A stretch of 64,000 nt of DNA, taken from assembly GCA_023053575.1 (NCBI GenBank), contig JAKZAP010000022.1:14984518-15048517 (forward strand), in the 5' to 3' direction. The notes beneath the pieces are model-generated. The model saw only the letters and a list, made by a program, of their open reading frames with translations, did no database searches and was not told where the DNA came from. Both the position numbers and the translations under genes were made by a program. Every line of letters starts with the position of its first letter. Within the stretch, counting starts at the first letter, position 1. This stretch comes from Branchinecta lynchi (lineage: Eukaryota; Arthropoda; Branchiopoda; Anostraca; Branchinectidae). Below, one piece after another: positions 1 to 64,000 of this stretch.

Positions 1-830
1 TTGACACGATACAGCCCCCCCCCCCCCCCCTCCAGGTATCGTATCCGGTCCGGATTTGAGAAGGAACATCTGAGGCACCTGTTCTTGACACTTTTTAAGT
101 TTCATGCACGTCCGATTACCCCTTCCAAAGTTATGCATGTTACTAATTTCCGGATTCCCCATCCCTCCACTCCCCCTACGATGGTCAGATTGGAGAAACG
201 ACAATTCTTAAGGCAGTCTGTTCGGGTCCCTGATATGCCTACCAAATTTCATCGTCCTAGTACCAAACTCGCGGTATCACTGAATTCCCCCCTTCCAACT
301 CCCCCCACAGTGCCCGAATCCGGTCCGGTTATGTCAATGATGTAGCTAGGATTTGTGCTTGTTCTTCCCACTAAGTTTCGTCCCGATCCCTCCACTCTAA
401 GCGTTTCTTAAAATGTCCGGTTCCCCCTCCCGCTTCCCCCGAAAGTCACCGGATCCGGTCCGGATTTTAAGTGGGTCGTCTGAGGCACGAGATCTCTCCA
501 AATATCAAATTTCATTGCTATCCGTCCACCCTTTCAAAAATACAAATTCCTCAAGATTCCGGATTCCCCCTCAGTCCACTCCCCGAAAGATGGTCGGATC
601 GGGGAATTGACTATTTCCAACTTAATCATTTGGGGTCCCTGTTACGCCTGCCAAGTTTCACCGTCCTAGCTTATGTAGAAGTGCCCGAACTAGCAAAACC
701 CGGATCGACCAACCGACAGACAGACCGACCGACCGACAGACCGACCAACCGACCGACCGACAGACCGACGGACGGACAGAAATTGCGATCGCTATATGCC
801 ACTTGGCCGAAGGGTAGGTGCAATAAAAAT
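1..830 (+). repeat. Modular C-rich repeat, copy A end
   Basis: Last two modules plus the GACA/GACC run (about 703-779) of the repeat described at 12955-14600, cut by the window edge. Confidence 0.8.
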
Positions 831-942
831 CGTGGCGCTTCGCGCCGATTCACATTTTCTTTACCGATTGGCAGACAATATTATGAGGAGACGCCCCCCC
901 CCCCTCACCTCATTTGTGACGTTTCTGCTCTTTATGACCAAA

Positions 943-1671
943 GGTTCGTTCCAGCTCCTCTCAATAGTTACTTCGGAGTAACTACGTGTGACGTCACAAA
1001 TTAACTACTACCTGGAACGGTCGAAGCTACTACGGGACGAGATAACGTGTGTTTCTTGAATGCAAGAAGAAAAGGGGACTGCGCGGGGAAGGATGAACAA
1101 AAAAGAATTGTTTGTTTTTTCTGGATAAGACCGGATTGATAATTATTTTGAAACAGATTCTTCAAGTCAGGAGAAGAGGAGCTAATGCTTCAGGCTTGTA
1201 AATGGAGCCGTGACATTGACTATGCCCGTTAATTCTTTGTCTCTGTTCCGCTTGTGTCTTTATAGTCGCTAAATCCTTATTTTAACATATCATTTTTTCC
1301 TAGCCGGAATCGCAACAGTCTTTCTTATTCCTTTCTTATCCCTATTCCTTTCTTAGTCTAGAACCCAATGATGTCATCATGTTTGATGAGAAGCCAAAGG
1401 CCAAGCACAGCTGATAATCACGCAATAATGTCCTGTTTACTTTAGCAATTACACCGTGTCTGACTTTGCTGCTCGAGTTCGCTTCTCAAGACGGCGCTTG
1501 GAAAGTGACAGTTAGCTAAAGACGGTCGGGTACTATCTTTACAAAAATTTACTTCAAAGTAATGCACTTCCTTGTGCTCCCCGTAACTTTTAGACAAGTT
1601 GGAACGCTGAAAGTAACTGGAAAGTAACTGAAAAGTAACTATGTAACTTCCGGGCCGAGCTGGAACGAACC
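943..1671. mobile_element. TIR element, GGTTCGTTCCAGCTC ends
   Basis: A 15-base perfect inverted repeat, GGTTCGTTCCAGCTC at 943 and its complement ending at 1671. The interior near both ends carries GTAACT/AGTTAC motifs. The identical copy in duplication B is about 14708-15436. The interior has no convincing ORF. It is related in motif to the pair at 53032 and 55268. Confidence 0.7.
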
Positions 1672-2305
1672 CCAAGTCCGTGGTCGTTTTTTGATAATTT
1701 CTTTAGCCTACTGATCAGAAGTGTGACTCAAAACTCGTGCCTAAAAATTTAACTGTCTTTGAATGTGTTCAGTAAATTTTATTAGAATCTAGTAAAAAAA
1801 AAATCTCTCGATTCCAGGTAAATCAGTTTTTGGTCGAGTGGCAACATTGCATCAGCCACGCAAACAATTCAAAAGTTAAGTGCGGCGCGGAGGGTAAAAT
1901 ACTAAATGGAAGTCCAATCTCATTGTGATAGCTGTGAAGAATTAAGGAACCAACTTGGCTTGACCGAAAAGGATTTTTCCTCACCACCCAAGCCAAGGAA
2001 TGCTGGCTTGGTACTTGCTGCTTGTTTTGGTTGGTTCCCTTCTCTCAGCCTTCTCTGTTTGTTTGGTTGTTTCATATCCAGCTTCTGCCTCTAGCCATCT
2101 CTTGCAGCTCTGTCTCTCATCGTCAAGCCTTTTTTTTAAATGACAGTTGACAGATTTGAAATGACTTTTTAAACAGTATATACAATAAACAGGGCAGAGC
2201 AGGGGTATAGTGGAAATTTTGAACTCAAAATTAAAGCTGAAAGGCATGGAATCATAAATAAATCAGCAAATAAGCACTTACAGTTATTTGGTTTGTCAGT
2301 TTAGG
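1672..2305. other. Noncoding stretch, no gene recognised
   Basis: Contains a CTAGTAAA plus A-run piece (about 1785-1810) like that at 12238-12330. No splice-supported exon or conserved protein motif was seen. The copy-B equivalent is 15437-16069. Confidence 0.5.
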
Positions 2306-3643
2306 CAGGGGCGTCGCAAGTGGATTTTCGGTGGGGGGGGGGGTGCAGAGCCAAAATTTTACCGAATCTTTCAAATTTTTTACCGAATCCTAGAACTTAG
2401 AATTCGGGCTTTTAATTATGGAACAGAAATGATTACGTAGGAAGAGTAACAATAAAGGGCAGCATTAAAGACGCTAAGCCAAGTATTAGGCGGCATTTGG
2501 CGAAGCCCACATGGAGAATATATTGCCGGGCATGATTGCAGGAACTGTTTCTATCTATTATAGCCAGCGCTGCAGGCGAAATTTTTTGAAATCCATTTTT
2601 TTTACCATAGGCTAATGTTTAACTGCTTCTCTTACAAATTCTATCATTTACCCTTGGTTAAATACCGAGACTCAAAGAAGTTCCGGAAACCGGATGGAGT
2701 GATGTTCCGGCAGCAGCAGCAACTGTAGTCTAGTCAACATACTACCGATAATCAAATAAAGTGAGCGCTGCAGGCAAAATTTTTGGTTGCTTTTCCCTGC
2801 CAAATTTAATTTCAATCCAAATTCTAGCTTTTAATGTTTTGAAATCTCAATCCTTAAACTGGCTTAAAACCCCCGCCAAATGATGGGCCCTTCCACAAAA
2901 TAGAGAATATTACAAAAAGTGCTGCAGGCGGAATTTTCGTAATATTTATGATTAGAAATTCTTTTTGGGATCCATATTCTTTTTCACCCAAAATCACCCA
3001 AAGTCCCTTTTGTCTGCGACCAGTGCTTAACTCGACCTCTTCTAAGTTTCGAGGTTTGTGGTAACTTCCGAATCCTGGCAATTTTAACGAGTAAATTACC
3101 GAATCCCAGTTATTATACCGAATAAGTTTAGACCAATAGCATATTTGGGATTCTGTATAACTACCGTATCCCGGTTATTATACAGAATTGTTTTGGTATT
3201 GAAAGACTACCGAACAATGTTCATATTTGGTATACTTTCGTAGAAAATGGAAGAAAGTCGGATTCGTGGTTAACTTCCTACTACATACAGAACAAATTAC
3301 CGAATCCGAATCATGATACCTAACAGTTTTGAACCAATAACTTATTCGGGAGTCTTTGTAACTACGGAATCTCCATAAATATACGGAACAGCTCTGGGAT
3401 GGAAAAATTACCAAATGATTTCAGCAAATTCTCTCACCAAATTCGTGATAACTACCGAATAGTGCCAATTAACCAAATCCTGATCATTATACCAAGAGAT
3501 TTGTACAGATAGCCTATTTAGGATTCTGTATAACTACCGAATCCACGTAAATGTATTGAACAGTTCTGCTGTCGAAAAAATACCAAACAGTTTTAATCTC
3601 AAAAAGGTGGGGGGTGCTGCACCCCCCCCTTGCGATACCCCTG
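2306..3643 (+). mobile_element. hAT-like non-autonomous element (1338 bp), poly-G ends, ACCGAAT-rich
   Basis: Ends CAGGGGCGTCGCAAG / CTTGCGATACCCCTG with a G run (or C run) just inside. Flanks AGTTTAGG (2298-2305) and AGTATAGG (3644-3651) form an 8-bp target duplication with one mismatch, as hAT elements make. The interior is largely degenerate repeats of GTAACTACCGAATCC and ATTATACCGAA type. There is no transposase ORF. The copy-B equivalent is 16070-17407. Confidence 0.85.
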
Positions 3644-3651
3644 AGTATAGG

Positions 3652-4837
3652 GACAGGGTACCCAAGTATTTTTGTATACCCTGCTACTGTATTACCTCCC
3701 TACTACTGGTCTTTTAGTGTGGGCTATACAAAAGGATTGATGTAGACAACATTTGGTAAATATAGCTCTAATAAAATGCAGCTGACATATCCACATTGCA
3801 CTATCAAATACAACATTTGGCATATCCAGAATCCAGTCATAGGTGAGGTGGTAGAGTCCAGGTAGAGTCTGCCATAGACTTCCTGTTGCCTGAACACCCT
3901 TCCCTTATGCCTGCTGCCAAACCATTAGCATTGGCCATGCATTGGCAAACCAATTAGAAAATCCCTTCTTAGAATATTATTTTCAGGTGGTTCAGCCTTG
4001 GCAGTCAGTTTGATCTGCATCCCTTTTGTCCTTCCTGGCTTTAGAAGGATTTGTCTACCCTATGTACCAGCAAGTACTGAACAGGTAAATATTTAGTGAC
4101 TACAGTAGAGGGATTCACATCAGACTTTGCCCAGCTTAGAATGACATCAAAGTAATGAAAGCTCAAACCTAGCAAAGTTATGTGCAGCATTAAGCAAATG
4201 ATTTAAGTAAACCAAAGTTAAGTTAAGCTACGAAATGAGATTTTCTTTTATCTTTGTTCTTTTTTGGCCAGTTGTTTTAGCACCCCATAATTGCCAGGTT
4301 ACAGCATTTCATGTATTGTAATTGTTTTGCATTACTTTCATGACCGTCGAGCATTCCAACAATTATAATGCCCAGAAGTATACAACAAAAAACAGGGATT
4401 CACTTACGTTTCATTCTTTGAATCGGAAGAAAGCTGAATTGTTTTGAAGTACTTGGTTTTTTGGTGATATGAAGTTTGTACTTTATCATTTATATATGAC
4501 GATATGAGGGAAAATAAGAGCAAGTTTTCCAGAAATTTAGAAACCAGTTCTAAGAAGCATACCTGTACTTTACATGAGCACAATTTAGATTTAACTTCTT
4601 TTCTTCTTGGTTGTATTCTAACATCTGACCAATAGTTACTGAAAGCTACCAGCTCTGTTTCAGACTGCAATGTAGTTACCATTGGAAACGACTCTAGCTT
4701 CCACTGTCACAGTGTATTTAAGGCCCACTTTAAGCCAGTAATTTCCGAGCGGTCTTGCCAGAGAGTGGGAAAACTAGTTGTAGGCTGGTCTTGTAAGCAT
4801 CACATCCCAGCTATCCCTGATTAAGCCCATATTGAGT
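3652..4837. other. Noncoding stretch, no gene recognised
   Basis: AT-rich sequence without motif-bearing ORFs. A short frame on the minus strand at 4404-4682 shows no family resemblance. The copy-B equivalent is 17416-18603. Confidence 0.5.
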
Positions 4838-4859
4838 TGCAGATCGAGCTACCTCGGAC

Positions 4860-5150
4860 CAGGGTTGTCAGGACTGGGGGGGGGGGGGACGCCCCCCCCC
4901 CCAATGTTGTCGGCCAGTGGGTAAAAAATAAGCTGCTCGAAGTATCCGTGAAGTGGCGAGATTTTTCGTCAAAACAGTTGATTACTTTCTTGAAAACATC
5001 CGGTTTTTCTGAAAATCAGTTGATTTTTTGTCAAAACAGCCGGATTTTCTGAAAATAGTCGTTTTTCTGCAAAAACATTCGGTAAATATCACCAGCCAGT
5101 CGGTAAATGCCTTACCCCCCCTCCAAACATTTTGGCTAGTAACGCCTCTG
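4860..5150 (+). mobile_element. hAT-like MITE (291 bp) nested in LINE relic
   Basis: Ends CAGGGTTGTCAGGACTG / CTAGTAACGCCTCTG; target duplication CCTCGGAC (4852-4859) and CCTCGAAC (5151-5158). The interior has G/C runs near the ends and repeated TTTTTCGTCAAAACAGTTGATT-like strings. Same family as 12419-12759 (+) and 11345-11693 (-). Copy B is 18626-18915. Confidence 0.88.
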
Positions 5151-5192
5151 CCTCGAACATGTTATGCACATGGACGATTCCAGATCACGAAG

Positions 5193-6476
5193 CAGGGGAG
5201 TTGCAAGGGTGAAGGGGGTGCAGCCCCCTCCACACTTTTTTGAGATTCAGTAAGCTTTTTTGGGCCGGGGAGTTGTTCAGTATTGTCTTGATACCAGAAC
5301 TATTCGGTATAGGCTATTTACGTGGATTCGGTAGTTTACACCGAATTGCAAATACGGTATCGGTACAAATCTGGTATAAGTATCGGGATTCGTCATAATT
5401 GCTAGGATTCGATAGTTATCACGAATTCGATGAGCGAATTTACTGAAATTATTTGGTAATTTGTCGGTACCAGAACTATTTGGAACATTTATGGAGATTC
5501 GGGAGTTAACAAAGAGTCCCGAATAGGCCATCCGTCCAAAAATTTTGGGTATCATGATTGGGGTTCGGAAGTTTATTCGGTATTTCAGGATTCGGTAGTT
5601 AGCTTACACGAATCCCGAGTTTTGTTCCAGTTTTGACGAAATTATACCGAATACGAATATTATTCGGTAGTTTTTAGATAACGAAACAATTGGGTATAAT
5701 AACTGGGATTTGTAAGTTATACAGAATCCCGAACAGGCTATCGGTCTGAACTTATTCGGTATAGTAACTTGTACTTGGTAATTTATTCAGTATAATTCCC
5801 AGGATTCGGTAGTTACCACGAAGAGCTCGAGTGAAGCATTGGTCGCACACAAAGGGCTGATCTATTATTTCATTGGTAGTCTTTGTTATTGTTGATGCTG
5901 TTGATGATAAAGATGCTGTGATCATAAATGTTTCGAAAATTCCGCCTGCGGCGCTTTTCTTAATATTCTCGATTTGGTGGAACGGCGGGTTTTTAGCCAG
6001 TTCTGGGATTGGGATTTGAGAGACATTAAAAGCTAGAATCTGCATGGAAACAGTAAAATTGGGCAGGAAGAAGGTGACAGTAGCTGCTACTGTCGGGAAG
6101 TCGCTCCATCCGTTTTCTCAAAATTCTTAGGATCTTGGTGTTTAAAATGATAGAATTTGTAAGAGAAGCAGTTAAATCTTAACCTACAGAGGACAAAGAT
6201 GAATCTAGAAAATTTTCGCCTGCCGCGCTCAATTTAATTTTGTCTTGGGTATAATAAATAGAAGGTGTAACTGCAATGATGACCTCCAGTATATTGGCCA
6301 AGTGGGCTTCGCCAACGATTTTCATGCTGCCCTTTTGTCTTACTCTTTGTACGCAATCCTTTCTGTTCAGTAATCTGTAGCTCGAATTCTCAGTTTCTAG
6401 CATTCGGTAAAATTTCTCGCTCTGCACCCCCCCCCCCCCCCCGGCCCCCAACGGAAATGCACTTGCGACGGCCCTG
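5193..6476 (-). mobile_element. hAT-like ACCGAAT element, inverted copy nested in LINE relic (1284 bp)
   Basis: Ends CAGGGGAGTTGCAAG and CACTTGCGACGGCCCTG; flanks TCACGAAG (5185-5192) and TCCCCAAG (6477-6484). The paralogous LINE at 61.7 kb reads TCCCCAAG at the empty site. It is in opposite orientation to 2306-3643 and similar to it near both ends (CGAAGCCCAC, AAAGGGCAGCAT). Copy B is 18958-20253. Confidence 0.88.
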
Positions 6477-6949
6477 TCCCCAAGTCAACATTATTTTGTC
6501 ACCTGAAGGCACCCCAAAAATGCACTCCGTCATACCTACAACAACGACCTGCGGAACTTACATTTCTCGTTAGAGTTGGCGTGGAAGACGTCGCAAGTTT
6601 CAGCGCAGACTGGAGACTCTTCTTAGCCTTCTGATGGAAGCCTCTGGTTTCGAATCTAAGGTCTAGGGTAGGGAAATGCTAAGCCTAAGGTTTAAGTTGA
6701 AGGACTTCGCATTCAGACCACTCATTTCCTAGTAACCACTCATTTCCTAGTATTGGGGAAAGCCTACAGTTCTAAGCTGGGCGCCTTAGTGGCTGGGGAT
6801 TTTTTGCATGTTGCATGAACAGAAGGGATTAGTTGCGTTTCTGATCCGAATTCTCCTATGTCGCGTTTTTGGACTATTCAGATGAAGTGAGTTCTCGTTT
6901 TCTCGCGTTTTTGTCAGAATTGAGAACGGGGAAAGCCTCGCGATTCTGC

Positions 6950-7049
6950 NNNNNNNNNNNNNNNNNNNNNNNNNNNNNNNNNNNNNNNNNNNNNNNNNNN
7001 NNNNNNNNNNNNNNNNNNNNNNNNNNNNNNNNNNNNNNNNNNNNNNNNN
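6950..7049. other. Assembly gap, 100 N
   Basis: Exactly 100 N, a conventional placeholder for a gap of unknown size. The flanking sequences are unrelated. Order and distance across it should not be trusted. Confidence 0.98.
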
Positions 7050-7200
7050 GCTGCCCCTTGACTTTCCGAGGGTGATCAGGAGGCCAGAATTACCCATCTA
7101 AAGCCACTGTAAAACTTATTTGACAGGCCCGAAAACCGAATATATGCATGATGGCCGGATGGCTTTAATGTGCAAATAAATCATTCATTCATTCATTATA
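7050..7200 (+). mobile_element. LINE 3' end with (CATT)n tail
   Basis: GCATGATGGCC...CTTTAATGTGCAAATAAATC followed by ATTCATTCATTC. The same 3' end in reverse orientation lies at 63686-63745. Typical of a 5'-truncated non-LTR element. The left limit is unknown because of the gap. Confidence 0.7.
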
Positions 7201-8229
7201 CTCTTTATACAAAACCTATTTTTTTTACAAAAAGTCTTAATAAATGTTTGCTTACTTTCCATACATATAATGTTAACCACTTAAGCATTTTCGGTCGCAC
7301 CTGCGTAAGATTTACGTCAAATAATGTAAAAGGAGCCCGGGAAGACACCGTTGCCCCCCCCCCTTAAGATTCCGTGAAAGACGCCTCTGGCGATGCTATA
7401 GCCAAAGCCACTGGTAACGCAAGTAACTCAAAACTGTTGCAAAGCTAACAACGCCGTAATTTGCCGTTTGAAGGTGGAAGCAGTTGAGGAAGCAAAAAGC
7501 AACTGAGCAAAAGTGTAAAAAAAAAATTGTGAATCGCTGTATTTTTTTTGCTTTTTTTACCGACATCGAACAGGATGGGAAGAAGATCTAGCTCGGACCT
7601 CCAACTTTTTCTTTAATATAAAAAAAGAAAAAAATGCAGAAATTTTCCTGGGAAAGGATGTAGTCAATAAAATAGCCAATTTGGCTCGTGGCTCGAAGCC
7701 AAAAGCCCAAGCAGCCCCAAAAAGCCCCACAGCTCGCATTAAACCAGGGCAGAATTGATACCCAAAACATATGCAAACAGTAATTTCGTCACTAACCGAA
7801 TAAACTTCAATTTCAAGTTTCTTCACTAGAAGTGTCTCTAAAATGCAAATTTACTTAAAGTCAATAAAACGCTCAGTTCTTCTGTATTTGAGTCCATGTT
7901 TCAACGCTGGGAATTACCATTTTGAAGCTCTTATGAATGGAAGGACTCGAATCGAAGTGCCTTTCAAATCAAGGACAACATATCCGATTATGATGCGGTT
8001 GATTGGAGAGGGCTGGTGACAAAATTAATCAGAAATAGGCGAAGATTCACATTCTGTAGTTCTTTGTTCTGTTATTTGAAAGCTCATTATAGCGATTCAT
8101 TTGAGAAAATATTTCTAACTCGGAACTTGAAGTGCAAGCTCTCGCTGGCCAAATTCGTATTCCCACTCTCTCCTCCGGACTCTCGCTGAAAATATCCCCC
8201 CCCCCCCACCACCCCCGGGGTAAAAACTG
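7201..8229. other. Noncoding stretch with a terminal fragment of a poly-C element
   Basis: CCCCCCCCCC...GAAAGACGCCTCTGG at about 7354-7391 resembles the right end of the CAGGGG MITE family (ACGCCTCTG). Nothing else was recognised. Confidence 0.4.
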
Positions 8230-8244
8230 GCACTATGGCCTGCC

Positions 8245-8400
8245 GCAGTTTCAGTTTCAGTTTAGTTTATTCATAAAAAAATAAAAGACCATTAACTCTT
8301 TATGGCCCCACCATAAGGCCTAACATAAGGCCTGGCAATGGGCGGGACTTATCCTTTCATGTAATCTTAAGGGAAACAAACCAAAGAAATCAACAAAAGA
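8245..8400 (-). mobile_element. LINE 3' end, minus strand, (ACTGAA)n tail
   Basis: On the minus strand: GCCTTATGGTGGGGCCATAA, AATAAACTAAACTGAAACTG, ending in ACTGAA repeats at about 8250. This is the form of a truncated CR1/jockey-type 3' UTR. Confidence 0.6.
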
Positions 8401-8691
8401 AAAAGAAGGAGGGAAAAAAAGAAGAAGAAGAAAAGAAGAATGAAGACATAACAAACTGACAAGAAAAATCCATTAACGAACTATCTTTCATCAACAAAGC
8501 GCCCTTGCCGAATAAACCCAAAATCAACCCCGAATAAACCCAAATCAGTCCAGGGTTAAAAATAGTTGCTGTTCCTCGAAATCCAGTTTCAACCGGGTTC
8601 CGGCCCTAACAGCTATCAGTGATTACGCATGATGTTTACCCATATTACGACCGAATAGCCAAGCTCGTCATACCATCTTTAGCCCCAGTTC

Positions 8692-8776
<85 letters not shown>

Positions 8777-8809
8777 GTAGATAGATAGATAGACAGATAG
8801 ACAGATAAA
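8692..8809 (+). repeat. (GATA)n microsatellite
   Basis: About 29 units of GATA/ATAG with a few GACA, GGTA and AAAT interruptions. Confidence 0.97.
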
Positions 8810-8947
8810 TCGCCAAATAGCTTGTCATGGCTCACGCCAGATTTGTTTGGTTATCATCATAGATACAATCCATGAACACACACATGGATCATACTAGTTT
8901 ATGTATATACAAACAATCATAAATAACTTTATAAATTTAATTAATAG

Positions 8948-9195
8948 CTCGGCTTAGAGTGAGTTTTCACCTTCCGGAATCTGGGTTCCCAGATTTTCCG
9001 AGTTTTTTTTTTTATTTCTTCTGCGATATTTAAAAACCCAGGATATCTGGAAGTTCAAAAGCCCCTTTTTCCCGGATTATTTTGATATACTTTTTGAACC
9101 GGTTCATATTCCAGATACAATTTACAGGAAGACGTCAAAGAATAATCTGGAAGCCCAGATTCCGGAAGTTCCGGAAAGTGAAGACCGGCTCTTAC
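8948..9195. mobile_element. Small inverted-repeat element, TTCCGGAATCTGG arms
   Basis: Left arm GAGTGAGTTTTCACCTTCCG with GGAATCTGGG is mirrored at the right by CCCAGATTCCGGAAGTTCCG and GTGAAGACCGGCTC. About 250 bp, no ORF. Ends not fixed by a target duplication. Confidence 0.6.
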
Positions 9196-9489
9196 GCTTC
9201 GTTAAAAAGAAGGAAGAAAACTCTTAGTGCACCTCTGTTGGGCACATTTGATTGGCTGCAACTTTTAAACCACGGTCAACCGTAGTTTTCTAGCTAATTC
9301 AGCAGGGTGTCTCCCTCCCTCCCCCCCCCCAGTAAGTATTTTAATGCAGTTGTGGTTTGTTTTATAATTTCCGATTTTTACTGGATCCCGCTCGTGATGA
9401 AGTTTTCTTGTTCTCATGCATATTTGGTCTGTTCTCGACATTTTACCGGATTCTGGGCGGATTATTGTTATGAGGCAATCAGTAACAGG

Positions 9490-10135
9490 CAGGGGCGTAA
9501 CTAAAAGGGGAGATAGGCCTCCCCCCCCACATGGTTTGAGAGAAAATCCGTGTTTAGCCCAGCATATGCGTTTGTCGGCGCGGGGCGCCAGCAAAAGTAT
9601 ACAACATAGTCGGCACGATTTCACCCTAAATAGTCTGTGGGCATAAAGTCGTGACAAAAAATATATATTGTCAAGATGTTTTCGTACAAAATCCTTTCCT
9701 AGTTATCGGATTCTGATTCGAAATCCAACTTGTCGGCTAAGATAAATAGAACGAATACTACGCTAAGCATGGAATTTGTTTCAGCTTTCTAATCAACCGA
9801 TAAGAAGACGTTTGAAGAAATCCGTCGGGACGGTTTGCCCAAAATAAGCATTCGTCGGGCGTGATGCGCCGACAAAACGATACCGAAGTTTCTGTCAAGA
9901 AAAACTTTCGGCAGAACAATTAGCTCCGCACAAAACCCTGTTCTGTCAACTCTGTTTAGTCACTATATTCTGCTTCGACGCTCATCTTGTCGGAAACATA
10001 AATAGAAGTCCTATCTCCCCCCCCCCCTCCACCCCACCCCAAGTGTCGTTATACAAAGTCTATCTTGGATTCTTGGCTCCTATCCCCCCCCCCACCCCAA
10101 GTGTCGTTATACAAAGCCTATCTTGGGTTCTTGGC
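9490..10135 (+). repeat. CAGGGGCGTAACTA element start and tandem 63-bp duplication
   Basis: CAGGGGCGTAACTAAAAGGGG followed by a C run at 9490-9530 looks like a left end of the poly-G hAT-like family; the right end was not found. At 10020-10135 the string CCCCAAGTGTCGTTATACAA with its flanks occurs twice, 63 bp apart, each preceded by a C run. Confidence 0.5.
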
Positions 10136-10884
10136 CTAAAGAATCGTTACGCAAAGGTGCATTCGATAGAAACCGAGAAACAGACAGACAGACGGAAAGA
10201 TGTAAACGATGTCATTGTATCCCTCACTTTCTTTGGGGATTTTCCTTTTGTATCGTCCGAAGAATTCGGAGAGGATAGAACGAGGGATGGAAATTGCGAA
10301 ATCAGTGACGGACTAGATCAAGACTGCAGGGATGCACTAGCCTATTGGTCCTAGTTACTTTTAGGAACCTTGCCACACCGGATCAAACTAATATCGAATA
10401 TAGAATACTAAAAATAGTTTTAGTATTCTAATATACTAAAAGTATTTCTCCCATATGGAGAAATTGAGTTTAACAGAATATTAGGTTGTCATCCTAAATG
10501 GACTTTTCAAGTAGTTTCTGATTCCTCAAATAGCTCCTCTACCTTGATTAACAATTTTATTATTCAGATCTCTTCTCATCATTTTATTTATAAGAATCCT
10601 TTACTTTAATTTTTCTCACAAAGCCGATAATGTAAGCAGAGTTTCATTTCAGTCTTCATCAACGTTATGAAAATGATAACAAAGAGGATTTGTACCTCTT
10701 CTATTTGCACAGTTATACTTTCTTGAATTGCATTCAGTGTGTGCGGATATGCAACTTTTGCGTCATCTAGCAGCCAAATTGCACACTACATAGTTTAGTG
10801 TCACCCGACTAGAGTGCCCGTCAGCTGTCACTGAGATTCTATCAGTTTGCAGAAAAGCATCCGTTTGATAAGGATGAAACAAAT
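10136..10884. other. Noncoding stretch, nothing recognised
   Basis: The open frame 10043-10354 crosses the tandem repeat and shows no family motif. Confidence 0.5.
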
Positions 10885-10990
10885 TACTTGCGTTTTTGCA
10901 GATACTTGGTATCTGATACCACGGTCTGAAGTAGTTTCCTCAATTATCGTTGTATCCGATGACACGGTCAAACCCTCGGTCAAACCCCTG
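10885..10990 (+). mobile_element. Fragment of the GCAGATACC palindrome MITE
   Basis: CTTGCGTTTTTGCAGATACT, GGTATCTGATACCACGGTCT: left end of the family with full copies at 22469, 39893 and 44539. Confidence 0.7.
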
Positions 10991-10999
10991 GTTCACACT

Positions 11000-11305
11000 C
11001 AGCGTTGCCACACCAAAAATATTTAGAGAGTGACTTTTGGCCCAAAACATGAGAGTGAATTAGGAGTGAAATTTATTTTCATGAAATGTTCACTTTGGTC
11101 GGAATCGCCTTGGCAAAGATGACACATCTTTATTTTAATCTGAAAACTTGAAATGGTCACTTCTGGTCGGAATCCCTGCCGCAAAAATTACACATTTGGT
11201 CATTTTCTGAAATATAGGGATTTGTATGTCCTACGTAGGACAAGAGTGACAAAAAAACAAAATAGAGTGACAACTCACATTATCATGTGAGATGTGGCAA
11301 TAATG
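11000..11305 (+). mobile_element. hAT-like MITE (306 bp) with perfect 8-bp target duplication
   Basis: Ends CAGCGTTGCCACACC / GATGTGGCAATAATG; TTCACACT occurs at 10992-10999 and again at 11306-11313. The interior has repeated GAGTGA and TGGTCGGAATC motifs. No ORF. Related in ends (CAGTGTTGTC / CTTGGCAACCCTG) to the element at 61280-62000. Confidence 0.9.
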
Positions 11306-11344
11306 TTCACACTGCTGCGATTTCGCGCAAAATTCTTCACCGCG

Positions 11345-11693
11345 CAATCGTTACGTTACTAGCCAAAATGTTTGGAGAGGGGGCAAGGCATTTACCGACT
11401 GGCTGGTTATTTTTACGGACTGTTTTTGCAGAGAAAACTACTGTTTTCAAGAAAAAACGACAGTTTTGAAAGTCGACTGATTTTGAAGAAAACCGACTGT
11501 TGACAAAAAATCAACTGTTTTTCAGCAAAACAGACTGTTTTCATGAAACAAATCAACTGTTTTCGTGAAAAAAATCAACTGTTTTGTCGAAAGATCAAGG
11601 AATGCAACGATTCGGTTATTTTTTTACCAACTGGCCGACAACACTGAGGTGGGAGCCCCCCCCCCCCCCCCCCCCCCCGTCGTGACGCCCCTG
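11345..11693 (-). mobile_element. hAT-like poly-G MITE, inverted copy
   Basis: Reads on the minus strand as CAGGGGCGTCACGACG, a G run, GTTGTCGGCCAGTTGGTAAA ... CCAAACATTTTGGCTAGTAA. Same family as 4860-5150 and 12419-12759. The left-hand end in window coordinates is degraded and the target duplication is not clear. Confidence 0.8.
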
Positions 11694-12418
11694 CATGCGA
11701 CATATGACACAAATCGTGCGACAAGCAACGCAGAACTTTGCCTTTTGTCGCAGTGTCGGATGCACTTAAATATTTAAACTGATCCGACATAACGCATGCG
11801 ATCTTGGGGGGAAACAAAAGAAAAAAAAACAAAGATTAGTTTATTTTCAGGACTAAAAATTGCTCTACTTTGTTCTGCAAAATATCTTCTGAATAAACTT
11901 GTATTAACCTGTTTGTATTAACCTGTTTCCCAGAATCATCAGAGGTCGTTTCCCCAAGGGCTTCTTCGTCCTTTTGTTGGCACTTGCGATGTGAGTGGAT
12001 ATTAGTATTTATTTTGAGACGACTTCAAGCCCAAATTTGGCAATTGTCGTTCTGCAAAACAACCGTAGTATCAGAAAAGTGCAAAAAACGAAAAAAGCAG
12101 ATCAGTTACCATGGTATAGTCATTGAGATTTTGGAGGTGTAGATTTCTTCGGCGTATTTTTCAGAGGACATGGCTTATTTTTTTTACCACAATCTCGCAA
12201 CACTGGCCCAGAGCTGCCACCAACAGTAAAAATGTACTTTATCTAGTAAAAAAAAAAAAAAAATCTAGTAAATATAGAAGATCCAGTAAAATTCCTTTTA
12301 ATCTAGTAAACAGCCTCCAGTTTCTAGTAAAGAAAATGGTCTAACCCAGAAGCTGTGTCATTTTTCACAAATTATAAGGAAATGTACAGAGATATTAGGA
12401 TCTTCTATTGCTCCTCAC
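11694..12418. other. Noncoding stretch with CTAGTAAA repeats
   Basis: TCTAGTAAA-type strings recur at 12238-12330 around an A run. No coding evidence. Confidence 0.45.
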
Positions 12419-12759
12419 CAGGGGCGTCATGACTGCGGGGGGATGGGGGGACGCCCCCCCAAAGCTGTCGGCCAGTCGGTAAAAAATAACCGAGTCGGCG
12501 CGAAGCGCCGCGATTTTTCGTCAAAACAGTTGATTTTTTCATGAAAACAGTCGGTTTTTCTAAATATTGGTCGACTTTTCGTCAAAATAGTCGGTTTTTC
12601 TGAAAATCAGTGGATTTTTCCGAAAATCAGTCGATTTTTTTCAAAACTGTCATTTTTGTTGTTGAAAAAAGTCGTTGAAGAAACAGTCGGTAAAAATTAC
12701 CAACCAGTAGGTCAATTCCTCGTCCCCCCCCCCAAACATTTTGGCTAGTGACGCCTCTG
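12419..12759 (+). mobile_element. hAT-like poly-G MITE (341 bp)
   Basis: Ends CAGGGGCGTCATGACTG / CTAGTGACGCCTCTG; target duplication CTCCTCAC (12411-12418) and CTCCTCTC (12760-12767), 7 of 8. The interior has repeated TTTTTCGTCAAAACAGT and CAGTCGGTTTTTCT strings. Confidence 0.9.
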
Positions 12760-12954
12760 CTCCTCTCTCTCTGCAGATAGCCCCATACATTTGCAGAGGC
12801 CAGAGCGACAGTCCTAAACTTCGTCTGTTAACCGAATCAAGGGATTAGAGCTCTTTTACCATTGTGCTAGGTCTTTATCCCTGATGAAAATGAACGAACT
12901 AACTGTTTTCAGAAAAATCTTCTGGTTTTAACAGAATTTGACCTGTTTAAAGAA

Positions 12955-14600
12955 AACACGAATGTCCTTACAACAAGAGCTGAAAGCTCATATGGCACTT
13001 GTCGGAACAGTTAGCATGTTTGTCAGTTGGTCCTCCTGCAGCTACCCCTCCCCCGATCAGACCCACACCGGACTTGAAGAACATTTGAGACACTCGTTCT
13101 TGACACTTGTCAAGTTTCATGCACGTCCAATCACCCGTTCCTAAATTATGAATGCCACCGGATTCTGGATTCCTCATCCCTCTACTCCCCCCACGATGGT
13201 CGGATTGGGGAAGGGACTATTTTCAAGACAATATGTCCCTAATTGGCCTGCCAAGTTTCATAGTCCTAGCGCATCTGGAAGCACCCTAGTTCGAGTTCAC
13301 AGGAATTCCGGGAAACCCCCTCCACTTCCCCCATCGTGACACGATCCGGTCCTGTTTCGTCAGGAATGCATCTAGGGTTTACGCTTGCTCTTCCAACCAA
13401 GTTCAACTCCGATGCCTCGACTTTAAGCGATTCACGAGATTTCCGGTGCCCCCTCCAGCTCCCCCCCTCTCAGTGATCAGATCCGGTCCAGACTTGAAAC
13501 TGAACATCCAAGACCCTTGTCCTTAATACTTACTAAGTTTCATACACGTCTGATCACCCATTCCAAAGTTGTGAATGTGACTGGATTCCGGATTCTCCAC
13601 CCTTCTTCTCCCCCCAAGATGATCGGATCGGGGAAGGGACTGTTTTCAAGTCAATATGGTAGAATTCCTAAAACGCCTGCCAAGTTTCATGGACCTAGCA
13701 CATCTGGAAGTACCCTAACTCGAGATCACCGGAATTCCGGTAAACCCCCTCCAGCTCCCCCCACCTTGACACGATACAGCCCCCCCCCCCCCCCCTCCAG
13801 GTATCGTATCCGGTCCGGATTTGAGAAGGAACATCTGAGGCACCTGTTCTTGACACTTTTTAAGTTTCATGCACGTCCGATTACCCCTTCCAAAGTTATG
13901 CATGTTACTAATTTCCGGATTCCCCATCCCTCCACTCCCCCTACGATGGTCAGATTGGAGAAACGACAATTCTTAAGGCAGTCTGTTCGGGTCCCTGATA
14001 TGCCTACCAAATTTCATCGTCCTAGTACCAAACTCGCGGTATCACTGAATTCCCCCCTTCCAACTCCCCCCACAGTGCCCGAATCCGGTCCGGTTATGTC
14101 AATGATGTAGCTAGGATTTGTGCTTGTTCTTCCCACTAAGTTTCGTCCCGATCCCTCCACTCTAAGCGTTTCTTAAAATGTCCGGTTCCCCCTCCCGCTT
14201 CCCCCAAAGTCACCGGATCCGGTCCGGATTTTAAGTGGGTCGTCTGAGGCACGAGATCTCTCCAAATATCAAATTTCATTGCTATCCGTCCACCCTTTCA
14301 AAAAATACAAATTCCTCAAGATTCCGGATTCCCCCTCAGTCCACTCCCCGAAAGATGGTCGGATCGGGGAATTGACTATTTCCAACTTAATCATTTGGGG
14401 TCCCTGTTACGCCTGCCAAGTTTCACCGTCCTAGCTTATGTAGAAGTGCCCGAACTAGCAAAACCCGGATCGACCAACCGACAGACAGACCGACCGACCG
14501 ACAGACCGACCAACCGACCGACCGACAGACCGACGGACGGACAGAAATTGCGATCGCTATATGCCACTTGGCCGAAGGGTAGGTGCAATAAAAATCGTGG
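12955..14600 (+). repeat. Modular C-rich dispersed repeat with GACA/GACC tail
   Basis: At least four diverged modules of about 330-420 bp, each starting near (G)ATCCGGTCCGGACTTGA and containing AAGTTTCATGCACGTCC, CTCCCCCCACGATGGTCGGA and CCAAGTTTCATCGTCCTAG. The array begins with ACAAGAGCTGAAAGCTCATA and ends with a GACA/GACC run followed by GCGATCGCTATATGCCACTT. Copy A (1-830) holds the last modules. A short copy lies at 21718-22290. Proline-rich open frames across it follow the modules and are not treated as genes. Confidence 0.8.
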
Positions 14601-16069
14601 CGCTTCGCGCCGATTCACATTTTCTTTACCGATTGGCAGACAATATTATGAGGAGACGCCCCCCCCCCCTCACCTCATTTGTGACGTTTCTGCTCTTTAT
14701 GACCAAAGGTTCGTTCCAGCTCCTCTCAATAGTTACTTCGGAGTAACTACGTGTGACGTCACAAATTAACTACTACCTGGAACGGTCGAAGCTACTACGG
14801 GACGAGATAACGTGTGTTTCTTGAATGCAAGAAGAAAAGGGGACTGCGCGGGGAAGGATGAACAAAAAAGAATTGTTTGTTTTTTCTGGATAAGACCGGA
14901 TTGATAATTATTTTGAAACAGATTCTTCAAGTCAGGAGAAGAGGAGCTAATGCTTCAGGCTTGTAAATGGAGCCGTGACATTGACTATGCCCGTTAATTC
15001 TTTGTCTCTGTTCCGCTTGTGTCTTTATAGTCGCTAAATCCTTATTTTAACATATCATTTTTTCCTAGCCGGAATCGCAACAGTCTTTCTTATTCCTTTC
15101 TTATCCCTATTCCTTTCTTAGTCTAGAACCCAATGATGTCATCATGTTTGATGAGAAGCCAAAGGCCAAGCACAGCTGATAATCACGCAATAATGTCCTG
15201 TTTACTTTAGCAATTACACCGTGTCTGACTTTGCTGCTCGAGTTCGCTTCTCAAGACGGCGCTTGGAAAGTGACAGTTAGCTAAAGACGGTCGGGTACTA
15301 TCTTTACAAAAATTTACTTCAAAGTAATGCACTTCCTTGTGCTCCCCGTAACTTTTAGACAAGTTGGAACGCTGAAAGTAACTGGAAAGTAACTGAAAAG
15401 TAACTATGTAACTTCCGGGCCGAGCTGGAACGAACCCCAAGTCCGTGGTCGTTTTTGATAATTTCTTTAGCCTACTGATCAGAAGTGTGACTCAAAACTC
15501 GTGCCTAAAAATTTAACTGTCTTTGAATGTGTTAGTAAATTTTATTAGAATCTAGTAAAAAAAAAATCTCTCGATTCCAGGTAAATCAGTTTTTGGTCGA
15601 GTGGCAACATTGCATCAGCCACGCAAACAATTCAAAAGTTAAGTGCGGCGCGGAGGGTAAAATACTAAATGGAAGTCCAATCTCATTGTGATAGCTGTGA
15701 AGAATTAAGGAACCAACTTGGCTTGACCGAAAAGGATTTTTCCTCACCACCCAAGCCAAGGAATGCTGGCTTGGTACTTGCTGCTTGTTTTGGTTGGTTC
15801 CCTTCTCTCAGCCTTCTCTGTTTGTTTGGTTGTTTCATATCCAGCTTCTGCCTCTAGCCATCTCTTGCAGCTCTGTCTCTCATCGTCAAGCCTTTTTTTT
15901 AAATGACAGTTGACAGATTTGAAATGACTTTTTAAACAGTATATACAATAAACAGGGCAGAGCAGGGGTATAGTGGAAATTTTGAACTCAAAATTAAAGC
16001 TGAAAGGCATGGAATCATAAATAAATCAGCAAATAAGCACTTACAGTTAATTTGGTTTGTCAGTTTAGG

Positions 16070-17407
16070 CAGGGGCGTCGCAAGTGGATTTTCGGTGGGG
16101 GGGGGGTGCAGAGCCAAAATTTTACCGAATCTTTCAAATTTTTTACCGAATCCTAGAACTTAGAATTCGGGCTTTTAATTATGGAACAGAAATGATTACG
16201 TAGGAAGAGTAACAATAAAGGGCAGCATTAAAGACGCTAAGCCAAGTATTAGGCGGCATTTGGCGAAGCCCACATGGAGAATATATTGCCGGGCATGATT
16301 GCAGGAACTGTTTCTATCTATTATAGCCAGCGCTGCAGGCGAAATTTTTTGAAATCCATTTTTTTTACCATAGGCTAATGTTTAACTGCTTCTCTTACAA
16401 ATTCTATCATTTACCCTTGGTTAAATACCGAGACTCAAAGAAGTTCCGGAAACCGGATGGAGTGATGTTCCGGCAGCAGCAGCAACTGTAGTCTAGTCAA
16501 CATACTACCGATAATCAAATAAAGTGAGCGCTGCAGGCAAAATTTTTGGTTGCTTTTCCCTGCCAAATTTAATTTCAATCCAAATTCTAGCTTTTAATGT
16601 TTTGAAATCTCAATCCTTAAACTGGCTTAAAACCCCCGCCAAATGATGGGCCCTTCCACAAAATAGAGAATATTACAAAAAGTGCTGCAGGCGGAATTTT
16701 CGTAATATTTATGATTAGAAATTCTTTTTGGGATCCATATTCTTTTTCACCCAAAATCACCCAAAGTCCCTTTTGTCTGCGACCAGTGCTTAACTCGACC
16801 TCTTCTAAGTTTCGAGGTTTGTGGTAACTTCCGAATCCTGGCAATTTTAACGAGTAAATTACCGAATCCCAGTTATTATACCGAATAAGTTTAGACCAAT
16901 AGCATATTTGGGATTCTGTATAACTACCGTATCCCGGTTATTATACAGAATTGTTTTGGTATTGAAAGACTACCGAACAATGTTCATATTTGGTATACTT
17001 TCGTAGAAAATGGAAGAAAGTCGGATTCGTGGTTAACTTCCTACTACATACAGAACAAATTACCGAATCCGAATCATGATACCTAACAGTTTTGAACCAA
17101 TAACTTATTCGGGAGTCTTTGTAACTACGGAATCTCCATAAATATACGGAACAGCTCTGGGATGGAAAAATTACCAAATGATTTCAGCAAATTCTCTCAC
17201 CAAATTCGTGATAACTACCGAATAGTGCCAATTAACCAAATCCTGATCATTATACCAAGAGATTTGTACAGATAGCCTATTTAGGATTCTGTATAACTAC
17301 CGAATCCACGTAAATGTATTGAACAGTTCTGCTGTCGAAAAAATACCAAACAGTTTTAATCTCAAAAAGGTGGGGGGGTGCTGCACCCCCCCCTTGCGAT
17401 ACCCCTG
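16070..17407 (+). mobile_element. hAT-like ACCGAAT element, duplicate of 2306-3643
   Basis: Same ends and same flanking AGTTTAGG / AGTATAGG as the copy at 2306-3643; present because of the segmental duplication. Confidence 0.85.
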
Positions 17408-18603
17408 AGTATAGGGACAGGGTACCCAAGTATTTTTGTATACCCTGCTACTGTATTACCTCCCTACTACTGGTCTTTTAGTGTGGGCTATACAAAAGGA
17501 TTGATGTAGACAACATTTGGTAAATATAGCTCTAATAAAATGCAGCTGACATATCCACATTGCACTATCAAATACAACATTTGGCATATCCAGAATCCAG
17601 TCATAGGTGAGGTGGTAGAGTCCAGGTAGAGTCTGCCATAGACTTCCTGTTGCCTGAACACCCTTCCCTTATGCCTGCTGCCAAACCATTAGCATTGGCC
17701 ATGCATTGGCAAACCAATTAGAAAATCCCTTCTTAGAATATTATTTTCAGGTGGTTCAGCCTTGGCAGTCAGTTTGATCTGCATCCCTTTTGTCCTTCCT
17801 GGCTTTAGAAGGATTTGTCTACCCTATGTACCAGCAAGTACTGAACAGGTAAATATTTAGTGACTACAGTAGAGGGATTCACATCAGACTTTGCCCAGCT
17901 TAGAATGACATCAAAGTAATGAAAGCTCAAACCTAGCAAAGTTATGTGCAGCATTAAGCAAATGATTTAAGTAAACCAAAGTTAAGTTAAGCTACGAAAT
18001 GAGATTTTCTTTTTATCTTTGTTCTTTTTTGGCCAGTTGTTTTAGCACCCCATAATTGCCAGGTTACAGCATTTCATGTATTGTAATTGTTTTGCATTAC
18101 TTTCATGACCGTCGAGCATTCCAACAATTATAATGCCCAGAAGTATACAACAAAAAACAGGGATTCACTTACGTTTCATTCTTTGAATCGGAAGAAAGCT
18201 GAATTGTTTTGAAGTACTTGGTTTTTTGGTGATATGAAGTTTGTACTTTATCATTTATATATGACGATATGAGGGGAAAATAAGAGCAAGTTTTCCAGAA
18301 ATTTAGAAACCAGTTCTAAGAAGCATACCTGTACTTTACATGAGCACAATTTAGATTTAACTTCTTTTCTTCTTGGTTGTATTCTAACATCTGACCAATA
18401 GTTACTGAAAGCTACCAGCTCTGTTTCAGACTGCAATGTAGTTACCATTGGAAACGACTCTAGCTTCCACTGTCACAGTGTATTTAAGGCCCACTTTAAG
18501 CCAGTAATTTCCGAGCGGTCTTGCCAGAGAGTGGGAAAACTAGTTGTAGGCTGGTCTTGTAAGCATCACATCCCAGCTATCCCTGATTAAGCCCATATTG
18601 AGT

Positions 18604-20492
18604 TGCAGATCGAGCTACCTCGGACCAGGGTTGTCAGGACTGGGGGGGGGGGGGACGCCCCCCCCCCCAATGTTGTCGGCCAGTGGGTAAAAAATAAGCT
18701 GCTCGAAGTATCGTGAAGTGGCGAGATTTTTCGTCAAAACAGTTGATTACTTTCTTGAAAACATCCGGTTTTTCTGAAAATCAGTTGATTTTTTGTCAAA
18801 ACAGCCGGATTTTCTGAAAATAGTCGTTTTTCTGCAAAAACATTCGGTAAATATCACCAGCCAGTCGGTAAATGCCTTACCCCCCCTCCAAACATTTTGG
18901 CTAGTAACGCCTCTGCCTCGAACATGTTATGCACATGGACGATTCCAGATCACGAAGCAGGGGAGTTGCAAGGGGTGAAGGGGGTGCAGCCCCCTCCACA
19001 CTTTTTTGAGATTCAGTAAGCTTTTTTGGGCCGGGGAGTTGTTCAGTATTGTCTTGATACCAGAACTATTCGGTATAGGCTATTTACGTGGATTCGGTAG
19101 TTTACACCGAATTGCAAATACGGTATCGGTACAAATCTGGTATAAGTATCGGGATTCGTCATAATTGCTAGGATTCGATAGTTATCACGAATTCGATGAG
19201 CGAATTTACTGAAATTATTTGGTAATTTGTCGGTACCAGAACTATTTGGAACATTTATGGAGATTCGGGAGTTAACAAAGAGTCCCGAATAGGCCATCCG
19301 TCCAAAAATTTTGGGTATCATGATTGGGGTTCGGAAGTTTATTCGGTATTTTCAGGATTCGGTAGTTAGCTTACCACGAATCCCGAGTTTTGTTCCAGTT
19401 TTGACGAAATTATACCGAATACGAATATTATTCGGTAGTTTTTAGATAACGAAACAATTGGGTATAATAACTGGGATTTGTAAGTTATACAGAATCCCGA
19501 ACAGGCTATCGGTCTGAACTTATTCGGTATAGTAACTTGTACTTGGTAATTTATTCAGTATAATTCCCAGGATTCGGTAGTTACCACGAAGAGCTCGAGT
19601 GAAGCATTGGTCGCACACAAAGGGCTGATCTATTATTTCATTGGTAGTCTTTGTTATTGTTGATGCTGTTGATGATAAAGATGCTGTGATCATAAATGTT
19701 TCGAAAATTCCGCCTGCGGCGCTTTTCTTAATATTCTCGATTTGGTGGAACGGCGGGTTTTTAGCCAGTTCTGGGATTGGGATTTGAGAGACATTAAAAG
19801 CTAGAATCTGCATGGAAACAGTAAAATTGGGCAGGAAGAAGGTGACAGTAGCTGCTACTGTCGGGAAGTCGCTCCATCCGTTTTCTCAAAATTCTTAGGA
19901 TCTTGGTGTTTAAAATGATAGAATTTGTAAGAGAAGCAGTTAAATCTTAACCTACAGAGGACAAAGATGAATCTAGAAAATTTTCGCCTGCCGCGCTCAA
20001 TTTAATTTTGTCTTGGGTATAATAAATAGAAGGTGTAACTGCAATGATGACCTCCAGTATATTGGCCAAGTGGGCTTCGCCAACGATTTTCATGCTGCCC
20101 TTTTGTCTTACTCTTTGTACGCAATCCTTTCTGTTCAGTAATCTGTAGCTCGAATTCTCAGTTTCTAGCATTCGGTAAAATTTCTCGCTCTGCACCCCCC
20201 CCCCCCCCCCCCCCCCCCCGGCCCCCAACGGAAATGCACTTGCGACGGCCCTGTCCCCAAGTCAACATTATTTTGTCACCTGAAGGCACCCCAAAAAATG
20301 CACTCCGTCATACCTACAACAACGACCTGCGGAACTTACATTTCTCGTTAGAGTTGGCGTGGAAGACGTCGCAAGTTTCAGCGCAGACTGGAGACTCTTC
20401 TTAGCCTTCTGATGGAAGCCTCTGGTTTCGAATCTAAGGTCTAGGGTAGGGAAATGCTAAGCCTAAGGTTTAAGTTGAAGGACTTCGCATTC
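18604..20492 (+). mobile_element. Copy B of the nested LINE relic and its two insertions
   Basis: Contains the MITE at 18626-18915 and the inverted ACCGAAT element at 18958-20253, with the same target duplications as copy A. The homopolymer C run near 20196-20219 is longer than in copy A. Confidence 0.85.
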
Positions 20493-20605
20493 AGACCACT
20501 CATTTCCTAGTAACCACTCATTTCCTAGTATTGGGGAAAGCCTACAGTTCTAAGCTGGGCGCCTTAGTGGCTGGGGATTTTTTGCATGTTGCATGAACAG
20601 AAGGG

Positions 20606-20990
20606 ATTAGTTGCGTTTCTGATCCGAATTCTCCTATGTCGCGTTTTTGGACTATTCAGATGAAGTGAGTTCTCGTTTTCTCGCGTTTTTGTCAGAATTG
20701 AGAACGGGGAAAGCCTCGCGATTCTGCAGAATCGAAAAGTTGCTCCGGTGGTGAATTCTCGATTCTGGTCTCTCCATTGTCCTCCATGATTGGTCAACAG
20801 AGTGCGGGTGTTCAATATGCATACAAACGTATACCGGGTTGCGGACGAGCTGCAAAACTAGTGTTTTTGTCAAAAGCGAGAATGGAGAAGTCAGAGGAGC
20901 AAACATGGTAATTTGTGCGAGAATCGAATTCAGAAGTGATGATTCGGAACGGAGAATTTGGATCAAAAGCGCAAGTATTGTCAGTAGGAC
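20606..20990 (+). repeat. Dispersed repeat with GAATTCTCGATTCT motifs, copy 1
   Basis: Shares ATTGGTCAACAGAGTGCGGG and surrounding sequence with 59168-59410. Copy A of the segmental duplication (6830-6949) is cut by the N gap inside this repeat. Confidence 0.75.
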
Positions 20991-21605
20991 ATGCATCCAA
21001 TTCTGGTCCATCAGTACAGATTAGTTCGTATATTTATCGTTTCGTTGTATAGCTGTTTCCCATTGAACGGGCCATCGATTCCTTTGGGATTTCGTTGAAG
21101 TTTAGATACCTCTTTATATAAATAACAAAGGACTTGAACTTGATCACTGTCTGAAAGAAATGTTGGTACCTGGCATCGGCGGTATCAGTCCAGGTCAGAA
21201 GAGAGAAAAGGAGGGCAGAAATGGAATGCATACATTTTAATGTGAACTTGGACTCCTATAGAGGATTTTATTTCATTTGATGACTTTCATAGGATTCCCG
21301 TCTTTGTAATACCCGTCAAGTATGGCAGCCACAGAGTAGCCTAGTCTTTTATGTACAGTATGTTCATTTGTTAATAATTCTTGTTATTTTAATCTCTACC
21401 GCGTTCATGATTTGTTCTTTAATATCCATGCCACCAACTCTTTTCTTTGACAAAGTGTGAATTAGGTGTTCTGTTTTTTACGTAACACCGACGAAACTAA
21501 TATGAGCCATGCCAGGGCAGCGGAGTCCTCACTGTATCGGTTTGCATGTTTTTTCAGTCTGTTATAATAATGATAAAAATTGATAATTATTTTATTTGTT
21601 TTCAG
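20991..21605. other. Upstream of the first methyltransferase exon, no exon recognised
   Basis: No upstream coding exon of the FAM173-type gene could be recognised here. The sequence is AT-rich, and a pyrimidine-rich acceptor precedes 21606. Confidence 0.5.
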
Positions 21606-21686
21606 GTTCAGAATGTGCTGAAAGCATTGAGGTTTTGCGATAAATCTGGTCGACTGTTAGACATTGGGAGTGGTGATGGACGTATT
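21606..21686 (+). CDS. ATPSCKMT: ATPSCKMT-like exon: SAM-binding motif I
   Basis: 27 codons between TTGTTTTCAG and ATT|GTAAGT. It encodes VQNVLKALRFCDKSGRLL and DIGSGDGRI. The glycine-rich loop is the class I methyltransferase SAM-binding motif; its following Val comes from the next exon. Confidence 0.88.
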
Positions 21687-24600
21687 GTAAGTATATCTCT
21701 AGCCATCAGACGAATCTTTGGAAAACAAGAGCTGAAAACTCATATGGCATTTGCAAGAATAAGCAAAATGTTGGCGGGAGTTTTTTGTTTGGGAGTTTTG
21801 TACTGAGTCGAATATTATTTTACTATACACTAGTAAGTAAAAAGTACTGTAAAAGGCATTTCCGCATTTCTAAAACTCCTCTTCTTCGTTGGGCAGTTCT
21901 TTGTTTGGGAGTTTTGTACAGAGTCGAATATTATTTTATTATACACTCAGGGGGGCACAGGTATTAAAATCTATGACATCTAGCCAGGTAGGGGTGGGTG
22001 GTTTGGTCCGAAAATTGTGAATTTAATCCGGGGTGGGTCCCTTCAAATTTGGGATTTTATACCTTGATAAAATAGGGTGGGTGGTGCCACTCCCCCATTG
22101 ATGGTCGGATCGGGGGAGTGATTATTTCCAAGTTAATCCGGTTGGGTCCCTGCTATGCGTGCCAAGTTTTATCGTCCTAGGTCACGTGGAAGTGCCCAAA
22201 CTAGCAAAATGCGGACAGGCAGACAGACAGACAGACATTACGATCGCTATATGGCACTTGAGTAAGCTCAAGTGCCATAAAAAACGAATGGTGGGTAGGC
22301 TAAAAGAAAACGGAAGTGAAGTCTTGTCGTAACAACTGAAGCCGCGTTCGATGAATCGGAACTTCTCTTCAGTAGCCTTAACTCCATCTTCACTGGATTA
22401 TGGAATCTGTCAGTGTAAAATTGCCCGATTTTATGGCACTTGTAGCTTTCGGTTCAAGGGGGATATATTAGTTGCGTTTTTGCAGATACCATCGTATCTG
22501 ATACCACGGTCTAAAGTCGTTTTTGCAGTTGTTGTGGTATCTGATACCGCGGTGAAAGGCGTTTTTGCAGTTATCGTAGTATCTGGCCAGTTATCGTGGT
22601 ATCTGATATTCAGATACCACGGTCCGACCTTGGTAACTGAAAGTCATCTCACTTTCCTCAATGTTTGTCAAATTGGTTGGAAAGAAGTTTGGTACTTAGT
22701 GATGTGACTGAATATCAGTTTTTCTTTTGGGATGACTTCGAAAAACGCAATTTCGGCAATGGTCGTTTTTGCAGAGCAACCGTGTATCAGATACCACAGT
22801 AACAACTAATTGCACGATTGCAATTAGTACAATGTGCACAATTGCACAAAAACAACTAATTGCAAATCCAGTTACCGCGGTAACAATTACCATGGAAGCT
22901 GCAAAAAGGCAACTATTGATTACTTTTCTTTTTGTTGGTCTGCTGATCGTGAGTTGGGTACTTCTAGATGGCATAGGTGGATGAACTGGCCAGTCATGTA
23001 CTGACGTGACCTGGTTGACTTAAAAGCTGTCACTTCCTGTTTCCGACCACTTGGAGGGAGAGCAATTCGGATTTTTTTTTCTTTCGTAGTAAATAAGCTG
23101 GAATGGGAACTGATAGACAAAATGTTCCTCCGGCGGGTTTGAACCTGCGTCCTTGGACTTGAATTACCGTTGCGCCAACCAACTGAGCCACCGGGGTGCT
23201 TGTGCAAACCACTAGAATCGCATATAGAGATCAGGGATCCCGGTTGAGTCAAGTTCGTCTAAATAGTTTAGTTACCATTTCCAGATGGAAACGGGGTACA
23301 TTACAGGAATGGTGATCCTGCTGGAGCAAGCTCAGTTCTTACTTCGATCTTTACATAAATATTCTTTGAGCCCAAGCTGACTTTGAAACATTTATTCAAA
23401 TAATGTTTACAACGGATACGTCAGCTACGATTCTTCATCAGCGATATTTCGGCCCTTCTTGCCAAGAGTCCTCGTCAGGCTGTCAATCCTCTGGTTCAAC
23501 TTCATGGAAGGAAACAAACCTGTAATCAAAGTCAGCTTGGGCTCAAAGAATATTTATCTACGAAGTACGGAACTTTCACAGCCCAGACATGCAGACAATT
23601 ATCCAACTTGGCCGGAAGGAAAGGACAAGTGATAAGATTACAGGTTAGTTTCCTTCCCCGAAGTTGAACCAGAGGATTGACAGCCTGACGAGGACCCTTG
23701 CCAAGAAGGGCCGAAATACCGCTGATGAAGAATCGTAGCTGACGTATCCGTTGTAAACATGGTTTGAATAAATATCTTTACATATTAGATAAAATGTTAT
23801 TCTTATTTATTTTAGGTACTTGCAGCTGCTCGAGATGGCTTCATGTCTGAGGGGATTGAAATCAACTCGGTGCTGGTGCTCTACTCAAAATACAGTGCGT
23901 TGAAGAGCGGTCTAAGCAAAAAGGTATCTTTTTTCAAAAGAGACCTTTGGAAGTATAGCCTAAATCCCTACAAGAGTATAGTCATCTTTGGAGTAGAACA
24001 AATGGTAAGTCAGTATAACTATAATATTATATCAGCTGATTATTTCAGCTGAGGTTTTTCGTGGCCCTTCTTGGCAAGGGTCCTCTTGAGGCTCAAGGTA
24101 GTAAAAATCGATCATGTTTGTAGCTACCAAATTAGACTGTGATATACGAATAAGTAAGTTCAGATTCGGTCTAGCAATTTGTCAGCCTGACAAGATTCCT
24201 CTTCATGATCAAGATGGAAAAACGAACTTGAATTTAAAAGAATATTGCTAGAAGGAATCTCAGCTGAATTTTCCGTTTAGACAGAGCTGTGGCGAGTCCA
24301 GCATATCTGGCTCCGAGACCGAAGTAACGCTCATGGGTCAAGTCCGAGTCCAAGTCCTTGACAAAAATCGTTCGAGACGAGACGAGACCGAGTCTGTGAG
24401 CCTCTCAAGACCAAAGGCGTATTCTCGCCGTTCCCCGAGGACTCCTCGGGGAATCGAAGTGAACGGCGAGAATAGATAGAGTCACTCCACGCGGACTCCG
24501 CGTACAGAAAGGGGAATGCTTCCAAAATGGGTTTTTCAAAAAAAAAAAGTATGCAGTTGACGAAATTATCTGGATCCACTTTATTTTTGGTTTTGTTTAT

Positions 24601-27600
24601 TCTGATTGTTTCTAATTAATTTTACATTGCACCAACACCAGCAAAAATTTAGTCCTTTTTGATGATAGTGATGATGATAATCGGAGCATCCCCGTCCATG
24701 GGACTCGCGAGAATACGGGGAGTGAGTCCCCGGGACAAACAAAAACGCGGGGACTCCTCAAGCGGAGTCCTCGGGGAACGGCGAGAATACGCTTTAAGTC
24801 TAAGTAAGGTAGACTGACACTTTCCGGATTACCGGAAAACTTCAAAAGAGCCTTACCAAGTAAAGCGTGACTCGGAGAGCGTCCCTACATTTTTCCGGTG
24901 TCTTCCTTTTTGATGATGGTGATGATAATCGGAGCATTCCCCGTCCGTGGGACTCGCGAGAATACGGGGAGGGAGTCCCCGGGACAAACAAAAACGCGGG
25001 GACTCCTCAAGCGGAGTCCTCGGGGAACGACGAGAGTACGCTTTAAGTCTAAGTAAGGTAGACTGACACTTTCCGGATTACCGGAAAACTTCAAAAGAGC
25101 CTTACCAAGTGAAGCGTGACTCGGAGAGCGTCCCTGTACTTTTCCGGTGTCTTCAGCACTTCCGCCAAGAGCAGCTCCCATCAGCGCCACCTTGTCTGAA
25201 AGTCGGATGTCACTACCGACAAGGACAAAACCAGCCCAGTTGGCTGGATGAGCAAAGTGTTTTGTATGCTGGACTATCTGCTGTGCGTCTGACAGTGCAC
25301 GACTGACCCGAGAGCCCTGACAAAAAAAAAACTAAATTTACTCGCAAGTGGAGTCCTCGGGAAACGGAGAGCCCTCCTTGTAGTTTCCAAGTCCCCTAAA
25401 GTACCGTAGATAGACCTCCTTAATACTTGTAATTTAGAAACCCTGTTGAAGCGCCGTGACTTTCGTTAGTGTTCGGAACTAAAATCTTGAATACACCAGC
25501 ACTATTTGATATCCTCCCCCCAGATTTTTCAGCGGCACGAGTAAGGCCTGAGAGAGTGGTAGCCCAGCCAATACCCAAATTGCACCAATAAAACATACGA
25601 CTCGTTACCTAAGAAGTTTTGTTCCCGCTTTCGTCAACCTTTTTAACTCGCATCATTAATTGTATATAGATTTGAATATTTTGTGTTATGTTTGACAAGT
25701 CTTTGTTATACCCAAACTAGTGTAGAGTTATCTTTTGTATATAATTAGTGTTAATATGGACGAGGACCACCAAATGGGCTTGACCGTTGTATCGGTTTTG
25801 AAATAAAATTGAATTGAATTGAAACGGCGAGAATACGCCTCAAGTCGCGCCCCGAGTTCTGAAAATGTTTTTTTTTTCTTCAAATAACTATATTCTTCAT
25901 AACCTTCATATGAGAACGAGCCAGGCGATATAAATCAGCCGAAGGATGTTTTATGGAAGAAAATGTTTGCGGTAGAACAGCAGATCATTATATGGATCAT
26001 TGTCTGAGCCAAAGAACCAGTGTGCTTTAAAAGAGATATTTTCATTAAGGCTAGACATTTAGACATTTTTTTTTAATTTCATCAAAAACACATAAATTAA
26101 GACAAAAAAATCCTGATTGTGGCCGTAATTCTAACCACCATGAATCCGCTATATCATTCCCTCATTACCTCCCCCCCTTTGGGGTGGGGGGATAAATTAT
26201 TTTTTTTTGTTTTAAATAAATACCCTTTCCTCTTATCACACTTCTTTTCTTTTCAAATAATGGGATAAGTAAGGACATTGAACAACTGAATCACTGAACA
26301 ACTGAACAACTTATCACACTTCTTTCCTTTTCAAATAATGGGATAAGTAAGAACATTGAACAACTGAATCAAATCTGAATGCCAACCTAAGGCTAACATA
26401 TTTGAAAATAGAAGGTTTTAAAAGTTCGGCATCAGAGGAACGGAAGTTGACGATACCAGGAGAAAACCATGCATCATCATTTTTCCGCGTTTAAAGCTGG
26501 ATAATTTGATGGAAAAAAAAAACCCAGTCAGAATTAATTATAAGAGCTTAAGTAAAGACATTGAACAACTGAATCAAATCTGAATGCCAACCAGAAATCA
26601 CAGTGTTGTTGGCGAAATATTTTACTAACAAAATTAGAAATAGGGAAAACGGATGTGATTTTTATTAATATATTATTCGTAAAAGAATTTGAATAGTATT
26701 CAGTATTTCAGTATTCATTCAGCCGTCGTACTGAAAGGACGCATTGATGTGCGCTGTGTGCTGACGTCATAGATCCGAAATGATTGCAGAGACTAGTGAC
26801 ATGAATTTGATGTATTCGCCCGTGCTGAATTTTATTCAGTTTAACAGGGAAAAGGGCGTGGAAGATGAGATAATTAAGAAGTTTGGAAGAGAGTTCTTTG
26901 AACACGATCTCGTGATGAAAGCTAAGACACTTCTCTGCTCGATTGTAGACCCTGATGTACCGCCGAAAAAACGTCAAGGCCCCAATGCCGCTCTCAGTCA
27001 TTTTAGTGATATGCTGGAAATCTTCGCAAAATGTGATATTGATGGCACGGAACTTCCTAACTTCGTGATCCTGTCACCATTCGAAGTGCCGTGTATTCCC
27101 GCCAGTGCCTTCGCGCGACTGAACGCGAAGTTGAACAGTTTAGAGGAAATGGTGAAAACCCTATCAAATCAGTTTGCTTCATACAACGGACAGTTCCCGG
27201 AACTTCCGCGAAAGGCCGCTCCAGCAGCTGATACACACGCAATGGTTGTTGTTTCAAAGTTACCTGAAACACTCAACGACCCCCTCCTCCGGAAGCAATT
27301 AATCGACCAAGTTAAAGGCCACGAGTCAATATCGAGTGTGCGCCCCAAAGGGAACAAACTCCTCGTAAATATTGAAAAGTCTGTAGCCGCCGACTTTTGT
27401 GATTCCATCGTATCTATAATGGCTGGCACAGTCACCAAAGTCGTCTCCAAACGCCACTTTGGACTCCTAAAAGGCATCCCAGTTTCTTTCGAGGTCAGTA
27501 ACTTCGCTGGCTACCCGGGCATTTCTAGTGTGAAACGGCTTGGCTCTTCCCAAGCCGTAAAAGTTGAGTTCATTGACAGTTTTGAAAAAGCTAAGGCATT

Positions 27601-30600
27601 CAAGAATGGACTAAAACTCGGATACGAATATTTCTCCGTCTATGATTTCATTGAAACGCCCCGTTGCTGCTTCCGCTGCAGATCCCCTGAACATTTCCAG
27701 TCCCAATGCAGTAGCCCGGTAGAAAAATGTGCTCGTTGCGCTGGCAACCACGCCATATCAAAGGACTCTCCCTGCACTAACTCCCCCAAATGTGCGAACT
27801 GCGACGGAGACCATCCCTCGTATAGCCTGTTATGCCCAGTGATGAAAGCACGTGTTGTAGGTGGTGCCCGATAATGACACACCCAATATCTATAGTAAGC
27901 TTCAACATAAATGGAACCCGTCACAAAGAGCACTACATAGATGAACTACTGCTAAACTACGACATTGTGCTCCTTCAAGAACACTTACTCACGGCCGCTA
28001 GCTCGAACGCCCTTAAAAGAAGCACTGACCATTTAATTTTTCTTACAAATGCTCGAGCCACTTTTGGGCGGCCATCCGGTGGCCTTGCGTGTATGATAAA
28101 TCGGAAATTTAGTGCTTTATCACCGGTCTGCTACCATAGTGATGAATATATCTTAGCAGTGAGACTTGGTAAAGTGATTCTGGTCAATATATATCTACCG
28201 TGTGATCGTAAAAATTTGATTTCCCTCAACAAGTTTTCAAAAGCTTGCGCTTCGCTTGAGAGGCTGCTAAAGTCAATTGTTTCGCAGGGTTACCAATTTG
28301 TTATTGCAGGAGATTTTAACAGTGATTTACTAAAGCCGTCAGCTCGGACTGATTTAGTACTTGATACTCTTCCTGATTATAAGTTAGTTCCTAAGGATAG
28401 AATGTACACTTATGTTCATAATTCTGGTAGCTTTTCGAACATTGACCATGTTGTTGCTTCTCCCTCTCTTAATATCTCGTCTATATTAGTCACTGAGGAT
28501 GAAAATGATGTGGATCATTTACCTCTTTCATTTACAGTTGCTGCAACTGATATAGCACTTTCCTCCATTAGATCTGTTAGAAGTCATAAGTGGCTTATAC
28601 GTAGGAACTGGAATCGTGCTGATTTGTTGCTGTATACTGTTACGCTATCTTCCCTCCTTAGTAATATCAAAGTCCCATTCCACCTTTTGCAGGCTTCTGA
28701 GCGGTATTCAAATGACAATTCGTGTCTTAATAATTATTACGACCAGATCGTTTCGAGTTTGAGGGTGGCGGAAGAAGTGGCCGTGCCGGAAGAAAGAATT
28801 CGAAAAAACACTCGGAAATCAAATTGGTCTCTTGACCCAGAACTGAAAATAGTGAAGAATAAGGCTAAATTTTGGTTAAGACTTTGGGTTTCTTGCGGCA
28901 GACCACGTTCTGGCACCGTGTTTGATATTAAGCAACGTACTAAGCGTATTTATAAGAAGCACGTTCGTTCGATCAGTTCAAAGGGACTCGAGTTCCCACG
29001 TACACAAGGCGATTGGTCAAAAGTAATTAATGCAGACAAAATTGATGGAAAGTCGTCGCTCAGTGTTATCAGTGATTCCGCATGGAATTCATATTATACG
29101 TCAATGTTTAGTGCCGCAAATTTTTATGTTCATGCAGTTTATTCTAAGCTGCTGAGTGCTTCACTTCCCCCATTCCTCACTCAAGCACATATTCTCCCTG
29201 TGTCTTTGTCATCGGTCTCACTTGCTATTAAGCGTCTCCGTTCCTCTTCTGTTGATAACGACGGAATTTCGGCTCGAAATCTAAAAATAAATTGCCCACC
29301 TCTTGAGCAACATCTTCAATTGCTCTTCCAAATGTGCCTGAGTTCCTCTGCCGTCCCCAATAGTTTTCTTTGCGGAATTGTAACATCAATTATTAAAAAA
29401 GGTAAACCCCCTTCCGAGTGTGCCTCTTATCGTCCCATCACCGTTTCATGTACGATTAGCAAAGTCTTCGAGTATGTACTACTCCCTTCATTTATTAATA
29501 ATGCTAACTTCGGAGAAAACCAATTGGGTTTCCAAAAAGGTATTGGTTGTCAACATGCCCACCGAGTTCTTTCGTCTCTCCTGGTTGAGGCAACAAAAAA
29601 AGGCTTGGAACTGCATATTTGTGCTTTGGACCTGTCGAAAGCTTTTGATAGCATTGTACATACCCAAGCCCTTTTCTCGCTTTTTTCACATGGCATAAAT
29701 ATTTCTATTATTTTTTTATTACGTTATTGGTATACAAATTCTTTTCTGCGCACTAAAGTGGATGGACAGATATCCAATTTTAGAATCCCGATAAAACGTG
29801 GAGTTCGACAGGGCGCGGTTCTTTCACCATCCATTTTTAAAATGTGCATCTCTAACATCCTGTCTTCTATACCTACCACTTGTATTATTAATTCCATTAA
29901 TATCTCTTATATTGCTTATGCCGATGATATTCTGCTGATAAGCCGAAGCAAGACCGGATTAAAGAAGTCAGTTTCTTTTGTTTCAGCTGCTTTCGACCGG
30001 ATCGGTCTGGCTCTGAACGTTAATAAATGCGAATACTTATCTTTCAATTCAACTAACCAAGAGCCGCTTATTCTCCCAACTAAGACTATCCCCCTTGTCA
30101 CATCTCTTGGGTGGTTGGGCATCCACATTACTAACAGTCTCAAATCGTTCCGGTCTCAATCGGTTAATAATGCTAAAAGAAAGATTCAAGTATCATACTC
30201 GAAGATTGTTGCTAATCGTGGGAAATACAATAAAAAAGCCCTTAGTAAACTTTACAGCAGTTTTACTGACCATTCTATCTTATTTCTTTCTGGCCTCTCT
30301 TCAGTTTTAAAGAAAAAAGATCTTCATTCCCTCCGTTCTTGTTATTACCGATATGCAAAATTCCTCCTTTTCCTACCCCCCTGGTATAAAAACAGACATC
30401 TGATTTCGCGTTACAAGCTTCCGGATATATCGCTGAAACTTTCGGCCATAAGTAAAAAATTGTCCACAACGTCCCATCTCAGCTTCCCCGCACATCACGG
30501 CTTGTCCCTTCTTCTAGAGTGAATTTTAGTGTATTTTAGTGTTTTGTGTTGTTTTTCCTTGTTTGTACTCCGCTATTCTGTCTTTTCAGCGGGTTATAAA

Positions 30601-31908
30601 AATAAATAAATAATAAATAAAATATTTGATGGTGTAAAATGGATACGTCAGCTGAATTTTATTGGAGCTATACTTCGGCCCTTCTTAGCAAGGTTCCTCT
30701 TCAGGCTTAAAGGACACCTGAATGAAGAGTACCAACTATCATCCCTATCTGTATGACTTCCGTTAACATTGCCTGCAGAAAACCGAATCCAAATACGAAA
30801 TAGTGTTTCCAAGCTATGATTTTTGTTCCATTTTGCATCTGTCCTTATTTCAGTACCGAACAATTTTAAAAATGAACAAATGTCTCGAATCAACCCTTCT
30901 TCTGGAATATATGTTAACCAGTTAAGCTCAAACGGATATCTAGAAGAAATTCTAATACGATCTGGCCAGCGCTGTACAAGATTTGAATGAATTGCGCTTT
31001 TTGTCTTGGAGTCTGCATGTGCAAACCTCCGAAAACGAACATCGGTATTTCGAAAACGTCACGCTCAGGAGAAGAATGCTCTCCGTGGCCATGTCTGTAA
31101 ATGCATTCTCCATGGTGTGTTCAAGTATGGTTTCTTTGTTCAAGTGTCCTTTAAAACCGCTCAAGTTGGAAAAACGAACTTGTGGGAAACACAAAACTAA
31201 AGATTGTAGCCTAGCGTTAAATATTTAACTAATATTTTTTTAGCTGATATAGCTCCAATAAAATTCAGCTGACGTATCCGTTTTACACCATCAAATATGA
31301 TTCGCAGTCAGCTTGGGCTGAGGGAATATTCATCCTGAATAGTACTCATTTAAAAATGAAAATTTGCGAAATACTCAACGGAAGTGGAGATAAAGAATGA
31401 ATGGGAAGAGTGACTGGCAGGGGTTTTGGCACTGCAAAGACACCTGAGCCTCGTTTTTGTTGCATGCTGCAGGCCCACTTCTCGGCCGATTCCGGACTGA
31501 TTGTTTCTACATCCGTTTTTGCACTGCAGCGCTTCCGAGGAAGACGGCAGCGCTTCTCTAGAATCTCGGACTTGCTCCCCGACCAAGTCCGTGCTTCCCT
31601 GCAAGATGCTGCAGCGCTGCCGCTTCAACCAAGAAGAAAGTGAATCCAAAAACGCATATTGTGCAAAAGCAAAGAAGTGCTGCAGCAGCGATGCGGCAGC
31701 GCTCTTGCAACAAAGCGAGGCTCTGTTCAAAGTCTCCCCTTTCTAGATGGAAGCACTGTCGACGAAATTTTCCAATGAGCTATCGGAAGGTTCTCGGATC
31801 GTTGCTTGCCGATTTCCAATCCCGGACTGGACCCCCATTCACAGTATTGGACATGGCATTGATGCAGTTTGGGTGTACGAAGTCCCGAGGAAAAATCAGG
31901 AGCCCTAG
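21606..31908 (+). CDS. ATPSCKMT: FAM173-family mitochondrial lysine methyltransferase gene (ATPSCKMT/ANTKMT-like), 3 exons seen
   Basis: Seen: exons 21606-21686, 23816-24004 and 31747-31908, all phase 0 with GT-AG introns, give 143 residues and a TAG stop. Motifs in order: VQNVLKALR, the SAM-binding DIGSGDGRIV loop, EINSVLVLYSKY, IVIFGVEQM, and VACRFPIPDW followed by GIDAVWVYEV. Known: FAM173 proteins (human ATPSCKMT/FAM173B and ANTKMT/FAM173A) are mitochondrial membrane-anchored SAM-dependent methyltransferases for ATP-synthase subunit c or the ADP/ATP translocase. Whether this is the A or B type cannot be decided here. The N-terminal part, which normally has a membrane helix and a VPAT-like motif, is not seen and should lie upstream of 21606. 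The second intron (7.7 kb) holds a complete LINE in sense orientation. Confidence 0.88.
21718..22290 (+). repeat. Short copy of the modular C-rich repeat, in a methyltransferase intron
   Basis: Starts with the head string ACAAGAGCTGAAAACTCATA and ends with (GACA)n and ACGATCGCTATATGGCACTT, like the array at 12955-14600, with one module between. It also holds a 50-base direct repeat (TTTGTTTGGGAGTTTTGTAC at 21784 and 21900). Confidence 0.7.
22469..22915 (+). mobile_element. GCAGATACC palindrome MITE, copy 1
   Basis: Ends TAGTTGCGTTTTTGCAG / CTGCAAAAAGGCAACTA. The interior is packed with GGTATCTGATACC-type palindromes and TTTTGCAGTTATCGTGGTAT repeats on both arms. In the intron between methyltransferase exons 21606-21686 and 23816-24004. 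Confidence 0.87.
23128..23196 (-). other. tRNA-like sequence (SINE head or tRNA relic)
   Basis: The minus strand reads CCCCGGTGGCTCAGTTGGTT (A-box like) and GGTTCAAACCCGCCGGAG (B box and acceptor arm). Acceptor arms pair at 6 of 7 positions, but the anticodon arm is not canonical, so a functional tRNA is unlikely. Confidence 0.5.
23388..23776. mobile_element. Foldback element with arms of about 130 bp
   Basis: 23388-23524 and 23638-23776 are long inverted repeats (ACGGATACGTCAGCTACGAT, TTTCGGCCCTTCTTGCCAAG, GACAGCCTGACGAGGA). The arm core GGCCCTTCTTGGCAAGGGTC recurs at 24060, 30670, 32130 and 38840. It ends just 5' of exon 23816-24004 and could form a hairpin in the pre-mRNA. Confidence 0.82.
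23816..24004 (+). CDS. ATPSCKMT: ATPSCKMT-like exon: methyltransferase core
   Basis: 63 codons between TTTATTTTAG and CAAATG|GTAAGT. It encodes VLAAARDGFMSEGIEINSVL, then VLYSKYSALKSGLSKKVSFF and LWKYSLNPYKSIVIFGVEQM. The acidic residue of GIEIN is the expected contact for the SAM ribose (inference from the family). Confidence 0.9.
24414..24794 (-). mobile_element. TIR element AAGGCGTATTCTCGCC, copy 1
   Basis: Arms AAGGCGTATTCTCGCCGTTC / GGAACGGCGAGAATACGCTT, inner CCCCGAGGACTCC motifs. Same family as 63006-63420, in the opposite orientation. Confidence 0.82.
24648..25157 (+). repeat. Tandem duplication of about 250-260 bp
   Basis: 24648-24907 is repeated as 24908-25157 (GATGATAATCGGAGCAT, GACTTTAAGTCTAAGTAAGG-like, TACCGGAAAACTTCAAAAGA, TTTTCCGGTGTCTTC). 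It includes the right arm of the TIR element plus its flank, so it happened after that insertion. Confidence 0.85.
25640..25825 (+). mobile_element. LINE 3' end with (TTGAA)n tail
   Basis: 3' UTR-like sequence ending TATCGGTTTTGAAATAAAAT and TGAATTGAATTGAA. No coding part was recognised. A small piece of the AAGGCGTATTC element follows at 25824-25850. Confidence 0.6.
25851..26235. other. Intronic stretch, nothing recognised
   Basis: AT-rich with T runs and one short C run. No coding or repeat-end signal. Confidence 0.5.
26240..26600. repeat. Direct repeats of about 95 bp upstream of the LINE ORFs
   Basis: The string TCACACTTCTTT(T/C)CTTTTC plus about 60 following bases occurs at about 26236 and again at 26312, and a third partial copy (ACATTGAACAACTGAATC onward) occurs at about 26558. 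This may be a repeated 5' UTR/promoter module of the LINE or an older tandem repeat. Confidence 0.65.
26780..27874 (+). CDS. LINE ORF1 (gag-like, zinc knuckles)
   Basis: 364 codons, uninterrupted, ATG at 26780 and TAA at 27872-27874. The C-terminus has three Cys-rich knuckles of CCHC type (CCFRCRSPEHFQSQC, CARCAGNHAISKDSPC, CANCDGDHPSYSLLC), typical of ORF1 RNA-binding proteins of jockey/I/CR1-group non-LTR retrotransposons; a middle region (about 150-250) may be an RRM-like fold (inference). The stop overlaps the ATG of ORF2 as TAATG. No frameshift is seen. Confidence 0.9.
   Translation: MIAETSDMNLMYSPVLNFIQFNREKGVEDEIIKKFGREFFEHDLVMKAKTLLCSIVDPDVPPKKRQGPNAALSHFSDMLEIFAKCDIDGTELPNFVILSPFEVPCIPASAFARLNAKLNSLEEMVKTLSNQFASYNGQFPELPRKAAPAADTHAMVVVSKLPETLNDPLLRKQLIDQVKGHESISSVRPKGNKLLVNIEKSVAADFCDSIVSIMAGTVTKVVSKRHFGLLKGIPVSFEVSNFAGYPGISSVKRLGSSQAVKVEFIDSFEKAKAFKNGLKLGYEYFSVYDFIETPRCCFRCRSPEHFQSQCSSPVEKCARCAGNHAISKDSPCTNSPKCANCDGDHPSYSLLCPVMKARVVGGAR
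27832..30522 (+). CDS. LINE ORF2: APE endonuclease and reverse transcriptase
   Basis: The open frame has up to 896 codons. The first in-frame ATG is 27832, but the ATG at 27874 overlapping the ORF1 stop (TAATG) is an attractive start because the protein then begins MTHPISIVSFNINGTRH, the usual start of an APE-type endonuclease. Endonuclease motifs: LQEH, AGDFNSD and NIDHVVASPS. Reverse transcriptase motifs: YRPITVSCTISKVFE, LDLSKAFDSI, KRGVRQGAVLSPSIFKMCI and the catalytic YADDILLIS. No RNase H and no C-terminal Cys/His finger are seen. The uninterrupted frame indicates a young copy, perhaps still active. Confidence 0.93.
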   Translation: MPSDESTCCRWCPIMTHPISIVSFNINGTRHKEHYIDELLLNYDIVLLQEHLLTAASSNALKRSTDHLIFLTNARATFGRPSGGLACMINRKFSALSPVCYHSDEYILAVRLGKVILVNIYLPCDRKNLISLNKFSKACASLERLLKSIVSQGYQFVIAGDFNSDLLKPSARTDLVLDTLPDYKLVPKDRMYTYVHNSGSFSNIDHVVASPSLNISSILVTEDENDVDHLPLSFTVAATDIALSSIRSVRSHKWLIRRNWNRADLLLYTVTLSSLLSNIKVPFHLLQASERYSNDNSCLNNYYDQIVSSLRVAEEVAVPEERIRKNTRKSNWSLDPELKIVKNKAKFWLRLWVSCGRPRSGTVFDIKQRTKRIYKKHVRSISSKGLEFPRTQGDWSKVINADKIDGKSSLSVISDSAWNSYYTSMFSAANFYVHAVYSKLLSASLPPFLTQAHILPVSLSSVSLAIKRLRSSSVDNDGISARNLKINCPPLEQHLQLLFQMCLSSSAVPNSFLCGIVTSIIKKGKPPSECASYRPITVSCTISKVFEYVLLPSFINNANFGENQLGFQKGIGCQHAHRVLSSLLVEATKKGLELHICALDLSKAFDSIVHTQALFSLFSHGINISIIFLLRYWYTNSFLRTKVDGQISNFRIPIKRGVRQGAVLSPSIFKMCISNILSSIPTTCIINSINISYIAYADDILLISRSKTGLKKSVSFVSAAFDRIGLALNVNKCEYLSFNSTNQEPLILPTKTIPLVTSLGWLGIHITNSLKSFRSQSVNNAKRKIQVSYSKIVANRGKYNKKALSKLYSSFTDHSILFLSGLSSVLKKKDLHSLRSCYYRYAKFLLFLPPWYKNRHLISRYKLPDISLKLSAISKKLSTTSHLSFPAHHGLSLLLE
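30622..31298. mobile_element. Palindromic-ended element with a nested MITE
   Basis: Left end ATATTTGATGGTGTAAAA...GACGTCAGCTGAATTTTA-like sequence is matched in reverse complement at the right end (about 50 bases, ending at 31298). The same end sequence recurs as solo pieces at about 32075, 38770, 39345 and 41735. The interior is interrupted by the 440-bp TTAA-flanked MITE at 30711-31150. Confidence 0.75.
30711..31150 (+). mobile_element. piggyBac-like MITE, copy 1 (440 bp)
   Basis: Terminal inverted repeats AGGACACCTGAA / TTCAAGTGTCCT are flanked on both sides by TTAA (30707-30710 and 31151-31154), the piggyBac target duplication. The element has the same length (440 bp) as the copy at 43511-43950 and is highly similar throughout. 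There is no transposase ORF; short open frames inside are not conserved genes. Confidence 0.87.
31299..31746. other. Intronic stretch before the last methyltransferase exon
   Basis: GC-richer sequence with CTGCAG-rich strings and two overlapping open frames. The frames lack family motifs and run across the acceptor of the real exon, so they were not called. Confidence 0.5.
31747..31908 (+). CDS. ATPSCKMT: ATPSCKMT-like last exon with stop
   Basis: 54 codons including TAG after the acceptor CCTTTCTAG. It encodes MEALSTKFSNELSEGSRI, VACRFPIPDWTPIHSIGHGI and DAVWVYEVPRKNQEP. It aligns with the conserved C-terminus of FAM173 proteins (ACRFPxPxW...GIDxVWxY). It is found 7.7 kb after the previous exon, beyond a LINE and several MITEs. 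Confidence 0.9.
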   Translation: MEALSTKFSNELSEGSRIVACRFPIPDWTPIHSIGHGIDAVWVYEVPRKNQEP

Positions 31909-32060
31909 TCATGAAGAATGCAGTTAACCCCCATTCTAGGTATTCTAAATAATTGGAAAATAGTTTAATTTATTGATAAAGACAGATGACAACATGTATT
32001 TCTCTAGTCCCACGTAATGCTGGGGCACAAGAATGGCTGGCAGATGTTTCTTCAGCCCAA
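31909..32060. other. Downstream flank of the methyltransferase gene
   Basis: Probable 3' UTR of the + strand gene. No clear AATAAA was seen before the repeat region; the AATAAA copies nearest downstream are inside the satellite units. Confidence 0.4.
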
Positions 32061-32340
32061 GCTGACTGCGAATCATATTTGATGGTGCAAAACGGATAAG
32101 TTAGCTACATTTTAGTAGAGCTATATTTCGGCCCTTCTTGGCAAGGGTCCTCTTCAGGCTCAAGCTGGAAATGAACTTGTGAAAAACAATTAAAGATTCT
32201 TGCTTAAATATCCGATTTTGTGAACTTGTTCTTTGAAAATTAGTTGGAGTTAAAGCTGGTCCTGTGATTCGTAAAAAAAATCGGATATTTAAGGAAGAAT
32301 CTTTAATTGTTTTTCACAAGTTCATTTTCCTGCTTCAGTG
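32060..32340. repeat. GGCCCTTCTTGGCAAGG repeat and 54-bp perfect-type hairpin
   Basis: 32060-32165 is a solo piece of the foldback family. 32169-32222 (AATGAACTTGTGAAAAACAA ... AAATATCCGATTTT) is mirrored by 32278-32331, giving a stem of about 54 bp. Confidence 0.78.
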
Positions 32341-32579
32341 GGTGGCACTTAACCTATTGTGGGTGGGTAGCCTACCAGTACCTTAAATTACCTTAAATCG
32401 CACTTCAGCGAGATGAGGTTGGGTGTTGCTCCTGTAGGGTATCTCGTGGGTTGGCAGCTTGATTGGTAGATTGTTGTTAGCCGCCTCATCATCAGCGAAC
32501 CCACCTAGGCCCCACCTACCCATTGTGGGTGGGCGGGGCCTATTAGATACCTTACTGCTTAGATCGCTCTTAAATGCGG

Positions 32580-33118
32580 TGCATTTTTAGTAGAACCCAA
32601 GCACTGAGTTAGTCCCCCCCCTTTTCCCAGGCTTCAAGCCATCTTGGACCGCAGTGAGCACCTAAAATAAAGAATTTTGAGTAGAACCCAAGCACTGAGT
32701 TAATTCTCCCCCCCCCCCCCCCCAGGCTTCAAGCCATCTTGGACGGCAGTGATCACCTAGAATAAAGAATTTTGAGTAGAGCCCAAGCACCCCCCCCCCC
32801 TTCAAGCCATCTTGGACGGCAGTGAGCACCTAAAATAAAGAATTTTGAGTAGAACCCAAGCACTGAGTTAATTCTCCCCCCCGCCCCAGGCTTCAAGCCA
32901 TCTTGGATGGCAGTGAGCACCTAAAATAAAGAATTTTGAGTAGAACCCAAGCACTGAGTTAATCCCCCCCCCCCCCCCCCAGGCTTCAAGCCATCTTGGA
33001 CGGCAGTGAGCACATAAAACAAAGAATTTTGAGTAGAACCCAAGCACTGAGTTAACCCCCCTCCCCACCAGGCTTCAAGCCATCTTGGACGGCAGTGAGC
33101 ACCTAAAATAAAGAATAA
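32580..33118 (+). repeat. Satellite of about 72-95 bp units, six copies
   Basis: Each unit has GAGTAGAACCCAAGCACTGA, a variable C run, AGGCTTCAAGCCATCTTGGA, CGGCAGTGAGCACC and AATAAAGAATTTTG. Units start near 32588, 32680, 32775, 32847, 32938 and 33030. Glycine-rich minus-strand frames are a by-product. Confidence 0.93.
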
Positions 33119-33179
33119 TTTTCCGTGAGTATGGAATATGTGCAAGGGAATTAACAGTTATAAATAATTGTTTATACAA

Positions 33180-34860
33180 ACTTGCCTTCGCCTTCGAAAA
33201 GTGCCTACAGGTTTCTGACCTTCGATTTTACCTGCGTAGATCATCCTTCCATGGACGGAAGGCAAAGAAAAACTTTTGAAGTGCCGATTGATCAGAAAAG
33301 TGTTTTGCAACGAAGCGAAGCGTTCCATACAATGATGGCAAAGCAAAAGTCTTTTCTGATCACTCGGCTATATTTGGACCAAAAGTTTTTCTTGGCCAGA
33401 TATGGAACCCTTCGCTTTGTACCAAAAATTTGTTCAGATGATTCGGCACTTTTTAGACCAAAATTTTTACCTTAAATTTGTTAACCTTAAATTGCAGCTT
33501 GGAGCAAAATAAGGATTTCTCCTGTAGATTTGCTCCGTAGTTGACTCCGGTTGGCAGGTCCATGTAACGATTTGACTTGTGGTTAGCTTCAAACATTGAC
33601 AATTGCATCAACAGCATCCCAGTTCAACTTCCAATCGATGTCAGCCCACTCCTCATCAACGGATGTTTTGAACGATTCAAATGTTTGGCAGTTTACTGTT
33701 TTTTTGGAGAGGGCATTCCAAGGGGTATCGCTCTGGTAGAGAAGAACTGATGGCGTATTCTAGTTGAAGCGTGGGGTTTTTGGACCCTTGTACTGCGTCC
33801 TCGGGTTTTAGTGGCTGGATTTGGTGTGAAGACATTGGGAGACTGGCTGGATTGGAGGATCTTATAGGCCTGGATATATCTCCTCTTTTTCGTCTGTATG
33901 TTAAAGCTGGGAGCTTCAACCTCTGCAACCGCACGTCATATGGAAGATCCTTCAAGCCTTGGACCATTTTTTAGTTTCTCTTTGGTAATTATGGAGCGCT
34001 TCGCAGCGAAAAGATGACTTAGCCTTCGGTTGAACCATAAGGAACCGTGCCTTTCGGGTAAACTTCAAGAGTACAGCCGTTCAGTTCAACTTTAAGGATC
34101 TGTACTCTTCAGCTAAGCTTTCAGGGTACAAACCTTCTGTAGAACTTTCATTGTGCCCTTTAGTTCCACTTTAAGGATAAAACCTTCGATTTTCGTTACG
34201 TAGATTATCCTTCCATGGACGAAAGGCAAAGAAAGAATTTTGAAGCCGAAAAGTGCCTGGTCATCAGAAAACTTCAACAGTACAGCTGTACAGTTCAACT
34301 TTAAGGATCTGTACTCTTCAGCTAAGCTTTCAGGGTACAACCCTTCTGTAGAACTTTCATTGTGCCCTTTAGTTCCACTAATCACTCGGCTCTTTTACGG
34401 CTTGTTAGATATGGAACCCTTCGCTTTGTAGCACAATTTTTTTCAGATGACTCGGCACTTATTAGACCAAAAGTTGAGAGCCGAAAAGTCCCGATTCATC
34501 AGAAAAGATTTTCGCAACGAAGTGAAGCGTTCGATAAAGTGATGCCATAGCTTTTTCGATCATCACTCGGCTCTTTTTTGGCCAAAAGTTTTTCTTTGCC
34601 AGATATGGAACCCTTTGCTTTGTAGTAAAAATCGTTTCTGATGACTCGGCCCTCATTAGACTCATTAATTATGGAGCACTTCGCCATGTAGCGAAAATCT
34701 TTTCAGTTGACTCAGCCTTTGGCTGAACTATACGGAATCGTGCCTTTCAGATGAAGTTAACAGATGACCCTGGCTATCTGGTAATCTTCAAACTACAGTC
34801 GTTCACTTCAACTCTATACTCTTCAGTTACGCTTTCAGGGTCCGACCCTTCAGATTGAAG
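33180..34860. repeat. Cluster of diverged direct repeats
   Basis: GATATGGAACCCTTCGCTTT recurs (33400, 34408, 34597); CCTTCGATTTTxCxTxCGTAGATCATCCTTCCATGGAC-type strings occur at 33220 and 34186; a 110-bp block at 34061-34170 is repeated at 34270-34379. No conserved ORF. Confidence 0.75.
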
Positions 34861-35261
34861 CCCCCGTCGATGGAGGTGATACACGCTGTACACCTCCTGG
34901 TAACGGTGGTTCAAATCCCGCCAAATTATCGACCAATCGTTTCTTCGACGGTCCGACACCACTTACATCTGAACTATTCCGAGTGATAATATATATTTTC
35001 AACAAACAAAATATACATGAGGTATAACCATAGAAAAATATAAGTGCTAATCTCAAATCAGGATGGCAGCTTTTAAAAGCATATCACAACAACTCAACGA
35101 TATATATAAAAAATATAATTTTGAAGACATCTATTAGTAAAATAACCTTGTAAAAACCTCAAGGTTTTAATATACTTTCTTCAGGCTCCGGTTATCTTAG
35201 CTAATACCAAACCAGCCCACTCCAAGAAATGACATCTTCTTTACACCAAAAAAATTACAGT

Positions 35262-35682
35262 CAGAGATGGGCGAATCCGAATCCGGATATTCGTCCTTTT
35301 GGTCGGATTCGAATCCTTATTCGAATCTTCTGCTTGTCGGGCTGGATTTGGATTCCTACTCGGAATCCAAACCTTCAATCTTACGAACCCGCTCAAATTT
35401 CTAGTCTCACATCCTTTTAGTTTTCGTTTTCCAATTTGTCTCCAATTGTTGATCGAACCTTTTGTCCGCCCCCAACCATCCTCAGTGGTCTATCACGTTA
35501 TCTGATTATCTTAGATATCCCCGTGCTCCTTGTCACCTCTTGTTTTTAAACTATTGCATGATCTAATTTTTGTTAAGGCCGGATTCGATTCCTCGGCAGA
35601 AAATGGTGGATTCGGAATCGGATTCGTACCTAGTCCTGGATTCGGATTCGAATCCTTTCGTGATCGGATTTGCCCATCTCTG
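35262..35682 (+). mobile_element. hAT-like MITE (421 bp), CAGAGATGGGC ends
   Basis: Ends CAGAGATGGGCGAATCCG / CGGATTTGCCCATCTCTG; target duplication ATTACAGT (35254-35261) and TTTACAGT (35683-35690), 7 of 8. CAGAGATGGG is a common hAT terminal form. The interior is rich in GGATTCGAATCC palindromes. Confidence 0.9.
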
Positions 35683-36050
35683 TTTACAGTACCATAGGAC
35701 AATAATTACTGAAGCAGCAAGGAATTCCAGAAATTTAGTCACTACTGTCAGTTTTGCTACACTTCTATACAGCTCAGGATTCTAACCTCGGACCCTAAAA
35801 CGAAGTCTGGAACTCTTTTCCTATTCTAGCCGGATTCGGTTCTGTAAGATTCCGGAACGATCCAGTTTCGCTGACTTCGCGAGCTGAATTTTCACTGGAC
35901 CAGACGAGCACAGTCTGACGGTAGTGGCGTCAGATTATCATACAACAACCTGCGACTGTTTCCTGCACAAAACGTTAAACTATGACAACTTTGCACTGAA
36001 CGGTTCTTCTCGATCGAATACTAAAATTTACACAACTGCCCCCTTCTCAG

Positions 36051-36567
36051 TTAGCCAAAAAGACCAAAAATGTTCCTAAATCTCGCCCCCCTCTGCCTCT
36101 GCGGCGGAGCTTGCGGCCTCTGATTAAAGGCAGGAGTGACCTGTTGTGCCGCTTGCGGCACTAAGAAGGAACACTGCACCCGACACACCGAGTCCGCCAG
36201 GATTGCATCTCTTCCCACTTCCCCTAGGAGTCTCTGGCAGTCCACCCGCAAAGACTGGCACTGAGCCCCCTCTCCCGTGCACGTGCAAGACGTACAGGGG
36301 GAGACAAGGCTAGAAGCCCCAAGGGCGATGGTTTTGCCCTGGGCAACGCATGAACGATCGGAGTCCCTCCACGGGGTGAAGTCCATCGCGGGTAGGGAGC
36401 GGCAGGCTACTCGTGGGTTTAGGAAGTTGTGCGGGACGTCGAAGGGGGATCGGTTGACTTCGGAGATGGTGTCCGAGTTTTCGCAAATTAGTCGGGCGAA
36501 GTTCACTTTGCGAATCTCCGCCAGTTGGGACTCGGTGAATTTTCCGTTCAAGTTGCCATTTTCGTAC
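36051..36567 (-). CDS. DBLOX: Peroxidase exon 13: end of domain 2 and Cys-rich tail, stop codon
   Basis: 517 bases after TTCTAG, ending in TAA at 36053-36051. It starts YENGNLNGKFTESQLAEIRK and closes the peroxidase domain, then a tail with SPCTSCTCTGEGAQCQSLRV that resembles a partial VWC-type CxxCxC module seen at the C-terminus of some arthropod peroxidases, a further Cys pair (CRVQC), and a Gln/Pro/Arg-rich end. No obvious AATAAA lies in the 100 bases downstream; intergenic repeats follow. Confidence 0.93.
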
Positions 36568-39500
36568 CTAGAACAAACGGACGTTAGCCAATGTTTCTAC
36601 AGGTTTAGGGGATAATGTTATCTTTTCGAAAACATAGAATTTAAAGGACCCATTTTGCTTTTTTCTGTCTTTTGTATTATCCCTGAATCCATGGGTTTAC
36701 AAGCTTCGGAAAACCCCGCTTGCATTGTCTCGTGGTGTCCCTACGACTTGTTAGCGCTTTTCCGGCCTAGCCGAGTTTTGCCTGCAAAGTAACGCAAGGA
36801 AACTTTCAAGGTCCTCTTTCCACGTACATGAAAAGCTTCAAATGTTGTTTTTTATTTTGGAAGATATGGCAGACCATCTGGTCTATCTTCTGTTTTGCTT
36901 AGCCAGCCCACACTCCAACCACGGCGCGTTCAGTTATCCTGACTTGAACATTATATATCGACCCCTTCGACCTTCGATTACACTAGATCTCTGATCTCTC
37001 CGACGTCACACAGAATAAACAAATGAATGTAGGCATCCACGCTCAGAGCTATACTAGTTTGAGAACAAAGGGGTAGGGACTGCTATAGCCGAAAACTGGT
37101 CGACAAATTCTGTGTCCGGTTTTTGCCGGATTCCGGTGCATCCAACCGCATCGGAGAGCTGGAAGGCTTGGTAGAGTCGACATGCGCAAACGAGAAAGTC
37201 GCTTATTTCACGAGGAAAGCAATGAATGGTAGACTGGCATACAAATATTCCTGAGCCATTTCGTCGTGAAAAGATCATTTCTTATGGTAAGAGCTGTGCT
37301 TTAAAAGAGTAAGTACTGTTAAAAATTGTCTGTCCAACATTTGATACATGAATGTGAGGAAGAACTGAAGATAATTTGAAAGAAAAAAGTTACACTTTAG
37401 TTGGGAGAAGACTCCGACAACGGAGTACCTGCGTTTCCGTTTGTCCAGCTGACTGAGCTGGGTTTGACGGATGTAGTCTCATTTCTCGCGCTGTGAATGT
37501 TCCCTTTATCATCATGGTCATCAACAACACACTCATTTTCAGATGAATCGATGGGGAGTCGATTTGATGAAGCGCTGAGGTCATTTTTTTTAGGATCAAC
37601 TATAAAAGGATTAAGTTGATTGTTTCAGTGAAGCCCGATGAAAAGTTTGTAGCCTGCGTAGTTGTACTGAAAAGTTCCCATGTATTGATGTGTAATAGTA
37701 AAGAATACTATCATTTAATGTGCCTCAGTCTGGGCCGAAGCAGTAGTATTCAGTAGCATCCTGTCTTGCTATAATAGCATCCAGTCTTGCTAACAGTAGC
37801 TTGAGTAGAATGCAGCAACACGGTAGCCTTGACATAGAAGCATGTAGTAGCATCAGTTCGTACTGCATGCTACTTTCCTGTACAACTTCATACTACTATT
37901 TTGAGATATATTTTCATCGGGAGTACAGCACGTACGTACATCAAATACGGAGGTACTCCCAGGGTGCTCGCGGTTTCTCGTCCGGGGAGTCTTCAGTAAC
38001 TGCCTCGCCTTATTTTCCTGATCAGATAAAGGGCACAACTCCTTAAAGATCAACTGAAGAGTTGTACCCTTAAAGTTGAACTGAAAGTTGTCCCCCCACA
38101 GCAAAACTGAGGCTAATCAAATTCTGAGCTTAATCAATATTTCCATGACCCCCCCCCCCACCCCTCTTGCCTAGGAGTCTCGGGCAGCGGTGGATAAGCT
38201 CCTACTCACCAGAATCTGTCGCATCTTCTCATGGTTCTGAACTGGTTTCCAATGATGCAGGCGAACGTGGGCCCAACCAACCCACCCTGGAGGGGTGTCT
38301 CAGACAATCCGCCAGTGAACAGATCGATATCGTCCACATGTGCATAGACTTGCTGGAGTCTCTGGATCACCTCTGGAACAACTTCTCTGGATAGATCTTC
38401 GAAGGTTGCTGCTTTTTTCAGGTTACAAGCTGCTCGATACTCGTTATAGGGGCGGAGACCGTGGTCACGACCTGAAAGAAAGGACAATTCGGTTATTTTA
38501 TAACCCATGAATAATCGTCGGTGTCGAGCGGAAACCGCGTAACTGGTCAAATTTGCGATTTCCACTTTTTGAGACTGTTCTACTCGCCGGATTGCCTCCG
38601 ACTCTTAGTTTGGGAACAACCAAGATGGAACCACGTATCTCGGATTAACATGGGGGCTGTACTACTAACGAGAAAAAGTTATTATGTTTTTTTCACCTCC
38701 TGGAAAGTTTTGAAAAAGGGAGATACATGGTTTACGCTTGACACCGACGGTTAATGTTCTTTCAGCCCAAGCTGACTGCGCATCATAATTGACAGTGCTA
38801 AACGCATATGTCAGCGAATTTTGTTAGAGCTATATTTGGTCCCTTCTTGGCAAGGGTCCTCTTCAGCCCGACGAAAATTTTCGAGTTTTAAGAGCATGCA
38901 GTAGCAACTGTTAAACTGCATGACGATATAGCAAGACACGATGCTACTGGATGCTGCTTAAGTTTTGCATGTCTGAGGCAAATTAAACGGTAGTATTCTG
39001 TACTACTGCGTATTAATCCATGCAACTTTTTCGTACAACTATCATACAACCCCGATGAAAAATTTGTAGCCTGCGTAGTAGTATGGCAGTAGTACGAAAA
39101 CGTTGCATGTAAGACTATGTAATAGCAAAAAATACTATCATTTAATGTGCCTCAAACTGGTCCAATCTTATGTAGTAGTATCCAGTAGCATCCTGTCTTG
39201 CCATAGTCGCATCCAGTCTTGCTAATAGTAGCATCGTTAGTACTGCATTCTACTTTTTCGTACTACTTCATACTACTATTTTGAGATAACTTTGTCATCG
39301 GGACTACCTGCAAATTTGTCATTAGGAGGCTCATGCTGGAAAATGAACTTCAAACAAATATGGCTCTAATAAAATTCCGCTGACGTTTCGGTTTGTCACT
39401 GTCAATTTATAACCCATCTCAAAAAAAGGAAGTCGAGACGCCAAAAGATCAAGTAAGAATCATAAACAAAACAAGCTTACCCCCTCCAAGTTTCAAAAAC

Positions 39501-42500
39501 TGTATTTTTTCTTACCAAATTCAAGACTAGGTTGAGTTTCTGTTGTTTCTTTTAATTCTGACATGTTGACAGCCCTGCAGTAGCTGTAATTAGTTTATGC
39601 TTGCTTGTTCTATCGCTTTTGATTAGGAGGGACAGTCGCAGCAGGACGACGTCTGTTTTTAATTTTCATAGGATGATTGACGATCAACAGTCATCGCAGT
39701 CTCGCAAGACATTGACCCCCCCCCCCCCCCCTCCCTCAGAAAAAAGGAGTTTGTATTCTCTATGGGTGTCAGTGCCTTGCAAATGATTACTGCATTTCTT
39801 GCACAATCAGCTTCGCCTAAAGAGTACAGGGATGAGCTGAAGCTAGCTAGGTGTGGAGGGGCAGAGTATGGAAGCGCTGTCAGTCAAATGGTAAGTTGCG
39901 TTTTTGCAGATATCATGGTTTCTGTTACCACGATAACTGGATCTGCTACTAGTCCGTTTTTACAGTTATCGTGTTATCTGATAAACGGTTGCTCTGCAAA
40001 AACGACCATTGCCGAAATTGTGCTTTTCGCAGTCATTCCAAAAGAAAAACTGATATCCAGTTACGTCAGTAAGTGTTAAACTTCTTTCTCAACAATTTGA
40101 TGAAAGTGAGATAACTTTTCAGTTACCACGGTCGGACCGCGCTATCTGAATATCAGACACCATGATAACTGGCCAGATACGAACAATAACTGTATCTAAT
40201 ACCACGGTAACTAAAACGACTTTAGACCGTGGTGTCAGAAACCATGGAATCTGCAAAACCGCAACGATAAACTCGGCGACGGAGAAAGAATGATCCACGA
40301 TCATCACCCTCTTGTGTGGCACTTCTTAACTAAATTGATACCCTCTATGAGGTCACCGCCTGTAGCAAATAATTGCTGTCTTTTATGCGCGGACTCTTAC
40401 GCTAAAAAGTGCAGGGATGGCTGTTCACTGTTTCAGCTTTATTTTTTTTAATCGAACAACTTACCTCTTTGAATATTTAGAGAGACCAGATCCAACCCGG
40501 AGAACGGGAAGTTCTTCGACTCAAACAAGTGGTTTGTGATTTCATTCGTGACGAATCTATCCAGATTTTCCATAGGGGTGGCGAACATACCACGGACGAG
40601 GTCGTCAAGCATGTTTCCCTACAAAAGCAAAAATTAGGTCAAGGCACTGTGCCCTTCTCAGATGACTCGATCTCTCCTTATTTTGGCTCGTAACTAGTAA
40701 CAGTAATCTACTTTAAACTAAAGCCTTGTGGCCATAGTAGAAAACGTAAAACAAAATAAAACCGAAAACAGAACCCTCTGACCAGTAGCCTACTTTGTCG
40801 GGTGGGACAAGTGGGAGCCTGATCCGCCTCGAAAAGTATCAAACACGGAAAATGCAAGAAGCAGTGTATTGCCGTTATGCTTAGAAAATACATTGGAAGT
40901 TGTGAATCTCGATAATGAGCACAAACAGAACGATTGAAGTTTAACTAAAAAGCCAACTAACTTTTGTGTCATTTAATTGGATACACTGAATTATTTGGAT
41001 TCTGCAACTTTTCCCCCGGTTTTGAGTAATGTATTATAGTGTTTCGTTGTTAATTTTGTGTTTTGTTGTTGTTTGAAGATGTATATGGCCCTTGTTGTCC
41101 GTTGATTTAGTCAAATAAAATAAATAAAGGGCCTTTTTTTATTTTCCAATGTCTGCTCTGGTTATGACGTTCAGAAAATCTGCGGGCGTCTCCATAGCGT
41201 AAATTCTACTATGACGCGGGAAATTTTAATCTCAACACAAACGCGGCTTTTCAGTTGCCAGTGGTGAGATTGGTGAAGACTGCTTAGTACCTGAACAAAA
41301 AAAAAATCACAAATCTTTCTCGCAAGCATACAACACAGATATAGGTGCATAGAGGTACCACAAACCACACGGAAATTCTACTATTTGAAAACCGATTATC
41401 CGTGAATAGCGGAACAACAAAGTAACGCATTAAATGAGTAAGACAATTTAAATGAGTAAGTGAAGGGTACCTGGTCCAATCCCAGCCTTTTTCGGTTAAA
41501 CTTTAAGAACATACGCTGTATGGTTAATATAGGTACGAAGACTGCTATTGTCTTTGGGCACGGGGAGTCCTCTAACCCTTGAAAAAGTCAGCCGGGCATG
41601 ACCACAGAAAGTGTTCCCTGTGCGAAATTCCCAGACAGACAACCTTCCCGGTTTTTAATTCCTAGGAAAGATGCCATTCCAACCCCCAAAGACACACAAT
41701 TATTACGGGGAAAATGTAGCCGACTTATCCGTTTTGGTTCGTCAAATATGATTCACATTGAGCTTGGGCCGAAGTGAATATCCTTTTAGTTTTTCAAGTG
41801 AAGTGGGGTGACCCCCCCCCCCCCCCCTAAACATGTGCTAGTTACCAATGGGTCAATAAAAGATAATCAGCCGTATGGATTTTAGGCCCGAAAAGACAAG
41901 GTTAACAGTCAGAAGTTCAGTAACACTACACGGATGCGCAATTTGGATGTCACCTGCAAGTAGCCTATTACCACTTTTAAGTGAATGTTATCTGCAAGTG
42001 TTTATGACCTTTAATTGTGAATTTTAAAGTTAATTGCTCAAAAATAAAAATAAAATTCAGGAAGTTAAAAATAATTAAATTATAATGTATAATATAGTTC
42101 ATAATTCAAATTCTGAAGTTTGGAGTTTAAATTTTGAAAAGTAGGTTGTTTTTAGATATCGTGGTTGCGTGTTTGTTGGAGATAGTTTGTAGCAACTGAG
42201 TACAGTTGGAGTTTATATGTATAGTGGTAATGGATTACGCGTCTGTAGATAAGAAATAAAAGTATAAACAATATTAAAGAAAATAAGATTTAGTAAACAC
42301 TATAGGAGAAATGATTAAAAGATAAAATGTGGATTTGTAATTTAAAATTTATAAAACAGTTTAATGATTGAAATAAAGATTATAGTTTTGAAGTATAAAT
42401 TTATAGTTTTTTTTTTTGTTGTTATAGAAAGAGTAGATGATTTAAAAAAAGAAGAAAAAAAGACGAAAGTGTAAGTAAATAATCCTTGAGCCCACGAAAG

Positions 42501-42633
42501 TGTAAGTGACGTTAAAGTAGGGTAAACTGTTAGGCAAATTTTGTATTAACGTCACTGAGTTGGAGGTGGAGACGTAGCCACTTGTTTTAGTTCGATCGAA
42601 AGCAAGAAAAAATGAAAAAGAAGCTACGCGGGA

Positions 42634-42685
<52 letters not shown>

Positions 42686-45600
42686 CCTTTAATTGTTAAG
42701 TTTTTGTTAAAAGTAGCCTACATTGCAAACAATATTTAGTGTTAGATTTTACGGAAACATAAGCTGAATCATTCAGAAAAAAACGACTCAAAACGGATTC
42801 AAAACATTGCAAATTCGTTTTTTCTGTCCGCAGCCTGACAAGGAAGGTTGACATATCTTTGTAGAAAATCCTAGCTCAGTTCTCCATTAGCCACGCATTA
42901 GGAGATACTTTTTGTTGTTTTGTATATTAACGTATAGTACGCAAAGTGCTGTCTACTGAAATTACGCAACCATATGTAGAAATACCATATAGCTTCTGAT
43001 AGTGTCCCCCCCCCCTAAAACGATTTGAGACTTACATCCATGAGGGTTTCAGGGTTGAAGAATCCGGCGCGGAGTGGCAAGCGTGCCGTCTCTTGGAAAG
43101 CAGTGTTCACTCTTGGGAAGAAAGGACGGACAAGACTGTGGCCGAACCGGTAGGCGGCGCTGGCGAACTCGTTGAACACCTGGCCGTTGCAGTTAGCGTC
43201 ATAACCTGAGAGAGCGAAAAGATTAGACGAGATGGAATGTTTGTCGGTACTTTTAGATGGATTAGCGTGAGGATCAACCTAGTATGAACTGGAACTAATC
43301 TTAGTCGAGAAGGCCCTCTATGGATGATGATGACATTACATCAAGATGGAAGGTTATACAAGGGACCTTGTACCGTGACCCTCATGTAGCTCAGTGGTAG
43401 AGACACGGGTCGTGGGTTCAAATCCAACTCGAGGATCACTTTTGTCTTTCAGCTCACTATTATGATGATGGAGAACTTGCTTCTCATTTCTGTGACAATT
43501 GGAGTCTTAAAGGACACCTGAATGAAGAGTGCCAAGTATCATCCCTATCTGTATGACTTCCGTTAACATTGCCTGCAGAAAATTCAGTTCAAATACGAAA
43601 TAGTGTTTCCAAGCTATGATTTTTGCCCCATTTTGCATCAGTACTGATTTCAGTACCGAACAATTTTAGAAATGAACAAATGTCTCCAATCAACACTTTT
43701 TCTGGAATACTTTTCAACCAGTTAAGCCCAAACGTATATCTAGAAGAAGTTCCAGTACGATCCGGCCAGAGCTGTACAAGATTTGAATGAATTGCGCTTT
43801 TTGTCTTGGAGTCTGCATGTGCAAACCTCCAGAAACGAACATCCCTATTTTGAAAACGTCACGCTCAGGAGAAGAATGCTCTCCGTGGCCATGTCTGTAA
43901 ATGCATTCTCCATGGTGTGTTCAAGTATGGTTTCATTGTTCAGGTGTCCTTTAAAGGCACAGAAAACTTGACTACGCAACTTTCGGCCATCAAACCGACG
44001 GGGGGGGGGCTTAGATAAAGATACAGGGACTTATTGTCGACAGGATCCCCTTCTTTGTTATCTCGAACCCCCTCCTTAGTGTTCCCAAAGCTAGCTGGCA
44101 GGCCCTTGCCCCTTGTGCACTGTAATTATGCACTTATGCATTGTAAAAGTTCGCCTTTGGCCGTGTTTCGGCCATACTATCGGGGTAGAAGTCAAGAGGT
44201 CGTGCGTTCGGTTCCTACTCCCGGCACACAAACTTTTTGCTTTTTTTTTCTACTAACTCAAAAGTCGAATTCTCGGAAACTGCCCGGAAACTGCAATGGT
44301 CGTAACGAGAATTTGTCTTACTCTCAATATCGACTCAGGGTACATTTTTCATATGTCAGCTAGCTCCCCGAGTCAAGTTTTCTGTTCCTTTGACCTGAGT
44401 TCAAAGCATAGAACTCTGTAGCACAAGTTTTTGTGTCCAATTCTGTCACAAATTCATTAAAAAAAAGTCGTTGCCCCACGCGGTAGGAAATCAACGACGG
44501 AGCACAAAAACCCATCTGAGACAAACAATCAAATACAATAGTTGCGTTTTCGCTGTTACCATGGTATCTGTTACCACGGTAACTGGATCTGCAATTAGTC
44601 GTTTTTGCAGTTATCGTGGTATCTGATACACGGTGCTTTGCAAAAACGACTACTGCCGAAATTGCACTTTCGAAGTCATCCCAAAAGAAAAACAGATATC
44701 CAGTTACATCACTAAGTGCTAAACTTCTTTCTCGCAAATTTGACAAAATTTGATGAAAGTGAGATGACTTTTCAGATACCACGACCAGTTACCACGGTCA
44801 GACCGTAGTATCTGAATATCTGATACCACGATAACTGGCCAGATACCACGATAACTGCAAAAACGCCTCTTGACCGTCGTATCAGATACCACGAAAACTG
44901 CAAAAACGACTTTAGACCGTGGTAACAGATACCATGGTATCAGCAAAAACGCAACTAATGCAAAGAATAGTAGCCTATAGCTTTTCGTATTAATTTAAAA
45001 GAGCTATATTACTGATTCACTTTACACCTCTAATCGTTTCATCGATCGTTACTCCCGGGAAATCCGAACTTCCTACATATCGCTTCTCCATCGTTACTAC
45101 GCTGATTCTTGCATGTTCTATTCGGCGCTTAACGAATATATCAGGACCCGCTTGTCGCTTCCGAGGAGCTTATTGGTCAGAACTGTTTATGCAATTTTTA
45201 CCGTGTTTCTCATAGAGTTAGAGGAGCTGCACGAGGCTGAAAACAACCAGACGGGTTTGCAATCTTTTTTTCACAGAAACCATATACGTTAGAATATTGA
45301 AATATAAACTGTAGACTATCTACTATGAAATGTGCTTTAAGTGGCTAAACCCGATGAAAAATGTATCTCAAAATACTACTATGAAGTAGTAGGAAAAAAC
45401 AGCTCGCAGTACTAACGATGCTTCTACTTCAAGGCTACCGTGTTACTGCATACTACTATATGCTACTATTAGCAAGACTGGATGCTACTATGGCAAGCCA
45501 GGATGCTACTGGATACTACGACATAAGAATGGACTAGTCTGAGGCCCATTAAATGATAGTATTCTTTGCTAAAAGATAGTATTACATGCAACGTTTTCGT

Positions 45601-48600
45601 ACTACCATACTACTACGCAGGCTACAAATTTTTCATCGGGAAGAGAGGGAACGTACCTTCAAAATATCCTTCGGTCAACAAGTTCAGTCCGTACAAGTTC
45701 ACCGCGTTCCACCCAAGAATGCGGGGTACAAATTCGCTGAAAATGATATGTTGCCACACTGCGACGTTGACTTTTCGGGAATTTTGGTACAGCCTCTCGT
45801 CGTCCCACTGGGGGTTCATTGCCTGAATTTGCCCAGCGATTCTGTTGTGTTCCCGCATAAACATGGTGTGGAAGATCGTCAGGCCGGGCTGCTCGCTGCT
45901 TCGGGCGTCACCTAACGAGAAGAAAATTAGATGTACTCCTTTGTAAACTATAGGGCGATTCTGGCGATCTCATGGATTCGCTTTCCGAAAAGCAAAGCGA
46001 GAATCCGCCAAGCGCTCAAAAAGTCGCTGAGCGTCTGTTGCACCTTTACAACTTCTCGCTGACTTGCCGAAATCACTTTCCACTCGCGAAGTGGATTCGC
46101 TTTCCAATTGCTGGCGGAAAATAGCGGAGCGCGAGAACAGCTTTGGAAAGCGAAGCGACTTTTAGCCGACGTCGCAAGAACAGCTGGCGCATAAGCCCGC
46201 GGAGCTTTTCAGACCGCCAGAATCGCCCTTATAGCTCGTGCTTCGAGACGGCTTCTTGGCGACAAGCCAGGAATCGGGCGTCCGCTTTGCTACCCACCCT
46301 CATGCAGAGCATCTGGCTGTGTCATGCTTTTTGCAATGTTTCTAATATATTCTTTCTTATTTTCTTTCTTGCTCAAAATTTGTGGAATCTTAGTAATGTT
46401 TGTTCTCCAAAATCTTGTCTCATCCTGACGATGGCCCAGGACAGACGGTGATGCATAAGCTGAAGAACAGAACATGATGGAAAAAGCCTAGGTTCGGATT
46501 GTATGTGATCCATACTCAAAGAATTCCGCCTCCCTACTTTAGCAGCCCGACGTCTTACTCTTTCTACTGGTTTCGGGAACAGTCTGCGTTCCCACTCATG
46601 TTTTGAGCACCTGTTTCCTACCCCATATTGCCCGCCAAAACCTCGACTACCTCGAGCTGTAGCACAAAAAGTTCCGGTTCTTAACCCTGTTTGTACAAGA
46701 ACCGATCGCTACAGAAAGAGCTTTGTACCATCTTTTGTTGAAGTTTTGAACAATTGATTAACTATTTCCCTTTAATGTTTTAATTGTCTAGGGTTTTTAT
46801 TCTGTTTGATCATTTTTTGACTATTGCTTTATTATGTACAACCGCCTTATTAAATGTTTTGTAATTATGATGTACCTGACGAAAACGACAAGTTCGGCAA
46901 TCCAATGCTGTGAAAGTCTCGTTTTACAATAAAGTATCAGTATCAGTATCAAACAAGACTAATTTTTTGACAAACGTTTACCATTGTAGTTCCTAAGCAT
47001 TCAAGCGTACACGCACCCAGAGGTACCATAAATCCGAAAGAAAGGTACATTCAATGAAAATTGATTATATAAATATCGGAGCAACGAAGTAACGTATTTT
47101 CATCGGGTCTTTAAACCTATATGAGTAAATAAGTCATCGGTAAGTAGACTGTCATATCTCAGTTCTGTTCGGTTAAACTTCAAGGAGTTACAAGGACTTA
47201 TAAGTACCTTATACCTTAATAAGTAGGCCGGTCCGCATGAGACAACACTTATCGCTAAGAACTTAGCCCCCCCCCCCTCCCGTTCTGAGGCAAGGAGACT
47301 AGCGTGACAGACGTAGAAACAGAAATGAGGAGGGGCTCACCTGCTTCAAAACAGAGTCCGTTAGCCGCTTTGCATTCAGCCATCCTACTCGTCTGGGGTA
47401 ACATCTCCCTCCCTCTAACGGGGCTCGTGGATGAGTTAAGTCGTCCCCCTACGAAGCTTCTGAGGCTTCGGGATTTGCAGAAAGTCTCTCCGTAGATTTG
47501 TGAGCCATCAAGGAATGCTGTGTTCTGGTTGACCTGATCTCGGGCACCTAGAATGCAAAAAGTTCTTAGTTAAAGTCCGTCCCGTGGGTTCACCAAAATG
47601 GAGAGTACTATAGTTGTCACCTTGATAGGTCAGATTGGGGAAAGAACAGAATATAATTAATACACAAAAATCCTGAGGGTCTTCAGAAAAAACACACTAA
47701 TCCTAACACTACACTGTAAAAAAAATCTTGCAGTATTTGCTACTGGGATTATTCTTGTCTTTATTGAGATAATATTATCCCTAATTCGAATTAATTTTAT
47801 CCCAGTAGAGATAAGATTAATCCCAGTAGCAAATACTGCACCCTTATTCGGAGAAACTTTTTACATTGTAGTAGCCCCATCTAGCTAGGAACCTTATTCT
47901 ATGATTCCCAAATGTTTCTTGCTTGACTGGGCAGGGAAGCTCTAAAGATAGACGAGGGCAGAATCACCAGTGGGAGAAGTTGCTGCATCGACTTCGAGAT
48001 ACACTGGCGAAGGGACAAGGCCTATTACGACCTGCTGCACCAACGTAGTCTGTGCTATCCAGTCACGAGTAATATGGGAGGAATAAGAAGGGGGGGGGGG
48101 GGGCCGGAAATCTTGTGACACGCTTAAGGTAGAGAAATCGGGAACTTGGCCAACAGGACTACCATGTGCGCCTATTTACAGATCCGGGCTAGACCCGAGC
48201 CCTGTGGTGGTGGGGGAGCTGCAAGGCAGGAGGGAGGTCCTGGAAAGGCAATTCGATTTGCTGAGTCTACCTCAGTCTCGATCAGCGTGGGGGGAGTTAG
48301 GACGGGGGCCGGGAAAACTTGTGACATGCTTCAGGTGGGGACATCAGGACAGAACTCCAATCTGCTGCACTTACCTAGTCGTTGCTGTCCTGCGAGCGAC
48401 CTTGTAAACGGGATACACTGCGGCTTTCCCTGAGTGTTGACCCTGGGGAAAAATGGGTCATTCGCCGGAACCGGAATAGGCCAGCACTCGGGGTGAACAT
48501 TCCTAGTTGAGTCGCAATCCCTACAGTTCAAAATGGCGTTTTGAACCCCTCTCGAAATCGGTGTCATGGTGATATCGTGGTCCAAGAACTGTCCAAACTG

Positions 48601-51600
48601 CATGAGGATCATGGTGTAGCGACGGTGCGGGCTGGAGAAATCCTGGTGCACGGTGATGGAAACGAGTCTCGGTGAAGGGAGAGGTCGGTTGGTGACACTC
48701 CTCCAGCGAGGCCGGGAAATTCCTGGAATACGATTAAGCTGAAAGAACCTATAATTATTAGAGGACAAGCAGCTTCACACCAAATCTATTACTTAATACA
48801 CTGTCCGGAGTTTCATAACAGATGCTTGGTTTCAACAGATAATGCGTAACAGATAACACTTCGGATGCTATCTGTTCTGTTTCAAAATGTTATGCATAAT
48901 AGGCGTTACCATCAGGAAGAACCGCAAAACCGCCAATAAGTATCTGCTGAGTTTTCCGACATCGTGACGATAAGGAATAAAGTCAGTAGATGTTTTTTGG
49001 CTGTTTTTTTTGCTCTTCCTATGTGTGTATGAATCTGACAGTGTAGTGATTAAAAGATTTATTACGCTGTAAGAACCTGCACTGGTTAAGACAACAATGA
49101 TTTTTATTTTTTGTCATTCCTGATGTGCCATACACAGTTTACGAGCGTTTGAACATGGTTTCAGGACCAAGGGCCAGGGGATACGAGTTCAAACTAAGCG
49201 CAAATCGCTTAAGAAAGATGTCTGGTGGTGGAAATCTGGAAATCAAAAACTAGAGGCGTGAATCAACGTCTGCTGCACGTCGCTACCAACCGGACGCTTC
49301 TTAACAATGCACCTAATTTTCGAGGATAAGGTCCAGGTTTATTTAAACAGAAATGTAAGAAAAACTATCGTGTGAACAAATAGATGAAGATGTCTTGCGT
49401 TTAGTGGGAGGAGCTGATCCCTTCTGGAACCTCCAGCGCCTTAAAAATTATGTTCTTTACATGTAATAGCTTGATATCGAACAACATTTTGGAAATTTCA
49501 AGAACCATGCTGATTTTTTGGAGAACTTTTACTTGCACCTGGTTTTGCTATTAATAATAATAATAATATAATTGAATAACAAGGCTTTCGTCTCTATAAA
49601 TTTCTCGGGACACTTTACACACTGAATTGAATTTCAGCCAGGTGGTAGTCGACACCTGCTTTGAGTTGGTTGATATTTTCCGCATTTACAACAATTTATG
49701 GAAAATTATTCCAATATTCTACTATTCGAGGTTATAAAACAAACGCGACCTGGAAAACTAACTACAGGGACCCCACGGCAACTTCCAGACTGGTACCGGT
49801 GACGTCCGCAAGCAACATATCTTTTTTGCTAGCAGTTACTCTTTAGGGTAATAATATATATATCATTATGTATATTTATAATTATAAAATAACTATATAT
49901 ATTATAAAATAACTTACCATCATCATATCCTGCGGGAAGCAGCCGGGTGAATGTCGTCAACTGCTTTCCAAAACTAGGATTGGCTAAATTATTGCACCAG
50001 CCGCTGAACGTTCTGAACGGAGTGGTATGGTCGCAGGGCAAGGTATCTTCATTTCCTCTACAAGGTTGTGGTGGGGAGGCGGGGCTAACAAAACGTCCAA
50101 CGTCTACGTTCGGCAAGCCTTGCGCCAATTGGCGTCCGCTGTTTGGGCGCCGCCCACTTGGCTGAAGCTGCTGTCCTAATTGGTTGAAGAATCCGGCTAC
50201 GTTGTTGAAGAGCTGGCGACGGGTGCGAGTAAACTCCGGGCTAGAAATAACTAATTGTTTTAGCTACGAATCCTCTTCGAGTCACAAGTTCAGCTTTTAC
50301 TCGCTAACCTGCTACATATTCCAAATTATGCCACAACCACACCCTAACGGATAAGTTTTAAGTATAGGATGCAGGTATTACCCTTTCTCCCTACTCTAGT
50401 GGATATGATGGCCCTAATCCCTCATTCCATTCTCCCCCTAGACCACCGTCTTCAATTATTTTTTTAATTTGTTTTTATTCTTTCATTTTCCTTATACTCC
50501 ACTTTCCAAAATGGCGGGTGAAAAATAAATTACTTACTTACAAACAGGCCCTTATCCAGGAATTTATTTCGGGGGGGGGGGAGGGTTGCCTGCGGATTGC
50601 ACAAAAAAGTACAAAAAAGACATAGACCGGAGGGAAAAGTCTATAATAATGAGTATTTTTGTATGTTTCGGGGTGGGTTTCAACCCCCTACCCCCCCCCC
50701 CTCCCTGGATACGGCCTTGCTTACAAACATAAAGGGAACCGAGTCTTCGAATGGGGAAGATATAGATGGGCGGGCGATACATACTTGTCCAAGTTTTGAA
50801 GAAACTGAAGTGAAGCATACTCAAGCAGCAGTGAGGTATTTGACATATAGATGGCAGCTGCGGAAGGTCGGCTGAAACCAAAAGCAGTACCCACTGGAGA
50901 CTTTGGATCAGCGCCAAGATCTGGTAAAGAAAAAACAAATTAGCACCTTCCGACTTTGGGAAAGTATCTATTTAACTTCGCCAATTGGTTTCCAGTAACG
51001 GATTGATAGATAAATGAGAAATCGCGTAATAAGAAAACCCCCAGTTTCACAAAATTCACTACGGTGGTGGCAGCGGAGAAGTCTCGCTTACGAATGCTAG
51101 TAACATTGAACAATGTCGCCTTACTTGCCTTACTCTTGATGACTATCTTCTAAGTGATTTATTTTCTTTTATGTAATAATTGTATATATTCAAGTATTTT
51201 ACTCAGTTATTCAAGTATTTAAATGTAATGGTCGACGTATTTAGTGCCATGTCGGCGCTACGAGTTGGATCAATAAACATATCTATCTATCTATATCTTC
51301 CCTGCCGATGCAGAATCTCCGGGTACCTGCGGAAGAAAGGAAGAAACGGTGTCAAAGCTGTGCTGACTTAGGTTGAGTCGTTGAGTTTGACTCGTTACGG
51401 ACACGTTTACTCCTTCTTCCTGAGAATCACTGGCGTATTTTGGACTTGGTCATATAGAGTATTGCTCTTATATTGTTCCTTTCATTATAGGAACGGTGGC
51501 GACATCCATCTTTTTATCGTCAGACTCGCTGAAAACTTTCGACTATTCACCTTCTTCCGCCGCTCTGTTCACTAATGGCCCCTTGACGACTACCGACGAT

Positions 51601-54600
51601 ATATGACGAATAAAGAATATATTTCTTATTGGTAAATGTTTCAAGCACAGAGCACAGGGGCAAAAAAAATTAATAATATATTAAATTCTAATGGACCATA
51701 CCGCGGTCGGATGCGGTTCGAACACGTAAACGCGCCTCTCCACTGCCTTCTAAGCGAGCATCGGATCACCCGTTCGCAACCACTCAGGTCACAGGATCCC
51801 GGATCCCCTTCGCTAAACCCCATTCTCAAGAATGACCGGATCCGGTAATGGGATCCTTGAACAGTGGGTCGGGGTGCACTTTATTCGCATACAAAGTTTC
51901 ATCATTTCGGCTGATCTAGCCGAACTACCAAAAGCTGAACAAAGGGAGGAAAAAGAGGACATACTGACAAGACATTATTTCTCATTTACTGATGAACGGT
52001 AGACAGTATTCACATTCTTAATCTAACTAACTATCACTGACAGACTCTAACTGACGTTTCTAACTAACGTTTCTAACTGACGTTTCTAACTGACGTTTCT
52101 AACTGACGTTTCTAACTGACTGAACATCTTTAACTCAACTCACTAGCCACTGGCAGTCACTGTAAAAAGTGCCCGTAAGGATTAAAGTTAACTGCAGAAT
52201 TTGCTACTGGGATTAATCTTATCTCTACTAAAACAAGATTAATCCAAATTAGAGCTAATATTGTCTTTTTAGAGACAAGATTAATCCCAGTAGCAAATAC
52301 TGCGAGATTTTTTTTACAGTGTTAGTCATACTTCTTAAATGGCAACTGCCGAAGCAAAGATACCAATGACGCATTCGGTTGCTACTTGCTCAGGGGCCAA
52401 CAACTCGCGACTAAGTCAACATTCGTCACAACCAAGATCGCCGTGAACTACCACAAAAAGTGAAAAACTGCTGATTATTAATGGGGCTGGTGACGAGGGC
52501 TGCGAATGAGTGGATTCTACATAAAGTGCTTGAAGTTAGAGAGCTTACTATTGTTGAAGAGCGCATCTTCGTCTGTGCGTCTTTGTTCGAGCTTTTTCAG
52601 TGCTGCCACCATCGACAGTTCAAGTAGGTCATCCGGCACTTGGAGGGCTGGGCTATCGCTTTCCCAAAGGCTCAACTCAATGTCCGGCATCAGGTTGCAA
52701 GCGACTGGTGAGTTCCTGCAGAAACAAAATTCTTCGTAAGCGGGAAGGGAGGCGTTCCTGTTGGATTCACCGTGTCACCAGTTGGTGGTGGGGACCGGGT
52801 GGTGATAGGAGAACACTAGAGACGGGCTCAAGACGCCTTCTTCAAGGACTTGGAATCGTCTTTCACGGAGCTGTCGGTCCGCCAGAGCTGTGGACTCGTC
52901 TCGAGACGCCTTTTTCAAGGACTCGGACTTGTCTTCGACTCGGATTTGCTGGACTCGCAGCAGTTCTGGAGAACACGCATACTTCCGTTCCTATGTGTGG
53001 CATGTAATGAACTATGGATGCCATTTTTAGAGCGTGTTCCACCCTTCTAACAATAGTAACTATTAGTTACTATTTTCTTTCCAACCTCACGAAAAGCTAT
53101 TACGCTGACCGTTCGAACCTTCTCGAAATAGTAACTATTTGTAACCATCTGCCTACCATGCACGGTAGCGTAGTAAGTGTGGTAACTACGCATCTCTGTA
53201 ACGCGATTGGTCGGATTCCCCCGTGGCATGATATTCTGCTTGTAAATCGAATGATCGTTCAGAATTGACAGCCCCCAGCCTTCTCAGGAATTTCCCATGC
53301 ATCGCACTTACGATGTGGTCATGTAGCCAAGAACCATCCATTACGCTTACAGCATATAAGCACTCACTGAAGGGTGGGGTAGGGGTTATCTATTCTTCCT
53401 AGGGCTGACCAAACCGTCCTGCTGTCTGTTTCAACTCTTACAGCAGTGAGTAAAAAAAAATTATTTTCAGAAAAAGGAGGGAGATAATGAAATGGTTCCA
53501 GGCTTCAGTTCTACTTAAAATTTAACTGAAATGCCAACTTATTTTGTGTCATTTAATTGAGTACACTGAATTATTTGGTGCAATGGGATTTGTTTTTATT
53601 TTCCACTATCTGCTCTAGTTATGACGTTCAGAATATCTGTGGCCGTCCCCACAGCGTAAATTCTACTCTGACGCGGGAAATTTTAAGCTCAACACAAACG
53701 CAGCTTTTCAGTGGGCAGTGGTGAGACCGGTGAAGATTGCGTAGTGCCTGAACAAAAAAAAATGATGAATCTTTCTCGCAAGGCATACAACAAACAAGCG
53801 CATACTCGTCCCACAAATCACACGGAAATTCCACTATTTGAAAAACGATTAATCGTGAATCGCGGAACAACGAAGTAACGCATTTTCAGCGGGTCTTCAA
53901 GCCAGTTTAAGTCAACAAGTGATGGGTAACTAGATTGTCCTATCCCAGCCCTTTTCGGGAAAACTTTAAATACTTACAAAAAGGCATCCTTTTCCTGGAA
54001 AGCCCTGGGTGGTACAGCCTGGATATTCTTAAAGTTGTTACAAATCAAACTGGCAAGAGTAAGCTTCCTAATCTCTTGCAGCTGAAGACGTGTGAAAGAG
54101 TTGGGCGGCACGTCGTTTTCGTACCAGTAGCGATCGGAGCGACGCAAGAGCGTGAATTGGTGGGCCAATAGGCAGCCAAAAGTTGGACCGACGACAGCGC
54201 CACGTAGCGGGATTTCAGCTAGACCGGCCGTAAAGAGGTCGATGTCGCTAACGTTCCTATAATGAATGGAACGATATAAGAACAATCGCGAGTAAGGTGG
54301 CAATGTCACTAAGGGAAACTTCTCCGCTGCCACCACTTTAGTAACTTTTTGTGGTACACACTTTAAAGAAGAACTACGTGATGAAAAATTTATCTCAAAT
54401 AGTAGTATGAAGTAGTACGAAAAAGTAGCATGTAATACTAACGATGCTACTACATGCTTCTACTTCAAGGCTACCGTGTTACTGCATACTACTATATGCT
54501 ACTATAAGCAAGACTGGATGCTACTATGGCAAGACAGGATGCTACTGGATACTACTACATAAGATTGGACCAGTCTGAGGAACATTAAATGATAGTATTC

Positions 54601-57600
54601 TTTGCTATTACATAGTATTACATGCAACGTTTTCGTAGTACTACCATACTACTACGCAGGCTACAAATTTTTCATCGGGTAAAACCTGATGCTACTCCCT
54701 TTTTTTCTTACCCAACAAAAGGCGTCCAGTCCGCCGATTTTCGATTTTCCTTTGACAGCTGTCCTCATGCTTTTGCTCTCTATCCAAACCTATTCTTCTT
54801 TTCACAATTAATTTCCGCCTCTCGCGTCCTTTTTTATTTTCGACTTTCCTTTGACAGTTGTCTTCGTGTTTTTGCTTCTCTAACCATCCTTGATCGCTTT
54901 TTCACAGTTAAGTTCCACCTCTCGCGTCGTTTTTGATGGTACGGATTGTACAAGTCAATCAAAGACAACATTCGCTGGCAACGTTAGCCAATGCGCCTAA
55001 AAGCTAGTGTGCTTTCGCAATTGAGATAATGCGGAGTTAGCGCTTAGGAGCTGATATCGGTTTTGGTTTTCCCAAAGATAAAAAACTCGTCCCTGTTGTT
55101 TCCAGCCTTGCTCAGCCCACTTGGTTTTAATGAGAAACTTGCATTGCTGGCATTTTGACCAATCAGCTCCTCAGACGCCATACGCGGGAGCCTTATCTGG
55201 TCCGAAACACGACTAACACGGAAAATGCAGAAATCTATCTAGCGGACGATAGTGAAGACAGACATTATGAGCGTGTTTCACCCTGCTAACAATAGTAACT
55301 ATTAGTTACTATTTTCGTTCCAACCTCCTGAAAAGTTACTACGCTGACCGTTCCAACCTTATAAAAATAGTAACTATCTGCTTACCACGCTCGGGAGCGT
55401 TGTAAACGTGGTAACTACGACTCTACGTCATGCGTTTGGCCGGTTTAGCCCGTGGCACGATCTTTTGGTGAAAAATAGAAAAATGCGTTCCAGCCTTGAC
55501 GCCAAAAAGCCAAAATTCGTGACATCAAGCGAAGTAACTATGGTAAATAGGGGGGAATACGCTGTATATAGGAAGTCCGGAAAGGCGGCAGAGTTAATGA
55601 TACCAAAAGATTGGTAGATGGCGATGCGCCTCGTACGGCCTTGCAAACCATCTATCAAGTTTAGCTTTAAATTGTGCCGGACAAATTTTCTTTTATGTAA
55701 TAATTGTATATATTCAAGTATTTTACTCAGTTATTCAAGTATTTAAATGTAAAGGTCGACGTATTTAGTGCCATGTCGGCGCTACAAGTTGGATCAATAA
55801 ACATATCTATCTATCTATCTATCTATGAGTAATTTAGGTCCTACGGGTCATTTAAGAACTTACTGGTAAACCGTCTTCAGAAGTTGCACATTTGACAGTG
55901 GCATAATATCTCCGAGGTCATCGAACGAACTCGGCACTCTCAGGCCGCAAAACTTCCTCCACGACGTAAAGCCTGGTAAACCAAGGTCGCGCCCTCTGGT
56001 GATAATATCCGCTACTATGTCTTTGCCATGCATAATCCTTACTCCAGGGGTTACAGAAAGTCCTATGCGGTTTGCCATAGAGCTTACGAGACCTAGAATG
56101 ATCTCTTCGACCTGGTCGGAGGTCATGGCGTTGGGCATTTCGGCGACGGGCATGGATTGCTTCTTTTCTCCTTTCTATAAAATAAAGATAACAAATATTC
56201 AAAGTGGCTAGTAGATAGATCAGTGTATTTCAAAAGCAAAAAAACAAAATCAAAAATACAACTTAACAATCTTCTTAATTCTAAGCATTTGTCTATGTAC
56301 ACGCCCACTCGAGTAATAACGGTTGGGTTAGTATTACTCAAAATTTCCGGAAGTGACAAAATTACACCCTCTAGATAAATTTTCCTTAAATCAGAAAGCT
56401 TCGGGCATCTAGGGAGGAAATAGTCCAAATTTCCTTCCTCCTTCTCACAAAGTAGGCAAGCATACATCCGATCAGGAACCCCACTACCCCTCTCAAAAAT
56501 CTTCTGCCTGCTATGAATTGGAAGGTTAGTTGGGTCCAACGACATAAAACTTTCCCGGGTATATAATCTCAAAGTAACATGGCCTTGACACTAGCCTACT
56601 TTACCTTCAAAACTAGCGTCAGGGTTCTTCGCTCTCTGTGTTTCTGTACGAATCTTATTCTCCGAATTCAAGTTCAAAATGTATGTACGGATCAGTACAG
56701 AATTGTAAATTCTGCTATACAGCATATGACTCCTAACACATTTTGAATAGCACGTTTAAACTTCTGTTCGTGACTAAAATCATAAGAAAATACTCATTTC
56801 CTAAAAGCTTCCGTTACTGCACTTTTAAAGAATTTAGTTTTTTCAGGGCAAGGACACAATTAAGTTAAAAAGATTGCGTGCATTCGAAAGATCAGTAATT
56901 TTCAATAGCCTTCTTTTCTTTTTGTAACTGTCCGTTGGACAGTTTTCCTTACAAAACTGTGCGTTGACAATTCTTATTGTCTAAGGTCCCGGTATGCATC
57001 TTTCCGAATGTATTGTCGACCCTGACTTAGTTAGAAATATTGAAAAAGAACGAACGAGAAGAGTGAGTTCGCACCGTTTCAATGCCGTATTGATTTTTAT
57101 TCACGCGACACCCGGCGAATAATTTCCGCGTTTAGTTTCGTGCTCACAGAACGCTGATATATATTCGTCTAAGCAAACTGAGCGTCGCTAGTGGAATTTT
57201 TTTTCTCGCCGCGCCATTTCAATCAATCAATCAATTTAATCCGTGATATTACAATCACATATTCAAAATTAAACTAACACAGGACTGTTCTTTACTAAAT
57301 ATATACAATAATTTGATCCATTCGGTGGATCGGGGCAATAGTAAAGTCGACGGAAAAGCGGTAGAAATGGCCAGAACGGCATTCGGAAACTTTTCGGTAA
57401 CTTCTGACCTTGCAACAAAACTATCTATCGCTTACGGTCTCATAACATCAAAAGATTCAATTTAGTTTTCTAAAAGCATTTGACTAGCAGAGTAACGCCA
57501 ATTGTATGAAAGGAGATGACGGAATGCATTGTTAAAACAAACTTTGCGTTTTCATTTCAACTCCAAGTCGAAATTTTTCGCGTCACGGAAAATATTTGCG

Positions 57601-59818
57601 TTTTCGGCATCAAGCTTTATGTGGCCACAAACACAAATTCTCACCTCTGCTCAAGGCAAACTTCGAAAGTCGAGAGTCGAAAGTATGAGACGGAAAGCGA
57701 TAGCACCGAAGTTAGCACACAGACTGAACCGTGTTTGAATTAGCACCCGAAAGACGAGCAGTTGTGACGAATAATCTTGATGACTATCTCTCGTTGCGGA
57801 TTCAAAATCTCCGGCCTCTCCGGGTAGCTAGCGGAAGAAAGGCAGAAGTGGTGTCACAGCTGGTGCCAAAGATCGCGGTGATTGATTGACACAGGATTTG
57901 AGTCGTTAAGTTTGAGTTGTACGGACACGCTTACTCCTTCTTCCTGAGGATCACTGGCGTCTTAGGCCATATTCCTGTGCAGCGCTTCCAAGCGGACTAG
58001 TTTCTGTAAATCCCCCTAAACCTCACCATCAACACTTTTGTCAGACATAGTAAAATAGATCTACAGGTTATGGAGTAGAAAATCTGCAATCTGCGACCCA
58101 ACTAATGGGGGTTTTGCATATATCTCAATAGTAGAAAGGGAAAGTTACCCACTAACTTTGCGGATCTGACTTTTTACTATGTCTACACCATTGCTGATAA
58201 TGAGACAGTGGAGGATTAACAGAAACTAGTCCACTTGGAGCGCTGAACTGGAATGAGGCAAATTTCTCTGACGAAACCTTCGTCACGTCAATTTTATTTG
58301 CGCAATACCCGGCGAATATTCTCCGCCTTTAGCTTGGTGATTACATTATGCGGATTCGCTTCGACGATTTCGGTGTTAAATTCGCGCCGCGCCATTTTGA
58401 CTCCAATCGATACGCGGAAAAGATTCGCCTCATGTGCGAACTAAGCTGTATGTGCTCAAACAAAAATACAAAATCGCACCCTCACTCTCGGCAAACTTTC
58501 CGAAAGCTCGGACGAAAGTTGGCACAGACTGAATTGTGCTTAAATTAGCACGCGAAAGACAAGTAGTTATGACAAATTCTCGCCACATCACTAAACAACG
58601 TGATTTCTCTGATGAAACCTTCGTCATGCTAATTTTATTTGATCAACACCCGGCGAATAATTTCCGCATTTAGCTTGGTGCTTGCAGGACGCCGATTCGC
58701 ATTCGCGTTGGCGAAGTCGACGTCGCTAGCGGAAAAATTCTCGCCGCGCCATTTCAGCTCCGATTGCTCCGTGGAAAAGATTAGCGTTATGTGCAAACTA
58801 AGCTGAATGTGTTCAAATAAAAATACAAAATCGCACCCTCGCTCTAGGCAAGTTTACGAAAGCTCGCATAGTTGGTACAGACAATAAATTGCGGTTGTAT
58901 TAACACGCGAAAGACGAGTGGTCAAGACGAATTCTCACCATATCACGATAACGGCGTGTATCTTTGATGAAACCCACGCTGCCGACCTTCAACATACCCG
59001 GACGGTACTTAGGGTTCGATTTACATGACCGCAATAGTGGTCACAATTTGTAAATATGGTCGTCAGATTAGCATTGCTCATACAGGAAATGGTCTCATCA
59101 CCACACATGCGTAAAACCAAGATTGCAAAAACCTAAAGATGCTTTCCCACACAATCTGGCGCGGACATTAGTTGCGTTTTGATTCGAATTCTCCTTGCGA
59201 TTCTACTCGCAATTCTCCTATTTCGCGTTTTTGTTAGAATCGAGAATGGGAAAAGCCTCATGATTCTGCAGAATTGAAAGTTGCTCCGATGGTGAATTCT
59301 CGATTCTACTCTCTCCCTGATTGGTCAACAGAGTGCGGGTGTTCAATATGCATAAACACGTACACGGGGTTGCTGACGAGCTGCCAAATTAGTTTTTTGT
59401 CAAAATCCAGAGCAGCAGCAAAACTACACTGTAAAAAGTTTCTCCGAATAAGGATGCAGTATTTGCTACTGGGATTAGTCTTATCTCTATTGGGATAAAA
59501 TTAATCCGAATTAGGGTTAATTTTATCTCAATAAAGATAACTTTAATCCGAGTAGCAAATACTGCAAGATTTTTTTTTACAGTGTAAGCGTTATAGCATC
59601 CTACCGAAATTACGGTCGCGATCTCTTATCCACTCTCGTCAATGTGAAGAAAAAACAATTACCATTCCAAAGGTGTCAAACTTTTCGGGCATCATTGACA
59701 ATACGAAATCTAGAACAGCTCCGGCGGTGGCCGCCAGGGTACCAGGGTAGGCGAAGATGTCGTAATCAGAAGCATAGCCCGACTGCTTTGGCTTCAGCTT
59801 TAGGCTTTCAGTCAAACT
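36051..59818 (-). CDS. DBLOX: Dual-domain animal haem peroxidase gene (DBLOX-like), 13 exons seen, 5' end missing
   Basis: Seen: 13 exons on the minus strand (59818-59663, 56174-55864, 54256-53978, 52715-52549, 50920-50785, 50240-49918, 48722-48375, 47547-47341, 45911-45657, 43205-43036, 40618-40465, 38471-38210, 36567-36051) total 3285 coding bases (1094 residues plus stop). Every intron is GT-AG and all 12 junctions keep frame. The first four exons encode the back half of one peroxidase domain; the other nine encode a complete second domain and a Cys-rich tail. Known: animal haem peroxidases use H2O2 for oxidation or crosslinking, and insect DBLOX proteins carry two such domains. Domain 2 has the distal FGQFLDHDIT, GDARSSE, RFGHSL and LNIQRGRDHG motifs. 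Domain 1 lacks the His and Asn motifs, so it is probably not catalytic. The signal peptide and first half of domain 1 should lie right of 64000. The alternative, two adjacent genes, is disfavoured by the phase-perfect linker exons and the absence of a stop or new start between domains. Confidence 0.88.
36568..37633. other. Last peroxidase intron, right of final exon
   Basis: Nothing recognised apart from the splice acceptor at 36568-36570. Short frames at 37054-37278 and 37390-37599 lack motifs. Confidence 0.5.
37634..37921 (+). mobile_element. CCCGATGAAAA MITE, copy 1
   Basis: Ends CCCGATGAAAAGTTTGTAGC / TATATTTTCATCGGG; interior with repeated TAGTAGCATCC and TCTTGCTA strings. Confidence 0.82.
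38210..38471 (-). CDS. DBLOX: Peroxidase exon 12: domain 2
   Basis: 262 bases from TTCTTTCAG to TTCTG|GTGAGT. It encodes GRDHGLRPYNEYRAACNL, a segment with VDDIDLFTGGLSETPLQGG, and VGPTFACIIGNQFRTMRRC ending DRFW. The terminal Trp codon is split with the next exon, which supplies Tyr-Glu-Asn-Gly. Confidence 0.94.
38867..39302. mobile_element. CCCGATGAAAA MITEs, two adjacent copies (38867-39050 diverged and partial, 39051-39302 complete)
   Basis: The left copy starts CCCGACGAAAATTTTCGAG and is diverged; the right one is CCCGATGAAAAATTTGTAGC ... TTTGTCATCGGG. The two lie back to back. Confidence 0.75.
39893..40266 (+). mobile_element. GCAGATACC palindrome MITE, copy 2
   Basis: Ends AGTTGCGTTTTTGCAGATA / ATCTGCAAAACCGCAAC; same internal palindromes. 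In the peroxidase intron between exons 38471-38210 and 40618-40465. Confidence 0.85.
40465..40618 (-). CDS. DBLOX: Peroxidase exon 11: domain 2
   Basis: 154 bases from TTTGTAG to AGAG|GTAAGT. It encodes GNMLDDLVRGMFATPMENLD and then FVTNEITNHLFES and GLDLVSLNIQRG. The Asn of LNIQRG, which contacts the proximal His in family structures, is conserved. Confidence 0.93.
40940..41520 (+). repeat. Intron repeat, copy 1 (partner 53505-53965)
   Basis: TTTTGTGTCATTTAATTG, TTATGACGTTCAGAA, GACGCGGGAAATTTTAA and CTGAACAAAAAAAAA are shared with 53505-53965. A LINE 3' end (about 40995-41130, AAATAAAATAAATAAA tail) interrupts this copy only. A third partial copy covers 47050-47190. Confidence 0.8.
41521..43020. 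repeat. AT-rich intron with A-tailed retroposon
   Basis: A 48-base A run at 42636-42683 follows a sequence with GGTGGAGACGTAGCCACTTG and AGCTACGCGGGAAT, the form of a SINE or LINE 3' end. The rest is AT-rich with no motif. Confidence 0.5.
43036..43205 (-). CDS. DBLOX: Peroxidase exon 10: domain 2, proximal-histidine exon
   Basis: 170 bases from CTCTCAG to ATGGAT|GTAAGT. It encodes YDANCNGQVFNEFASAAYRF followed by GHSLVRPFFPRV. The His of FGHSL is the family's proximal haem ligand. It corresponds to the degenerate exon at 59663-59818 of domain 1. Confidence 0.94.
43379..43434 (+). other. tRNA-like sequence lacking an anticodon arm
   Basis: CCTCATGTAGCTCAGTGGTA (A box) is followed only 17 bases later by GGGTTCAAATCCAACTCGAG (B box), so the anticodon arm is missing. 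Probably a tRNA-derived SINE head or pseudogene. Confidence 0.5.
43511..43950 (+). mobile_element. piggyBac-like MITE, copy 2 (440 bp)
   Basis: Same family as 30711-31150: ends AGGACACCTGAA / TTCAGGTGTCCT, TTAA at 43507-43510 and 43951-43954, same internal sequence and same length. It lies in the intron between peroxidase exons 43205-43036 and 45911-45657. Confidence 0.87.
44539..44956 (+). mobile_element. GCAGATACC palindrome MITE, copy 3
   Basis: Ends TAGTTGCGTTTTCGCTGTTA / CAGCAAAAACGCAACTA. The interior shares GAAGTCATCCCAAAAGAAAA and GATGAAAGTGAGATGACTTT with the other copies. Confidence 0.88.
45350..45640 (-). mobile_element. CCCGATGAAAA MITE, 17 bp from a splice donor
   Basis: Ends CCCGATGAAAAATGTATCTC / CTACAAATTTTTCATCGGG. 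Opposite orientation to 37634-37921. The right end lies only 17 bases from the end of peroxidase exon 45911-45657, just inside the intron. Confidence 0.85.
45657..45911 (-). CDS. DBLOX: Peroxidase exon 9: domain 2, catalytic Arg/Glu exon
   Basis: 255 bases from CTCGTTAG to GAAG|GTACGT. It encodes GDARSSEQPGLTIFHTMFM, REHNRIAGQIQAMNP and VWQHIIFSEFVPRILG. In mammalian peroxidases the Arg and Glu of GDxRxxE are the catalytic Arg and the second haem-ester residue; both are present here. Confidence 0.94.
45952..46229 (+). mobile_element. MITE (278 bp), AGGGCGATTCTGGCG ends
   Basis: Ends AGGGCGATTCTGGCG / CGCCAGAATCGCCCT; flanking ACTAT / TATAG suggests an A/T-rich short target duplication. The interior has GATTCGCTTTCCGAAAAGCA and related self-complementary strings. 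Lies 41 bases upstream of exon 45911-45657 (in an intron). Confidence 0.82.
46780..46955 (+). mobile_element. LINE 3' end with (GTATCA)n tail
   Basis: 3' UTR-like GTACCTGACGAAAACGACAA ... TTTTACAATAAAGTATCAGT. The tail repeats are the mark of a truncated non-LTR insertion. Confidence 0.65.
47341..47547 (-). CDS. DBLOX: Peroxidase exon 8: domain 2
   Basis: 207 bases, acceptor ATTCTAG, donor GCAG|GTGAGC. It encodes ARDQVNQNTAFLDGSQIYG, a strongly conserved block (family form PREQINQLTSYLDASNVYG), then ends ANGLCFEA before the Gly shared with exon 9. Confidence 0.93.
47712..47868 (+). mobile_element. Mariner-like MITE CACTGTAAA, copy 1
   Basis: Ends CACTGTAAAAA / CTTTTTACATTG, flanked by TA on both sides; inner palindrome GCAGTATTTGCTACTGGGAT. 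No ORF. Confidence 0.88.
47935..48374. repeat. Intron with weak internal duplication next to exon 48722-48375
   Basis: CTGCTGCACxxACxTAGTC plus TGCTxTCC occurs at 48030 and at the splice donor (48366-48390), and CCGGGAAAACTTGTGACATG at 48310 resembles 48103-48125. Perhaps a duplicated exon edge. G run at 48091-48102. Confidence 0.4.
48375..48722 (-). CDS. DBLOX: Peroxidase exon 7: domain 2, distal-histidine exon
   Basis: 348 bases. Frame with exon 6 requires the acceptor TATTCCAG at 48723-48730 rather than the more pyrimidine-rich TTTCAG 16 bases upstream, which would put a stop in frame. The product runs YDDG-ISRPRWRSVTNRPLPSPRLV, then YTMILMQFGQFLDHDITMTP. In the family the Asp-His pair of FLDHD gives one haem ester bond (Asp) and the distal catalytic His. 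It ends with RSLAGQQRLG split by the next intron. Confidence 0.92.
48723..49917. other. Peroxidase intron, nothing firm
   Basis: Contains (AAT)n at about 49552-49570 and TA-rich sequence near the donor at 49860-49915. A frame at 49661-49846 has no recognised motif. Confidence 0.45.
49918..50240 (-). CDS. DBLOX: Peroxidase exon 6: start of domain 2
   Basis: 323 bases from TTTCTAG to GATGATG|GTAAGT. It begins PEFTRTRRQLFNNVAGFF and a Gln-rich stretch, then CRGNEDTLPCDHTTPFRTF and SGWCNNLANPSFGKQLTTF and ends RLLPAGYDDG. The CNNLxNPxxG and YDDG strings mark the start of an animal haem peroxidase domain. Confidence 0.93.
50440..50545 (+). mobile_element. LINE 3' end with (TTAC)n tail
   Basis: CCACTTTCCAAAATGGCGGG, TGAAAAATAAATTACTTACT: a truncated non-LTR 3' end. 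A G/C-run-bounded piece follows at 50570-50720 whose edges (CAGGCCCTTATCCAGGAATT / CCCTGGATACGGCCTTG) look like further terminal repeats. Confidence 0.6.
50785..50920 (-). CDS. DBLOX: Peroxidase exon 5: linker before domain 2
   Basis: 136 bases, acceptor TTTACCAG, donor ACAA|GTATGT. It encodes a segment with LGADPKSPVGTAFGFSRPS and then SLLLEYASLQFLQNLD. The frame used here is fixed by both splice phases; a longer overlapping open frame in the same exon is not used. The segment resembles propeptide or linker helices that precede peroxidase domains and has no recognised catalytic motif. Confidence 0.72.
51160..51297 (+). mobile_element. LINE 3' end with (ATCT)n tail, copy 1
   Basis: Nearly identical to 55683-55826: TTATGTAATAATTGTATATA, GCCATGTCGGCGCTAC, AATAAACATATCTATCTATC. 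Two recent insertions of one truncated family in neighbouring introns. Confidence 0.82.
51298..51450 (+). repeat. Repeat shared with 57800-57962
   Basis: AATCTCCGGGTAxCTxGCGG, GAGTCGTTGAGTTTGA and TTTACTCCTTCTTCCTGAGA occur in the same order in both. Confidence 0.75.
51451..52157. repeat. Intron stretch with AACTGACGTTTCT minisatellite
   Basis: 52046-52119 holds about five units of a 14-base repeat (CTAACTGACGTTTC). The rest of the stretch gave no firm call. Confidence 0.7.
52158..52321 (+). mobile_element. Mariner-like MITE CACTGTAAA, copy 2
   Basis: Ends CACTGTAAAAAG / TTTTTTTACAGTG with the same GCAAATACTGC inner arm; flanking TA not preserved. Confidence 0.85.
52549..52715 (-). CDS. DBLOX: Peroxidase exon 4: end of domain 1 and linker
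   Basis: 167 bases, acceptor TTTCTGCAG, donor AATA|GTAAGC. The first base completes Leu (TT|G) with exon 3; the product begins NSPVACNLMPDIELSLWES, the usual Cys...IPxIDLSxW end of a peroxidase domain. It continues into an acidic, probably helical linker (DDLLELSMVAALKKLEQRR) without a stop. The last base joins AT of the next exon. This exon is the key evidence that both domains belong to one polypeptide. Confidence 0.85.
53032..53245 (+). repeat. Dispersed repeat AATAGTAACTATTAGTTACT, copy 1
   Basis: Shares AACAATAGTAACTATTAGTT, TTACTATTTTC and ACGCTGACCGTTC with 55268-55480. Confidence 0.8.
53505..53965 (+). repeat. Intron repeat, copy 2
   Basis: Uninterrupted relative of 40940-41520. It ends just before the donor of exon 54256-53978, as the other copies lie near exons; it could be intragenic duplication or a dispersed element. 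Confidence 0.75.
53978..54256 (-). CDS. DBLOX: Peroxidase exon 3: domain 1, C-terminal part
   Basis: 279 bases between ATTATAG and TTTTT|GTAAGT. It encodes NVSDIDLFTAGLAEIPLRG, VVGPTFGCLLAHQF, RRSDRYWYEND and FTRLQLQEIRKLTLASLIC, the standard last segment of an animal peroxidase domain. It parallels exons 38471-38210 and 36567-36051 of domain 2, but here the two segments lie in one exon, so the two domains do not share intron positions at this point. Confidence 0.92.
54376..54679 (-). mobile_element. CCCGATGAAAA MITE, intron copy
   Basis: Highly similar to 45350-45640 (ACTTCAAGGCTACCGTGTTA, GATGCTACTATGGCAAGACA). Left end degraded (ACGTGATGAAAAATT). Confidence 0.85.
55268..55480 (+). repeat. 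Dispersed repeat AATAGTAACTATTAGTTACT, copy 2
   Basis: Partner of 53032-53245; contains GTGGTAACTACGACTCTACG. Both introns flank domain 1 exons. Confidence 0.8.
55683..55826 (+). mobile_element. LINE 3' end with (ATCT)n tail, copy 2
   Basis: Partner of 51160-51297, ending 38 bases before exon 56174-55864 on the intron side. Confidence 0.82.
55864..56174 (-). CDS. DBLOX: Peroxidase exon 2: domain 1, RGRD helix region
   Basis: 311 bases, starts in phase 0 (KGEKKQSMPVAEMPN) after TTTTATAG and ends CA|GTAAGT. It contains DIVADIITRGRDLGLPGF and then SWRKFCGLRVPSSFDDLGDI, a clear match to the animal peroxidase core. The usual reading is LNIQRGRDHGLPGY, so the conserved Asn is replaced (DIIT) and the His after RGRD is Leu. 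Splicing to the next exon restores Gln-Asn-Val-Ser-Asp-Ile-Asp. Confidence 0.88.
56215..56575 (-). mobile_element. LINE ORF2 C-terminal relic (Cys/His finger)
   Basis: The minus-strand frame has CLLCEKEEGNLDYFLPRCPK, a CxxC...HxxxC-like finger with Tyr in place of His, and downstream LSDLRKIYLEG, characteristic of the C-terminus of some non-LTR ORF2 proteins. 5'-truncated. Confidence 0.65.
56576..57515. other. Peroxidase intron, one minus-strand LINE tail
   Basis: CAATCAATCAATCAATTTAA at about 57222-57242 reads on the minus strand as a (TTGA)n-tailed LINE 3' end. Nothing else recognised. Confidence 0.45.
57060..58965 (+). repeat. Three diverged repeat units with CACCCGGCGAATAATTTCCG
   Basis: Units at about 57110-57770, 58255-58590 and 58597-58965 share GGCGAATAxTxTCCGC, AGCTTGGTGCTTxCA, CTCAAACAAAAATACAAAAT, GGCACAGACTGAA and CACGCGAAAGACGAGTxGT. 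Unit 1 is separated from unit 2 by the element 57971-58254 and a repeat shared with 51298. Confidence 0.78.
57971..58254. mobile_element. TIR element, ATTCCTGTGCAGCGCTTCC arms
   Basis: A left arm of about 37 bases (ATTCCTGTGCAGCGCTTCCA, GCGGACTAGTTTCTGT) is mirrored at the right end (ACAGAAACTAGTCCACTTGG, AGCGCTGAACTGGAAT). 284 bp, no ORF, not seen elsewhere in the window. Confidence 0.8.
59168..59410 (+). repeat. Dispersed repeat with GAATTCTCGATTCT motifs, copy 2
   Basis: Diverged copy of 20606-20990 (TTGCTCCGATGGTGAATTCT, GTGTTCAATATGCATA), interrupted at its right end by the CACTG MITE at 59427-59584. Confidence 0.75.
59427..59584 (-). mobile_element. Mariner-like MITE CACTGTAAA, copy 3
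   Basis: TA-flanked (59425-59426 and 59585-59586), ends CACTGTAAAAAG / TTTTTTACAGTG. Lies 78 bases downstream (3') of the donor of exon 59818-59663 on the minus strand. Confidence 0.88.
59663..59818 (-). CDS. DBLOX: Peroxidase exon 1 (first visible): domain 1, proximal-His region, degenerate
   Basis: 52 codons, phase 0 at both ends, acceptor TTTTTCAG and donor ATG|GTAATT. It encodes a stretch containing KQSGYASDYDIFAYP followed by AATAGAVLDFVLSMM. In active family members the second part reads like AAYRFGHSLV, with the proximal haem-ligand histidine; here that histidine is absent. It is followed in frame by exon 56174-55864. The preceding exon was not found before the right edge. Confidence 0.75.
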
Positions 59819-59999
59819 CTGAAAAACGAAAAAATAAGTAAGCTCTCAAGTTTGTTTGCGCTTAGTAAACTGAAATCCAATTATATTTTTTTTTCTTAAG
59901 TGATGATCGGCTAATGAATCGGCTAGCTATATTAAATAAATACAAAAAACTTTAGCTAACAATAACAAATATAGCAACAACAATATACCGGAAATTAAG

Positions 60000-60450
60000 C
60001 ACTAATCGGAGACCCAATCCGGGGAAAAATTACAAACAGTGCTAAAACCCGTTATAGTAGACCTATTTTGGCTAGACTTTACAATGCTTACACAATCCCC
60101 CACATTCTAGCCCTATCTCTTTTCTGGAAGTTATTTAGCACAACTGATTTAAGGACCATTCGTAAATTGTTTTATAAATATGCTAAGTACCTACTCGGCC
60201 TTCCCCCATGGGCTCGTAACCGCAAAGTTACGCAGCTTTACGGCGTTACTGATCCGTTTGTGGCTGTGGCCCAACGCCGTGCCGAGTTTGATTCTTCTCT
60301 AGACAGGTGCCATCCGTATTATAGTGCGTTTGTATAGTCATTTCGTTTAGTTTAGTCTCATCTTTTTCTTTCCTTTATTGTTTTTCAGATACTCAGTATC
60401 GGCATGTTCTGTGCCATTTTTATACGGGTTAATAAAATTATTGATTGATT
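60000..60450 (+). mobile_element. LINE ORF2 3' relic with (TTGA)n tail
   Basis: Frame 60068-60337 encodes LFYKYAKYLLGLPPWARNRK, similar to the end of the intact LINE ORF2 (CYYRYAKFLLFLPPWYKNRH), followed by a 3' UTR and ATTGATTGATTGA. A 5'-truncated related family. Confidence 0.82.
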
Positions 60451-60981
60451 GAAAGTCTATTCCACCGCGACGGGAGTGTCAATGTCATATGCTGCCCAGC
60501 AGGACATCCAGCAACGGGTTAGAAGACCCTAGAATGCACTTTTGCACAGAAAGGGCAGAAAAACTTGTATAACAACAATGAAACCTTCCTCGGTTACCAT
60601 ACGAACAGTAAGACATTTCTTCCACCCTTCATGCCAATCTCCCCCCCCCCCTTTTTCTAGCCAAAACCCCGAAAACCCCGATTCATGTTTTCTGCAGCCT
60701 CTCCACCCCTTATTATGACTCATCATAGATTCTCACGTCCAAAATCCGTACACTAGATTGTCCTCCCAACGCCCCCCCCCCCCAACCTTCACCAAAGACT
60801 TTCACTTCATGATTTCTATACCACCTCTCCGTTCACAGTGCAGGAGAAAAGACGGTTACTAACCATAAATCTCACTAGAAATACACACGCAACATTACGC
60901 TCAAAATATTTCGCAAAGTCGCTAAGCACATTCGCCCCCCCCCCCCCCCAGACCTTTACTTCACGCGTAACTCTTAATCTA

Positions 60982-61139
60982 CACTGTAAATAAAACCTCT
61001 GCTATCAGATAACTTAATATGCAGTATTTTGCATTCTAGTCCTCCATCGGATTTTAACTGTCAGAACTCTGAATAAAAATATCCGAATCCGGTGATTCTT
61101 AATTATTAAAGTCCGACATACGAGAGACTGTTTATAGTG
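60982..61139 (+). mobile_element. Mariner-like MITE CACTGTAAA, diverged copy 4
   Basis: TA-flanked (60980-60981, 61140-61141), ends CACTGTAAATAAA / TGTTTATAGTG, interior diverged from the other three but of the same length. Confidence 0.75.
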
Positions 61140-61279
61140 TAACCGGACTTAATTGCCTTTTCTATAAATCTCGACTTGGGTAGCTTCTAATCGTCACTAA
61201 GCAGGGGATTTTTGTCACGCAAATTTGTCGCTTCCTGCATGAATTCAACGGTACACAGTCGCCCCTCCAGTTACTCCAT

Positions 61280-62000
61280 CAGTGTTGTCAAGTGTGACAC
61301 CTTTGGTGCTTTTTGACACTTTCTTCCTCGGGTGACACCGTGAAACTTTTTATGTGAGACACCTTTTTTACGAAAGACACTTTTTAGGTCAGAAAAGCAC
61401 TTTTTCAATAAATTTAGTAAAGTGACGGATTACCGCCCCCAAATGTTGCCAAAATATGTACACGAAAACAGTCTGAAGCCTTAAATTAACAGTTAAGAAA
61501 TGTTTTGAAAAATGTTGTTACAAACTTAGTTATTACCAAGTATTCGCGTTTTGCGCGTTGTGCAGCGGAATGCACAACAAAAGTTCGAGGTGTCAAAAAG
61601 CGTGTGGTGTCAAGAATCATCACAGGTCAACCGTCCCTCATTGAGACAATACGAAGGCGTAGATGGAGTTACCTCGGACATGTGCTGCGCACGGACGATT
61701 CCAGAATCCCCAAGTCTACTTTTTTCGAAGGCACCCGCCGCAGAGGAAGACCCAAAAATACACTTCGTCGCACCTACAACAACAGCCTGCGGCAATTTCA
61801 TGCCTCATTACAGCAGGAGTGGGAAGACATCATCGCAGCCGCACCGCAAGTTTCAGAGACGACTGCAGACTCTTCTTGGACGGCCTGCGCGCCTCTGGAG
61901 GCGCAGGAGGATCTAAGTCTAAGGACTAAGGCTAAGGTCAAAAAGCGCACTTTTGTCAGCAATTGTGACACTTTTGTGAGCCGAGCTCTTGGCAACCCTG
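61280..62000 (+). mobile_element. hAT-like element enclosing a LINE 3' relic
   Basis: Ends CAGTGTTGTCAAG / CTTGGCAACCCTG with imperfect 8-bp flanks TACTCCAT and TACTAGAT (6 of 8). Inside, about 61560-61930 encodes RRRRWSYLGHVLRTDDSRIP and GRPKNTLRRTY, the C-terminal signature of RTE/endonuclease-reverse transcriptase LINEs, ending in a CTAAGG-type tail. Confidence 0.78.
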
Positions 62001-62344
62001 TACTAGATACCAAGTTGAAGTACACACTGCAAAATTTCAAGACTGTGCGAACTGGGTAGCTGCTTTAACAGTTACCACTATCAAAACACGACGGGTGTTG
62101 TGTCGGTTTCTATGTCAAGCGTCGAAGTATCTCTATGTACATAGCGAAGGAAAAATAATCCTTCAGTATTTCTAGTTTTTATTGGAAGAGACGTAAGTTA
62201 CAGGACGAATCATACCTTGATGTAAACCTTGATTCATGCTAACTTCAAGCGCTAAACTATGTTCCTAGCTTTTAATGGCACAAGTGATTGATCCAGAGCT
62301 AAATCCAAGAGACAGTATTATTTGAAAGTAAATAAAGTAAAGTA

Positions 62345-62725
62345 AATAAAGAAAGTATTTGGGAAGTGTTAGGGAGAAATCTGGTCCTTACTTTTGTCCA
62401 ATGTGCGGTGATGGAGATGAGGATCTAATTCATTTTATGTCTGGTTGTGATGAAATTGAGGATGTGAGGGAGGAAATTTTTAAGGGAGGGATTCATGGGA
62501 GGAAGCGGTTGTTAAATATTATGCGGAGTAGGGATTTTCTTAGTATAAGAAACCTGGCGAGGTTCCTCAGAGTGGCCAGTCTGCACAGGGAAAAGTGTTT
62601 GAGTGGGGTTTAGTGTAGTAGTGTGACCGTTTATTTTGTATTTACATGTTGTTATTTATGTGTGTTTGTTATGGCCTTTGGGCTTTGAAGACAAATAAAT
62701 ATCATATCATATCATCATATCATAA
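62345..62725 (+). mobile_element. LINE ORF2 C-terminal relic with (ATATC)n tail
   Basis: Frame 62359-62613 has CPMCGDGDEDLIHFMSGCDE, a CxxC...HxxxxC finger, and ends RVASLHREKCLSGV. It is followed by AATAAATATCATATCATATC. A distinct family from the other relics. Confidence 0.8.
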
Positions 62726-63005
62726 GTTACAACATGAGCACTAAATATAGCATGAATCACGCCTATATTTAAGCCTGGATATAGTCTACTGCCACCCGTA
62801 GTTACCCTACGCTCCATCTTTAGATACAACACAGGGGAAATCCCCCAAAATAATCTGATTGCCTAGTACCCTCAGAAGTTAAACTGATTTTAACTTGGGT
62901 GCGAGACTAGCTGGTACACGAAACTGGCACCAAGATCAATTTCAAACGGCAGAAACCCAGCTAATTCTCGGTCTCAGATCGATTTCCGGAACTGGCTGGT
63001 ACCTA
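62726..63005. other. Noncoding stretch, nothing recognised
   Basis: No exon of peroxidase domain 1 could be identified on either strand here. Confidence 0.4.
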
Positions 63006-63420
63006 AGGCGTATTCTCGCCGTTCCCCGAGGACTCCACTTGAGGATTCCCCGCGTTTTTGTTTGTCCCGGGGACTCACTCCCCGTATTCTCGCGAGTCCC
63101 CACGGACGGGGAATGCTCCGACTATCATCCCCATAATCAAAAAGGACTCCCTTTGAGATTCAGAGGGGAATAAATTTTTGCTTGTGTTAGTGCAATGTAA
63201 AATTACTTAAAAACAATCAGAATAAACAAAACCAAAAATAAAGTGGATCTAGACTAATTTCGTCAACCGCATATTTTTTTTTCGAACAACATCCATTTTG
63301 GAAGCATTCCCTGTGTTCTCGCTGTTTCTGTACGGGGAGTCCGCGTGGAGTGACTCCCTCTATTCTCACCGTTCCCTTCGATTCCCCGAGGAGTCCTCGG
63401 GGAACGACGAGAATACGCCT
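63006..63420 (+). mobile_element. TIR element AGGCGTATTCTCGCC, copy 2 (415 bp)
   Basis: Arms AGGCGTATTCTCGCCGTTCC / GGAACGACGAGAATACGCCT. The interior is collinear, in reverse, with 24414-24794 (GGACTCACTCCCCGTATTCT, AAGTGGATCTAG, TTTTGGAAGCATTCC). Confidence 0.87.
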
Positions 63421-64000
63421 CTAGTTTTAGCTAAAAACCCGTTGTGAATGGGCCTTAACAGAACCCGAGAATTTGACCTTATGACGTTCGCTCATGTTCA
63501 TGAACTACGCAATAACAAGCGGATTTACTAAAAGTTCATAAACAAACAACAATGCTAGATACCTTGAGGACAGCTACGCCTAGAGATAGGATCGTGAAAA
63601 CAAAATAAAAGACCGCAAGCTGTCGTGTTACGCCATAACTCGGACAGACGACTAGGGGAGGTCGCAGACGGGGATTATAATATAAAAATATGAATGAATG
63701 ATTTATTTGCACATTAAAGACATTAGGCCATCATGCAACAAAATAAACAAAAAGTGAACAATCTTACATGCGCATATACACACTAACACACTCTTAATAT
63801 TTTTAATTTACACTGAATACTTTATTAAGACTAAAAACACAACTTCCCCATCAGAAGAAATCTTTCCGGTGTTTAAAAACTAACCTGAAGAACTTCCCAA
63901 CCTTCTTATTTCTTTAAAATCTTTACTTCGCATCATTTTAATAATCCATTTCTTATCAGTATAATATATATAATATATAATAATTGTTTGTGACCCACTG
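63421..64000 (-). mobile_element. Right flank with LINE 3' end on the minus strand
   Basis: 63686-63745 on the minus strand reads ...TTTAATGTGCAAATAAATCA then (TTCA)n, the same 3' end as 7125-7200. Sequence to 64000 may be its upstream part. No host exon seen. Confidence 0.55.

What the first reader, a model, noticed from the sequence alone, without database searches (positions are those of the whole stretch)
36051..59818. Two-domain haem peroxidase with an apparently dead first domain
Thirteen phase-compatible exons join two animal peroxidase domains in one polypeptide. In domain 1 the proximal-His block (FGHSL) is replaced by AGAVLDFVL, the LNIQRGRDHG block reads DIITRGRDLG, and only the fold remains. 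Domain 2 keeps FLDHD, GDARSSE, RFGHSL and LNIQRGRDHG. A pseudo-enzyme domain fused to an active one suggests domain 1 acts in binding, folding or regulation. The fusion matches the known insect DBLOX architecture; whether this lineage's version lost the same residues is open.
Basis: partly seen in the sequence, partly recalled or inferred. Interest (0 to 1): 0.8.

Follow-up and report, generated by a model that had tools for sequence, protein, structure and literature searches.

The report
Double peroxidase with one dead domain
This crustacean gene makes one long protein with two peroxidase enzyme units joined together; the second looks able to work, while the first has lost the parts that hold its iron-haem but has kept its shape and its metal-binding site, as in most related proteins that we could compare.

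Summary
Confirmed and extended. All 13 exons splice in phase with GT-AG borders. The window holds only the 3' part of the gene: eight more exons upstream on the same contig complete domain 1 (D1), giving 1515 aa without the start-codon exon. D1 matches Pfam An_peroxidase end to end (E 1.7e-147) but reads QFIQND, GDVRVNG, FVLSMM, DIITRGRDLG: the haem-ligand His, its Asn partner, the distal His and the Glu are gone; Arg and the cation site remain. D2 is intact.

Most likely D1 is a cation-stabilised folding or assembly domain (inferred). Loss of D1 motifs is in print for salmon louse. New member of a known kind.

The parts
59663..59818 (-). exon of D1 (phase 0 in, 0 out): SLTESLK...VLDFVLSMMPEKFDTFGM; holds the position of the lost haem-ligand His (Leu here)
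   Evidence: splice sites and phase; alignment
55864..56174 (-). exon of D1: ...DIITRGRDLGLPGF...; lost Asn (MPO N421)
53978..54256 (-). exon of D1 C-terminal part (NVSDIDLFTAGLAE...)
52549..52715 (-). exon just after the aligned D1: NSPVACNLMPDIELSLW... and start of linker
50785..50920 (-). exon: linker between D1 and D2 (GADPKSPVGTAFGFSRPS...SNTSLLLEYASLQFL)
   Evidence: homologous stretch in Artemia and Daphnia
49918..50240 (-). exon: linker and start of D2 (...CDHTTPFRTFSGWCNNL...)
48375..48722 (-). exon of D2: distal site GQFLDHD
47341..47547 (-). exon of D2: cation-site loop TAFLDGSQIYG
45657..45911 (-). exon of D2: catalytic Arg and Glu, GDARSSE
43036..43205 (-). exon of D2: proximal His, YRFGHSL
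40465..40618 (-). exon of D2: LNIQRG(RDHG)
38210..38471 (-). exon of D2: RDHGLRPYNEYR...DRFW
36051..36567 (-). last exon: end of D2, VWC-like cysteine-rich tail, stop codon
   Evidence: VWC E 1.3e-4, below Pfam's cut-off

Best explanation
The gene encodes a double peroxidase (DBLOX/DBLPX architecture: D1, linker, D2, VWC-like tail) of a crustacean close to Artemia. D2 is expected to be the active haem peroxidase. D1 keeps the peroxidase fold and its structural cation site but cannot hold or use haem in the normal way, because it lacks the proximal His, its Asn partner, the distal His and the ester-forming residues. Shown here by sequence: the domain order, the losses, the retained cation ligands, the intact D2, the wide sharing of the pattern. 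Inferred: the protein is secreted, and D1 works like the peroxidase-homology domain of DUOX1, as a cation-stabilised, haem-free folding and assembly domain that packs against D2 or a partner protein so that the enzyme is made, exported and placed correctly. The ancestral fusion probably had two active domains, and D1 lost haem while keeping the structural role.
Against: No transcript, protein or haem measurement. The structure model is of an Oratosquilla D1 with group A motifs, not of this D1, and no model of the two domains together was made. In group A (77 arthropod proteins outside this gene's group) D1 keeps distal His in 68, Arg in 77 and Glu in 70, which a pure scaffold would not need. 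In this gene's own group D1 evolves clearly faster than D2 (median identity 42.6 against 62.0%), which also fits relaxed constraint; the same holds in nematodes (45.6 against 62.0%).
Confidence: 0.6

Rival explanations
1. D1 has become a binding module: its surface or its emptied haem cleft holds a ligand (a lipid, a cuticle or matrix protein, a porphyrin) and brings substrate to D2.
For: Mosquito DBLOX is said in one review and one 2026 paper to act in lipoxin A4 synthesis (passages read), so a lipid-handling role is conceivable. In group A the distal His, Arg and Glu are mostly kept without the proximal His, so the cleft is not freely decaying there.
Against: No RGD, KGD, LDV or NGR motif in the 1515 aa. 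Only five columns are more than 85% fixed in D1 and differently more than 85% fixed in D2 of group A, so no clear new-site signature was seen.
Confidence: 0.2
2. D1 in this gene is a relaxed remnant with little function of its own, kept because it is in frame with D2.
For: In the group of this gene D1 is less conserved than D2 in 100 of 100 pairs compared, and E242 is kept in only 1 of 15 rows, 2 of which lack the stretch.
Against: 77% identity to Artemia D1 over 514 positions, no frame damage in the 8 exons that carry D1, the cation ligands kept in 14-15 of 15 in the group, and the D1 Cys framework kept.
Confidence: 0.13
3. D1 still binds haem weakly or with another ligand and has some activity.
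For: R239 and Q91 are kept here; group A keeps the distal His in 68 of 77. A paper on C. elegans HPX-2 notes weak haem binding by human DUOX1 and DUOX2 without the covalent-link residues (passage read). [quoted passage not shown]
Against: This D1 lacks both histidines and has Arg 333 replaced by Asp, Gly 335 by Val and Asn 421 by Ile.
Confidence: 0.05
4. Gene-model error: D1 and D2 belong to two neighbouring genes, or the true His exon was missed.
Against: Same fusion in the Artemia protein; two domains in one chain in 125 of 245 proteins returned, two of which (Strigamia P0158, P0195) are separate duplications; phases fit at all 20 junctions; no His-bearing exon on the strand of the gene between 52.7 and 65.1 kb.
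Confidence: 0.02

Closest known systems
DBLOX / DBLPX double peroxidase of insects (Anopheles AGAP008350; aphid MpPxd14 and MpPxd23)
   Same: Two An_peroxidase domains in one chain and a VWC-like tail (aphid description read)
   Different: No dipteran sequence was in the set; this gene falls in a second, mainly crustacean paralogue group
LsPxtl-1 of salmon louse (PMC10579435)
   Same: Two peroxidase domains; classical distal motifs only in the second (passages read). Its D1 pattern R-x-x-H fits P0005 of this gene's group (GDERVNH)
   Different: Copepod D1 keeps the distal His (AHD); this D1 has Asn there. That LsPxtl-1 is P0005-like is inferred from motifs; the published GGxxAHD differs from P0005 (GEFVAHD) in one letter
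Peroxidase-homology domain of DUOX1
   Same: Peroxidase fold, haem-ligand His lost, cation site D/T/D/S kept, fused to an active partner unit
   Different: DUOX carries a NADPH oxidase membrane part; here the partner is a second peroxidase domain
Priapulus caudatus double peroxidase (P0032)
   Same: Two domains of the same layout
   Different: Both domains keep all catalytic positions counted

Membership tests
Double peroxidase (DBLOX/DBLPX) | Two full An_peroxidase domains in one open chain | tested here: met
   Pfam hits for D1 and D2; exon phases
Double peroxidase (DBLOX/DBLPX) | Catalytically complete D2 | tested here: met
   All seven positions counted (Q91, D94, H95, R239, E242, H336, N421) kept in this D2: it is not among the D2 rows with a loss
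Double peroxidase (DBLOX/DBLPX) | D1 and D2 each group with D1 and D2 of other double peroxidases | tested here: met
   Tree of 94 domains: 43 of 126 two-domain proteins plus 8 other domains
Double peroxidase (DBLOX/DBLPX) | Orthology to the mosquito or fly gene that gave the name | not testable with these tools
Double peroxidase (DBLOX/DBLPX) | VWC-like C-terminal tail | tested here: inconclusive
   VWC E 1.3e-4 over the whole profile, 22.7 bits against a cut-off of 27.6
Double peroxidase (DBLOX/DBLPX) | Signal peptide or N-terminal membrane helix | not tested
   The exon with the start codon was not found
DUOX | NADPH oxidase part fused to the peroxidase domain | tested here: not met
   Only An_peroxidase in the 1094 aa from the window; none in the N-terminal part; VWC-like tail below cut-off
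DUOX-type haem-free peroxidase domain (works like) | Peroxidase fold without haem-ligand His, cation site kept | tested here: inconclusive
   Residues met for this D1; fold modelled only for a relative's D1; absence of haem not measured
Peroxidasin | LRR and Ig domains before the peroxidase domain | tested here: not met
   N-terminal 184 aa found so far: only the start of An_peroxidase; none in the rest
Peroxinectin | Integrin-binding RGD/KGD/LDV motif | tested here: not met
   No match in 1515 aa

The most novel reading that the evidence does not exclude
The double peroxidase is an ancient ecdysozoan fusion whose first domain was turned, in nematodes and in arthropods, into a haem-free cation-stabilised domain, in parallel with the DUOX peroxidase-homology domain, while priapulids keep the two-enzyme ancestor and tardigrades show an intermediate stage (proximal His kept in 2 of 3, Asn lost in 3 of 3). 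One mainly crustacean paralogue then also lost the Glu, and its branchiopod members, this gene included, the distal His.
Probability: 0.45. Interest if true: 0.6.

Novelty: new member of a known kind. Interest (0 to 1): 0.42.

Why it matters
Double peroxidases are reported to matter in mosquito immune memory and, in the salmon louse, in larval survival, yet what the dead half does is not known to us from any paper opened here. The pattern (cation site kept in nearly every D1, haem ligand lost in nearly every D1) suggests that the dead half is selected for structure and gives a direct test: change the cation site of D1 and see whether D2 is still made. The priapulid with both domains intact, and a genome with two double-peroxidase genes at different stages of decay, make the steps of the loss testable by experiment.

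Tried and rejected
A hidden His-bearing exon was sought between 52.7 and 65.1 kb on both strands and not found on the strand of the gene. Hymenopteran, lepidopteran and beetle hits that were inspected (P0040-P0044, P0106, P0126, P0168) turned out to carry one peroxidase domain with intact motifs, so they are not double-peroxidase rows. The two-domain Strigamia proteins P0158 and P0195, whose first domains keep the His, are separate tandem duplications: their two domains are each other's sisters. They are in the counts but were left out of the paralogue comparison and of the AU test. The priapulid D1 did not group with the other D1 in the best tree; holding all 42 D1 together is not rejected (AU p 0.325), so one origin of the fusion is possible but not shown. 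Two papers on mosquito peroxidases that I asked for were not held. Nine paper searches were made; of the papers opened only the salmon louse one describes a degenerate first domain of a double peroxidase. Most listed papers were not opened, and subscription journals are mostly not covered. Further tardigrade, onychophoran or priapulid genomes were not searched.

Full report
What is there. The window is C14:14984518-15048517 of a 575.7 Mb animal genome held as G000. They encode 1094 aa, with two Pfam An_peroxidase stretches (E 1.1e-263 for the whole). The best relative of the first 340 residues is an uncharacterised Artemia franciscana protein (79% identity), so the source is most likely a fairy-shrimp-like crustacean (inference).

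The gene is longer than the window. The Pfam search of the genome found one more peroxidase exon about 1 kb past the window's end. With the Artemia protein as guide, eight more exons were placed at C14:15049597-15099492 (extended window coordinates 65080 to 114975), again in phase. The reconstructed protein has 1515 aa, D1 at 151-667 and D2 at 846-1392. The exon with the start codon was not found, so a signal peptide was not tested. Of seven introns inside each domain, two are at the same alignment column and phase in D1 and D2 (columns 37 and 299), as expected of a domain duplication.

Motifs. D1: WGQFIQND, GDVRVNG, VLDFVLSMM, DIITRGRDLG, cation loop TSYLDGSAIYG. D2: GQFLDHD, GDARSSE, YRFGHSL, LNIQRGRDHG. 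In MPO numbering (recalled, from no call), D1 has lost D94 (Q), H95 (N), E242 (G), R333 (D), H336 (L) and N421 (I), and has kept Q91, R239, R424 and the cation ligands D96, T168, D172 and S174.

How general it is. Three protein searches gave 245 proteins. The second and third list only the best 120 of 689 and of 1895 hits. With the window protein, 126 of 246 have exactly two domains each matched over more than 420 model positions. D1 keeps H336 in 5 of 126, N421 in 3, D94 in 4, Q91 in 53, H95 in 84, R239 in 101, E242 in 75; cation ligands D96 in 124, T168 (T or S) in 122, D172 in 125, S174 (S or T) in 125. D2 keeps Q91, H336, N421, H95 and R239 in 125 of 126 each, D94 in 123, E242 in 115, and cation ligand D96 in 118. 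The five D1 that keep H336 are Priapulus, two Strigamia proteins and two of three tardigrades. I assigned the groups of animals by hand from the names in the search tables. No holometabolous double peroxidase was recognised among the 126, so that large part of the insects is not covered.

Two paralogue groups. In trees of D1 and of D2 this gene falls with Artemia, Daphnia pulex P0002, copepod P0005, barnacle P0007, two decapods and the planthopper P0027 (99/98 for D1, 100/99 for D2; 15 rows in a larger, quicker tree). I call this group B, and the other 77 arthropod proteins group A; A is defined by exclusion and is one side of a branch only weakly for D1 (84/90) and not for D2. Daphnia pulex, salmon louse, the barnacle Amphibalanus, Panulirus and Petrolisthes have a protein in each; Penaeus does with two species (names; placement). 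The window's own genome has a second double-peroxidase gene at C21:12406831-12468101, found with Daphnia P0172 of group A. Its D1 reads WGELIYHD, GDVRVNE, ALRFFTSLI and QIIQHGRDHG, so the distal His, Arg and Glu are kept and the proximal His is lost; it was not put in the tree. Over group A, D1 keeps R239 in 77 of 77, E242 in 70, H95 in 68 and H336 in 0. Over 15 group B rows E242 is kept in 1 (2 rows lack the stretch), H95 in 11 (lost in the three branchiopods, missing in one row) and H336 in 0. Daphnia proteins of group A have also lost the distal His, so that loss is not peculiar to B. Median pairwise identity, D1 against D2: A 52.3 and 58.2%, B 42.6 and 62.0%, nematodes 45.6 and 62.0%. So D1 of group B has decayed further and changes faster, yet keeps its cation site and Cys frame.

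Origin. D1 of arthropods, tardigrades and nematodes form one group (100/98), and D2 of priapulid, nematodes, tardigrades and arthropods another (100/98, with two single-domain Tigriopus proteins inside) (catalytic columns left out of the tree). The priapulid D1 sits by the D2 group (98/95), which speaks against one origin, but a single D1 group including it is not rejected (p 0.325). The simplest reading is an old ecdysozoan fusion of two active domains. The proximal His was probably lost more than once, since two tardigrades keep it, but the branch that decides this is weak (92/71).

What is known already. Two reviews and a 2026 paper describe mosquito DBLOX in oenocytes and in lipoxin or differentiation-factor synthesis and immune priming (passages read). 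The aphid paper describes the DBLPX architecture with a VWC tail (passages read). The salmon louse paper reports that LsPxtl-1 has two domains, that the classical distal motifs are present only in the second, that databases disagree on haem sites in the first, and that knock-down in nauplii causes poor swimming and death (passages read, PMC10579435). So a degenerate first domain is in print for one crustacean. The breadth across arthropods and nematodes, the retained cation site beside the lost haem ligand, the intact priapulid and the two paralogue groups were not met in the papers opened (searches listed under Tried and rejected).

Verdict. The gene is a new member of a known kind, with a useful comparative setting. 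The mechanism (folding and assembly domain) is the best-supported inference, not shown.

Noticed in passing
window 1-6949 and 13766-20727: A block of about 6.95 kb is repeated at 99.67% identity with an offset of about 13.8 kb, and the first copy ends exactly at the 100-N gap at 6950-7049. This looks like an assembly duplication at the gap, or a very recent tandem copy.
   Followed up: partly
window 26765-30519 (+): Two overlapping open frames: 369 aa with CCHC-like motifs by eye (no Pfam match), and 898 aa with endonuclease and reverse transcriptase domains (Pfam RVT_1 E 3e-33). A non-LTR retrotransposon with open frames.
   Followed up: partly
G000:C21:12406831-12468101: Second double-peroxidase gene of the same genome, D1 without proximal His but with distal His, Arg and Glu.
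   Followed up: yes
P0001 (Artemia franciscana), D2: The NCBI model reads FLGHD and FRFHSL in D2, where this window has FLDHD and FGHSL: either a gene-model or sequence error, or a further change in D2.
   Followed up: no
P0195 and P0158 (Strigamia maritima): Two-domain peroxidases whose halves are each other's sisters, so double peroxidases arose more than once.
   Followed up: partly
genome G000: At least 81 exon-level An_peroxidase matches, in clusters on C4, C5, C7, C13, C14, C19, C20 and C21 and single ones on C2 and C10: a large peroxidase family.
   Followed up: no
P0081 (Dendrolimus kikuchii, 2698 aa): A predicted protein with four peroxidase domains, perhaps a fused gene model.
   Followed up: no
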